In this document: piece after piece, positions 1 to 64,000 of the stretch
Numbering within the stretch: position 1 is the first letter of the stretch
Layout of the letters: each line of letters starts with the position of its first letter
Assembly: GCF_000003815.2 (NCBI RefSeq)
Contig: NC_049979.1
Span: forward strand, 17,539,117-17,603,116
DNA: 64,000 nucleotides
Direction: 5' to 3'
Source of the DNA: Branchiostoma floridae
Taxonomy: Eukaryota > Chordata > Leptocardii > Amphioxiformes > Branchiostomatidae
The notes under the pieces: generated by a model
The model's input: the letters and a program-made list of their open reading frames with translations, nothing else
What the model was told of the DNA's origin: nothing
The model's database searches: none
Program-made: the position numbers and the translations under genes

Positions 1-171
1 ATGTCTCAGGAACACAAGCCCGACTTGAAGGAGTACGCCGCCATGGGGTACTCAGGCTACAACTCCATGTCCCCGACAGGTGTGCCGAAAACGACCATGT
101 CCATGGACAGCATGGGGACGGACTATTACCAAGGGTATGTTCCCCAGCATTCCCAACCTTCGTCTCTATAA
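1..171 (+). CDS. foxA: FoxA (HNF3-type forkhead factor), C-terminal end only
   Basis: The frame from base 1 is open for 56 codons and stops at TAA 169-171. The peptide carries the two conserved tail motifs of FoxA proteins: HKPDLKEY followed by MGYSGYNSMSP (vertebrate FoxA has HKMDLKAYEQ and GYGSPMPG), then DYYQGYVPQ close to the end (vertebrate SYYQGVY). These form the C-terminal transactivation region that follows the forkhead DNA-binding domain; the forkhead itself lies left of the window. FoxA is a pioneer transcription factor of endoderm, notochord and pharynx. The ATG at base 1 is an internal methionine, not the start. A GTATGT at 135-140 resembles a splice donor, but reading through it gives the expected FoxA ending, so this is the last exon. 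Confident from the tail motifs and from the neighbours (Pax1/9, SLC25A21, EGLN). Confidence 0.87.
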   Translation: MSQEHKPDLKEYAAMGYSGYNSMSPTGVPKTTMSMDSMGTDYYQGYVPQHSQPSSL

Positions 172-3100
172 TACTGCCAACATTCCCTCCTGCGGTGACA
201 GAGACTGACAGTGACTCTACTTTAAGGCTCAGACAGCACTCCTCTACAGAACTGTTAAGAACTGTGAGATACACGTAGCTGTCTACTTTCGTGCGAGGAC
301 AATCGACCATTTCTTACGTCTTGTACTAGACTAGAAACAGACAGTGAGCTTCTGACAGATTTATTTACGTCCCTCTGCTTCTATGTACACTGGGATTCCT
401 TCTCACCACTCTCCGCACAACTGAAATGCAAATGCCGGTAAATATTTGTTGTTATTTATTGAAGTGCCTTCGACGGGTTAACCGGAGGTCACTCAAACAT
501 TGTGTACCGTTCTCGGAATTCACTTATTTTCCTTAACAGTGTAAGTTGTCTTTTCTTGTGTCGTCGCGATGTTCTTCGCGGCGTAAACATGTTCCGTTCT
601 ACTTGTGATCTCCCCTATGTATGGGCCGAGGCAAATGCTTTTTGAAGAGGCGCGGGGTGCTTTACAGGCCCCCAGAAATGGCGCCAAGTAATGGTAGACA
701 AGCGTAGTGTCGTTGTTTTGTAGTTGTGTATGATAGAATGATAGCACGCAGAATTTCCCTAAGCTGCAAACGATGTGCCAATGTCCTGAATGACCACTTA
801 TACACTAGCTAGATCCTAAAGCAGCTAAAGAATCGTAACATTCCTGTTGTCCAATGGTGATGATTATTGACGGTAGTCGAGTGAGAAATGTGACTCTAAT
901 CTTGATATGATGTTGTAATTTCCGAGCAAACAAATTAATTTATTTTTCATTCATGAGAACTTTGTCTTTGTATTATGTACATGTGCACGTTAACTATGGT
1001 AGACTATACAGTAGTCTTTATTTTGTACATTAACGTTAACACTTATGTCTGACGAGATGGGAATTTTCTACCCCAAAACACGTAACAGAAAGAAAATCCA
1101 TGACATGATGTGACTGAAAAGTAATGTTGTACAAAGTTCAGTGGAATCAAAAATACACCCAATCAACAACAATACTGTTCAGTGTGTTCGTCGTATATTT
1201 TACGTTAGCGGTTTGAGTTGTGTGTCCTAAGTTCATTTAGTGAGAGATGCTGAATTGCTGCCACACGTACTGGGCTCTTGTGTTTCTTAGATATCCCAAC
1301 CCCTAAGTAAATGTGCAAAGCCCTGCGTATATTTGTATCCTATGAGTGAGTGTTCCGTGTGTTGTGTCCACATGGGGTTTTTCACTGTGAGCACAGGAGT
1401 TGAGCCAAGTACGGGTCGTAAAGACACAGGCAAATTGCAAACAATATTCTATCGCCCTGTGCACACTTCTGTAGAGCTGAGAAAATATGCACTCAATGGT
1501 TAAGAATAACACGGTGGTGTACAGAGTGCCTTGCGACAACCAATTGAAACCAATCCCATATCCAATTTCTGTATCTTGTTACCGGCTTGTTCGGGTCCAG
1601 GTTGAATTGACTTTATTTTCTTCTTATAATCAACAAAGTAATACAATTGTTAACTCTTTACAACACAGAAATTTCAAGCCAGTTACAATACATTTGGTTC
1701 AAAACGTTTTGAGTCCTACAACTGATATGCACCACACGATAATTGTAACCTATAAGCTGAATATGAAAAAACAACGTCAATATAATCTCTGGCAAAATCT
1801 CTCCCTCTATGCTATTATTTACCTTTATGGCGGATACAGGTAACACATTTCTGACTGTCAGACATGCATGCATCCATGGTTTTCGTTTATTTTCTTTTTC
1901 AGGCTTGAGCCGCCATGTTGCATTGTTCGGTTTGTTAGCTGAGGGAAAATGAAACGGGCATGGCGCTGTGCAACAATACAGATTCGCACTAGAAAAACAA
2001 GAAATAATTTGATCACATCTAGATCTTGAATATTAATCTCTGTTGGATAAGACAAGTAGATCCACTTAGTTGTAGACCATACGTCACAGGTATATGATTT
2101 CCAGCAGGGCTTCATTAAATATTCTCGAACGAAATGGAGTGAAAGGGGATCCGTACAAATTGTTGTAAATGCGTGTCGACAAAAACACGGAGTTGGCTTA
2201 ACGGTAAATGGTACCTAGAGGCATGACTACATATCATGGCTTATTTAATTTGTTCACTGAGACCTGTCAAATGCGCCCTTGGCTTACCTGAAAACCATAC
2301 TTATATAGGAAAAAGGAGTTTGACGTATGTAAATGAAGTCAACTCAATTCTTAAATAGAGATTAATCGATAACTGCATCTTGTCCTTCGTAGACTGAAGT
2401 TGCATGAAATCATAGAAGTCACCACACACATACCGTGCGTTGCTCAACAAAGACATAAAATATTCGCCCAAGTCTTTGTGTCTTATAGAGAACGTGTTCT
2501 ACCACAGACAACCCTTCCAGCTGTGTCTACAACTGTGTTAGACTTACGAACAGAGTAGTGCTACATTTCCTGGTAAAATGGTTTGCCTCCTGAAAGTTAG
2601 TCGGTGCAGTAAAGTTGTCGTGTATCCATCACGTGCACTGAGCAGCAGCAATCATCCTAATCTCTCCTGGCGTCTCCTGTATCCTGACGTTCAGCCCCAC
2701 AATCCTTACTGCATTACGGCTGAAGCACGGCCCGCTAGGGAAGGACGCTTAAGCCCGCGTGAGCGACAACTTTACCCCCTCTCGCTCTTCCCAAAGTACC
2801 CCCTAATCGCCGATAATTCGCGCACAACCTCCCCCACTCCATCGCCATGAGGCAGGCGTTGTGATTTACGACTAGCGCGAAAAAATCCCCGAGCTGCATT
2901 ATCAGCTTTACCTAGACACTAATGTGCGCCACGTTAACCCGGCAACGCAGCCAAACTAGGAAATCCCTTTCTTAGTTACCCCCACGTACGACGACGTGCC
3001 CTTTCTACCTGCCACCGTGCTGTCGTGGTTGAAATTTTAATCTTTCCTAAAATCGCACGGGTTTTCCTTCAAAATCCACCTCTCCATCAGCAAAAGTAGG

Positions 3101-3738
3101 GAGATAGAGTAAAAGCCGACGGTGACTACCTCGTTTTTCCCGGTACGTGTAGAACATGAAGTATTGTGCCTGCAGCAGAAGTGCTTGTTTGGTGGGAATT
3201 TCTACCCCAGTGCCTCTCCACTCTTAAGGGCTGTAAAGATGTGTGTTCAGCTCGCCGGCGGGCGGGCAGAGAGGCGTGCCTGTTTACGACTTGTCCAAGA
3301 CGCAAGTCAAGATACTGCTGCTTAAACACTTCTTCTCCTCTCCTTCTTATCGATGCTTTTTTTCCTGCTCACCACACGCTACTTGTATAGTTTGGAGAGA
3401 GTGCGTCTGTGTGGACAAGGGCCTGCCTTACCGACATTGTCAGTCCGTTTTCTTTATTAAAAGACACTGTGTAGCTCTATTCGCGTATACGTACAAGATG
3501 CCTATAACAAAAGTACTTTTCGAAGTGACTCATAAGTTGATGTAACGAATTAACATTGCAGACATTCAATATCCATTTGCTGTACATAAAGTACTGGCTA
3601 ACTGTGTAGTGAAATGTGTCAAACACATCATTGTAGTGTCGATAGATAACTTCTAAAATATCTCTAATACCAGAACTGTAGAGCATTAAAACAGGAACGT
3701 CATAGAACCGGCAGGGCACAATACAGTTGGGACGTGTG

Positions 3739-3752
3739 GTCGCCATGGAAAC
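3739..3752. promoter_or_regulatory. X-box-like (RFX) motif
   Basis: GTCGCCATGGAAAC is a near-palindrome that fits the RFX-factor X-box (GTNRCC, two-base spacer, RGYAAC) except for one half-site base. It is an isolated site about 3.6 kb downstream of FoxA; function is inferred from the motif alone. Confidence 0.3.
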
Positions 3753-5276
3753 ACAAAACGAGCGAAATTTTCGCTAATAGGTGTTATTTAAATTGGCATT
3801 CTTCAAAATTCAATGATGGCGAAACGTGAGCCTGTCCTTGCCTATTAGTCTGTGTTTGACGGGAGTTGTGAAAGCGGGAGCAGTCAGCTGGCTGGCCAGG
3901 ACAGGACACACTCCTGAACCTGAGCAAACCGACAGAGGACGGGGAACCGGCGGCTCGTTAATTGGCAGGAAATAAATACAGCGCTAACGAATCTGTACAC
4001 ATCTGCCATTCCTTCCAAATGTGTTTGGTGAGAAAACCGATTTAAACTAGACCGAATTAGTGGTCTCTAATGATGTCAGATGGAGAGATAAAAATTCAAC
4101 ATGTCAGGATCAGGTAAAGTCTATTAACATTGGAAATGTTCCTGGATTGCCTATACAATATCATCATTCTACATTAGATTCTTCACAATCTCTAGTCTTT
4201 TGCCGCGCATGGAGGAAATCATATCTGTCACGACAGAGAACATGGTCAGCTGATCCACATTTCTACTACAAAGTAATCCGAGAGATGAGTGTACGAATTT
4301 GACATGAATTTTCCCCAAATACCTTCCGATATCAATAGAAACGTCATTTATCAAAAATATACCTTATTACATCCGGAGTGAGTCTATAATCTTACGTCTG
4401 TAACTTTTCTTAGTGAGTTCGGATCTGACGCAGACCCTTCCCCACCCCGGACAATTTACTCAGCTATTCCTGTCTTCAGATTGTGAGTCTTTGAAGGACC
4501 AAACGGTGTTGTTGAATATGTACGTGTCCCACGACAAGGGTCAAAGGTCTGTTCTAATACGTAGAGTACCATTCATGGTGTAACTCCGGTGTTGTATCGT
4601 TCCCCCACAAGAGTGGAATGGCTCCATCCAGACTAAGATAGAATTTATTTGCAACCAAATATGCTTTTCGCAGTGACGTACGTCTTAGTTTCTTGTGATT
4701 ATATAACATTGTTCACAGTTTTTCTGATATTTTCCCCCGATAATCAATTCTGTCTTGTGTTTGTTCCACCTGTGATCCTTCTATTAATGGTATTATCATT
4801 AAAAACGAAGAAACCACAATTTGTACCCTGCATTACTAGTTGTCTTTCCATTTTCCTTCCCAGTCTCTTTCCACCTCTCGTTAAACACTCACTACAGCTC
4901 CCGCTATCGACACCTGGATGTAACATGGATCCGGGTAGCTGGGGTTGTTTTTTATACCAACCTTCTCCCCAGTTATCTCATCCACTTACTTCATCGCCTT
5001 CGTAATAAAACGTACGTAAAAGATGTCTTGTGTAATGCCGAGAAGTAGCTGTCACTCAAGTCCTGCTCTGGGGGCAATCATTAACTCGAAGACACACAAC
5101 TTTATCATCCACATCTATCAATGACAACACATCAAAGTGACATTTTTATCAGTACCCAGTGGAAAATACCTGCTCTCTACTCCGAAAAACCCCGTGGGAA
5201 ATAATTAGTAGGAAAAGCACTGTAGCTAAAGGAAAGGGTGAGAACGACTGAACAATAAAATATCGAAGGAATAAAA

Positions 5277-5510
5277 GAGTGAGTGATTGAGTAAGTGATT
5301 GAGTGATTGAGTGAATGAGTGAGTGAGTGAGCGAAAGTGAGTGAGCCAGAATGAGTAAGTGAGTGTGTGAGTGTATGAGTGAGTGAGTGAGTGAGTGAGT
5401 GAGTGTGTGTGTGTGTGAGTGAGTGAGTGAGTAGGTGAGTGGGTGAGCAAGTGAGTGATCGAGCGATCGATCGAGCGAATGAGTGAATGATCGAGCGAGT
5501 GAGGAGAGGA
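5277..5510. repeat. GAGT/GATT tetranucleotide microsatellite tract
   Basis: About 230 bases built from GAGT with GATT, GAAT, GTGT and GAGC variants. It creates long open frames of serine/leucine/threonine/histidine repeats on the minus strand, which are low-complexity artefacts. Confidence 0.9.
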
Positions 5511-7730
5511 ATGAACGGACAAAAATACCTTCTACTTAACTTGAACTTGAAGAAAAAATGCCCAAGCTGGAACACTAAACAAAGAAAAATGATAAATTAG
5601 ACTACGCTTCTCTCTGCAGACCCAAGTCCTGGGACAACAAGGAAAACAACGGGTTTTGAGGATGTGATTTTTGTCACCGAAAAGGCGACATAACGATTAT
5701 CTTTCCGTTTTTGTTTCAACATTCTTGCGAGTCATTCTTGCAAGTGACAATGTAGAGTTTCTGTTTCAGTGAGAGACGATAAACAAGGCACGCGAAAAAT
5801 TTACTAGAAGTAGGGTCTATGGTGTAGTAGAGTAGTAAAGACGGTGCTCTGCAATGTTTCAGATTATCGATATACGGCGCTTCAGCACGGTAAGAGGAGG
5901 GTAAGGTACGACTGTGCCTCTACCAGGCTTCGTAGATCGGTGGTAGAAATTGGACAAATAGAGTCATGACGTTGATACGTACAGTAGGGGAGTCGGCCGG
6001 CCAGAACAATTATTTCCTCACTACGTAGGTCGCAAGCTGTTCCCTGGCCTGCTGTACTCCTCTGACCGGCTTACTCCTCTATTTGTTCCATTTCTATGGT
6101 TTTCCCAGCGACCTAAAATAATGGAGTCTGATAGAGACTAGTGCTGAATAAGTTTTATATAGTTTTGCCGTCTAAATCGATATGTATTTATGGGTGGGGA
6201 ATAGATTTATTGTTGATTCGTCGGGATGTGGGTTTCGACAACCGTAAGATGTACGGGAAAATGTGTCCATGTAAAAGAGCGATTGGTAAGTCCCTTTACT
6301 ACAAGCGTCTGTCTTATATCAGTTAGGGAGAAACTCCCGCAACAGGACGGGTAACGGCACGCAGTTAGGCATCCAGCAAGGAGAGACGTCAGTGTTCGCG
6401 ATCGAACCTAGAAAATAAAGATCTTATCAACTTACTTTTTAATTGTCGCTGTCCGGAGAGCGTTTTATGCTAAATCAGAGTGAGAGTTGCTAGAGCCGTG
6501 AGTAAATACTATTGTCTGTGTATATATTGCTCGGTTGATCCATTGCTAAGTTGTCGACAGTGCGGGCAGGATCAGCACCGCATGCTAAGAGCGACTCCTG
6601 TCGGTATAATGTGGTATTGTACTTACTTACCTAACCGCCTGTTTGTGTATGATGACATTATTTCCATGAGATCACAACACTGGAAAGAGCGCCTTCATAA
6701 ACGTCCACCGAGGCAGCATGGTTTTCATTTATTCAATGACAAGATAAACAGATAAATTAAGTGAATACATAGGTTCAATAACAACTATCCGTTCTATTCC
6801 CACTCGCAAATCTACCTTACCTTGGCATTATCATCACTTTAGTGACCTTAATGATCCCTTCTGATGTTATTGTATACCTGCCCTTTTTGCTATGTCCGCA
6901 TAAGCTCCTTAGTTACCCAAAACCAAAGCATTGAAAAGGCTATAACAATAACCTTACAGTCAAATAACTGTCAAAAGATTTTATTGAAAGAGAAGTGTTT
7001 TTCTTAAGTACGTAATACCCCTCTCTGTCTGCGATCATATCATTGCATCCCGCCGAACAGACGTTTTCATATAACAGCAATAGTTTTTATATAACAACAA
7101 AACCACGTCAAGAAATTGAATACGTCTGACACACTTCCTCGTTTGTTGAGAAAACCTATGTCAGTGACACAACGAACAGTGTTGACCGTCAGGTCACTTC
7201 TCTTCTAAGATCAGCACCCGGTGCGGTCGGTATTAGTACTTGTCAATAATAATTATAAGAGATATACATTGTAGTGAAGACATCACGTGGTGTGGTCTGA
7301 AACGTAACGCGAACAGTATAGTTTGAGTAGCAACTTTACTGGGTCGATGAAAACATACCGAGTGGACTAAAGGGGGAACTCCCTGGACCGCCTGAGTTTG
7401 CGGTGTCGCTGCATTCCAAATCAAATTTGTGCGACGCTTGACTACCGGAAATGTCACACAAGACTGACAAGAACGACTAAAATGACTACAAACAATCATC
7501 GCGTAAACGCTATTCTTTTTTATCGATGAACTTGGTTGACTGCTCTGTCAAATCGCTGGCCGCAGTGGCGCCCTCAATTGCACCGCAGTTTCAGTGAGAT
7601 ACCCCTTAAATCTGAAACCAGGTGCAAAAGTTGTCCTTAATGTGTTGTATACGATTAGAAGGTGATTGTTTAATTTCTATTCAAAACAACATTGTACAGG
7701 ACAGCACCATGGAGGTCGGGTTGGACTGAA

Positions 7731-7752
7731 GTAATCTCCAAGCAGATGTTGG
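7731..7752. repeat. Dispersed repeat, copy 1
   Basis: A 22-base sequence containing tctccaagcagatgttgg recurs identically at 13818-13839, with unrelated flanks. This suggests the conserved core of a dispersed element. Confidence 0.55.
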
Positions 7753-7988
7753 GAAGAATACTTTTTTTTGCTGACTGGTTACAGAAAAAGCTACAGAAGT
7801 ATAGCAATTTTCTTGTTGTACATAGACTGATTTTGTTTTTATCTCTGATGACCACAGCTACACAATTTGTTGAGAATAACTGCAGTTGTCTATTCCACAG
7901 GCTTCAATTAGACACTGAATCTCTTCATCTTCTTTAAGACATGAAGAGATTAAGGGTTTACCCCCTAAAAATTGCAACAAGTATTACT

Positions 7989-8023
7989 CTTAATGCTGTA
8001 AAGCAGCGAGCTACAGCATTAAG
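7989..8023. repeat. Small perfect hairpin
   Basis: Arms cttaatgctgta (7989-8000) and tacagcattaag (8012-8023) are exact reverse complements around an 11-base loop. Confidence 0.6.
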
Positions 8024-9555
8024 ACTACTTTGCCGCCATAAATAGACCATACACATAAGTCTGCTTAAATCACGAGCTTTTTTCTCTACATATCCCTGGT
8101 ACCATATTAGGAAGGTTATCTCTTCCCTCGATAACATTGAGAATGCGATCACGTTGTCAGGCTGACTATCGCTGGTACAGCTCTGTGAGATTCTCTCCCA
8201 GGATACATCTATTCACTTCCTACCCTGAATAGGAGATTAGGAAGGCTAATGGACCTATTGTCCTGCCACAGATAATGGCGCCAAATTAGCCTGCCGCCAC
8301 CTGATGGCAGCGGTGCAGACCGTCCGTACGTTCCGCCGTGCAGGCTGATTTGTGAAATGCATCCAAGTAATGGGAGACTAACTTAAATCACAGGTTGAAC
8401 TCTCATAAAAGCATCATTGAGACTGACGCGTATGCATGACATATGTTAGTAGACATACGTACGCTGCACGTATGTATGGCATGGAAGACAATCAAATGTT
8501 AAGTATACAAAATAAAACGTAATCCCCCTGTCGTCGTCTCAATGATAATCAATAGGTACCTTGAAAGAAAAAGAAAGTGAACAAAACACTTTTCACTAGT
8601 CCTGGTAATAAACGTTCCTACCTGACATGGAACATTGGGTGTCGTCATTACTGAAATGAGGAGTGGGGCCCTTTATCTTTTTCTTAACGAACACAGTGTA
8701 ATCTATCGATGTATTGTCTTCAAGGAAGGATGAAAGTAACAACAATTAACAGTATAAAACAGCCAACATTCCTTCTCAAGATGGATTGTATTACGGAATA
8801 CATAATTCAAATACATAATGAATAGTAATGATATCAGAAAACGTCTTAGAGTGAAGAAACATTATTGCACTGCACAAATAGTTTCAACACGCCATTATAT
8901 ATAATGTAAAATGAGAGTCTCTGTGTTCCAGTCCAGTGATCTAGGCTTGAGCAGCCAGTTCTAATGTACAGTTTTATCTTGTCAGAAGTGTCGTACAAAC
9001 ATGTTTCACTGTGTCTTCTGACAGAAACGCTCAGGTGGAAAATAGATCGAACATTTACGTGAGTGATCCTTTTAACTGCCCACATACACCACCTGTCGCC
9101 TGGATACCACGACAGTTATATGTATCTGTATTGATATCATCTGAACTGTATTCATCACTGCCAATCAATCTTATACATCATTATCTGGTAAGATAATTAG
9201 GTGATAGTCACGTTTCTTCACACGTGGGATCGACCAACGCGACGCTGCACTGAAATATTTCCAGTGAGCCTATACGCTCAATGATATCTAAAATGACGAA
9301 AGGAAAGACAATGATAATGTATATGCAACGTCACTGTTTAATACAGTAACCCTACGTCTTCGAACAAAAATTGCAGCCGAATAGATCCGGGTACAGTACA
9401 TGACAGACAACAGTGACTGGCCAGTATAAAGAGGCAAAATCTTCCTTGGAGGATCAAATCTATATTGCAGAAATACTGATAAAGTTCCGCTGTTGCGTTC
9501 ATACATAGCCTTGACTGAGAGTTCCAGACTCCCCTTCTAGAATTTCTTAAAACAA

Positions 9556-10389
9556 TTACTTCATCTGAGCGGACTGCTTCATCAGTAACAGGTCGTCTGA
9601 CTGTGCTCTGCGGAGACCTTCCAGCCAGGAGGTGCACTTCATGTCCAGCTCCGGGGAGCTCATTCTGGAGTCCGTCTCCTCACTCGCCGACGCGACCTCC
9701 GAGTCGACACTCTTACATCTAGTTGTAGTGTCCTCTCCGTTCCTTTGGAACGTTTTCCAGTTTGTACCATGCCCCAGTGGCGGCAGGATCACTCCGTGGT
9801 TTGTGCTTTCTGAATGCGGTGCATACAACCTGTTAGCATTATTGTCACTGTTATTCCTATCTTTTTTCGCTTTCTTGTTTACAGGGGGTGACTTTATACT
9901 GTCCATGTGATTCACTTGTGCGGTGTTTACCGTAAGCTGGGGTAGTTTTGTCTGCTTGCCATGCTTAAAATCGCAAGGGACTTCAGACACACCCCTACCT
10001 TCTTTTGAGTCCATGTTCATGATTTCCGGGAACATTCTATTTGGTGAATCCACATCCGGCCAACTGTGCCAGCTGTTTATCTTCTTTCTCCGACGAGGAC
10101 TTCGACTCTTCTTCCTGACTTGCTTGGCAGTCGGTTTTGTGTTGTCTGAATCTTCCTGTGTTTCCACCTCCGAGCTCTTCCCACCGTTGATAAAGTCGGA
10201 ATCTTTCCTGGTTATCCCTGGCAGCCTGGCGGTCGGTCGTGAATGAGAGTCTGTAGCCACTGGTGAACCCGACGGCGCTCCAGGCGACGATATAGATTCT
10301 GGGTTAAGGTTTTGACGTTTGTGTGGCGGTGACGATGGCAGACTTTTCTGTCCGTTCATCTGGATGGCAGGTAAGAATCCGTGCGACAT
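9556..10389 (-). CDS. Unrecognised basic, serine-rich protein (277 aa), single exon or last exon
   Basis: An open frame runs from ATG at 10389 to TAA at 9556-9558. An in-frame TAG lies about 25 bases upstream of the ATG, so the ATG is the likely start. I do not recognise a domain. Visible features are a strongly basic stretch RKKSRSPRRRKK (about residues 92-103) and KKAKKDR (about 172-178), both nuclear-localisation-like; a tryptophan-containing patch just after the first basic stretch (NSWHSWPDVDSP); many SP/TP sites; and a C-terminal segment SWLEGLRRAQSDDLLLMKQ that could form an amphipathic helix. Most of the rest looks disordered. No other frame here is of comparable length. Upstream sequence has a good acceptor (TTGCCCGCAG, near 10532) that would fit a spliced 5' leader. 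It lies between FoxA and EGLN, where other deuterostomes carry cluster bystanders such as MIPOL1, but no coiled-coil character supports that identity. It could be a lineage-restricted nuclear protein. Confidence 0.6.
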   Translation of the reverse strand: MSHGFLPAIQMNGQKSLPSSPPHKRQNLNPESISSPGAPSGSPVATDSHSRPTARLPGITRKDSDFINGGKSSEVETQEDSDNTKPTAKQVRKKSRSPRRRKKINSWHSWPDVDSPNRMFPEIMNMDSKEGRGVSEVPCDFKHGKQTKLPQLTVNTAQVNHMDSIKSPPVNKKAKKDRNNSDNNANRLYAPHSESTNHGVILPPLGHGTNWKTFQRNGEDTTTRCKSVDSEVASASEETDSRMSSPELDMKCTSWLEGLRRAQSDDLLLMKQSAQMK

Positions 10390-11393
10390 ACTGGACACCT
10401 CAGGTCCTCTCTAGGCCCGTGTGTGTGTGAGGGACAGCTGGTGATGAAGTCGCTGTCCAGGCCCGGCTAGGGGCGAACCTGTAGCTCGAGCAACGGAGTC
10501 TTCACTGCCTTCCCCTCAACCGCTACAAGCCTGCGGGCAAGAAGACAGATGATGAGATCAAACTGATAGGGACAGTTCAACCTGCCAACATATAGCGTAC
10601 GTAAGGAGACACCAAGGTAACCACGGTGGCGTCAGGTCCTGTCTCCTGGAGGCTAACACTGACTGGAGACTATTTCCTAATACTCCGACTGATTGAAAAG
10701 CCCATATACCCGATCAATGGTTATCCTACAAACCCTCTAAGAGTGAGACTGTTATCCACGCCTCCCAAGTGGGGTTAATTCATTTATCGCAGGGATCTTT
10801 TAAGTATCAATTCGAAAATTCAGCATCAAGTGAAACACCTGTACGTGGGGGATGAAAGTGTCAACTCTGATATGATTACCAGAGTGTCATAGCAAAATCT
10901 TTCCGGACGACAAACCATACGTCTCGTTTGGCACTTTGAATGCTAAATGTCATAAAATATAGGATATGGCAGATATGCAAATTACTTTTGCGTGAGCGCT
11001 AATGAAACCTGGCTCCGCGTTCAAAAAGTAGGTCACTAGTTCATTTAGCAAGGGACCGTTCGGTAAGAATGATTTACGCTTCATCAACAACAAATCGTAG
11101 GTCGACAGAATACATTTTGCTGAACGTAAATCGTCTAGATCGAGACCATTGGGGCTTTTCACTTTGATTTTCGTTGATAACTGATCAAGTTCTGAATCAC
11201 TTTAATGATTATCACTTGTGTATTTCCGTTTAGCGAAAAACGCCGACGTAGTAAACGATCCCCTTCAATGAACGCAGACGTATCAATGCTTTGACATGAA
11301 CTTTGAATGGTACGCAAATTGAATTTCCCGTCAATTGTTAACTCATAATATGCCTCAATTACGCGGACTACGAGGAGTCAGGTGTCAGATGTC

Positions 11394-11427
11394 GTTGCTA
11401 GGGGCAACCTGTAGTTTCCATGGAGAC
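11394..11427. promoter_or_regulatory. Twin X-box (RFX) motifs
   Basis: GTTGCTAGGGGCAAC (11394-11408) and GTTTCCATGGAGAC (11414-11427) are two adjacent near-palindromes of the RFX X-box type, five bases apart. They lie about 1 kb upstream of the minus-strand ORF. Paired X-boxes are typical of ciliary and MHC-II-like promoters, but which gene they serve here is unknown. Confidence 0.45.
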
Positions 11428-11560
11428 AATATCCCTGCTCATTGCTCTATCGTCCACACCAGGACTGGGATAGACACCGACAAGAAATATATGTACGAAA
11501 CTACAATCATCCTCTCGCCTAGCTTCAAAACTTGCAGGCTCTCAGGGCTTGGCCTTGGGG

Positions 11561-11761
11561 GCTTATAATACACTTTTGCTGGCCACGTCTTTTTGTACTG
11601 GGTCGCTTGTGCTGCCTGTTGTCTTTTCTTTTTTTCATTTTTTGCTCACAATGCACATTTTTCTGAAGACTCTTTTATGTACTGGGTCGTTTGTGGCACA
11701 AGAAATAAAAGACAAGCGACCCAGTTTAAAAAGACATGGCCGGCAAAAGTGTATTATAAGC
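11561..11761. mobile_element. MITE-like element with 50-base terminal inverted repeats
   Basis: The left arm 11561-11610 and right arm 11712-11761 are reverse complements with only a few mismatches (both start GCTTATAATACACTTTTG read inward). The 100-base centre repeats part of the arm (TGTACTGGGTCG recurs at about 11680). No transposase and no clear target duplication are visible, so it is a non-autonomous DNA element or fold-back. Confidence 0.75.
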
Positions 11762-13081
11762 AACACCCCCTCCCCCTGCGATGGAGGCTACCTCTCGTCA
11801 CTTTTCAAGTCGTCCTTGGCCTTCTGAGCTAGCGTGCCATCAAACCTCAACGTTGTTTCACATACACCATTCAAAACTATCCCTGACTACATCCTGACAA
11901 TACCTGTATCCCCGAGCCTACGTGCGACCTGTAGTGTGACAACTTAGTCAGCGGGGATCTCCTGGGTGATGACGGGCTGTTGGGACGATTTCCCGCCTAC
12001 CCCTGGTCAGTCTTCATTGACCGTTCCAAACATCATCCCACGTACCCTCCCTGCGGGTCAACCCGTGAGCGCGTGCATGGGTGACTCTGGACAACACGAA
12101 CATTACTGCTCCAAGTTTGTCGGCATGCCACTTCATACAAGATTAGTGAAAAGCCTGATTACGTTTAGCTGAGTCCGGGCTCACCTTTTGCGCATTCGTG
12201 CCAAATGTTGCTCCGTTTCCAAGGGCAGGGGGACCGATAATCCAAGGGAACAATCGTACATCAAAAAAACGAAAGACTAGTTCTTTCTCAATGTACATGA
12301 GCTCTATGAGAGCTGTACAAAGTAAACAGTTGCAGAGCTTCTATCAAACATGACCGGCCTGTAATGAGGTTTCCGTGACCGCTGGAACATGGTTGAAATG
12401 AAGTTACTGCCACTGCTACCTGTGTGAACGTTTACAGCAGGTGCTGTAATTGTCGAACGCTCCACCGCATTTTCTTTTTGAACTGATGTCCCCACCGGGA
12501 TTAGATGTGCCTTTGACCAAATTGTAAAGCCTTTCTGCGGCCAGTTTCCCACAATTTCCGCTGTCTTTTCAGGTGGAGATGTATGTTGTGTCCATGCACA
12601 TATATCAATCAGTGGCAGCTCAACAGACAATAGTCCGTGTGAGCCGCGAGATTCAGTTGGTCACGCGAGACTTGGTCGTGAGTGTTTCTAAAAGACTGGA
12701 AAAGATTATAGTGGTGAGAAGTGAGCTTCACCAATGAGATGTTATTTCTATTATATCCTTGTCTTGGTAATATTGATTCTGGGCAATTAGAGTCAACCGG
12801 CCTCTGCAGTATTTGAACAATGAACAATTCCTAATTGCCAATGTGACGTAGAAAGCGATACGAGTAGCTTCTGTCATATTCTCATGTCTGATGTTACTGA
12901 AACATTCATACAACAGATGCTGAAATAAACGTTAACATTCTATTTGCCAATCTTATCATATAGCCCTAAGATTTTATCACACAACATCTTATCAAGTAGA
13001 TTTTGCATTTTATGTCTGAGCGATTAAATTTTCAAAAGCATCTATGATAACCTACACTACAACGGAAGAAAGTCCAAAAGA

Positions 13082-13180
13082 AGCTATATATTACTGCATT
13101 ATAAGTTTGTTACTATAGAGCTTTATACTAGAGCTATATATTACTGTATGGTAAGATTATTAATTTTATACTATAGCCGT
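13082..13180. repeat. Degenerate 50-base tandem duplication
   Basis: agctatatattactg occurs at about 13082 and again at about 13132, each followed by related A/T-rich sequence ending in tatact. Confidence 0.5.
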
Positions 13181-13817
13181 TTGCTATCCCGCATTATGGT
13201 ATTCCAAAAACCCTTGAAAACATTCTCAATAATCTGGGTAATTATAGTCAAGCAACAGCAATTTGAGCAAAAGCGAGGTCCTTTTATGACGATTCCACCG
13301 TGTGACACAGAATAGGCATTTTTTCTGATTCCGTAGTGTCGTCTTAACTTATGTTACAACATCCATTCAAAGGCAGATTGGCGACATTAGAAGACGTTAC
13401 CATCTGGAGCAACGAATAGTAGGCTTTGTAGTAGTCTATTACACGTTCTGAACATTTTAAGGTCATCCTTTATCTAACTAGAGTTCCACAAAACACATAT
13501 CTTCGCCAAATGGCGCAGCCATGAAAGTTACATTGCATATCGTAACGATGTGTTTTAGCATGATGAGTAGAATGTTTTGAGGAGAGCGCCATGATTGATT
13601 CTAAATTAAAGAGCATGCATGTCCTCGGCTATGTACACGCATGTCCTGAATATATGATGAATGTGTCCTTTTGACATTGACAAGGATAAAGTATTAGCCT
13701 TATAACCCGTGTCCTTGGATGACATCTGGGTAGGTCGAACAGTTTCTGTTAGGATGTGTAGAACAATGATATGCTGTTAATAGGGGTCTAGAGCATTACC
13801 ACTGAGCCACTGTTGTG

Positions 13818-13839
13818 GTAATCTCCAAGCAGATGTTGG
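13818..13839. repeat. Dispersed repeat, copy 2
   Basis: Identical over 22 bases to 7731-7752, same orientation, in unrelated surroundings. Confidence 0.55.
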
Positions 13840-15280
13840 AAGCCCCGTAGTTCTGCGTGTGAACGTTCGTGCCAAGGTTCATGAACCCACGACTAGAAAT
13901 TGTATTTTCACACAAACTCCAGCTCACATGACAGTTTAATGACATTCCCACTGATACAGGCGTCGTCGAGAACACGGCAGCAGTAAATATAGTACAATTG
14001 AAGTTGACGGTTCATGGTCATTTGATTGACTTTCTTGATGCTATCTTCAATCGTTATTTCAAGACATTAATCATTGATGAAGCTTGCAGGTGAACTTATT
14101 GGGGTTTAATGTAAAAGAACTAACACCCTCATAATGCTGTATCACTGTAATTCTGATCGAATAGAATGGGAACATATGTGGAGTTATGAAAATGTATTTT
14201 TTATATCTGATTATCTATACATCTACAGCTATATATCGATCACTAGATCCACCAACAGACAGATAAGCAGATCACCAAACTAAACAGGGATGCACAATTC
14301 CGATGACTTAATTTCATTCTGTTGGTTACAAAAATCCCCCATATTTAGTTTCATGTCGCAGTGCAAGTCATTCAGCCGAACTAGGCAAGTTTAATTCAAC
14401 ACCTACATCTCTTTGAGACGTTTTGCCTTCGTTTTGAGGCTCGCCAATGTTTGTTAAACATTTCGGTGGGTGAACTGCGTATCCAAGTGTCTCATTGTTC
14501 AACATTTGCAGCTCTCCTAGAAACCGCCCGCTGTCGGAAAGGAATTATTCCATGCTTACACATAACCTGGCAATTCAACTACAGTTGCTACAAACGACAT
14601 GGACAGGGTTATACTATAACAACAGAATAAGACTGGGTGTGTTTCTTGTTGTGCTACCGCTACATGCACCATATCGCTAATTAATGAATTAATTTATGGG
14701 ATTCGTAGGTGTTGATTTATCAATCTTCATTATAGGGACCCCCACGGCCAAGGTGAGATGTAGGGAATTTAATGAAAACCCCACATGCTTTGTTACTTTT
14801 CAGAATCAACTCTATATTTCACGTCAAGAAGCTTTCTTTTAATTCTGTAATCTGAGGATCCGTTGTAAACGTACGGATAACGTTTTGTCTCCAAGAACAC
14901 GGGACAATAGGTCATCATTAATGTGTACTGTGAACAATTCTGCACATGAGGAAACTCTTTAAAAGTGTTGATATAACGTTACATGTACACTGCAAGAGAA
15001 TAGTCCCTGCGTTATATTTCACCTACGCCCACCCCCGTTTAAAAAAAATGCGTCAAACGCTGACGAACCTACTTCCAAGAGAAACGTTCGCATGGTCTTC
15101 ATTTCACACACGATAGCAATAATTCCTCCCAAACAGTCACCACTGGGGGTGAAACTCATTCAGTTCTTACATGTGAGCTTACACCATTTTATATGCAGCC
15201 AAAGGTTCTCCTTTCTCAGCAAAGACTTCCTCTTGCTTTTATATCCTTGTTTATGCCATTCGGGACCATTAAACTAAAGC

Positions 15281-15348
15281 GATATTTCCGCCCCGTTAGA
15301 TAATCTTTATGGCCGGTTATATATCATATCTAACGGGGCGGAAATATC
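15281..15348. repeat. Perfect 22-base inverted repeat (fold-back)
   Basis: Arms 15281-15302 (gatatttccgccccgttaga plus ta) and 15327-15348 are exact reverse complements separated by 24 bases. It may be a minimal MITE or a cruciform-forming palindrome. No open frame or gene is attached. Confidence 0.7.
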
Positions 15349-17564
15349 TAGCGGAAAATGCCTTCAGCTTCAAGCGTCTGTTGAATGTTAGCAAGCACAT
15401 TCTCTACTGAATACCGTTCTTCTTCCTTGAATATGACCGCTCCTGACTAACGTCTCAGATATGGCACAACCCCATTAACAATAGCAGGACCACTAAGACC
15501 AGACCTAGGATGTATGATCTATGGTTAACATTATTAACACTGATAGAATGAAATACCTGTGACAACTGTAGTCCTGCCTGTTCCTGACAGAGCTCTGAAT
15601 CCGGTACCGTACCTGCACACAGACTGTGAGACCCTGTAGTGACTCCCGGATGAAGTGTTACAGTTTATGTACGGTTCTCCCAGCCCCACCCCCTGTGCTC
15701 TACACGCCCTTACACGTCTCCGTCCAACAATAACCACGTCAGTTTACTTCTCCCCATGGCCAGGCTTACTAATCTCTTTCACACGGAACACGTAAGTCAG
15801 GGAAATGAAAATTCGCGAGGTAGGCGGGACGATACAGACTGTGAAGTATCTGGCAACAGATGATACTAGGAAGTAGGTAGGTATGAATCGATGATTGGTT
15901 CAACCTTTTCTCACATAAACGTCCAGCGGAAAGAGATGAGCAAACCTAGGCCGGTTAAACTTCTGTCCGTTTTTGCTGTTGACGGCCTCCTTGTGGTCCT
16001 TGTTTTATCAACCAGTCAAATATTTACATTTCCACGGAAGACTGGACTTATGAAAACTTTCTCTCGAGTCTCATTTTGCAAATTCGCCTCGGGCCTCGCC
16101 CCCAAGATTGGAAATCAAATATTCTTAAGTCAACAATTAGTCTATTCTCTAGGGAACTACGTGAGGAATGCCAAGTTTACAAAGCGGCGGCCACATGCAG
16201 GTAGTCATTCAGTGATTTGCTATGCGCAACCGGAACTAGCCGGCCAGGCACACAATTTTCCCAGGTACGAATTCTCAGTCAGCTGTGACGACGCTGAGGC
16301 TTGGGCATCCAGACATATTCTACAAGCAGAGGTTGGGTCGAGAATACAGTAGAAGTCGGGATTTATACTGGCTAGCTCCCTTTACCGGTAAAACTCCTGA
16401 CTACTTCTATCTCCGCGACCTAACCTCTGCTTGGAGAGTAATCCAAACAAACGTCAGTAGGAAGGGGCAGTTCAGTAGACTTCTATACAGCAATATGGAT
16501 TCCATTCAGTTCAGGTATTTTCTCCTGTAAACTTCAGAAGGAAACGTAACGGTCCTCGCGTCTATGGTCGGTCTTCTGCATAATGAAGTTACCGCATAAA
16601 CACTTACTTTTATTGTCGTAAGGTAAACAGTAGAATCTAATGTATAGTATATTGATTTGCTAGTTTGCGTAACTAGTAACAAATAACGATACATTTTCCG
16701 ACCATTTTCTTCGACGTCATGATTGATGTAAACATAATCAACTTATCATCGACTTGTTATAACCTGTTACTTGCTGCTGACCATACTATCAATACAACAC
16801 AACTCAGAAGACAAGATGACTAGAAACTGTATTGTGAAGACCCCCATAGTTTTGTAATGGCCCAGATAAACGTGGTCTCCTAGCGAACACAATGCGGGGT
16901 AATGAGGCTGCTATTATTTGTGCCGTAAGACGCGTCACGACCCGGGCTGTGTGGGTGGATATCCAGGACAGGTCGGACCTTCATGGGCCTGGCAACAGCC
17001 ACAAACTAATCTGCTTGGCGAGGGTTTCACACATTCACACTGGATTTGGTATAATAACATAATCTCAGTTGATGACTTTGGGCTTTAGATAATGAAGCGT
17101 GTTGGGATCCCTAACCTGATACTGCGGTATCTAATGACCACAGAAGATTTAACAAACACATCTAGTAGTAAGTGCCTCATCAGACACCAAGGGTCAAACT
17201 AGCCACACCTTAGCTAAATGGACCAAATAACAAGGACGCCATAAAATAATCAACGCATTTGACAACTCTTTAAAGTTATGCAGTAAACGGCGCACATTTG
17301 TATGCCCTAATTTTCAAGTATACTTATATAGATTTTGTTGAAAAATATTGTCGTTTTTGTAGTCTCCAGATTCAGTGGATATTCTGCACTGTATACTCGT
17401 ATCAATACTTTCAAGTACACAGGTAAAAAAGCATACGTAGTCCCTTGTTCATAGCTCACTTCCTTGTGGAGGCTTGTTTTAGGGTAGCAGGCTCGGCAGC
17501 ATATCCTACAGGAGCCGCTTATCGATCAAACACATCGTCACGGTCACCAGGGCCGAGCACTCAC

Positions 17565-17830
17565 CTGTACACCTGCCTGTCCAGGCCGGAAGGTCTCCCA
17601 CCGTAGGTCGGTACAGACGGACCGTCTTCCCGCAGTGGGCCTTCTGTAGTCAGCCGCGTGCTGACGGCGGGAAGTACGGGTTGTCCCGAGTGCTTACCGG
17701 TGGAACGCCGTATGCAGCAGGCGAGCAGCCGTCTGACTCCCGGTCACCAAGTACGCTCTTTGATCAGATCTGACTCCGCAGCTGCGCGCGTACGCGTGCT
17801 GACGTAGCGGCTGTACGTGAAGTGTTTACA
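17565..17830 (-). other. GC-rich block ending in a consensus splice donor; possible 5' exon
   Basis: The block is clearly GC-richer than its surroundings and on the minus strand ends in TACAG|GTGAGT (donor at 17564-17563). One minus-strand frame is open for some 60 codons up to the donor but has no ATG, and a second donor-like ACCG|GTAAGC lies inside. The simplest reading is a CpG-rich first, non-coding exon of a minus-strand gene, possibly the ORF at 9556-10389. This is not proven. Confidence 0.35.
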
Positions 17831-20800
17831 GAGTCTAGGTAGGAGGTTCGGGAACTCCTTGAAGGGAGTCATTAAAATTTTATTACCGGGCCCTTTGTCA
17901 GGAAAGGTTACTGATGCACCTATCAATGCTAAACTCAACGTGGATTTCCCACCAAAACAATAATTTTCGGATAAATCAACACGCATATTTTGGGATTATA
18001 TCGGACGTTATATTGGACCGCTGCCATTGTAGACCCAGCATACAATATCGATGACAGAGCTGGCCAACAATCACTACAAGTTTGCCGATCATGAAAAAAG
18101 AAATGTAGCTAGTACTTTCCAACGGTCTAATTACAAAATAAGTCAGTAATAAACAAACTCAAACGGTCTCGATTTCCTTCTTTTGTTTTTGTTAAATTAA
18201 AGTCGTTATGTTGCAGACCCCTGTTTGCAACTGATTATGGCAACTTGATCAGTGCAGATGGCACGCTTATGTGATTGGTGATAAGTTTTTCCTGGAGGCT
18301 ATATCAACTCCTACGGTTAATATCCGGACCTCATGCAGCCAATCTCTCACCTACTCAGGTTCTTACGTTAATACAAATTGCTTCTGGGGTTCACGGGCAA
18401 GCAATCCGACAATCCCTCTGAAGAGCTGTGTTCTCATTTCCGGTCACCTTGTCATACACCAGGACTGACAGACGAAGGATCGGTTCGTTCATTCATCACT
18501 GGGAATTAACCTATTTGTAAGCTGTTGTAACCTGGAGATATCAGAATAAAAGGTGTAGACTGTGCGTACTTTTATTTGTCAAGCTAGGACAAAAGTGATA
18601 GATAAAATAAATGAAACGATGGACGAAGACAGTGACTTTCAATAAAAAGAATGATGTCCTCACTACCCGAGCACGCCATGGGGTGATTTTTTGTCTTTTT
18701 AGTACATGAATGAAGATCATAATAGGAGCTGTGGGTATGTTGTGTCAATATTGTTGGATTTGTACCAAGTTGTGTGTAAACAGCTTATTCATCCGAAGAT
18801 ACGGGCAAGTAAATGAGTGAGTAAACGAGCGTGTGAGTTGGTGAAGGAGGGTGGTATATGGTGGGATAGCTAAACAGCAATAAAGGACTTATCTTGCGAG
18901 TTGTAATGTGCCCATGTCAGTCCTGTCTACACAGCCAGATACATTACAGCACGGCAAGGATTACCTAACCCTACACCATGAGAAAAATGAATGAATCACC
19001 TTAACTGTGTTCATATTGACAGCAACAACAATACAGGATATGTCAGCGCGAACATAAGGAAAGCCATGGTAAGGCAGGTCTTGGCACTTGTAAGACTCTG
19101 CCATGTCTAAACTTATTTCGATGAGGTTTTATTGTAAATCTTTAAATGCTTGAGTCAAAATGTTTTCATACAGTGCAACTAATATGAACTTGTGGTCCTT
19201 TCATTGGTGGACGACGTACGCTACTGTAAATTAGTCTCACAATTCAGCATCTGCCAGGAGGCTGTCAGTCATGGTGCTAACACAAATGAACCTGAACCAG
19301 TCTATAGCTGTGCACGTAAAACGTCACCAATTAACACCAACGTTGAACCCTGCAATAGTTTTTGATCGTATTTAGAAATGGGAAATCTCAATACCACCGC
19401 TGCATCTCGTCAAGATACAGTGCAGTGATATGGTTGGGCTGTCGATAATATTGAAAAAAAAAACGTTTATTCGGTTATTTATTCGGTGTACTAATGGCAT
19501 TGACAGATAGATGTACATCTCACGGTGGTACGGTGGCCTTGTGGTTAGGGTTGTTGACTCGGAGCCTGGAGATATTGAGTTTGAATTCTTGACACATTCC
19601 ATGTTGTGCCATTGGCTCATGTGTAAATGGATACCTAGCTTTGGATAGGGACGTATCTCTGATAGGACGTTAAAGCTATAAGACCCGGGTTTGAGGACAG
19701 CCACACCTCTAGCAAGTACAAGACTCAGCCATACTTATCAAAAAGAGTAGGAGTCATGCCGATGTGATTGGATCAAATAAATCTGTCCGGACACACCTTG
19801 TACTTTCAGTTCAAACCTGTTTACCGACGCAAGGAGGCGCTTTATCAGGTATGCAATATAGACTACAATTTAATCTGGTGGTTGATGAAGATCGCGGACA
19901 GAAACTGTCCAGAATTTTTTCTGTTTGTGCTGTGACTTTTTTCCCTAGGGTTTCTCTTATACTTTCTTGCCATAACGTTATACAACATGTATCGATCACC
20001 AGGTGGACGTGTGGTCTCGTCTGTACAAGATGGTTTCTTCATTGTGCAGTTGACAACGGCAATGACTTATGGATAAATGCGCATAAAACCATTTCATGTG
20101 ACCTATCCCAGCTTCCATAATTGATTTACAATAGTGTCAGTGGCATTTTATGCTATTTCAACCGTCTACAAACACTATCAGTAATATTTCAATATGTGAG
20201 AGGGTGACAGGTTTGATATTTCTGAGGTCTCGGCTCTCGCTGTGCGCTCTGGCCAATTTTAGAGCGCCGTTTAGTACAAAGGGGGCCTTACTCGAATGAA
20301 TGTATAGCTGAGTTGAACAGCAAACGGTTTAAAGCCAGTGTTACTGGAATGTATGTATAACATACATCAACAACACTCAAACCATGACAGTCTGCTATAC
20401 AGCATAATTGGTCAGAAATGGCCCGTTTTCCTGCTAGATGAATTACCAAGAAACCGGCTAACTTTATCATACTATGACACATATAGGTCACTCTGTCTCA
20501 TACATGACATGTTTAGGTTGCTATCTTTCACAGAGATGACAGGCGACATTTCTGCTTCAACTCTAGTAAACATTACCCTCCTGCTGTAGTAGTTAGACAA
20601 CAAAGCGGTTGATTTACGACTAAGTCTTGCTGGTGTAACTAGTGGTGAATGTGATTAATACTAATGATACTGACCAGAAAAAAAACGTGCTCGCCATTTA
20701 CAGATCAATCATCTATCTCTGCATGTTGCAAACTGGATCACGCACTATCTATCATCAAATCTATATTTTTGGCAACGTTTGAGCTTTCTTCCAACGCAAG

Positions 20801-21853
20801 GAAAACAAACACAATGAATTTTCCTTCGATCTCACCGACCTTCATCAGATGTGTGATTCAAAGCTGACGTTCCGAAAGGCAGAAGTGTCATGACGTGAGG
20901 AGCTAATCAAAAGTGGGGAGAAGGCGACATCTACCACCGACACGGTCCAGTGATGGTTGACGTGCCCTGATGTAAATTGCCTCTTTGACGACCCTCACAA
21001 ACCAGTTCTGCTCCGTATCCAAAATGAACTTGGTACAGAGCTACTACATGTCCATATGAAAATGTTGAGACACTTCGAATTCCGATGATGTAGAGATGGG
21101 GCATCTGTTTTCATAAGGGCTCATCAACCCTATGTATTCTACCAACGAAGATGAGTCTTCATTCAAATGTCATCAAATCTGTTGGGGATAATGACACATG
21201 CACAGTGGCACTTAACTCTTTTAATGTAGCAATCCCATTAAAACATAGCCATAAAACCACAAGCTTTTGGAAACATAAAAACTTTGGAACACATTTTCTA
21301 TCTCTACACCAGCTGCCTTAACGCTGTGAGATAGGTTTCACACACGTCTGCACACATTATTACAAGAAATTAATGTAGCCTCTTACGATTATTTGCCCTT
21401 TCTATGAAGAAAAATGGCTTGACTCATACATTACGGTGTTTAAATTTTCAACGTACACTACTTAAAGTCGCGCCAGACTACTTGACCCCAATGTGCCGTG
21501 ACATCCTCGCTTGTGCATCACGTCCTGTCTGTGTTCTATGCACCGATTTAGGCGCTACTGTTAGGCAATACAGTCCGGGGTCAGTTTTTTAATAGTCACA
21601 CATGAAGTACGTTTAAGACCCACCACACTTAAGAGTAGAGGTACGACCCGGTGTGCGATGGCATGAAACATCTTGGTCTTTCACGGCTTGTGCAGAACTG
21701 GTGTGTTATGCCATATCTCGGGCCAGTTTATCGGGTAAGCACTAAAAATAATTAACTTGAGTAGAACCTAAAACAACAGCTGTAAAGGACGATTTAAACT
21801 CTACAGCATCCTCCCACACAGGGTTGACTATCGCGGCAAAGCCTTACGACGGC
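17831..21853. other. Non-coding region upstream of the GC-rich block, up to the EGLN 3' end
   Basis: No supported exon. It contains a SINE-like sequence at 19523-19725. The left part would include the promoter of any gene starting at the 17.6-17.8 kb GC block. The right part should hold the EGLN 3' UTR just below 21854, but I could not fix its polyadenylation signal. Confidence 0.5.
19523..19725 (+). mobile_element. tRNA-derived SINE-like sequence
   Basis: The left part resembles a degenerate tRNA gene with pol III boxes: an A-box-like stretch ggccttgtggttagggttg, then a B-box-like gagtttgaattc about 35 bases later. The following segment (aaatggatacctagctttgg) is of the type seen in tRNA-SINE bodies. 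The tRNA part is too diverged to be functional. Ends are approximate. Confidence 0.5.
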
Positions 21854-24397
<2,544 letters not shown>

Positions 24398-24442
24398 TTT
24401 TTGGACACTGAAAAGTAACCTTTGACATAAGCGAAACCATTG

Positions 24443-24472
24443 ATTGGTGGGGGGCGGAGTTCACTATATAAA
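24443..24472 (+). promoter_or_regulatory. CCAAT / GC-box / TATA cluster (divergent promoter candidate)
   Basis: ATTGG (inverted CCAAT, 24443-24447), GGGGCGG (24451-24457) and TATATAAA (24465-24472) lie in canonical order for rightward transcription, 46-75 bases upstream of the EGLN ATG on the other strand. The TATA box points toward SLC25A21, whose first coding exon has an acceptor-like site just upstream. CCAAT and GC boxes work in both directions and could also serve EGLN. Confidence 0.5.
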
Positions 24473-25247
24473 TTTGGTTCATTTTCCCTATTTTCCCCAC
24501 CAAAATTTGTATGATTTTGTAAGATAAATGCATGATTAGTATGTATGATAAATATTGGTCTCTTTTGGCTAAACTTTAATTCTTTAATCTAGGGACGAAC
24601 TATTAACCTCCCCACAGGAAGTGCATGGCATCACCTAATTGCTAATACGTCATAGCGCGGTGGGATCGGGCCAAGTGAGTTGTCTCCACAAATTCTCCAA
24701 AAGTTTTGTATTTCACCCTCTCTATTACTTGATGTTTGTCTTACTGATGTTGACAGCCTTTGTGTGGTTTTATTATAAAGCTTGCGTGTGCTTGATGGTA
24801 GGTTCTGTTCGGGCCATGCGGACTTGGTCTAAATCTTGATCCAAGCTTCACAGCCGGGCCCTGGAATCAACGTTCAATGTGAACTTTTACCCACAGCATT
24901 ATGGATCAGGATTCGTCAGTTCACCACTAACTGTTCAAATACTAGTTTAATGAGAAACAGAAGAGTGGAAAACAGTTCAAAGTCCCTTTTCTTATATACT
25001 AGTAGTCTCTTCAAAACGCCCCAGTTAAATATATTTAGGAGAGGTTGACAACCGGTCTCACAGGTTGGCTAATAACGTTAATTACGTTATCTCTGTCAAT
25101 AGTGCACAAATGTCATACCCTATAGAAAAAGGTCGGGCAGTTCAGAAGTGCAGATATTCATTTGAAACATATTTATGTCCCTTTCATAGCTAATAAGTTT
25201 AGCTCAGGAACATCATAAATTCATACCATTTACATCTATCATCATCG

Positions 25248-25579
25248 TCAGGGTTGGACAAGTTTTCTAAAATTCACTTGTCCTATTGGGCAAGTAACGT
25301 TACATAGGAAATTTACTTGCCCGAAATCAATTTTCACTTACCCAAAATTTAGATGACTTTTTTATATGCATTTTCACTTCCGGCGATAGAATTCTTTTAT
25401 TATTAGCGTTAGCTGACCATTGTTTGATGCCATGACTGAAAAGTTTCAAGCATGTCAAAATCTTGCTCATTGAAAAATCTTACTTGCTCGATTGGGCAAC
25501 TCGGGTAGGACTTGAGCTTTCCCGATTGGCTATTTCACATGCCCGGGACAATAGGGCTAGTGGACTTGTCCAACCCTGA
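25248..25579. mobile_element. MITE with 16-base terminal inverted repeats
   Basis: The ends TCAGGGTTGGACAAGT and ACTTGTCCAACCCTGA are exact reverse complements. A second, imperfect inverted pair inside (around 25287 and 25540: cttgtcctattgggcaagt against gcccgggacaatagggctagt) supports a fold-back structure. There is no coding capacity. Confidence 0.8.
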
Positions 25580-26098
25580 GGGTTGTGATGAACTAGGGTT
25601 ATGGGTGACAGGATCAGGATCATGACTATTCACAGTATTATCAAGGACTAGTCAACTGTCAGGTATATGCTCTGATTGGTTGTCTTCCTTGGCCTCAGAT
25701 TGGTAGAGCACGGAAATTGCAGGTAGTTTATACTTTCAGGATGCACATGTATAACTATAAGGAATATGCTTGTTATCATCACCGTCATCATTGATAAGGA
25801 GGTTCACGATTCTAAGTACACGGTCAAAGGTGCAAGGTCAAAGGTGAAGGCAGCAGACCTGTTAACAGTTTTTGTATTGACCATGCTTTATACATGCCGA
25901 TATATGTATATGGACTCTATTGTTGGGTTTTCATAACAAAGCCCAGACATGTTTTGTGTACGTCTCTGGGTCTCTCACCTTTGACCTGCACATATGTAGT
26001 TAGGTCTGTGAATGGGTTTATATATCAATTTTATACATATGAACTTTACACATGTACAGTATTTGCCAAATATTTGTTGCCCTTCAGCTGTTCCAGAA

Positions 26099-26165
26099 AT
26101 GATGTCCAAACAACAGCCAGCATGGAAGCAGCCTGTACAGCAGTTCATGGCAGGGGGCTCGGCAG
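26099..26165 (+). CDS. slc25a21: SLC25A21 exon 1 (coding)
   Basis: Encodes MMSKQQPAWKQPVQQF and the start of the first carrier helix (MAGGSAG), ending GCAG|GTCAGA in phase 1. The weak context cannot decide between the two tandem ATGs. Confidence 0.9.
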
Positions 26166-29100
26166 GTCAGAGGAACCTTCTTACTGTACAGGACATAACC
26201 ATATCTCAGAGTTCCACATTGTGTAGGAGGCTGTTGTAAATTGGTTCGGAACAAGATAATACATGACAGTGATATAACTTATAAGCAGTTCTTGATGTTA
26301 AAAGTGGGGGTACACCCATGTGCAGTAGCCTGGAGTCCAGCCTTGTTAGCTTTGGTCCCTGCTCCAGCACCATTGACCTGCTTTTTTTTCACCAAAGCGA
26401 ACAGCAGGGCTAGCAAGGCTAGACTCCAGGCTATATGTACAATGGCTCAAACCAAGAAATTATAAATGGCTTCAACTTAATTGAAGCAGTGGTGCCACTA
26501 CAGTCATATGATAGAGGTAATGTCAGCGGTAACTGCCAAAACCTTGACCATGGAACTTCATCGAACATTTTCCCCTGTACAGTATGTCCCTTTTACAGCT
26601 CCATTGTTTTTTTAAACAACTTTTAATGATATAATATCAGTGCCATCCTGTAGTACCCAAACAGCCCCAGGCCAGCAAAAAGACATGTATTTGGGAAAAG
26701 GCGATTCTATCCTACTCTCAGCTAAATTCCACAAAAAAACAAGTACACTTACAGGTATACATATGGTATTAGTTGATAGATGTTTGAGGAAAGTGTTTAT
26801 CATAGGTAAAATGCCATCATGAAAAATACAACAAAAGGATTTTGAGCCAAGGCAATCTGTAGTTCTTGTACCATCCAGTAGGGGGCACTCTTGATCCATG
26901 TGCTGTTGGGTACCAATCCTGCAGTTCTGCTCCTGCTCACTAGATGGCGTAGGCAGATTTGCACGTAGTAGAACAGTCATTCAGATCATCTGCTGGATCT
27001 ACTCATGAAATACAATATCTGCCATTAATAATGGATAAGTAAATATTAAATGTTTACCTGATTTCTTGTTCTTCAGTTTTCTATACCTTCAGGTGAAAAC
27101 AATACAAAAGTAACTTCATACATATACAGTACATTATGTACTATGTATTTCTATCTGTCATCTTGTTACAGGCACAATTCTTTTGTCTACTGAGTATAGA
27201 GATGGCAGTATAAAAGTTCTCATCCATCAGGCATCTGTCCCATGTACAACTTCTTCCATCTTCTCTGAATCCACCTATAGCGATCATACCGTGGTCTGCA
27301 GTCTTTTAACTGTATGAATCTTGTCCAGAAGTTTCATACTATAAAAATCATTGCATTTCTAAGTCAGGACCTATATTAACGTTGTGCAACAGTAATCAAC
27401 CATTTCTGAAGATGTAGTACTTGTCAACAGAAGGTCATTAATGATTAAGAAGCCCAAGGTATCTAGCCAGAATCTGTGGAGAGTAAAACTTTAGTGGATG
27501 GCATCCTGCAGAGGAGAATATAATAAGAACACTTTCTTGGGAGTTCCTTGTAATTTTCCTTGCCATGCCAAGGTCATTGGGTTGTATCTCTCACTTAACT
27601 ATGTACCAACCATCCTTTATTCACAGCATGGATGTAAATGAATAGATTTTAATTATAAGTACAATTCAGAATAGAGCCCAGCTAGTTTAAGAAGAATAAA
27701 GTTGTTTTATCAACTGTGGTAGTAACCAGTAAGAAAATTGCTTTACTTTTGTACTTTTGTACCACTGTTCTGGATTTGAGTCAGTGTCCCAAAAGCTTTG
27801 AAGTTGCCCCTCCCCCGCAGAAAGCTTGCACTGTGCACGTGGCTGGCCTCCCCCACTCTGACTGAACTTGATTAGACCTGTTTGATCACACCTAGGGTTC
27901 ACCTGTATGTTGTGCCACCTGTCAGGTGTGATCAGGACCTATGCAGGTGATGGTCATCACAGGTGGACAGGACGAGACGAAATCTTCCAGACGTCTTGGG
28001 CGGTACGGGAGCAGACCATTACCACGCTTCAGGAAAGACATGTCCCTTCAACCATCTTTAGCAACTTTTTAGTCTGTACACACCCTTTCCACTTGAGCAG
28101 CAAGTGCTGAGCAATATAGAATTAGCCAGAGTGCTCAAGGATTGCCAAGATTGCCCAATGATATCAGGGATTGCTCAGTGATCTTTCAGAGATTGCTCAG
28201 TGATTGCTATGTTTCACCTCGTCACCAACAACTAAGCAGTCAACAAGTGAGGCGACCCATTGACGTTGTTTGGCACATGCTCAGTGTTGGCACAGGTTGC
28301 ATGAGAATTGCACAATGAGCACTCCAAAAAAAAACAGCAATCTCCATTCTCCAATCTTAAGTTGCTCAACAGTCCTCAGCAATCACGGTCTATTGGAAGG
28401 AGGACCTTGATAATATTGTTATTACTTAAGATATTGAGGGTTTTTTTATACATTCCAGACAGACCAGTGTATGAACACCAGTATACCTGCTTGTTTTGGC
28501 AACAATAATCTAATATTGCACAGTATTTTTCACCTCATTTGACTTATTCACTTTATTTTTCTCCTCAAGCCATGGGATATCATCTTCCTTCAATAGATTT
28601 AAGCTGACACAAATTGGACCATGCATTTATGGCTGACTTTTTTATATGAAGTAGCAAGAAAATTTCAATGAAGTCTTGGTTTTAATACTTCATCTCTCCA
28701 CTGGCAATGTCACACGTCTAGTTTACTACTGACCCACAGGAATACATGACATTGTATGTAATTCAGTCCAACATTTATCCAATAGATTCTGACATGTCCT
28801 GTAGTATGTGACCTTGTCTACTAAATGGAACTTATCAAGAAGTTTAACATGAAACAGGACCTGTAGGAGTGACTGGTGTGGCAGGGAAGAGGAGAGAGAT
28901 GGAAAGATAGCAATTATTTCAAAATAAAAGAAATTAGGGAACGTTTGAAGTTAATGGATAGAAACAAAGCTGCTGCAAATTCAGTAATTTACATGTATGT
29001 GCAAACATCATTCCTGATATACAACACTCAGGTATGTTAAGTGGAAACCCCTCCCTATAGTTATCAACTTGTCATTGATAACCACTGGAATTATCCAAAG

Positions 29101-32100
29101 ATTCTTTAGCAGTTGTTATGACACTTGACGAGGTCTCCACCCAAAGATCCAGGGACTATCAATGTAACATAAGGCACTAGTTGGAAATCTCCAAGGACGC
29201 ATTGCCATACGCTTGGGCAGTTTTCCACAAGCATCTCCTCCTGGGCAGCTGAGCATGGCATGATGCGGATCGTGTGGCTACCCTGTGGGGTGGCAGGCTG
29301 CTCATGAACCATGGCTGCTGTCTTCAACTACTGACTTTCAACCATGTCCTGGCCGGTGTTCCGCTGTAAGGGGAGGGGGGCGGTATTCTGCAGGATTGAT
29401 ATCACTAAAGAGGGGGTAATGTAAACAGAACATTATATACACATATGATATCAAAGGGATTAAAGTAATGATGCTTTTTACATATCAAGAACGTACTGCA
29501 TGTAGTTTGAGGTATCCCTGATATAGAACTCTGCTTAAACCTATAACATAGAAGATTCGTGTGCAAGTTCACTTTTCTACCCTAGGGACCGAGTCTGTCC
29601 AACAGATGACTACTTCTTTCTAAGAGTCTAATGCAATTTTAATTGTGAACTGTTCTGGTAGCACTGGTAGTTAACAACAAGAGACATTAACAATAAATAC
29701 TATATAGTACTATGTAGGGCTTTACATAGTACATTATTTGTTGACAAGTGATGTAATAAGGATTATTGTTGAGAATGATATAGATTCTGAAAATTTCAAG
29801 TACTCCATTGAAACCACATTGGAAGAAACCATTGAAACCACACTCAAGTCAATAGAATTAAAACTATGAAGAATGTGTCCAGTGCATACAACACCATGGT
29901 TTTGACAGATGAGGCTGTCTATTCATTACTTGTTAAATATACAACACCTACGTAGCTAGTCTGTTTATGTAACCTTGCCAGTACATGTTTGTCAAAGAAC
30001 ACATTCCTCACTTTTGTATCTGCTGAGTAATATCTGGTACACAAACATACATGTGCCTGGCGCTTTATCAAAAAATTTCATTACATGTACATGTACTTAT
30101 AGATGACAAAGTCAACTATAGTGAACTCTACTGACACAGATTTCTGCTTCTTACCCCTTTTGATGTAATGTTATTCACAGGTCCACAGTAGTGTGATTCT
30201 GTGAGAATGTTCAAAACATTATGCTGCAAAGACTTGTAGGTGTAATACAGAGCCTTGTTAGATATTTTAAGTACATTTTGTAATGTTACAAATGGCTGCC
30301 TCAAATGGTTCAAGTTTGGTGATCATGGACCACACTCTTATTGAAGTCTTAAATGATGACTAGAAGGCCCAAACCCACAGCACTTATTCTCTGCCCCAAG
30401 AGCTATCTATCGCTAAAAAATCACGACCACAGCAGGTCTAAAACACGAGACATCAAAAATGGAAGTTCAACTGCAGTGCCTTAGATACCCGCAAGGGGGC
30501 CCATTACCAAACTTGGCCTTCGTTTTCCTGACCCCTACCCAACTACCAAATATCATCAGGAATTCATGCAAAGCTTCTCAAGCTATGCTGTTCACAGACA
30601 CACAGACAGATAAGCACACTAAAAGTATAACCTTCTTGGCAAAGGTAATACACTGTAGCTCAATTATGTTTACTTGAGGGTATCATGTATTTTTTAAAAG
30701 TTTTTCTTAGTTCAAACAGAGGATTCCTTTTCAACCACTCCTTCCTTGTAGACTGTCTTTCATTAATGTGACAGGCCTGCCAAACAAGAGCGGGCCACTT
30801 TTACTTTCTGACTAAGGAGAATTATCTGCCTGAGATTTATCCTGCCGCTGAGACAGACCTTGCCCTCACACTTTCATTTGTAAAACTTCGCCAGTCACCT
30901 CAAGCCACGGGAGGTAAATTCGTTTCTAGCTTTTTTCTTTCTCATGTTTCTTACACATCCTTGGTTAAAATCTAACCCATGCCAAGTTCTAAATGGAAAC
31001 AAGCTGTTTTAATTTCTGTCTCCCCCGGGGAAGCACTGGGGTTGCATCAGGTTCAACTTTGTATGGTACAACTGGAAGTGCTGAACCATGAATGATTTTA
31101 ATCAAGCCAGTTTGCCCAGCTAGAGCTTGCCCTGTGGTATCAGAAAGTACAAAATGTATTAGGCTGTGTTTAACACTGAAGGTTGTTCAATCAAAATACC
31201 TCTAGTGGTGGACTGGATGCTCCAGAAAAGATGAAAGTATGGGTACTATTTGATGGAGCAAGTTCATTACTTGTGATAGGGAAAGAGAGCTATGATTATA
31301 GAAAAGACTGGACAAAAGTCAGAACATACAACAAGTAGATAGGGAAATTCATACAGAAGTGGAGGATTTATATTGAAAGCAAATTGCCTTGGTACTGATA
31401 CTTCTACATGAAATAGCCTTTGCATTGAAATTCAAGTCTCCATGTCGACCAGGAAGCTACTCTGACTTAGATTTCAAGCCCCAAATCATCCATTAGTCTT
31501 CCTCCAGCCATGGTGAGGCTCACTGCTCACATTGTGTACTGACTGTGAAATTGGGCATGCCTCTGTCTGCATGGGCCAAATGTACTTATCCTAGTCATAG
31601 TGGGTGATACCAGTCAAGATGTGCATCCATCACATTTTGGTTGGAAGATGTCAACAAATATAAACAGGAAGACTGATTTATAGCTATGTAGTATGTTCCT
31701 CATTGTTAGCCTCATATGCTGCAGAATCTTGACAGATTTGAACATTCATATGCTGGAGATATCATTATGTTTTGCCATAGGCCAAAGATGTCTGACATGT
31801 GATGAAGGCTTGAGAAAGTATTTAAGTAGACGGAAATTAAAAGAAAGTGGTGGGTGCAAGTTCACCATGGTATTCAGGTGATAGCCTGATGAACAAGGTT
31901 GGTGGCCAGGTACCAAAGAAATCAAAGTACCACATGAATTCCAACCTCAAATAGTGACATCCAGAGCTGAAACCTAAAGGTTTTACAACAACCCTTGATA
32001 TGTTCCAGAAAAGTGTAACATCTAAGGTTTGTATTGCACAACCTGTGGTAGAAAAAGGTATATCCATTCCTGTAACACACACTGGGATCAGAACCAACCC

Positions 32101-35100
32101 TCTGCTCATATCAGCTGTCACCAGACCTGTAGAACTTTTTCATCTATGTTGTATATTGTACAGTTACCAGGGCTGGTCCTTAATAATAGCCTCCAGCCAG
32201 TTGGGTAGCCCTAGTTGTATTTCTTTTTTTACAACCCAATAAATCAAATCAAATCTAAAGCTTTTCAGAACAACTTCATACATGTAGATGAATACAGCAC
32301 TTTGTTTCAATACATATTTTATTTTGGTACCCTATTTCTATTTTCTGGCATGTCATCACAGATTTTGTCTTGGGGACAAACTAACTTACTAATATAGGTT
32401 TAATGAATCAGTACATAAGACCAAATGGTGCAGACAGGAATTCAACTGAGAGCATACATTTCATAGTCAATAACTGACCAAAGATTGATGACCACCTACA
32501 ATTTGAGACTCTTGAGTGTGTGTTTTCTTATGATGATCTGCTGATTGTGTTTGAGACTTTTACCTTATGGCATAACTTGGAATCCCCAGGGGGGATATGA
32601 GAAGAAACCAACCAAAATTATGGGATCAACTGAAGTTCAAACCAGTAAAAAGATTTTCCCTAATTGTAGTCATGAATGTTGAAATTGATTTACATTCTTA
32701 AATAACTTTTAGTTTTACACCAAATGAAAAATACATTAAATCTTTTTATTGTGTTTGTACAATGTGTTTGCAGGTTTGGTGGAGGTCAGTATCATGCATC
32801 CCTTGGACTTGGTCAAGACAAGGTACTGTTATATACTCTGCAATATCTACTGTCCATCTTTAAATCAGGAATACCTGTACTGTATCTGGGTTGTTGTTTT
32901 CTTATATTGTTCTTCATGATACTGTTTTTCTCGGTGATCTTGACAAAGACAGTTAAGCTTGCGTTAATTGTAGCCAGACTGTTTTGGCTCGGTTACAACC
33001 TTGAAATAAGAGTGGGCACTCCCTGCAGACACGAGCCTGACAACTCTATTATCGCTCGCCAGGTTCCAGATTCAGCGCGGGCCCGACGACCCGCAGCGGT
33101 ACAAGTCGCTGGCGGACTGCTTCAAAACGATGTGGAGGAATGAAGGGTAGGTGATTCGTAGTGATGAGTACTTCCAGCTGCTACAAAGCAGACAGGACGA
33201 CAGAAAATGGGGTGATGTAAACTGAGTCACACTTTGGTGAACATGAGAAGTAAATCTTTATATCCTATTAACCTATTAACTATTTATAGGTTTTATCATT
33301 ACTGATTTTGTGGAAGTGATTAAACAGTAACTTGTACAACGTTTTGTTTAACATCTATTGAGCTCTTGTAGAAAGTATGCATTGTAAATTTTTCTTACAA
33401 TTTTGGACTGATGTCATGCTTTATTTACTGTATGTTTTGTCACAGTGTTTCACCAAGTACCTTACAGTGTTTCTTTGGTGGAGTGACTTTTTTAGTGTGT
33501 CAGCTGATATGTTCATAGATTAGTTAATCCTAAAAAGTAACGAGATCCCCTAATGATTCATATTGTATGAGATGCAAATGGTTGCCTACATACAGGTGAA
33601 ACCTTACATGTATGCCTAGCCTTCAGTAACTTGTAGGGAACATTTCTGCAATACTACAATAATCTGCCAGGTGGTGCTGTTCCTGCCACTTGCAAGGTTG
33701 ATGTCAGTTCCTTCTATATCAGACTCAATATTTAGAAAGATCTGACATGTTGACTGTGGTTATATCCACGGCAAAATGTTTTGTTAGTCTGGACACTCAT
33801 ATTCATCCCTTTTCATTGTAGCAAGTTCCATTTTAAGGACATTCCAGTAGTTTATAGTATTTACCAAAGGTTTACATTTTTCTGTTTTTATAGTCTCTCT
33901 TTCTAAGTTATGAAGTGTTTTAATTGTCTTGTTGTTTCCTGTGATCATAAAGAGCTTCCAAAATTGGATAATGCAGCACAGCATGACAGAATATTTCTCC
34001 TTATCTCTGAAAGAGGAACAAAGAGAAGTGCTTCAGGACAACTTCATTATTGAGTCATTCCTGGGGCTTGCAGGGCAGATGGCACCAAATGAGACATGTG
34101 TTTGTGCTATGCCATGAGCAAAGGGGCATTAAATAAGGCCTTGTGGTAGCCTGGAGCCAGGAAGTGGTTGGCTCACCAACAGACACATTCTCTCTGACCT
34201 CTCTTTGACACCGTGCGATGGGTATTATCAACTGCACGGTACATAGAAAGCTCAAAATTGTACTTCGCCTTTTCACAGGTTTGACAGAGAACAATCCAGG
34301 GAAATTTATGTCCGCCATCTAGTACTGTCAATTGGTCACAGCATAGTAGATGAACAAGTTTCAGAAAGATCCTTCTCTGCAAATGTTTAAAAAATAAAAG
34401 GTACGATACTCTGTGGGAATAGAAGAATTGATGTACAAACGAGGTAAGTCCCAAAGTTGGTCTGACACCAGCAGATGTCATTCAGTGAAAGAGAAGGAGA
34501 CAAAACATGATTTCCCATGCAAACTCCAAACAGGACTTCAAAGTCAGGACAAGCTAATCATCTCAGCTCATTGAACAATACTGTAATGTGTGGTAGTTCA
34601 GTAGCTGATTTGATGTGGATTATATAAATCACTCTTGCTTTCTCATACAATCTGCAATTTTTGGTGGTATATTAGATTTGATATTTATCAGAGCAGGACA
34701 AAACAGGCTGTTGTAAGAATTTGGTTTGAAAGTTGTAGGTATGCAACTATTACTACTTAAGGCCTGTTCCAATCGATACTGTTATGCAAATCACAAAAGG
34801 CAACTTTATTGGCTAACCAACTGCAGTATGCCATGAAAAATAACCAGATGTATGTATGATGTGACACAAGAACAAATGTATCACTCTGAAGGTGCCAAAT
34901 ATGCTTGTATATAATAACTTGTATCATATCAATGAGGACTTATCTACCACTGATAACTTTCGTGGTCAGTGGGAAAGATTGTAGGTGGCCTGGGCATAGT
35001 AACAGGTCACTAACATTTTGTCTCTTCAAGTTGCCATCTCCCACCACAGGCAGGGGGCATCCCAAGAAGTCCTCCTTGCTCAATTTGGAGACTGAAACGT

Positions 35101-38100
35101 GACAAAATGCCCATTTAAGAGCACCTTTCAACACCCTGAAGCCCAGAACAAGCCGCTCGCTCTCCCCAGAGGAAAGTCCAGTTTGCTTGCATTGGTTGTA
35201 CCGCAGGTAGGGAAAACATGGCCTCAGCAGGCTGAGGTAATTAAAAGGCACTCTACAGCAGAGAGCGGGTGGAAGCATGGTCCCTGCCAGCTCCGGGATG
35301 TTTTGAAGTCAGCGCTGAGGTGGCAGCGGGTCAGGGAGTGTGTGAACTTCTCAGGTGTCTGTGGGGTGGAGCAGGACACTTTTCCTCACAGAACAGACTT
35401 AAACTTACAACTGATGTCTTCCAGGCTTACAGGTTAGCTGGCTGTGTGGGCATCCTCACCAATAAATTCTCCACTCATTTTCTCTCACATTGCCAGCAAA
35501 TGTGGTGTCAGGAGCAGTTGTTTATGAAGGCGACCTCCGCAGTCTGTCTGGTAACCTCCCCGCTCTCAGACCTGACCTTCGCCGTAACCTGTTGGCATAT
35601 CTGTTTCGACATTCAAACATCCTCCATTTAGAAACAGGAAGGTTTAGGTGACATCATGCCCCCTGTTCATTCTCACAGATGGAGATACCAGGGAAAGAAG
35701 ACCACTGTGGTATCTGGTTTGCATGAATAAGCATTACAGTGTTTGTCCGTGGGTTTATGAGTGGATATTGGCTATAAGTCTACAGCTTTGGCAGATCCAA
35801 TGTACAAAATGTATCTGTTCAGAACATGTGGCAAATGCAGCTGCACCCAGGGGAGGGATGCAGTAAGAAGAGGCCTGTCAACAGTTAACAAGCTAGATTC
35901 TGTTACTGGCTACATGTGTAGAACAGACAACACAGTGAAAGATTCCTGCATGCAGAAGGCTTTGATCTTGTGTGGTAATGGGCCACACCAAGTTAGACAC
36001 GGGTATAAACATTGTCAACTCTGGTATTTTGGGCCACATATCCACAGAGGTGTTGTGAACTGTTGTTTGGTGTTCACCAACTTTTTCAGGGTCTAGACAG
36101 GTTCAAAAATGGCTTGAAATACCTAAGTTTTACACATTATGTTAAAATTGTGATTCCCTCCAAGATTTGACTAAAAAAGGATTTGTTTAGTGCATTATAA
36201 CATTAATTAAAGTGGTTAGTTTTTTAAAAATCGTATGATGTTGAATCACTTACAGAGCTCAGAACTGATTGTTACAAATGAAAACCTTTAGACCAATCCT
36301 ACATTGAGTTACAACAAGTCACTATGTAGTTCTGTTATTGATTTAAAGTTGGTGTTTGAAATTATCTCTTACAGATGCCAAGTATTTTTGGATTGTACAT
36401 TCATACTGGAGGTCAGACCTCCTCCAAAATTAGAAAGAAAACTTGCCAATTTCTAGGATGGCCTACTGCTAAAATGTCTGTGACCCTCCCCGAAGTAGAG
36501 CTGACCCGGCACTTTCTGTGGTAGAACAGAGAACACTCCGTAAATGACTGCAGATTTTTTGGGATTGCTCTAATCCTGAGTTCAAGTGAACTGCACTGGA
36601 TGAGCGAGAATGGCTTCAATACTGCTTGTCTTTCTCTGATGAAAGAAAGTGTGCTGTCTCTACCTTCACTTTCAAAGTGGTCTACGAAGAGATATGGTAG
36701 ATTTATCCATGCAGTTCTGTCCGCCTGCAAAAATGTTTTTCTACTTGAAAAGTTAAATCACTTTGACAGGTAACTTTCTATTGCCTGCAAATCTCTTATA
36801 CAATGGAAACTGTTTCTATCATTTTGAAACTTGGACAACTCACTAGTACAAGTAGTTTTTCTTTCAGCAGTACCAAGAAAGAGTCATCTTAAACACATTG
36901 CTGTCCAAACCACAGCCATACTTCTATCCTGTATGCCTCTCGCCAAAGATGTCCCTATCCATCTTCTATTAGACTGAGACTCAGTTACCCTGTCATCATT
37001 ACCCTCCTATGATAACTAATGAAATCAATCCTCTATTTGCTCCACAAAAATGTTTTCCTTATCTATAGGCATGTCCATGACCACCTGGGATAAACGCCTG
37101 CATTGAAGCCCCGATGTCAACAATATGCAGTGCGAAACGGATAATGTGAAACAGGACAAAAGGGATCAGCACAGTTAGACAGAGCTAACCCCGCTGTGTG
37201 TCCTGAATAAGTCACAACGATCTCCAACGGACGTCGTAAAGTTACTTATCTCTTGTGATAAAACAAAAGTCCTGCTGATTCATCAATGCGTTTGAAAGAC
37301 GACAAGCCTTTATCAGGCAGGAGTATTATTGGGTTGTTATTGATTAGCTGTTCATTACTCCTGCTATCAATGAGTCGCTGTTCACCTGTTGACGAGTGAT
37401 GGATGTCGGGTGGCAGGTACCTATTGGAGCCACAGGTAACCCTACACCTGAGAAACAAGGCTTACCGTAATGGATTTCAGGACCCAAGCCTTGTTTACCT
37501 GTCGGGAGAATACCTGCGCCGCCTGCTTTTACACCGCAGACAATGCCCCAACCCCCCGAGAAAACAGCTTCCTTTACGTTTCCTTTCTGACTGGAGGACA
37601 ATGTGTTATGACCCCCACCTACTTGTCGCTTTGTCCGTTGAGTGACAATACATAACCGTAGCTCCACCCACAGCTCGCGCCCTCACACGAATAGGTCCAG
37701 GTCCATGTGGGTCACAATGCAGGGTCATAACTTCCCTGCTGGCATTCATCTGCCGTTGTTTCTGATACTGCTCAATACTTGTTACTATTGCTAAATATAC
37801 CTCAGCCAGGAGTCGACTGTGTGTGCTTTGAGAAGCTACTGCCAGCCAAGATCTCACGCAACTCACTCCCATGTGTATCTATAAGGGACATCATAGCTCA
37901 GTATTTACTCAACAGTGTGCATGTGTGTTACCCTGACTTCCAAATACGTTATCATCTCAGGTGCATTTATTTTGTCTTCTCAAAAGAACATCTGTCCTGT
38001 ACCAAAACAGTTGTTTTTTCACAGTCTTTGCAAAGTCATCTTCCTTCCCTTGCAGTTTTTAGTTTCATATCAAGACTTAAGAAAACTGTGTCAAAAGAGC

Positions 38101-41100
38101 TGCAATTGCAAAAATATCTTTGATCACCTGAATATTGAGAAATTGGTCTTATATATCTGAAAATGTTGATGATCACATCACTGTTTAGCCCTTTGTTGCA
38201 ACAAAGTGTCAGAGACTTGTAATTGTAATCAAAGCATCTCTGTCACAAGGGTTTTGGAGTGGCCAACACCTGCACAGTGGATGGACTCAATGCAAACTTA
38301 GAGATGTCCCTCAAACAAAGCAGTGTTTTCCCTGCACATATCTCCTGGAGACTATGGGTGTCAATTACCCATTTCCATCTCCGGAACAATGTTTTATCAG
38401 CTACCTCTGATAGATGCTAATCTGCCATTGTGCCAACACTGGCCAATATTGTTATTAGTAACCTGCCCTTAGAGTCCATTTCCCTTTGATGATGTCATGT
38501 TTGTGTTGATAATCTTTTTTCAAAAAGGAAATTGTATCATCCTGTCTTGATGATAAAAAATTGTCTAGGATATCTGATCATCTTGTGCAAATAGCTTACA
38601 GGATACAACTTGCAGAGGAATGTGGAGCATGGGCTAGAATTAATGATGACAATACACAACTGAATATCCATGAAATCTATGAAATAAGAATTTTCCAGTC
38701 AAGAGTAGAATATTTTGCTCAATTAGTAAAGGAGAAATCTGGCAGAGGACATTGCAGTCTTAAACCTTACCAATATTACTTGCAGTCAAAAAATCCTAAA
38801 CACATAGTTCACCTGTGCATTGTTGAAGAAAATTCATTGAAGAAGTCTGTCCGACTACCCATGTGTAAATCATAAACCTTGAGATTTATTGTAATTGTAT
38901 CAGATTCTGTTGTCTTCAAAACATGTAATGGATGAACACCATCTCTAAGGCAGTTCTTGTAAAAATAACAGTAGTCATTGTAATGTGAACTGCTGTGACA
39001 AAATGATCTACAGGTGCAATCAGATTGATTGTATTTCACAAGAAACCCTACCTACTGTCTTGTCAGCACCTATTGGCCATTATTGAATGACAAGAAACAG
39101 ATAATTGACTTGGTGATATGGATGTGGCATGACTGTTGAATTTGATGCTCCCATAAGCTTGGTCACCTTTCCTGTTTTATCTCCACACAGGATGCTCAAA
39201 CTGGTTGTGACACCTGTCATTTGCTGATCCAGGGGGGGTCTGGGCTCAGCCTGCCATTCTTCCGCCCTTCCTAAAACCCCAAGACAAATCTGGGCAGCAC
39301 CTGCATTGTGATGATTTTGCCAATCGTAGATAATCGCTCCTTCACACTTTGCTGCGGAGTACAACATATTTACACCCCAAACAACACATCCTTTCAGACT
39401 AGTGGCTGTCCCTATTGACAGACTGATCAGGGTTAATGGTTAGGGGTGTTTCACCCCAAAGGTGTGGGGGATGATCTATGTGGTCTGAAGCTAACTCCGT
39501 GCACGATTAACGTAAGCTGTGCTCTTGTGTCCGCCTGCAGGCCCCTATCCTTCTACAAGGGAATCCTTCCACCAATCCTGGCAGAGACACCCAAGCGAGC
39601 CGTCAAGGTAAGCCTTACCTGCTTCTCTGACAAAGACTGGTGCCACCCCCATACTTCCCCTTAATGCCCCATTAATGCTCTAATCCCCCTGATTTATGGA
39701 CAGCACTTGCTCTCAGGTCCTCTTCTGCTGGACCACACCAAACACTACAAGTGCTTGAGAGGTACTCAGCATCCCTGATATGTTATCTCCTCATCAGCAC
39801 AAGGAGGCTGAAGAACCCCTCCCCTGACTGACAACCTCCAACAGGAGACAAACATTCCTTCCCCTGGAGACGTAAATGGACACACAAAACACCTGCTATT
39901 CTTGGCATCTACCTGTTCAAACACCGGAAACTAAGTACAAAATCAAATGCTCTCAGATTGTTTGACTTTTGAGTCACTGGTCACCTCTTGACAGCTACTT
40001 GCACTGGTTCCCCACCCTCTGCCATAACAACTGCGTATTGAAAAGTATATGTTTCAGGATGTCTTATTTTGGTTTTACATTGTTGTAATTAACCCCATTG
40101 GTTTCATCACATCTCCATAATTTCAATGTTAGACAGAAATACATCATTTTGCATTAGGTAAACTGTGTTATTTGCAAATGAACTGGACCTGGCCTGTTGC
40201 TTTTAGGAATGAATCATTTATCTCAGAACATAAGCAAGGAGGTACCTCTCTAACCTCTTAAACATAAGTAGCCTTCCTATAGTCATTTTCATCAAAAGAG
40301 TTGTTTTTGAAAGGAAATGCGCCTGGTATTTTACCATTATGTTGGTTGACTGCCCTGGGATGTTTTTCTAACAACTAATGCTTAGACAAACTTTATCCCT
40401 TTTTTTACTGTTGTAAATCATGTCCAATGGCTGACGTAAATACCTCCTACCTACACAATTGTGTGAGTCAACTTAGACTCACTCAGTCTTAGCTGTGTGT
40501 GCATACAAGTCAATTCTCCCAAACACATAGTGCCCTGCTGGACAGCCACCCCAATGTCTATACATCCTCAATATACCGGCACATATGTGCATATATGTCT
40601 CAATGTGCATAGGTCACAATGAGCATACATCCCAATGTACATATGTCCCCTAATGTACATGTGTGGCCTTGTACCAGTCATGACCAATGTGTTGGGAGAT
40701 GTCAGTGTATACCCCATGCACTGGTGCAGTAGCTGCTTTCCTAGTTGTGGGTCACATGTTGTGCAAATTTTGGCAGTGAATGGAAGGCTTGGTGTCACTA
40801 CACCCTGTCTTGTAAATCACCCATTTCTAATGCTTTTGTGCAGTTTGTACCACAACTCAATTTTCTGCAACTTCAAACAACCATGGTTTCATGCACTGTT
40901 GTGTGTACACATGTTAAAACATCATGCCGTTAACTTTAGTCCACCTGCTATGCAAATGATGCTCCTTGCAGCCAGCGACTTGTGTTGAGGTATTTGGTAA
41001 TCTCCATGCTCCTTTGCGACTGTCATGTAAATCATTCCTGTTTTTACAGTTCTTCACCTTTGAGAGATACAAGACTCTCTTCTCTTTTGGGTCCCCCACA

Positions 41101-44100
41101 CCATCAGCTATGGTAAGTATTGTCTACTTAAATTATTCCAGAGTTTTTAGAGAGCTATCTTGACATCATTACTTCTAAGAGTTTCTTAAGAATATTTCAG
41201 GTTGTCTGCCTTACTGTCATAGGTACACATCACTTAAGTACTATAAATATTATTTTTGACCGGAAGTCTAAATTTGCCTACTTGAGAACATTGACATAGC
41301 TCTTTGTTTAACTCTTCAAATAGTTCCACAAAGAGAGTCGCCCGATATTTAGTAGAATTCCTACAATGAAATAGGTTGCAAACCACACTTGAGTGTGTAG
41401 AACTACACGATTGAGTATTGTTCTATGTGCACCTGTTATGTAAGGTTTGTGCTGATCGATCCACCCCGTTACTATGGAGATAACAACCTGAATCTGTCAG
41501 GTGAGGGCAGGCCCTCCTGTGACCCACTGCTGTCTATGACACACACCCTTATTGTTCCTCCAGTCTCCAGGAGTCGCTTATGATGGATGTCATCTATTGT
41601 TCAGCATGCCCATGTTTGTTTTCTTTCTCAGGCATTCACCCTGGCTGGTTTGTGCTCAGGTTTAACCGAGGCTGTGATTATTAATCCCTTCGAAGTTGTC
41701 AAGGTCAAATTACAAGCCCAGAGAATCGCACTATCTCAGGTGAGTACTGATGTAAGATTGAGAGAGACAGCGATAAGTCGGGAAGGGCTATAACATATAT
41801 CAGCTCACCGGTACTGTGACAGACAGTCCCTTGTTTACCAAAACAACATTTACGAGTAAGAGGGCAGGCAAACCTGTGGGTCACTCATGTTCTTTACAAT
41901 TGCCCCCCAAAGCCTTGAACATTTCTGGAAGATTGAGTTACCCGTATTATTGAACAGACCTGGGTTTTGTCTTACAGTTTTGTGCTCGGTGTTGGTTGGT
42001 CACATTCCTAACCCTCTACACATGCTTCCACCTATGCTCAATTTGTTGCAAATAAGAATGGGAGGTGCAGGTCTAAATGGGTTGTAATGTCAGCGAGGTA
42101 ACATGAGCCACTTTTCTTTGTACCAAGTCGCCATTCTAGTATGACTGACTTGTTGATTGGGAGGGGGATCAATCCCTTTTTGAGGCCAAATTCTGCAAAA
42201 CAAGGCCACCCTGACAACCTTGTGCTATTCTACTGTATATATTAAGAACTAGAGGGCCTTACAGTGCCAAGATTCAGTCAAAGGAAAGGTGTTTACAAAT
42301 TTCACAGTTTCTGCATGTTTAGAGGCAGGCTGTTTGCCTGGAAAGTCATGGGCGTAAAGGGTTTACAAAAATAAAGTGTAACAAGCTTTGGAGAGGACAC
42401 AAACCGTAGGAAACCCAGTCAGTGAGAGTCACGTCTTTTTTAGTCTGTTTGGATGGCAGGGGTCACGTTTGACCAGAGAAAATGAATGGGTTTGGGGAAG
42501 TCGTAGTGTCGCTGCCTGTGGTATCCTTCAGAAACCTTTATACCCTCCTCAAATGTGAGTTGATGTTACACTGTTTGGGACATAATAATTAACAGAAGTA
42601 TGTAGCAGTGAATGGTTGCTAGGGTATTTTCCGTATCAAGTGTCTGTCACACTGCTTGCTCGAAAAAATATTTTGTCACTGTTGACGCTCTTCCACCAGC
42701 GTGTCTTTGACTTAAGTTTCAAAAGAAGTTTCCGACTTCCTGCTATTTTCCACCCTTTTTTCACAGCAACCTTCCACCATACGTACAGCGCAAGAAATCG
42801 TAAGAACAGATGGGCTCGGACTAAGAGGTCTCAACAAAGGGTTGACATCCACCTTGGGTCGTCATGGAGTCTTCAACATGATTTACTTTGGATTCTACCA
42901 TAACGTGAAGAACCTTATACCAGAGAGCAAGGTACATACATGGTTCTATCATTTGTCTTGGAATCCATCTGAATCATCTGATATTTTCCCTTGATGCCAC
43001 ATATCTTGATGCCAGCTTGGCCAGCGAGACGCCCCGCCAAGGTATGCTCATATTGTTGTCATCAAACGCAAGTGAATGAGTTTCTACAGCATGTCCTGGG
43101 GATGGGGAGCCTTTGAGGGGAGGTGAACCGGGAGAATTGGTGGGAAGGTAACACCACCCGTCCCCTGTCTATCTCTCTCCTGTGTGCATCACGCCCGGTA
43201 TGCTCAGTGAGAACGGAACACAGAACACCGGTTCAGACTGACACCTCACTCCGCTGGCACGCAACGCTGCCTGTGATGGGGTCAGGGGTGACTTCTTGTG
43301 CCTGGGCATGTGGAACCCCACATGGCGTCAACGCATGACGCTTCCATCCAAGTCAATTAACTACTTTTGTGATAAACCCACTGGCTGAAAATGTGAAAGT
43401 TTAAGAAGTGCAAGCGTTTAGGAATCTTATTACTGTTAAGTTTAGATGGAGTATATGATAAATGAAATGCCCTACCTGGGTATTCAATACAATGACATTT
43501 TAAAGTTGAAATGTCATTGTATTGAATACCTAGGTAGGGCATATAGCGTGTTAGTACAACCATATAACTGTACTCCCATCTCAGTTTTACCCTTCTACAT
43601 GCATTGTGTACTCTTCTCTGATGTCCTACGTCAAGTCAATGTCCATTTAGCAAAGCTGCTTGTGTGGAATTAACTGCTATCTATGACCAGATTGGTCAGG
43701 CTTCAGTTCTTTGATCTGATATGCATGAAGGCATGGAAATCTGGACAGAAACAGTTACATTGATTAGCCAACTCTTGCAAGAACATTTCTTTTTGTCAGC
43801 AACATGAAGAATGCCAAGCAGCTACTTCTTTTTATTTGTTTACTTGTTTGTTTTTTCATTGATAAAAGTTTTTGCCTCATCCTCACAGGACCCGAAACTG
43901 GACTTCCTGAGAAAATTTGGTATAGGTCTGACTGCTGGAACCCTGGGTTCCTGTGTCAATATTCCATTTGATGTTGCTAAGAGCCGTATCCAGGGGCCGC
44001 AGCCTGTCCCAGGGGAGATCAAGTACCGAACCTGCTTTGCAACGATAGCAACAGTTTACAAGGAGGAGGGGTGAGGACAGGTCATATATTCATGCAACAG

Positions 44101-44915
44101 GCGAAGTAGTGAGAATCAATTACAGCTGACATGTCTTATAAGGAATATTTTGGTAACCAGAAAAGATGATTCATGCTGTTACTTATTCTTAACTTATTTA
44201 GAATATTATGCAATGACCCTACCCCCCTGCAGTACATGTACCTTTGTGTACATGTATATAGGTAATACGCATCTGTATTTACACCATGCCTCTGTAAGCA
44301 AGGTCTTAACTTGCTCATGTACCACAACACGCAATTACACTGTTGACCAAACAGAAATCTGTGGTTGTTGTGGTTTTCTTTTGTATTTGTATTACAGAGG
44401 AACATCTACCTTTGAGCACAGTGTGGGTTCATTAACTAGCTACATGGCTCCATTTGGCCTGAACTGATAGCATACAGTGCTAAGGATGACAGAAATTGTA
44501 GTTTCACATTCTTTTCCTGACATATCTTTTCTATCTCATGCAGGTACCTAGCATTGTACAAGGGACTTCTTCCAAAGATCATGAGATTAGGGCCAGGTAA
44601 GGCTGTTGATATTGCTACATCTTTAGTTTCGTTCTTGGACACATGACGATCTTTTAAGTACACTTGTCATAAGATCTTTTCAAAGATCTTATGAAATACA
44701 AGTGATTTGGTGGATATTTACAGCACAGTAGTATATGTGTCAATGTAGATGGCACATGTGATATTTTTGCAAAAGCAAGCAAGGAAATACCTTTTCAAAA
44801 TTGATTCATCGACTTTTGTTGTTTATTCACTAATTTGTTAACTTCTTTTAAAGGTGGTGCCATTATGCTGTTAGTGTATGAGCATGTCTACGACTGGTTG
44901 CATCACCACTGGTGA
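26099..44915 (+). CDS. slc25a21: SLC25A21, mitochondrial 2-oxodicarboxylate carrier, ten coding exons
   Basis: Inner-mitochondrial-membrane carrier exchanging 2-oxoadipate and related C5-C7 oxodicarboxylates for 2-oxoglutarate in lysine and tryptophan breakdown. Coding exons: 26099-26165, 32774-32822, 33063-33146, 39541-39607, 41050-41112, 41632-41739, 42767-42931, 43889-44070, 44544-44596, 44854-44915. All have GT/AG borders and matching phases and sum to 900 bases: 299 codons plus stop, the length of the human protein. The three carrier signatures are present: PLDLVK (residues 32-37), PFEVVK (129-134) and PFDVAK (227-232), each followed by basic residues. Family-specific segments include YKGILPPILAETPKRAVK, GRHGVFNM, IQGPQPVPGEIKYRTCF and LPKIMRLGPGGA. 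Two in-frame ATGs begin the protein. An acceptor-like ttgcccttcag just upstream suggests a non-coding first exon to the left. Introns 1 and 3 exceed 6 kb. The 3' end converges on Pax1/9. Confidence 0.96.
26326..26433. mobile_element. Fold-back / MITE-like element
   Basis: Arms 26326-26350 and 26409-26433 (outer sequence TAGCCTGGAGTC) are reverse complements at 23 of 25 positions. The core TAGCCTGGAG recurs at 34147, which points to a dispersed family. Confidence 0.7.
27900..27965. promoter_or_regulatory. Cluster of five CACCTG/CAGGTG E-boxes
   Basis: CACCTG at 27900 and 27916 and CAGGTG at 27923, 27944 and 27960: five identical-class E-boxes in 66 bases inside SLC25A21 intron 1. CACCTG is bound by Snail/Zeb repressors and some E-protein dimers. 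Enhancer role is inferred from the clustering only. Confidence 0.4.
28137..28210. repeat. Degenerate 20-22 base repeats with C/EBP-like core
   Basis: The units agattgcccaatgatatcag, ggattgctcagtgatcttt and agattgctcagtgattgct follow one another. Each contains a TTGC half-site and the first is close to a full C/EBP palindrome. Confidence 0.45.
32163..32255 (+). mobile_element. 3' tail of a non-LTR retroelement
   Basis: gggctggtccttaataatagc leads to a short T tract and ends in the tandem tail aaatcaaatcaaatc, a typical 3' microsatellite end of LINE-type insertions. No coding part remains. The 5' boundary is unclear. Confidence 0.45.
32774..32822 (+). CDS. slc25a21: SLC25A21 exon 2: first carrier signature
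   Basis: A 49-base exon after TTTGCAG encoding LVEVSIMHPLDLVKTR; donor AG|GTACTG, phase 2. Confidence 0.94.
32823..33062. other. SLC25A21 intron 2 (240 bases)
   Basis: A short intron. The first part is T-rich and carries an open frame that extends from exon 2 by chance. Nothing else is visible. Confidence 0.8.
33063..33146 (+). CDS. slc25a21: SLC25A21 exon 3: first matrix loop
   Basis: 84 bases encoding FQIQRGPDDPQRYKSLADCF and TMWRNEG; donor GG|GTAGGT. GC-rich compared with the flanking introns. Confidence 0.94.
33147..39540. other. SLC25A21 intron 3 (6.4 kb)
   Basis: No exon was seen. A copy of the TAGCCTGGAG repeat lies at 34147. A complex, GC-richer stretch at about 35030-35430 with few stop codons and a TAATTA homeobox core (about 35239) is a candidate conserved element. 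The remainder is A/T-rich and featureless to me. Confidence 0.6.
39541..39607 (+). CDS. slc25a21: SLC25A21 exon 4
   Basis: 67 bases encoding PLSFYKGILPPILAETPK and RAVK, nearly identical to the vertebrate segment; acceptor CCTGCAG, donor AAG|GTAAGC. Confidence 0.95.
39608..41049. other. SLC25A21 intron 4
   Basis: Non-coding. It includes a degenerate tandem tract at about 40566-40672 built from catatgtgc / caatgtacat units. Confidence 0.7.
40566..40672. repeat. Degenerate tandem repeat (about 16-18 base units)
   Basis: Repeating variations of 'catatgt..caatgtgcat' (acatatgtgcatatatgtct, caatgtgcataggtca, caatgagcatacatcc, caatgtacatatgtcc). Confidence 0.55.
41050..41112 (+). CDS. slc25a21: SLC25A21 exon 5
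   Basis: 21 codons, FFTFERYKTLFSFGSPTPSA then M; acceptor TTTTTACAG, donor ATG|GTAAGT, phase 0. Confidence 0.94.
41632..41739 (+). CDS. slc25a21: SLC25A21 exon 6: second carrier signature
   Basis: 36 codons including LCSGLTEAVIINPFEVVKVK; acceptor TTCTCAG, donor CAG|GTGAGT. Confidence 0.95.
41740..42766. other. SLC25A21 intron 6
   Basis: About 1 kb without coding signal or clear repeats. Confidence 0.75.
42767..42931 (+). CDS. slc25a21: SLC25A21 exon 7
   Basis: 55 codons including LRGLNKGLTSTLGRHGVFNM and YFGFYHNVKNLIPESK; acceptor TTCACAG, donor AAG|GTACAT. Confidence 0.95.
42932..43888. other. SLC25A21 intron 7
   Basis: Non-coding. It contains the long hairpin 43467-43542. Confidence 0.75.
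43467..43542. repeat. 34-base near-perfect hairpin
   Basis: Arms 43467-43500 (atgccctacctgggtattca...) and 43509-43542 are reverse complements with one mismatch and an eight-base loop. It lies in SLC25A21 intron 7. Confidence 0.8.
43889..44070 (+). CDS. slc25a21: SLC25A21 exon 8: third carrier signature
   Basis: 182 bases including FLRKFGIGLTAGTLGS, NIPFDVAKSRIQGPQPVPGE and TVYKEEG; acceptor CCTCACAG, donor GG|GTGAGG, phase 2. Confidence 0.95.
44544..44596 (+). CDS. slc25a21: SLC25A21 exon 9
   Basis: 53 bases encoding YLALYKGLLPKIMRLGP; acceptor CATGCAG, donor CAG|GTAAGG, phase 1. Confidence 0.94.
44661..44704. repeat. Hairpin in SLC25A21 intron 9
   Basis: cacttgtcataagatctttt is followed by aaagatcttatgaaatacaagtg. 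The inner 12 bases pair perfectly; the outer cacttg/caagtg pairs across a bulge. Confidence 0.6.
44854..44915 (+). CDS. slc25a21: SLC25A21 exon 10: C-terminus
   Basis: Encodes GGAIMLLVYEHVYDWLHHHW and stops at TGA 44913-44915; acceptor TTTTAAAG. It matches the vertebrate ending (GGAVMLLVYEYTYSWL). Confidence 0.95.
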
Positions 44916-47690
44916 CCGGTGAGATCTGTCGTCATACCCACAAGTCTTCACACAGCAAAGGAATCTTCCTAAGATAATGGATACATACCAGTTCTGATGG
45001 ACAGCGTGCAATGTCCGTGTCTATCATATCAGTGCTGTTTTAGAAAGAAACACCGATCGTTTGCTCTGTTTTCAATAAACATCACGCAGGGCTTGGTTAA
45101 CCAGTGAGCAGCAAAATGATGGTATGAGCAATGAAAATAATTCTGACAATACTTTTACACACGTCCCCACAGGAGGTCATTGTGAGACTGTTGCACACTG
45201 CACACCACCAGTGACACAGCACTTACTCTTCCCTCTACAAGGTCATACCAAAACAGGTATTGACTGGTAAAGAAAAATATGGGGTGACTTATCTTCTTTA
45301 GGAAAGCTTCTGAAGATTGAAATTTGTTATCGTTTTCTTCATTTCACAAGGTGATAGGTGTGTTCTAGATACCAGACAAGGGAAGTTGGAGTATGGATTT
45401 GTATTATGAATTATCTAAGGCCAAATTACACAGATTATAATAGTAATGTCAGGAGCTGCCTTGCAAATTGCCATGAACAAGTATGAGTACACAAAACAGA
45501 AAAAAAAAGTAATGGTAAAAACTAGATAGATCTCAATAAAAGTTGCTTTTGCATTTAAGAAATTTTTTAGCCTAAGTGCCATAATAGATGAACTTGGAGT
45601 AGACGTTTTGTCATATACATATATGCTTCTGGGCTGGGCAAATGTAGTATTAGATCTGTGCCACTCTGTATGTTCTATTGACAATATTTTTGTTTACAAT
45701 ATTGATATGAATCATTTGCAGGCAACATTCCACAGTGTGTGACAAATGTTGACACCTCCCTTTATTTAGTGTAAAGGGTTGGGCAAACCTGCTAAGTCTG
45801 AGAGAAAAGAGAGATCAAGAGAGCCTTTCTTGCCACTGCTAGTATTGTGCAATTTGATTATTAAGTCATTTTTGGTGGTGGTAATAAAAGTGATGATATC
45901 TTTTATATGTTCATAGAATTTTGTGTAAATGGGAAGGTATAAATGCAGTTGTTGGATTTTTATGATGAAAGTTCTGCTATTTTGCAAATATAAGATGTAT
46001 TCAATGGAAATATAATGTGGAAAGGGAATGTATGTCCCATTAGTAAATTCTGAGTATAACCCATTTTCCCAAACATTATGGAAAAAAACACTTCTGAAAT
46101 TGAAACCATGCACTAAGAAAATTCAAACGCAAATTCCTGTTGATGTTATTGGACAAACCTTCTATTGCATACCTGGGAATGTTGCTAGTCACATGTAGTG
46201 CATTCAGTTGTTCGGTGATGCTATTGTCATTGATTTGTAATGAAATATATTTTTATGGACCATTTTAGAATGTACATTATTCCATTCTATCATTGATGAG
46301 CAATGAAGAGTTCTGTTTGCATCTTCATTAGCTACCTCAAATCGTATTTTATCACAAATGACAGATTTTACAGTATTTTGCAAATAAAAATGAAACTACC
46401 TAGCAACATTACTGTTTTGTTGTTTATGTATCAGAATGTTTTCATCTATTATTACGACATATATTTCTGTTTTAAACTGAAGATGAAGACTTTGTTTAAT
46501 TTGTTACATCTGTATTTCCAATCATTGTGTTAGTCTCCCTGGCATATGTACTACACGTAACAGGGTATATCTATTTGGAATCGTAATATTATCATTGAAC
46601 TAACCAAACTTTTAAAACATTTTTCATGATACGACATTCCCCTGGCACTGGAGTGTTTCTCTGCTTTGCTTTAGATCCAAGTATTATTGAAGGCCGATGT
46701 GCCAGGTCTACGTTTAGGAGCCAGTAAATGTAACAATTTGTATGCCAACCTATCAAAATTGGCTTGCAACCTATGGAGACATTTATCATTGTACAGGTGT
46801 AATTTCAGCTTCCTACAATGATTATAAGCTAGTCAGATCTAGAGGAACTAATCTGTGACACATGGGTGTGGTCAATTTGAAATCAACTTAGGCGCCCATA
46901 AAAAATCTGAACAACAAATTGAGAAGAGTCTCAAAAATGTATCTGCCTTTCTTTACCATTGTGTCTAATTTCATTTGATGAAAAATGGGATTATAAAACC
47001 AATGACAATACTTTTTTACTCCCTCCGTACCTGAAGAGCGTTATATGTGTTCATAGCTTGCACCTGCGCTGCTAGTTTTGGCAAACTTACAAAATTCTAT
47101 CTACCCTGATGCTGTTGGTCCATATTTTCTACACGCTGGTGTCTGCTTTTGTTGTCAATGTTGATAGGGTATTTGAAGGGACTAGATAGGCAAGGATTGT
47201 CATGTCACGTTTTTCGTACTCTTTCATGTGTGTCCGTCCCCGATCTGTCTGCATTAACCGTACTTTGTGCCGTGGAAATACATGTAAGTAGTAGTTGTTT
47301 CCCGCATTACTATCACCGTCAAGGGTACCTCATGCTTGCCGGTGTGCTCGGGTTGCTCTTGCCGTGACCCGTAATAAGGGATAGGGCTGAATAGAACCAG
47401 GTTAAACATGGAATGGAGGTGAGAAGCTTTAGGCCGATTTGGACCACTTTGGAAGCATATTTGCCTGAAGGATTACTGTACAGATGGGTCTTTCATGGGC
47501 TGGCTTATGGTGGTGGAGTCTAAGCGAACCTGTAAACAGCGCCTTTGTGAAAGAACGAGATATCTGGGCGGTTTCATCAAATGTCGCCCCTCTGTCATAC
47601 ACATTCATTGAAGACCCCCTTGCCTCATACTCTCAGCTAGAAAGTAAACACAAAAGCTAACGAATAAAGCAACAGGAAATTCGGTATGTC
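44916..47690. other. SLC25A21 3' UTR and convergent intergenic region
   Basis: The region between the SLC25A21 stop and the presumed Pax1/9 transcript end. It is A/T-rich with no supported gene. Open frames at 45415-46113 (minus) and 46303-46533 (plus) are rich in Ile, Phe and Tyr as expected of A/T-rich non-coding DNA. Confidence 0.65.
45074..45079 (+). terminator. slc25a21: SLC25A21 polyadenylation signal AATAAA
   Basis: The first AATAAA after the stop codon, 159 bases downstream, in ttttcaataaacatcacg. A later AATAAA at 46383 could serve a longer form. Confidence 0.6.
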
Positions 47691-47702
47691 AAAATATTAC
47701 CT

Positions 47703-47708
47703 TTTATT
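47703..47708 (-). terminator. pax1/9: Candidate Pax1/9 polyadenylation signal
   Basis: AATAAA on the minus strand (TTTATT on plus), about 1.3 kb past the predicted Pax1/9 stop. It would give a 3' UTR of about 1.35 kb. Other signals were not checked exhaustively. Confidence 0.4.
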
Positions 47709-47999
47709 CTGACTTTAAATAAGTATGTAACAACTTACAAAAGCTAACTCCTGCTTGTGATTAAACAAAAACAAAACAAATGCATTGATATTAACAAAGA
47801 AAAAAAATCTCATTTCACAATTCTGTGACTTGTCATTCCTTTTTTCCTACGAACCTTAGAAGAATAACATCTACATAATTCAATTATGTACACCCCATAA
47901 TATTATATTGCATCACATAGAGGAAGACCTGGACATAATCGTACAGTACATGTAGGTGACAAAGAACTGCACTAGAGCGGACAATAATACAATGAACTT

Positions 48000-49042
48000 C
48001 TTACGACCCAGGACCATACCTTCCCGCTATGTACCTTATCCACAATGGGTTCTTCTATTACTACGTGTAAGATCTAGAGCAGCATTGTTTAATTCTATGC
48101 TGAAGAAAGTGGGAGAATAATGTTAATAAGATAGTTGACGGGAGTGATACAGTGGTCCGAGATCCTACACATTTTTGACGATACACAGATCCTGTTCTGT
48201 TAGGGAAGACAAGTGCTGCGAACAGTAAAGGCCACTTGGACGCAGATTGTCAGCTACCAGAGAGAGGATTTGGGCAAAGGATGTTCAGGTATGCGGCTTT
48301 AGCCGGATTTGGACATACAAACATTTATTTTCTTAATCCGGAATGGACACTGGATAGCACCTAGATGGTGCTAGCACGTGCTTTTCTGCCACACGAGAGC
48401 ATGAAAGCGTGGCTCTGAGCACTGCTTAGATAAGCTCTCTCTAAAATACAACGCGTGAAAGTATAATCTATGGAGTTGTGTGGGCAGCGAGGCTTCTATA
48501 ATCTGTACAATGCCTGGCCATTCACACTCAACTACGTGCGACCCTGAGGTAGTAGAGGAAAGAACCTAAAGTACTTCTTTGAATACACACACACATAGTA
48601 TACGAAGGTTTGCTTGCACAATCCGAACTAAAACAAAAAAGTATGAAACTTAAAACTAAATCATCCTTGGTGAATAAAATACATGATTTCAACTTGATTA
48701 CAATATAAGGAATCTCTACAACATGGTCTATCTATCTTTCTTGAGCACTTTGCATTAGACTTTTGAAATGTAATGAATGGTACTGCATGTTGGACGGGTG
48801 TTGAGGAAGACTTGTTATACCAGCAACCGCGCAGCAATTGCATTGTGACGTTAGGACCTGACGGGTGCCACCCGAGTCCTGGGGACGTTACGGCTGCTTG
48901 TTTTGTACTTATGAGGAGGAAGCGGATGGAATATCGGACGTCGGAGGCCCGACTTTAGACGTGGAGTTGTGTGGCTTGGTGTCTTCTGTTGGGAAGAAAA
49001 CAGGAAGTTCATGTTTACCTCCCTCGGACGGCCAGCGTGGCA
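48000..49042 (-). other. pax1/9: Pax1/9 3' UTR (probable)
   Basis: The sequence between the predicted stop at 49043 and the AATAAA near 47708 shows no other gene and is taken as 3' UTR. Its lower end is approximate. Confidence 0.45.
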
Positions 49043-49062
49043 CTAACTTGATCTGTCTGTGA
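49043..49062 (-). CDS. pax1/9: Pax1/9 exon 5: short terminal exon
   Basis: After a long pyrimidine tract ending CCGTTCCAG, the exon completes a phase-1 codon and reads VTDRSS, stop TAG 49043-49045. A second acceptor (TCACAG) six bases on keeps the same frame. The ending resembles the vertebrate Pax1/Pax9 VTASAL tail. Confidence 0.65.
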
Positions 49063-52000
49063 CTGGAACGGAATGGAAAAGGGAGGAAGAAATAAGAACG
49101 AGAAAAGACCGCAGTTTCTTCATATAGCAAACTAGCTCGACATGCATGTGGCTACTGTCTAAGCGGTTAGCAACAATAAATCTGGAGATGAGAAGGCGTA
49201 GTCTTACCGTACAAACCTTCTTATTGAACGAGGCATGTACAGAGGAAAGCGATGGCAGGTTACATGCTCATGCGAGTACCCTACAGTATAGATCAGTATA
49301 GACTGACCAATTACATTGACGACTAGTCTACACAGCAGTTTGGCATGCTAATATATTAAAGAATAAAGCTGATTCATTCAGGCCAACGTTAGGGTAAGGC
49401 AGCGGTTGATGTTAGTACCATTGACATGCTTCATTAAAGCGAACGCCATGCAGAAATGAGCGTCATTCCATTCCATTTGCACTATATCGTGCAAAACGTG
49501 TGGTCATGCACATAAGAAATGGTGGATAGATTGAGAGAAGCAATATCGAGGGCCACAGCAGTTTGCAACCAAAAAGTTTCTAATTTAATTGTTTGTCCCA
49601 TATTATCGTTATTCCTATAAATGGGTTACCGGTACATTATTCTCAGAAATATCAAGCCCCATACTGCTTTTATTACGTACTATAACTTAGTGCTTACTAG
49701 AGGAATGACTACCAAATGCATTAACGTTAGATTGCGACGCTTTTGGCATCTTATTATAATCATTGTTACATATATGTGATTCTTACCGTGTGACCTGTAC
49801 TTAGCCCTGTAAATTCTACTTCATTCATAATTACAAATCCAGTACCTCACGGACTGAACTTGAACATAAGAGATTGTAAACCTCCTGCTCACCTAAACCA
49901 GTTTGTGCGGCGGTGACGGGTTTGAAGGGTAGCGGTGCAGGGATGCTGATGCCCCCCTCCGAAGTGGTGACTGGAGCCCCAGCGGACGGGAACCTCGGTT
50001 GTTGCCACCCGGTAGTGGGTCCCACGGTAGTAGGGGATTGATGGTACGGCATATACGCCATCGTTTGAGGGGGAGGGGGGCCCGGGTAGGGTGCAGAGAC
50101 GAAACTACTGACTGCTGGTAGTGAGCTCTGTGAGAATAGAAACAATTGTATGTTGTTAAAATTTTCGTATGTGATATCATACTGATAGCTGTGTGCACAG
50201 TTAATTACTCACTGCCATGTAGCAGACTAGCTTAGGATTCCAGACAGATAGCTAGTGAAAACTCTGACGAGTAGACCTATTCTTCTAAGAAGTAACTTGT
50301 ACCAACTCCCTTTCGCCGATGATTAAACGCTTTACACAAGTAAAGATTTGTTAAACTTTCCTCTGTTATATTCCGTTCATATTGCCCGCCGGTTTCTGCT
50401 GCTACGCCCCCTTATGACGTCACAGAGGCACAGGGTCTGTTTTGTCCGTGCCTTGCTGTCGGACACCATGCGGAGGGACCTATCATTTCTAACCGCTTAA
50501 TTTTCCCCGGTAATGTGCATTAGATATGCCTGAACAAACAATGAACCGGATGATGAAAAAGGGGAAGATTAGAGGAGTTTTGTCTTTACATCTTTAATTG
50601 CTTGTTCTTCTTCTTTTTCATTTTGTTTTGATACATTGTACCATTTAGACTGAGTTTTGAAGAAAACTGTATCTTTTTCGTGCAAAACTCACCTGAGACA
50701 CATCTGGGTACTTGACTTTCTCTGTCTGTCCCTGCATTTGGTTCATGTGATTCAGGCCGTAGCCCTCCCCCATCTGCGTCTGATACCTTGCACTTTCATT
50801 GGAGATTGCACCTGAAACTGGACCTGCAAAACAAGAGAGAAGAAATTATAGAGCAATTTGCCGGGGGGACTTTGGGCACTCCAAATAGAGTACGGAAAGG
50901 ACTTTGAAGAGAGCTATCAAGTCGTGCTGCGATGTAGGCGTTAATGTGAAGCAGCTGAAGTTTAAAGCTCGGTCCAACCCACAGGAGCGATCAGGACGAG
51001 GGGATGAGACGGCAGCGCGCCTCGGGTGTCATCGCGCGCCCGGAGGGGATGGGTCGGTTAGGATTTCAGGCGGTACCGACTTCTCCCGCCCGTCTATGGT
51101 GTGGCTTGGGTGAACATCGTGCCCATTGATTATTTACATGTTTATTTTGAAAGTAAGACGACACAGACTCGTGTCGGCCGAACGAGGCTTTAAACGTTCG
51201 GCGGTGCCGGAGAGAGACGGGCTGGCAGAGCCCGGAGCACGCGTGCTCATGCTGCGCGCTGCGGAAGAATGCGCCTTGATGCCCAGCTGTCTTGAATATG
51301 TTTTTCTGTTCTCACTATAGGAAATTGTGTGGGTTTTGGCACTCAGAATGGCGCTCATATCATTTTTAATATTACTCACAGCGTCACCCTGAATGGCCTA
51401 TAACCCTTACCGCACACCAACATAAAACGTCTTCCATCTGGAACGCGAACGTAACGAAAAAGAGGGAAATTTTGTTACACCGACAACGACCCACAGGGTC
51501 CATGTCATCGTCTGGTGTAAATAAACACAAAGCGATCGTCATTCTGGGATGATTTATCATGTACAGGTTATTTATCTACGGCGGGAAAAGCTGGCGAAGG
51601 AGCACGTTTGAGAGGTTGCTCGCACTAGCAGCGGGACATGAAGAAAGTGGCGACCTTTGCCTGTTGAGTCTACTGTCGGCAACGTGCCGATGCCGCAAAC
51701 GTTTAGCATTGAGCAGTTCGGAAAGCCCCTTTGGGCCTGGTCAATTTGACAGGCGTCCACTCGCGACACAGAAGGCACGCAGAACCAGGGGTGGGACGCC
51801 GGCAAATCAAAATGTCGTTTAAAAAGTCTGAAGGCGCCGGTCATATCTTGCCAATTTTGTTGGCTTCCAGCAGGGCTCGTCAATTTCTGGCAGTTTTTTG
51901 ATCTTCGGGTAATTTGCTTTTGCATACGACAGAAAAAAGAAGAACGAGGAACATAGATGCCCCTCGGGATAAACTACATACAGTGTGAGCATAGGGCGGC

Positions 52001-55000
52001 AAGTTCTCAGCAACTTGAAGGGCAGCTGAGGATAACTGCGTAAAATGGATAGAAAAAAGTGAAGCCATGGCTTTAATGAGGCTCCTGGCAGTCGGAAACG
52101 GCAGGGTGCGACATCAGCTGTTGATTAACAGTCCGGCCGGCGGGCCTTATATCGCCATTTACGGCACTCCGGAGAATTATGTGCGCTCTTTTCTTAAACA
52201 TTCCTTTGCTCCACAGTTTTGATAAACCCCTATCTATCCTATTTGTATCTTTCTGGGTGAAAACGTTTGTCAGTAAGCCCGGTAGCGCCTGTTGTTGTAG
52301 TTGATGAAATATACATCGCTACTATTACATGGGCAGTAGTCCTATCACATCAGAGTAGTTATGGGGCATATCCCTCGGCGGTGAACCGTGCAGCTATCAG
52401 ATGCCCCGAATTATCGCGGGCGATGTTCCTGACACTAACAACGTTCAAGGTTAGGCCCGACATGTTTGTGTGTCAGATATGACGGCGATAAAACAGGCTC
52501 TTCCGGACAGCATATGATGTACTAATGAGACGTAAGGTCGTTAAGGACGCCGCGTTTGTAGATCGTCTGTGCCTACTGTGGGGTGATCATAGGATGTCCG
52601 TGTAAGGTTAGAGTTTCAAACGGCCTGTAAGGTATATCAAAATCATATTACATGCAAAATCCATCACAACATGTTATCTTTTCCAATTTCTTGACTCAGT
52701 TACAACCAAGCACCCGTAATCATTGGGTTCATTGCTTTCAGATGTGCGAGTGTGGTCTGGTGCCCAGCAACGGCTGCACGGGAGGAAAGGTCCGGGTCCG
52801 GGCCTGGCCTGTCTACTCCGCCGGCGCAAGCTCTTTTTCTCCCGGCTCATTTGCGTTATCTAAAGCATAAATCTGATTATTTTGATACGCCGTACACAGT
52901 TACATGTGGCTCACATCTGGCTATCGACTTAATATGTCGGACCCAACAGGGATTAAACGGACCGAAGGCTGCATTTTTGCGGCATGGGAAGTCTCCCTGA
53001 TCCCTTTGTGGAGGGCGGAACCCCGGCAAGTCCGCTGCCGATTTGGCAGCAATAAAAATTAAGCTCTAATATACGGCAGGCAGGATAGAAAATATTCGAT
53101 AATGACATGCATGTCTCCTCAGGAATGCCACACCACTGAGTCTTCACAAATATACATGCTGGACCTGACCGGAAACAACCAGGGACCGGCCAGCAATGTT
53201 CTTACTCTTAGGGCAAATTAATGTACTCATCAACACATACCGAACATGAGAACAAGTTAGGATCGACTATTGCCCCCACACGGTGGACAGAGTAACCCCG
53301 CCGTGTTCAACCCCTGGTTCGGTGTGGTTACACAGTAAACGATAGTTTATTTATACTCTCATCCAGGCCTGAACTGAATGTTCGTGCTTCCAAATCGCGG
53401 TGAGGCGTTTGATACCGTGCTCCACTCAGACTCAGGTCCTCCTAGCCGCTCAGCCTTACACATGTATATAAAGATTTCCAACTCGTGTTGGAGTGGAGTC
53501 GTGGGTCACAAGTTCAACAACACCCACAGGCATAACCGGCGGCCAATCTCATCAAGTGTGTTTCAACTTGGCGGAAAACCGCCGGAGCGCACCTCGGGGT
53601 GGTGGGCTGACGGACGGAAGGTCAGCTGTTCGGAGTGGCTTTACTGGCCTCTTGTGGCGCGACAAGTACAATTAAAATCGTGAAAGTAGACCGCATAATC
53701 TAGATATACAATTATCTTCTTTTTTCTTTCAACGATTTCGTATTATCTTAAAAATCTAAGTCTTGATAGATTGAAGTATCATGTTGAATATTGTTTTTAC
53801 AGGAGGATGACGAAGCTAGAATCTACTGCGACTGTGTAAGTTTGCGGCGAATGCAAAAAAAGTCTAATTTGGACATTCATAATCTATGTGAACCAAAAAA
53901 GTGATGGTGAAAGTAGTGAAGAGCAAACTGAAAAGATAAAGTTAGTGGAACTATAAATACATACTTCAACTTGGTTGTTGAACTGAATATGATTGAAACT
54001 TATTGGCATGCGAGGGAACAAGAGCGCTATTTGCGGGTCTTGGTTCAGCATTACTACTAAATACTGCGCAATGCTCACTGGAAAAAGTACGTATGTATCA
54101 TGTTTTATTATGACATACTTCTGTTACGGCAAGGGCAACATGCTTTCCGTACTATAACGACTTTAGCTTTTCTTCTCTCACTTATATTTCTTTATCAAAG
54201 CGTGTGAAGTATTTACCATATCTTGCTGGTTTAACAGACAATATCGTTCCAAAACTTTCTCGATATTCAAAGTCAGCACGGCGAGAAGTAGAAGCCCACT
54301 AAATCATCTCTGTCTGACAAACGCAGCTTCAAGTTTGTTACTTCAGAAAGCTTGGTCATGTCTCAACCATGATAACGTCTTATTGTGAAACTTCACGGAC
54401 TTCACTCCTTTAAAGACTAAAGATGTTACCTTTTCTGTAGGCAATCTCCGGTGCATCGTGGGAACACAAACATCCGCGCGTCTCGCTCTTTTCTTCCCTA
54501 CAACTCTGCACGGCGGGAAATTTGCACGCGACTGTGCAAATGCAAGGATTTTCCGCCAAGACATCTAAGTTCGGAACACCATGTAATCGTCAACACGCTT
54601 TCAAATCTGTTGCCATATTTCATTCAGTCATGACCAGCTAGTTAGCGTTCTGCAGATTAAGGCTGTTTTGGGTTGATTATCCATCAAAGCTGGTTTTCAT
54701 ACCAGACAAATCTGTTGATTCTTTCTTCAACATTGACTAGGGTCTTCCTGTGGTGTATTGAGAGACGGGGTGGGAGGGGGCGCACTTGCTCTCTGTCGGA
54801 GAGGCATCGTCATGGGAAGTAAGCCTTAAAAGACATACTTCAGGTGAAATATGTCATCGAGGAATGCTATTGTGTATCGTCTCGTACCTGGCATATTTCT
54901 GACTTGGATTCAACTCACAAAGGCCGGCTTTGTTCTTCCCGTGAGCCAAGACGTCCTGTGTATGACAGGTGAGTGTGTAGGACAGGACGGTCGGGCCTTC

Positions 55001-58000
55001 CTGTCGCCAGTGGAGTCGGCATGTGCTCTTAGCTACCGTGTGCCCCTCTGTTTGCCTGTAAGATGTCATGGGCGATGCTAAGCGTGTAATGCCAGTAAAC
55101 AGACACCGTGACTAAGTAATCCTTTGTTTTTCGACAGATTCGGCTCAAGATATGGCGAATAAATATCCTTCTTTACAGTTGAGCCGCTATATTGATGGAT
55201 TTAATTTTTGGTGCTCTTTCCCCATGAAAGCTGCCGACCCTGGTACTTGCCAGTGGCATGGTGATAGTGCGATACCGTGAGCCTTATCAGCAAGCTCCTG
55301 CCCTCACACGGCCGCGCCGGTATCGTTCTCGGTAGGAAAATAAATTTTCCACAAAGCTTCCGTTTTGCCCCAGTGATTGAAACCCATGTTTTCCTGTTTT
55401 TCTAACACATCAGACTCTGCCCGGAGCGTGTCATTAGGTGGCTGATATGACCTGCCGTTTTTCGATATAACGCGAGGAAAGTGATACCAAAGCGCAGTTT
55501 GGTGCCTCTCTCATCTTGTGGAGGCTGTGGGTTCAGATTCTGTGGGAGTAGGATACGCGGAAAGAGAAGCAAAATCACACATGTTTACCCATTTGGGGTT
55601 AATCCAATTGTCGTCACAACATAGCCCCAAAATGGTGTAAATGTGCTCGCAAGATGCTGCACAGACATGTAATTTGGCATCACTTTTGAGACGTCGGTTG
55701 TTGTTTTTGGGCTGCATTTAGCATCCCACGATACCGTGCAAACTGCCACTCGAGGATTTTCTTCAATCGTCTATTTTTTGGTCCTCCAAATCAACGTCCA
55801 AGTTTGCATGTGGCACAGGTAGGGGAGAGGCGGAAGGGAGCCCATTGTTGGTTCCAGTTCCAGACTTGGGCCACATTTCCAAACGTGTGATTTGTGGGGG
55901 CAGGCAGGTTTAAGGAACCAATTTAGCCGGCTGTGGTGTCGGCGGGAAGAGAGAGAGAGCGTTCCCGTGTCGCGGCGGGCAGGGGTGGCGGTGGTGCCGT
56001 GCTGGGGAGCTGACCTGTGCACGCGCCGGCGTTAATAGCGCCTGGGGCCGGGTAGCAGGGCGTCCTGGAAACTTCCTGCCGCCTATGTAGCCTTACATTC
56101 ACTCCAATAAGAAATGGAACATCTTATAGCTCTTCGTCTGACGTTAATCTTTTATCTATCTTTGTTCTTCCACACGATTTGTTCTATGTGTTAATCTTAC
56201 TCCGGATCTTCATACTCGAGTGTGGAGTAAAGGAAGAAGACTTTCCAAAGACGTTTGTCGAATTGTTTATAAAGGCGTTTTGCAAGTCATACAAGCAGAT
56301 ATTGTATGGAATAGTATGGAATCTTTTGGAATGTCGGTACTAACGTTATTTGTGACACCTGTTTTCTCTACTTTGCTCGGATCATGAGTTGCAGTGTACA
56401 TTGAAAAATGACCCGTTTTACAGACGCGTTTTTGAGACCACTCAGCTCAGCAACTTGGAGTCGAAAAACGTGCGTGTCACCCCGGGCCATTTTTCGTTAG
56501 TACAGGTTCCCAAGAAATTGGCACGGCTTACGTCAACTTATTTCGGATTTACATTTATTGCTTTGAAAGTCTTGCTTTATGTGACAATCAAGAAAACTAC
56601 ATCCAAAGGACGAAATATAGAAACATTTTGGGATAAAGTTGTAACTTGTTGACATTTATAGGCCGGGTGCCGAGCTAACAGGCCCTACGGGCCGCCAAGC
56701 ATGAATGGTCCGGACTTCCACAACCAGCGGGTCGCTGGCAGAAGTCAATATACACGTACCGGCCGTCCAACTCGAAATTAGCCGTGATTTTTCAGTTCCA
56801 GACCGTGAAAGGGATGCCGTCAGACAGTTCTTTCTGTCAGCACGGACGCCACCTGGAAGGCAGCGGTGCCGGCATGTAACTGCATGCAAGTAATTCTGGG
56901 CACACGACGGCCCGCTTCAAACCACCTGGAGGGCGACCAGGTCTGACGGCAAAACTTACGACCAGATCGCAAAACGAGTCGTAAAAGCGACGAACGCCTG
57001 AATTTATTAATGCCGACTACTGCTTGGGTTGAAAGGGTCTCACCGCGCACAGACGACGCTGGCTACTCTGCTACCAATCTTCAATTTTGTATATTTTCCA
57101 CTGATATGATACTGTTCAAGCACAACTGCATAAAACTGAAGAAAACTCTCTGTTGTCTGTTGGAGTATCCTTTGCTGGAAAGGACAGAAATGCTGATAGA
57201 AATAGAGTATGAGAATACGATTGTACCTTCCAGACCACTAAGTACAGCTAGCCATTAACTAGGAATTCACGAACAGGTTGTGCTTTACGCCACGGTATTT
57301 TACCATGTGGGATCGCCATGACTGTCTAACTGCAACGAAACTAACGTAGCCAACAGCGTTTATGGCAAAAGCAAAAACGCTGCGAACGCGACATTGCATT
57401 GTCTGGTATTCAGTGTACATCAAAAGCACCAAACATTCCTGAAGTAACAAACTAGGTGATCAAACTAATATTTTTGTCACACAACACACAAGAAATACTC
57501 GACAGCAATCGCTAATCGCATGAAACTGAAACACATTAAGCGTTGTGAGCGTGAGACGAAGTCGCTTAATTATAAGAACTGCCTTATAATACAAGGAATC
57601 AAATACAACTCTGTTTATACTTAACACGTACTCACAGGAACCAACAATATAAACTTGAGAAACTGATAGGAAGGATGCACTTGTCGCTTGAGTGTTTTTA
57701 GTCTTTCTTTCTCACCGAGTCGCGATGACCAAGCGAATCGGTTCCGACATGCACCTTCACCTTTACAGCCATGCTTGTCCATGGTGGTGCCTGAAGCGAG
57801 CCTCAGGCCCTGCCAAGGGCAACCGAGGCTGACGGGCAAGCTCGCCCGCGCCAAGAGCCGGCTTGAAAGGGATGAACGCACGTTGAGACTGCGTGTATAA
57901 TCCGGGCGTGTTTGTTACGGACACAGACAAGTTGGCGCACAAGTGCGCGGGAGGACCTGTCCGAGTGCAAACAGACAAGTCTTGTGAAACCAAGTGTGGG

Positions 58001-61000
58001 AAAGGGAAGAGTCCTGCGTCAGCAATCTATAGACTATGTTCGGTCCGGAGGTTTTAAGTCAGACTTTTCAACCACAAACCCGAAAGTTATAATTGAAGAA
58101 AAATAAATTAAGTACAGACCGCCCGACCAACGGCACTGCGAAAGCCAAAAATATGGTAAGTCAGTTACATACATGTAGTACATGTACAATTTTCCAGAAA
58201 CTTGTCAAAGCGTCTTCTTTGCTAGAGAATCCAACACCACTCAACCGCTTTTCGATGTTTCCGTGAAGAAGCTGAGAAACTTTCCAATATTTCTAGCGGA
58301 CATGAAGGGGGGGTAAATAGACACAGAGGGCTTCCCGCCGCAAACTTACGTTGTCTTAAGGCGCTTCGTCATCCGCATCCCGGCTTATCTGGTTAATACT
58401 ACCCTGATTGTCCCCGCCAAAATAAACACAAAATATTCAGATATCGAGTTAAGGATCGATTATACTGTAAGCTCCTTAGCCCCTTCGGAAGGAATTACGG
58501 CTACTATGGGCGAGGACTTGCTATTGTTGCTTGGGGTTAGAGGGGGAAATCGAAGTTTTAGTTAATCGGATCTTTCCCTCATCCTTCCTATGTGGATTCA
58601 ATTATGTCTGAAAAGTTTCGTGTCGATAGCATACGCACAAAATCTTGTTTTCCATCTAGAAACAGACGATTATCTGTATGTATGCCATACTTCTATTTTA
58701 ACCGTTGGCTTAACCCTAGTAATTGTACTTTATTGTAAGATATAAGTTTTTCACAACAATGTCCTGGGCGCCGAACAGAAACACCATAAAGGTATTCTAT
58801 ATCACTCTTGCGTACCACAGATAAATCTCTGTTCGTTTTACTCTTCAAGTCAGGATATCCGTGATGAATACTTATTTGAAAGTTATTACTGAGAACACAA
58901 GTAATAGAAGACGGCTAATTAACTGTACAATTAGTCGTCCTCTTTTCCGATACTAAGAACTACAGCACTGTGTCGCAGACGTGTGATATTGTCCCGTAGT
59001 TTTGTGTCCCTGGCTGGTTGACACAACCCACCGCTAGAGTTGAAATAAATGTTCATTGAGTCCCAGCCAGCCGGCACGGATGATATTGGCAACCACTATC
59101 CATGAATACTAAAGCCGATCCCTCTCTTTATAGTATCTCACTCCGTCGGGAAAGTAAAGTTTTCCCTGAAAGAGAACTTGACCCAACCGCAAACTTCAGA
59201 ATCAGGTCGGATTAACTGCGTTTTGTGCATTTTTGGATGGAAATGTCGGATGTTTCATTAGAAAATGGGAAAACACATCCACGACGAATAATCTTACCGA
59301 AGTCGGTACCACTTGACAACTTTGACACGATCTGAAGTATCAGCACCGGTTTGCGATGTCATTCTGGTATCGTCTGGCTATCAGACTGGCGGATTCACTC
59401 ATTGGAGATGTGAGTCATAAAAACGATCCTAATACAATACTTCATAAACAAAACCTCCCACGCCGAACGAATTTCCAGATTTCCAAAACTGTGTGAGTGT
59501 TTGAATCCCATATATCAAATTGAGTCTCTATAACACCAAAGCCTTTCAAAATATCTTACGAGCTGTGCTGCAAAATTAGGATTCTATCGAGTACAATCAC
59601 CAGTGCCTACACAAGAGTAACATCACTTACTTAAGCGTGACACTACAAGCTACAAGCTACTGACGTATTTGGCCAATGCAATATTTTGAACTACCATATC
59701 CAGATGAAATAATGCAACGATATCATGCTGTGTTGTGTTACGGCATATCAAAAAATTAAATAAATGATATGATCGCCACAGACGATGTCATATAGCAAGT
59801 AGTACTAGAAACATCACAATCTGATTGAGTTAGACCCACCTGACATTCTTATACCGACATTTACATGCATTTGACAAATGTTTCTGTCGAATTGCCGTTT
59901 TATAATATAAGCACGTGTTTTTACTTCATACACACTTGTTGTATCGCTTGGGTATGTGTGTAGCTATACATACGGCAAGTTCTGAGCGGCGAAAATTTCT
60001 TCTAAAACGTCTTTTGTGGAATATGATAACTGATCATTAGATATAGTACATAGTTTTAAGTAGCTTCCTAATATTTTAGTCTCCTCTAGTACTGAGGCCA
60101 CAGAAAGAGAACTACCTGATTTTGTTGAGTTCCCAGAAACTTTCTTGTGTTTATCGAAAATAAGCGTACAGTCAGCAACAAAATACGGTTGGCACTAAAA
60201 TGATTACTATATAGCAATATCAAGTGATAATGATTAGTGTGCTCTTCTGCGGACAGATGTGTTATGTTTCAGACTGTTGTCACCACTGTTTGACGTATAA
60301 CCCAATTTGACAGGAAGAAATCACAAATATCCAAGCTGTGCATTGTTCAGATTCATGTGCGGATTTGGGTGCTAAGTTCACTCTCCCTGCTGGCTTTCTG
60401 ACGATGACATATTTTGAGGAGATAGGAGATCATAGGGAATCCGTGGCCAGTCTTCATGAATATGTGTCCGTGATTGTCTCACAGTTTTCAGTAGGAATGT
60501 TCTTGCATGATCTTGATGATATAGAAACAGCAACTGTGGAAATTCTGACAAAATTGCAGTTTGACTTTTTGGTGTCAAGTTTAGCAAGTTTTTGTTGTAG
60601 TAGAAGGAATATCAATAATCTGGGGCTTACCAGAAAAGCATGGCTTTTCAACGAATTTTGACCTGTAAACCGTTTCGCTCGCCACAAACTATCCCATTTG
60701 AGACGTATGTAATTCCATTGAATTTGAAACAGAACCCTGTGTACTTGTCATGAGGTTTACAATAATGTGGTGAAGGAAATTGTTAACAGATTATATCGGA
60801 TGTCCCGTTTATTAGGCAAGCAAGTTTCACGTTTTTAATCGTGCCCATTATATGGTGTAATAGGGTTTGGCAATTTTGAAACTCAAGCATATAAGCACTC
60901 AGAAGAAGGTGGCACTTTTGTCAGTTATACCTAAATCTGTATCCGAATGGGAACCAAGGAAGAAGCACCTGTAGCGAGATAGCGATGTGTACCCACAGAA

Positions 61001-63497
61001 GTCCGACGGATAAACATTTACAACCAACATGCTAACGTACACAGAATTGCTCAATTGACCGCACTGCCACAAATTGCCCTGAATTTGATAAGATAATTAT
61101 GTAGGCCCATTGCCGTATGTTTGTGCCCCAGTACAGTGTCTCGTGCTGGGTCGAGCATATTCCATGTTTGATTCTACATTCTGTGCTTTCGTGTGACAAG
61201 TTGTTTCAGTGCTGCTACATGCGCCGGCTACCGTGGGTGGTTCTCTGTTCTGAGTCACCACGGTGGGATACGCTTCAACATGGTTTTTGCTCCTCGCGGC
61301 TTGTGGTTGTATGCAAGGCTCGGCTCTGGTCTATATAAGCCACAGGTTATATTGCAGGATTTCAAGATGATTTCTATATCTCTAATTGTACAGTATAGTT
61401 TAATTTTCAGACATTTATTCTTATAACTAACAACGTTCTACAGAAAATATCACTGTCGAATCTTACNNNNNNNNNNNNNNNNNNNNNNNNNNNNNNNNNN
61501 NNNNNNNNNNNNNNNNNNNNNNNNNNNNNNNNNNNNNNNNNNNNNNNNNNNNNNNNNNNNNNNNNNTTAGCGTTGATGGGCACGCCTGGTCGTGGGAAGC
61601 CCAGAATGTCACTGACAGTGTGTGGGGACGGCCAGTGCCGCATGTGCATGGGGATCTGGCTCTGGTTGGGCACCCCGGGGGCCCCGGGAGCCGGCGCGGG
61701 AGGACCCACCGGGTAGGTGTAGATGGGGTTGTAGAGTGGCCTGTGTTGCTCAGGTTTGACGGGATGACCGTAGGGCGAGTCGGGGAGCTGCGTCGTGTTG
61801 CCGATCTTGTTGCGCAGGATCCGCGAGATGGACGAGACCGAGGGCACGTTGTACTTGTCACACACGCCCTCGGCCAGTAACCTGTCCCGGATCTCCCAAG
61901 CGAAGATGCCTGGGTCCAAGGTTTTGTACTTCTTGATGGCCTTCACCACTTCAGGTGTGGTGACGCGAGGTTTGCTGCCGCCGATGGCGCCAGGCAGGAT
62001 GGACCCCGTCTCGTTGTAGCGGGCCAAGATCTTGGAGACGCAGCCGTGGGACACCCTGAGCTGGCGGCTGATGTCGCACGGCCTGATGCCGAGCTGAGCC
62101 AGCTCCACGATCCGCAGGCGGATGGCGTTGGGTAGCGGTCTGCCGTTCACAAACACTCCGCCGAGCTGGTTCACCTCCCCAAATGTTTGCTCTGGTGGAG
62201 AAACGACGAACACATCAGCCATTATTTTCAGATTATCAACACCTTTTCTCAAGCAGGTAGCGCACTATAGATCTCTATCTACAAAATCCATGATCCCACC
62301 ACCCCTGGCTGGGAATAGAAAAGTTAGACCTGACGGAGCAGGTGGCGGTAGCTAACGGTCAGGGCTGGATAACGGGCCGTACTCCCCATTCCTTCAAATT
62401 CGGGAAGTTTCGAGTTGACCAGGCCTGCCTGATAGACTGTTGGCAGGCGCTCGTATCTAGGACAGTCCGTGGTTTTGCTGTTATCCCAGGGTGGGGGCAA
62501 GCCAAATTTGTACAATTACTCTACGGATTAGGGACAAATAGGTAGACATCTCTCCTTCCTAAGCTGACAGAAGCCCGCATGACTTGAGTGACAAAGAAAC
62601 TGCCACACAGATCCAGGGAAGCCATAAGAGTGCTGGTGTACATACAGAATCAACAGCACTTCATAACACACGCATGGACGTGGCTTCATCACTCAGGGGG
62701 TGTAATTGGGCATATACTAGTATCTGGTACTCATATATGAGACGTGTGGGGGGAAATATGTCGGGTTAAGTATGGCGATTAGATTAATTACCATAGAGAG
62801 CAGAGATCGTCGTTGATTCATATCAGTGTAGAGACGCGATGTGCGAGGAGTCCATGTGGCCGTGTTGTTTGTACACAACATGGTAGCAGACCTCCCTGAT
62901 ACTACTGCAACTACACACTGGCTGGGACCAAAATACGCCACATGACGGTTTTATTTTGCTTCAGTCCAACAACTGCTCCCAGAAATGCGCTTTAGGAGAC
63001 AGGGGCAATTTGGCTATATTTAACTTTAAATGATGTTAGTTGAGAACCAATTTCGCTGCCATCATAATCGCTGGGATCATGGCCCCTGGGATCACCATGC
63101 TGTAGCTTATACGAGTTTGTATATCGTTATGATTTTATCTTCATGTAAAAGGATATCTTTGTAACAGCAAGGAATGGTGCTAAGTTTTCTACGATTCCAC
63201 CCCGACCCTAATTCTGGCCGAAAGTCCCGAGGTCTGCCACATATGGAAGCAATAAGTTCGTTCGTTTAATTCCGGCATGCTTGTGTCTTGTACACACAAA
63301 CTGACGAGACCTACACCCGCGTTCTACCACGTTTTCCCCGCCTTCTCTCCTTCGCCTGACATGTATTTCTCTATGCCTTACACATGGACTTGCCTAGCAT
63401 CATTTCTATAGAGATTACCAAAAATCACTTGTTCATGTTCAACAACTTCTGTCAATGAACCGTGTAAATGGATTTGGAGCTTACCCATATTCATCAT
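49043..63497 (-). CDS. pax1/9: Pax1/9 paired-domain transcription factor, five coding exons (partly in gap)
   Basis: The single amphioxus counterpart of vertebrate Pax1 and Pax9, a nuclear regulator of pharyngeal endoderm. Predicted exons: 63497-63485 (MMNM), 62191 to the gap 61467-61566, 50823-50693, 50127-49893 and 49062-49043. Residues about 8-134 are the paired domain ([20 protein letters not shown] through [11 protein letters not shown]), almost identical to vertebrate Pax1/9. The octapeptide HTVSDILG is at about 195-202. There is no homeodomain, as expected for this Pax group. The C-terminal exons match Pax9 in order: [10 protein letters not shown], then [13 protein letters not shown], a GWQQ segment, PAPLPFKP and a short tail ending VTDRSS (vertebrate VTASAL). 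Phases fit at every visible junction. Exon 2 ends inside the gap. Intron 2 is 10.6 kb and probably regulatory. The gene converges on SLC25A21. Confidence 0.93.
49063..49892. other. Pax1/9 intron 4
   Basis: 830 bases, non-coding apart from the possible read-through tail of exon 4 (49831-49892). Confidence 0.7.
49893..50127 (-). CDS. pax1/9: Pax1/9 exon 4: C-terminal transactivation region
   Basis: 78 codons plus one base, from acceptor TCTCACAG to donor TTTAG|GTGAGC. It encodes [17 protein letters not shown] and later [19 protein letters not shown], collinear with Pax9. If the donor is not used the frame runs on to a stop at 49831-49833, giving an alternative tail. Confidence 0.9.
50128..50692. 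other. Pax1/9 intron 3
   Basis: 565 bases between two well-bounded exons. It includes a GC-richer stretch around 50385-50480 with TGACGTCA (50416-50423), a perfect CRE-type site. Confidence 0.65.
50693..50823 (-). CDS. pax1/9: Pax1/9 exon 3
   Basis: 131 bases between TTTTGCAG and CAG|GTGAGT, entered in phase 2, the only fully open frame (another stops within nine codons). It encodes [19 protein letters not shown] and ends [10 protein letters not shown], corresponding to the EQEAKYGQ end of the Pax9 exon. Confidence 0.85.
50824..61466. other. Pax1/9 intron 2 (10.6 kb)
   Basis: No exon was supported. GC-rich patches at about 50930-51300, 55790-56060 and 57690-58000 stand out from the A/T-rich background and are candidate regulatory DNA or alternative exons. 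A hairpin with TAATTA core lies at 58906-58943. The remaining open frames are short and without family resemblance. Confidence 0.6.
58906..58943. repeat. Small hairpin with TAATTA core
   Basis: agaagacggctaatt and aattagtcgtcctct pair at 13 of 15 positions around an eight-base loop. Confidence 0.45.
61467..61566. other. Assembly gap (100 N)
   Basis: Exactly 100 Ns, usually a placeholder for unknown length. It removes the 3' end of Pax1/9 exon 2. Confidence 0.99.
61567..62191 (-). CDS. pax1/9: Pax1/9 exon 2: paired domain and octapeptide (3' end in gap)
   Basis: Entered at 62191 after acceptor TTTCTCCACCAG, giving [12 protein letters not shown] as in vertebrate Pax1 ([13 protein letters not shown]). 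It contains the whole paired domain, a Pro-rich linker and HTVSDILG. The exon runs into the gap; right after the gap the sequence reads GTAAGA, a fitting donor at 61466-61465. The GC-rich third positions contrast with the A/T-rich introns. Confidence 0.96.
62192..63484. other. Pax1/9 intron 1 (predicted)
   Basis: 1.3 kb between the predicted start exon and the paired-domain exon. No other coding signal was seen. If exon 1 is wrong, translation could instead start at the in-frame ATG 62222 directly upstream of the paired domain. Confidence 0.5.
63485..63497 (-). CDS. pax1/9: Pax1/9 exon 1: 13 coding bases (MMNM + G)
   Basis: ATGATGAATATGG|GTAAGC: a donor in phase 1 that exactly completes the GAG codon of exon 2, so the protein would start MMNMEQTFGEV. 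Vertebrate Pax1/9 genes also separate a short start from the paired-domain exon at this point. This is the only such site noticed upstream of exon 2 within the window. Confidence 0.6.
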
Positions 63498-63827
63498 GAC
63501 TTGAGTGTAGCGTGTTGCCTCCAGTACTTGGATGCCTTCCGTAGTAACTACCGGTCACTGCACACTGTGTATAGAGCGGTCGCACTTCGCTATGGTGTGT
63601 GGCCGACTGGGTCGTCCTCCTGTACTGACGAAGTTTGTATGTTATGCCACGCGGGACTACACCGTGCACCGGTCCTGCTTCCGTGCACCGCGGGCACTGA
63701 ATGTAAGGCGAGAGGACTCCCCCCGACTCATATTCAAATCCCTACAGGCTCGTCTCTATGGCATGCACGTCAAAGAAAAGCGGGCTGACAGGCCCCTTTC
63801 GACGCCGCTGACGGGGACGTAAGGAAA

Positions 63828-63874
63828 GGGGCGGGTCCAACATGGATTAATCGGCCGTCCCCACCCCTGATTGG
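63828..63874 (-). promoter_or_regulatory. pax1/9: Pax1/9 promoter candidate (CCAAT and GC boxes)
   Basis: Inverted CCAAT (ATTGG 63870-63874), CCACCCC (63861-63867) and GGGGCGGG (63828-63835) lie in a GC-rich block 330-390 bases upstream of the predicted start codon. No TATA box is visible at a fitting distance, in keeping with a CpG-type promoter. Confidence 0.4.
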
Positions 63875-64000
63875 CCGTGTGGGGAGTGGGTGTCAATCTG
63901 CCACGCGAGAAAAGACCTCCCGGGGGATTTTCCAGCAAAGGCCTTACAAACGGACACCGATGTCAGCCCGCGACGATAAATGATGATAAGTTTATAATCT

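Follow-up and report, generated by a model that had tools for sequence, protein, structure and literature searches.

A probable rearranged form of the pharyngeal gene cluster around FoxA and Pax1/9 in the lancelet Branchiostoma floridae

The deuterostome pharyngeal gene cluster comprises xrn2, nkx2.1, nkx2.2, msx, cnga, pax1/9, slc25a21, mipol1, foxa and egln3. Three bilaterian microsyntenic blocks, xrn2-nkx2, pax1/9-slc25a21 and mipol1-foxa, have been described together with an ancestral order, and most cluster orthologues are found on one chromosome, with or without preserved microsynteny (PMC11175523). Regulatory elements of Pax1/9 and FoxA have been placed in the introns of slc25A21 and mipol1, MIPOL1 being the published bystander of FoxA, and the same account describes the B. 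floridae cluster as occupying one scaffold that does not include the Nkx pair (PMC5882950). In zebrafish, the third slc25a21 intron contains Px7, an enhancer of pax9, and a branchial-arch element is described as unconserved even among closely related fishes (PMC3210094). For B. lanceolatum, the elements Pax1/9-126, Pax1/9-157, Foxa-243 and Foxa-251 are reporter-active in zebrafish, the first of them in the pharyngeal arches (4/4); methylation in this species is nearly all in gene bodies, and its share goes up with expression and down with CpG density (PMC6292497). The B. floridae pharyngeal cluster is a known, published system, and the new handle offered here is modest. It bears on whether bystander enhancers hold the pharyngeal cluster together.

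The window analysed is the 64,000-nucleotide stretch C1:17539117-17603116, forward strand, of the 513 Mb B. floridae genome. One contig carries, in order, MIPOL1 (+), a FoxA gene that we call FoxA' (-), FoxA (+), EGLN (-), SLC25A21 (+), Pax1/9 (-) and two CNGA-like genes (+). FoxA, EGLN, SLC25A21 and Pax1/9 are all present in the window, with profile and sequence matches far beyond chance and with the + - + - orientations given in the first-pass annotation; as far as tested, none of their exons proved to belong to another Fox, Pax or SLC25 gene. The gene span is 1-62222, shorter than the extent 1..63497 proposed there. The description of two transcription factors flanking two housekeeping-type genes names genes that are indeed there, but it misleads, because only the tail of FoxA lies in the window, MIPOL1 lies outside it and EGLN is without CpG depletion. 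Rfam returned zero matches at gathering scores in the window. We consider it probable that the stretch corresponds to the middle of the known deuterostome pharyngeal gene cluster, in rearranged form. Against the published ancestral order, we infer an inversion of the mipol1-foxa-egln part and a head-to-head duplication of FoxA, and therefore MIPOL1 does not stand between the two transcription factors. The inversion may be in print already, or polarised otherwise.

FoxA enters the window from the left as an open frame whose last 56 codons and stop occupy 1..171 (+). HNF_C matches this tail at E 8.5e-4 (20.5 bits against a curated cut-off of 25, with the domain partly left of the window). The open frame at 17538046-17539116 continues into the window and is FoxA; its forkhead, at C1:17538394-17538651 (+), roughly 0.5 kb before the window begins, is 88% identical to a FOXA forkhead and carries the FTHPFSISNLMS motif. 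A forkhead inside the window was rejected (best listed match E 3.4), FoxA being traced from its tail. The two FoxA genes stand head to head, and only one tail is in the window. In a comparison of 17503000-17530000 with 17530000-17550000 for duplicated non-coding DNA, the matches were limited to the forkhead and a local repeat. MIPOL1 adjoins FoxA' convergently, beyond both FoxA genes, with five matches in order at 17483106-17500108 (+), two of them strong (E 1.5e-13 and 7.7e-7) and three weak (E 0.006 to 0.15). MIPOL1 inside the window was rejected, an unnamed 277-aa frame included (best E 1.3 against the human protein). This frame, at 9556..10389 (-) in the FoxA-EGLN interval (an open frame of 284 codons), may be a gene; it matched zero Pfam families at E 0.1, the best value being E 0.71.

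EGLN, a HIF prolyl hydroxylase of the MYND type, was placed by domain matches at 22799..24397 (-), with exons at 23747-24397, 23319-23438 and 22799-22935. It combines a MYND finger (E 5e-12) with a 2OG-Fe(II) prolyl hydroxylase domain spread across the three exons, and its nearest solved chain is EGLN1 (E 1.5e-52). The H-x-D...H motif and the 2OG arginine are present, in residue roles that we take to be the usual ones. The confirmed exons are without the last strand of the fold, and the third has a probable GT donor directly below 22799. A run of 102 N at 22607..22708, within or beside EGLN, separates these exons on its right from the FoxA side on its left. Three further in-frame exons (22571-22606, 22262-22333 and 21854-21973) lie at 21854..22606 (-), connected by GT/AG joins in one of five alternatives; they have zero Pfam matches above cut-off and are possibly the EGLN C-terminus. 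Since their identity as EGLN is unproven, the FoxA-EGLN join has no independent bridge. The start codons of EGLN (24397, -) and SLC25A21 (26099, +) diverge across 1.7 kb (24398..26098). Thus placed, egln is linked to the cluster but sits between foxa and slc25a21, whereas it stands at the cluster end in the published ancestral order.

SLC25A21 spans 26099..44917 (+), with 10 exons and 299 aa modelled from splice joins and comparison with human; among six GT/AG-consistent in-frame joins, the one most like human SLC25A21 was chosen. The product is 70% identical to human SLC25A21 over 290 positions. It matched 11 solved chains, none named SLC25A21, with UCP1 the best (E 5.7e-24). Pax1/9 adjoins SLC25A21. 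Its start codon, paired domain and octapeptide (HTVSDILGF) are at 61567..62222 (-), recognised with Pfam and by comparison with PAX9; the paired domain scores E 2.1e-66 and is 94% identical to that of PAX9. An exon at 50693..50817 (-) joins in frame to the C-terminal exon at 49893..50127 (-), which belongs to no Pfam family, and together the two match the PAX9 C-terminus at E 2.9e-11. With the paired exon on the right and two C-terminal exons on the left, Pax1/9 therefore bridges the run of 100 N at 61467..61566.

The nkx genes expected just beyond Pax1/9 were not found there: the best NK2 homeodomains, Nkx2.1 and Nkx2.2, lie on this contig at C1:26579394 and C1:26633398, 9 Mb farther right. 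Between 17499117 and 17763116, searches for NK2 and MSX homeodomains gave nothing at E <0.05, and there was no homeobox among the 150 of 246 candidates that were scored. With Nkx2.1 and Nkx2.2 not closely linked to pax1/9, we therefore file the locus as a split or partial cluster. A homeodomain at C1:16241400-16243500, considered as msxlx, was rejected as Bsx-like. For xrn2, the 9 kb immediately to the left of the nkx2.1 locus gave zero matches. Near pax1/9, two sets of CNGA pore-like exons, covering the pore region only, are present at 17640058-17640642 and 17651644-17653067.

The observed/expected CpG ratio is 0.33 in MIPOL1, 0.84 in FoxA-EGLN, 0.28 in SLC25A21 and 0.87 in Pax1/9. The depleted block in the window (0.28; 26001..47000) takes in SLC25A21 and about 2 kb past its stop codon, and depletion recurs right of the window at 17618117-17622116 and over most of 17665117-17763116. 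Judged from base composition, this depletion suggests an indirect footprint of gene-body methylation. EGLN does not share the depletion of SLC25A21 and MIPOL1 and, on this evidence, seems not to be a housekeeping bystander. Within SLC25A21 intron 3, a non-exonic island at 37075..37774 retains 28 CpG against 9.5 expected, a count reached in 0 of 2000 simulations when windows were 700 bp long; at 400 bp, P was 0.017. Of the sequences here, this island is the strongest single candidate for a Pax1/9 enhancer. A cluster of CAGGT-type words inside it (6 in 160 bp) was dropped as evidence because the choice was post hoc and an equal cluster occurs at 27876; clusters in 100 Markov sequences were never above 5.

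Taken as a whole, the explanation that we favour, and consider probable on the sequence, is a rearranged cluster made of two regulatory units side by side. Pax1/9 would be kept beside SLC25A21, in this proposal a broadly expressed, gene-body-methylated neighbour, because its enhancers sit in or across SLC25A21 introns. FoxA would be kept beside MIPOL1 by the same means, through enhancers in bystander introns, and EGLN would be a passenger of the FoxA unit rather than a housekeeping bystander. A bolder version, which we hold only tentatively and think doubtful, delimits the two units by methylation footprint; the island would be a Pax1/9 pharyngeal enhancer of ancient origin, sharing its intron number with Px7 and unmethylated within a methylated bystander, and the inversion would have been tolerable, its break having fallen between the units.

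Alternatively, these genes may simply be long-standing neighbours on a chromosome that rearranges slowly, with no enhancer in SLC25A21 or MIPOL1 holding them and no regulatory meaning in their nearness. Within-chromosome drift of this kind would leave the Nkx pair distant yet on the same contig, EGLN and the unnamed frame sit within the cluster without known need, and orthologues mostly share a chromosome regardless of microsynteny (PMC11175523). Counter to this, the pairs pax1/9-slc25a21 and mipol1-foxa are said to be tightly linked across bilaterians (PMC11175523) and the rearrangement leaves both blocks whole, while enhancer assays for Pax1/9 and Foxa have been published (PMC3210094, PMC6292497); we regard mere neighbourhood as rather unlikely. 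The island, for its part, could be a recent transposon or other young DNA whose CpGs are still unlost, as fresh insertions in methylated gene bodies share such base composition. Arguing the other way, if by a weak test, zero second copies were found in 39 sequences (335,465 bases), and for the island we rate a young insertion as possible but doubtful.

Assembly error is the other concern, since an error at 22607-22708 could put egln between foxa and slc25a21 with mipol1 outside. Misassembly at the gaps had been raised in the first-pass annotation, and the two N runs in the window differ in this respect: Pax1/9 bridges the right-hand one, whereas the left-hand one has no clear bridge. The latter falls just where the FoxA side gives way to the confirmed EGLN exons and is the sole N run from FoxA' to the left exons of Pax1/9. 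On the other hand, the same-strand in-frame exons to its left may be the EGLN tail, the sequence from EGLN through the end of SLC25A21 contains zero N, and the cluster is described on a single scaffold with the Nkx pair elsewhere (PMC5882950). Further N runs lie outside the window at 17495282 (183 N, in the MIPOL1 stretch) and, to the right, at 17675270 and 17689569. MIPOL1 exons follow in order on either side of the first of these, and therefore the orientation of the left FoxA piece is fixed, which argues against an error. We consider it improbable.

Under the two-unit explanation, the lancelet becomes a natural experiment, in which the FoxA-mipol1 part was turned round and each factor kept its own bystander. 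The arrangement predicts two separable units, not one. CpG retention inside methylated bystanders would also provide a sequence-only means of nominating enhancers.

Like the deuterostome pharyngeal cluster, the locus has adjacent, convergent pax1/9 and slc25a21, a mipol1 convergent with the adjoining FoxA, and egln and CNGA-like genes within the same stretch. Unlike it, the mipol1-foxa-egln part apparently runs the other way round from the published ancestral order, with FoxA doubled head to head, Nkx2.1/2.2 are 9 Mb away, and an Msx-like homeodomain was not found nearby. As in the description of the B. floridae cluster in PMC5882950, we find one linked block without Nkx2.1 and Nkx2.2 and intergenic distances of ~14 kb; unlike that account, as far as its cluster description goes, the Nkx pair here is on the same contig, and two FoxA genes and the gene order are resolved. 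The likeness of the island to zebrafish Px7 is one of intron number, with homology of the third introns assumed; read in this way, the lancelet resembles zebrafish pax9-slc25a21 in having a candidate element in the third SLC25A21 intron and a convergent Pax gene (PMC3210094).

Four linked genes, FoxA, EGLN, SLC25A21 and Pax1/9, form one block here, as the first-pass annotation had observed and as tblastn, Pfam and gene models confirm. We consider the block to be, quite probably, part of a rearranged pharyngeal cluster in which SLC25A21-Pax1/9 and MIPOL1-FoxA are units with enhancers in bystanders (neighbour genes whose introns hold them) and EGLN is a passenger. The window corresponds to C1:17539117-17603116; the genome searched comprised 513,431,437 bases in 431 contigs (for B. 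floridae, 19 chromosomes in the chromosome-scale assembly; PMC12373286). Human protein sequences served as tblastn queries, alongside Pfam profiles; EGLN (-), SLC25A21 (+) and Pax1/9 (-) were all detected in the window. The proposed + - + - orientations hold, but FoxA is present as a tail only: the first 171 bases encode its C-terminus (HNF_C at 20.5 bits, below the cut-off of 25; E 8.5e-4), the window contains no forkhead, and the FoxA forkhead lies ~0.5 kb to the left.

SLC25A21 (26099-44917, +) has ten exons. Six in-frame, GT/AG-consistent joins are possible; the model chosen by likeness to the human protein has 299 residues and is 70% identical to human SLC25A21 over 290 positions. Its first exon (26099-26165, +) was chosen among two motif-scan candidates and places 1.7 kb between the divergent start codons of EGLN (24397) and SLC25A21 (26099), possibly a shared promoter. 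The same gap is the border where CpG depletion starts. Three exons of EGLN, which carries a MYND finger, lie to the right of an N run at 22607-22708; among solved structures its nearest match is EGLN1 (E 1.5e-52). The third exon probably ends at 22799, ahead of a GT; the end of the fold, absent from the confirmed exons, probably falls within the run, and three same-strand exons to its left may be the EGLN tail. Beside the run is an AC dinucleotide run (75.5 copies, 22098-22248). A GAGT array occupies 5277-5458, and a lysine/serine-rich 277-aa frame without family match (9556-10389, -) lies between FoxA and EGLN. Pax1/9 starts at 62222. Two of its exons, 50693-50817 and 49893-50127 (-), can be joined in frame and correspond to the C-terminus of PAX9 (E 2.9e-11). 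Because these exons stand across the second N run (61467-61566), Pax1/9 bridges it; its last exon was not found.

Known proteins were also searched against the flanks, 60 kb on the left side and 160 kb on the right. Left of the window on the same contig (C1) are MIPOL1 (17483106-17500108, +; five matches in order, residues 220-441, two strong) and a second FoxA gene, FoxA' (17521313-17522779, -; a 489-codon frame); two amphioxus FoxA genes, Foxaa and Foxab, are already published (PMC11136973). On the right are two sets of CNGA pore-like exons (17640058-17640642 and 17651644-17653067, +). Between these and Pax1/9, a 4-kb CpG-depleted block (C1:17618117-17622116, 0.26) is perhaps a small broadly expressed gene. 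A frame with MSWISDFAGKAEALLNKVDQTA (C1:17709106-17709708, -) is golgin-84-like in sequence. NK2, MSX and XRN gave no match at E < 0.05 in 17499117-17763116, nor did a homeobox family search there among the 150 of 246 candidates scored. Elsewhere, another contig carries four equal-scoring forkhead frames in 60 kb (C14:16451228-16509301), perhaps a recent local family.

Could the arrangement be an assembly error? The run at 22607-22708 separates the FoxA side from the confirmed EGLN exons and no proven gene spans it, which raises our confidence in such an error and lowers it in the rearranged cluster. Against this, MIPOL1 spans the next run leftward (17495282), so the orientation of the FoxA piece is fixed, and we judge misassembly improbable.

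Returning to the rearranged cluster, CpG observed/expected, computed in 1-kb bins and then by block, shifts abruptly: 0.33 in the MIPOL1 block, 0.84 across the 62 kb that hold the two FoxA genes, the 277-aa frame and EGLN, 0.28 from SLC25A21 to ~2 kb beyond its stop codon, and 0.87 in Pax1/9 and flanks (31 kb). Depletion recurs rightward (17618117-17622116 and most of 17665117-17763116) and thus is not peculiar to MIPOL1 and SLC25A21. Gene bodies account for almost all methylation in B. lanceolatum, the share rising with expression and falling with CpG density (PMC6292497); the footprint of SLC25A21 and MIPOL1 would therefore be that expected for broad expression, and that of EGLN would not. 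The bystander interpretation of the first-pass annotation is partly right, and mostly known already; EGLN lacks the depletion. MIPOL1 contains islands without a mapped exon near 17492000-17492900 and 17497900-17499800, with more toward its 3' border, which unmapped exons could explain.

Scanning SLC25A21 (26.2-46.0 kb, 300-bp bins, threshold >= 0.6) returned three exon places and one non-exonic place, 37001-37800. The CpG-retaining island there (37075-37774), inside the third intron (33147-39540), holds 28 CpG per 700 bp against 9.5 expected, reached in 0/2000 simulations (P 0.017 with 400-bp windows); the best other place was not significant (P 0.25 and 0.12). The island could possibly be a young insertion, against which the absence of a second copy from 335,465 bases searched speaks weakly. 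Of the sites seen here the island is the strongest candidate for a Pax1/9 enhancer embedded in a bystander, a role we hold to be possible rather than probable. CAGGT/ACCTG words, six within 160 bp at 27876, equal the cluster in the island at 37384.

What is added here is the resolved local order (including a proposed inversion and the FoxA duplicate), the CpG-footprint partition with one delimited candidate enhancer, and the placement of the Nkx pair. The zebrafish pax9 enhancer Px7 lies in the third slc25a21 intron, near a branchial-arch element without conservation even to closely related fishes (PMC3210094), and lancelet Pax1/9- and Foxa-associated elements are active in zebrafish expression assays (PMC6292497). 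Px7 and the island both lie in a third SLC25A21 intron, homology being assumed from ordinal position. The published ancestral order, from three microsyntenic blocks, is xrn2, nkx2.1, nkx2.2, msx, cnga, pax1/9, slc25a21, mipol1, foxa, egln3 (PMC11175523). From the Pax side we find cnga-like, pax1/9, slc25a21, egln, foxa, foxa', mipol1, with egln-foxa-foxa'-mipol1 rather than mipol1-foxa-egln3 after slc25a21. We infer that inverting mipol1-foxa-egln once and duplicating FoxA head to head accounts for this order; FoxA' and MIPOL1 remain convergent, and the break would fall between the slc25a21 and mipol1-foxa units, leaving both whole. The inverted order may already be in print in that paper. PMC5882950 places the B. 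floridae cluster on one scaffold, with ~14 kb between genes, minus the Nkx2.1/2.2 pair; here, rather than beyond Pax1/9 where they had been sought, the best genome-wide match to Nkx2.1 (C1:26579394-26579576) and a second, Nkx2.2-like match (C1:26633398-26633577; 95% to NKX2.2) lie 9 Mb from the cluster on the same contig.
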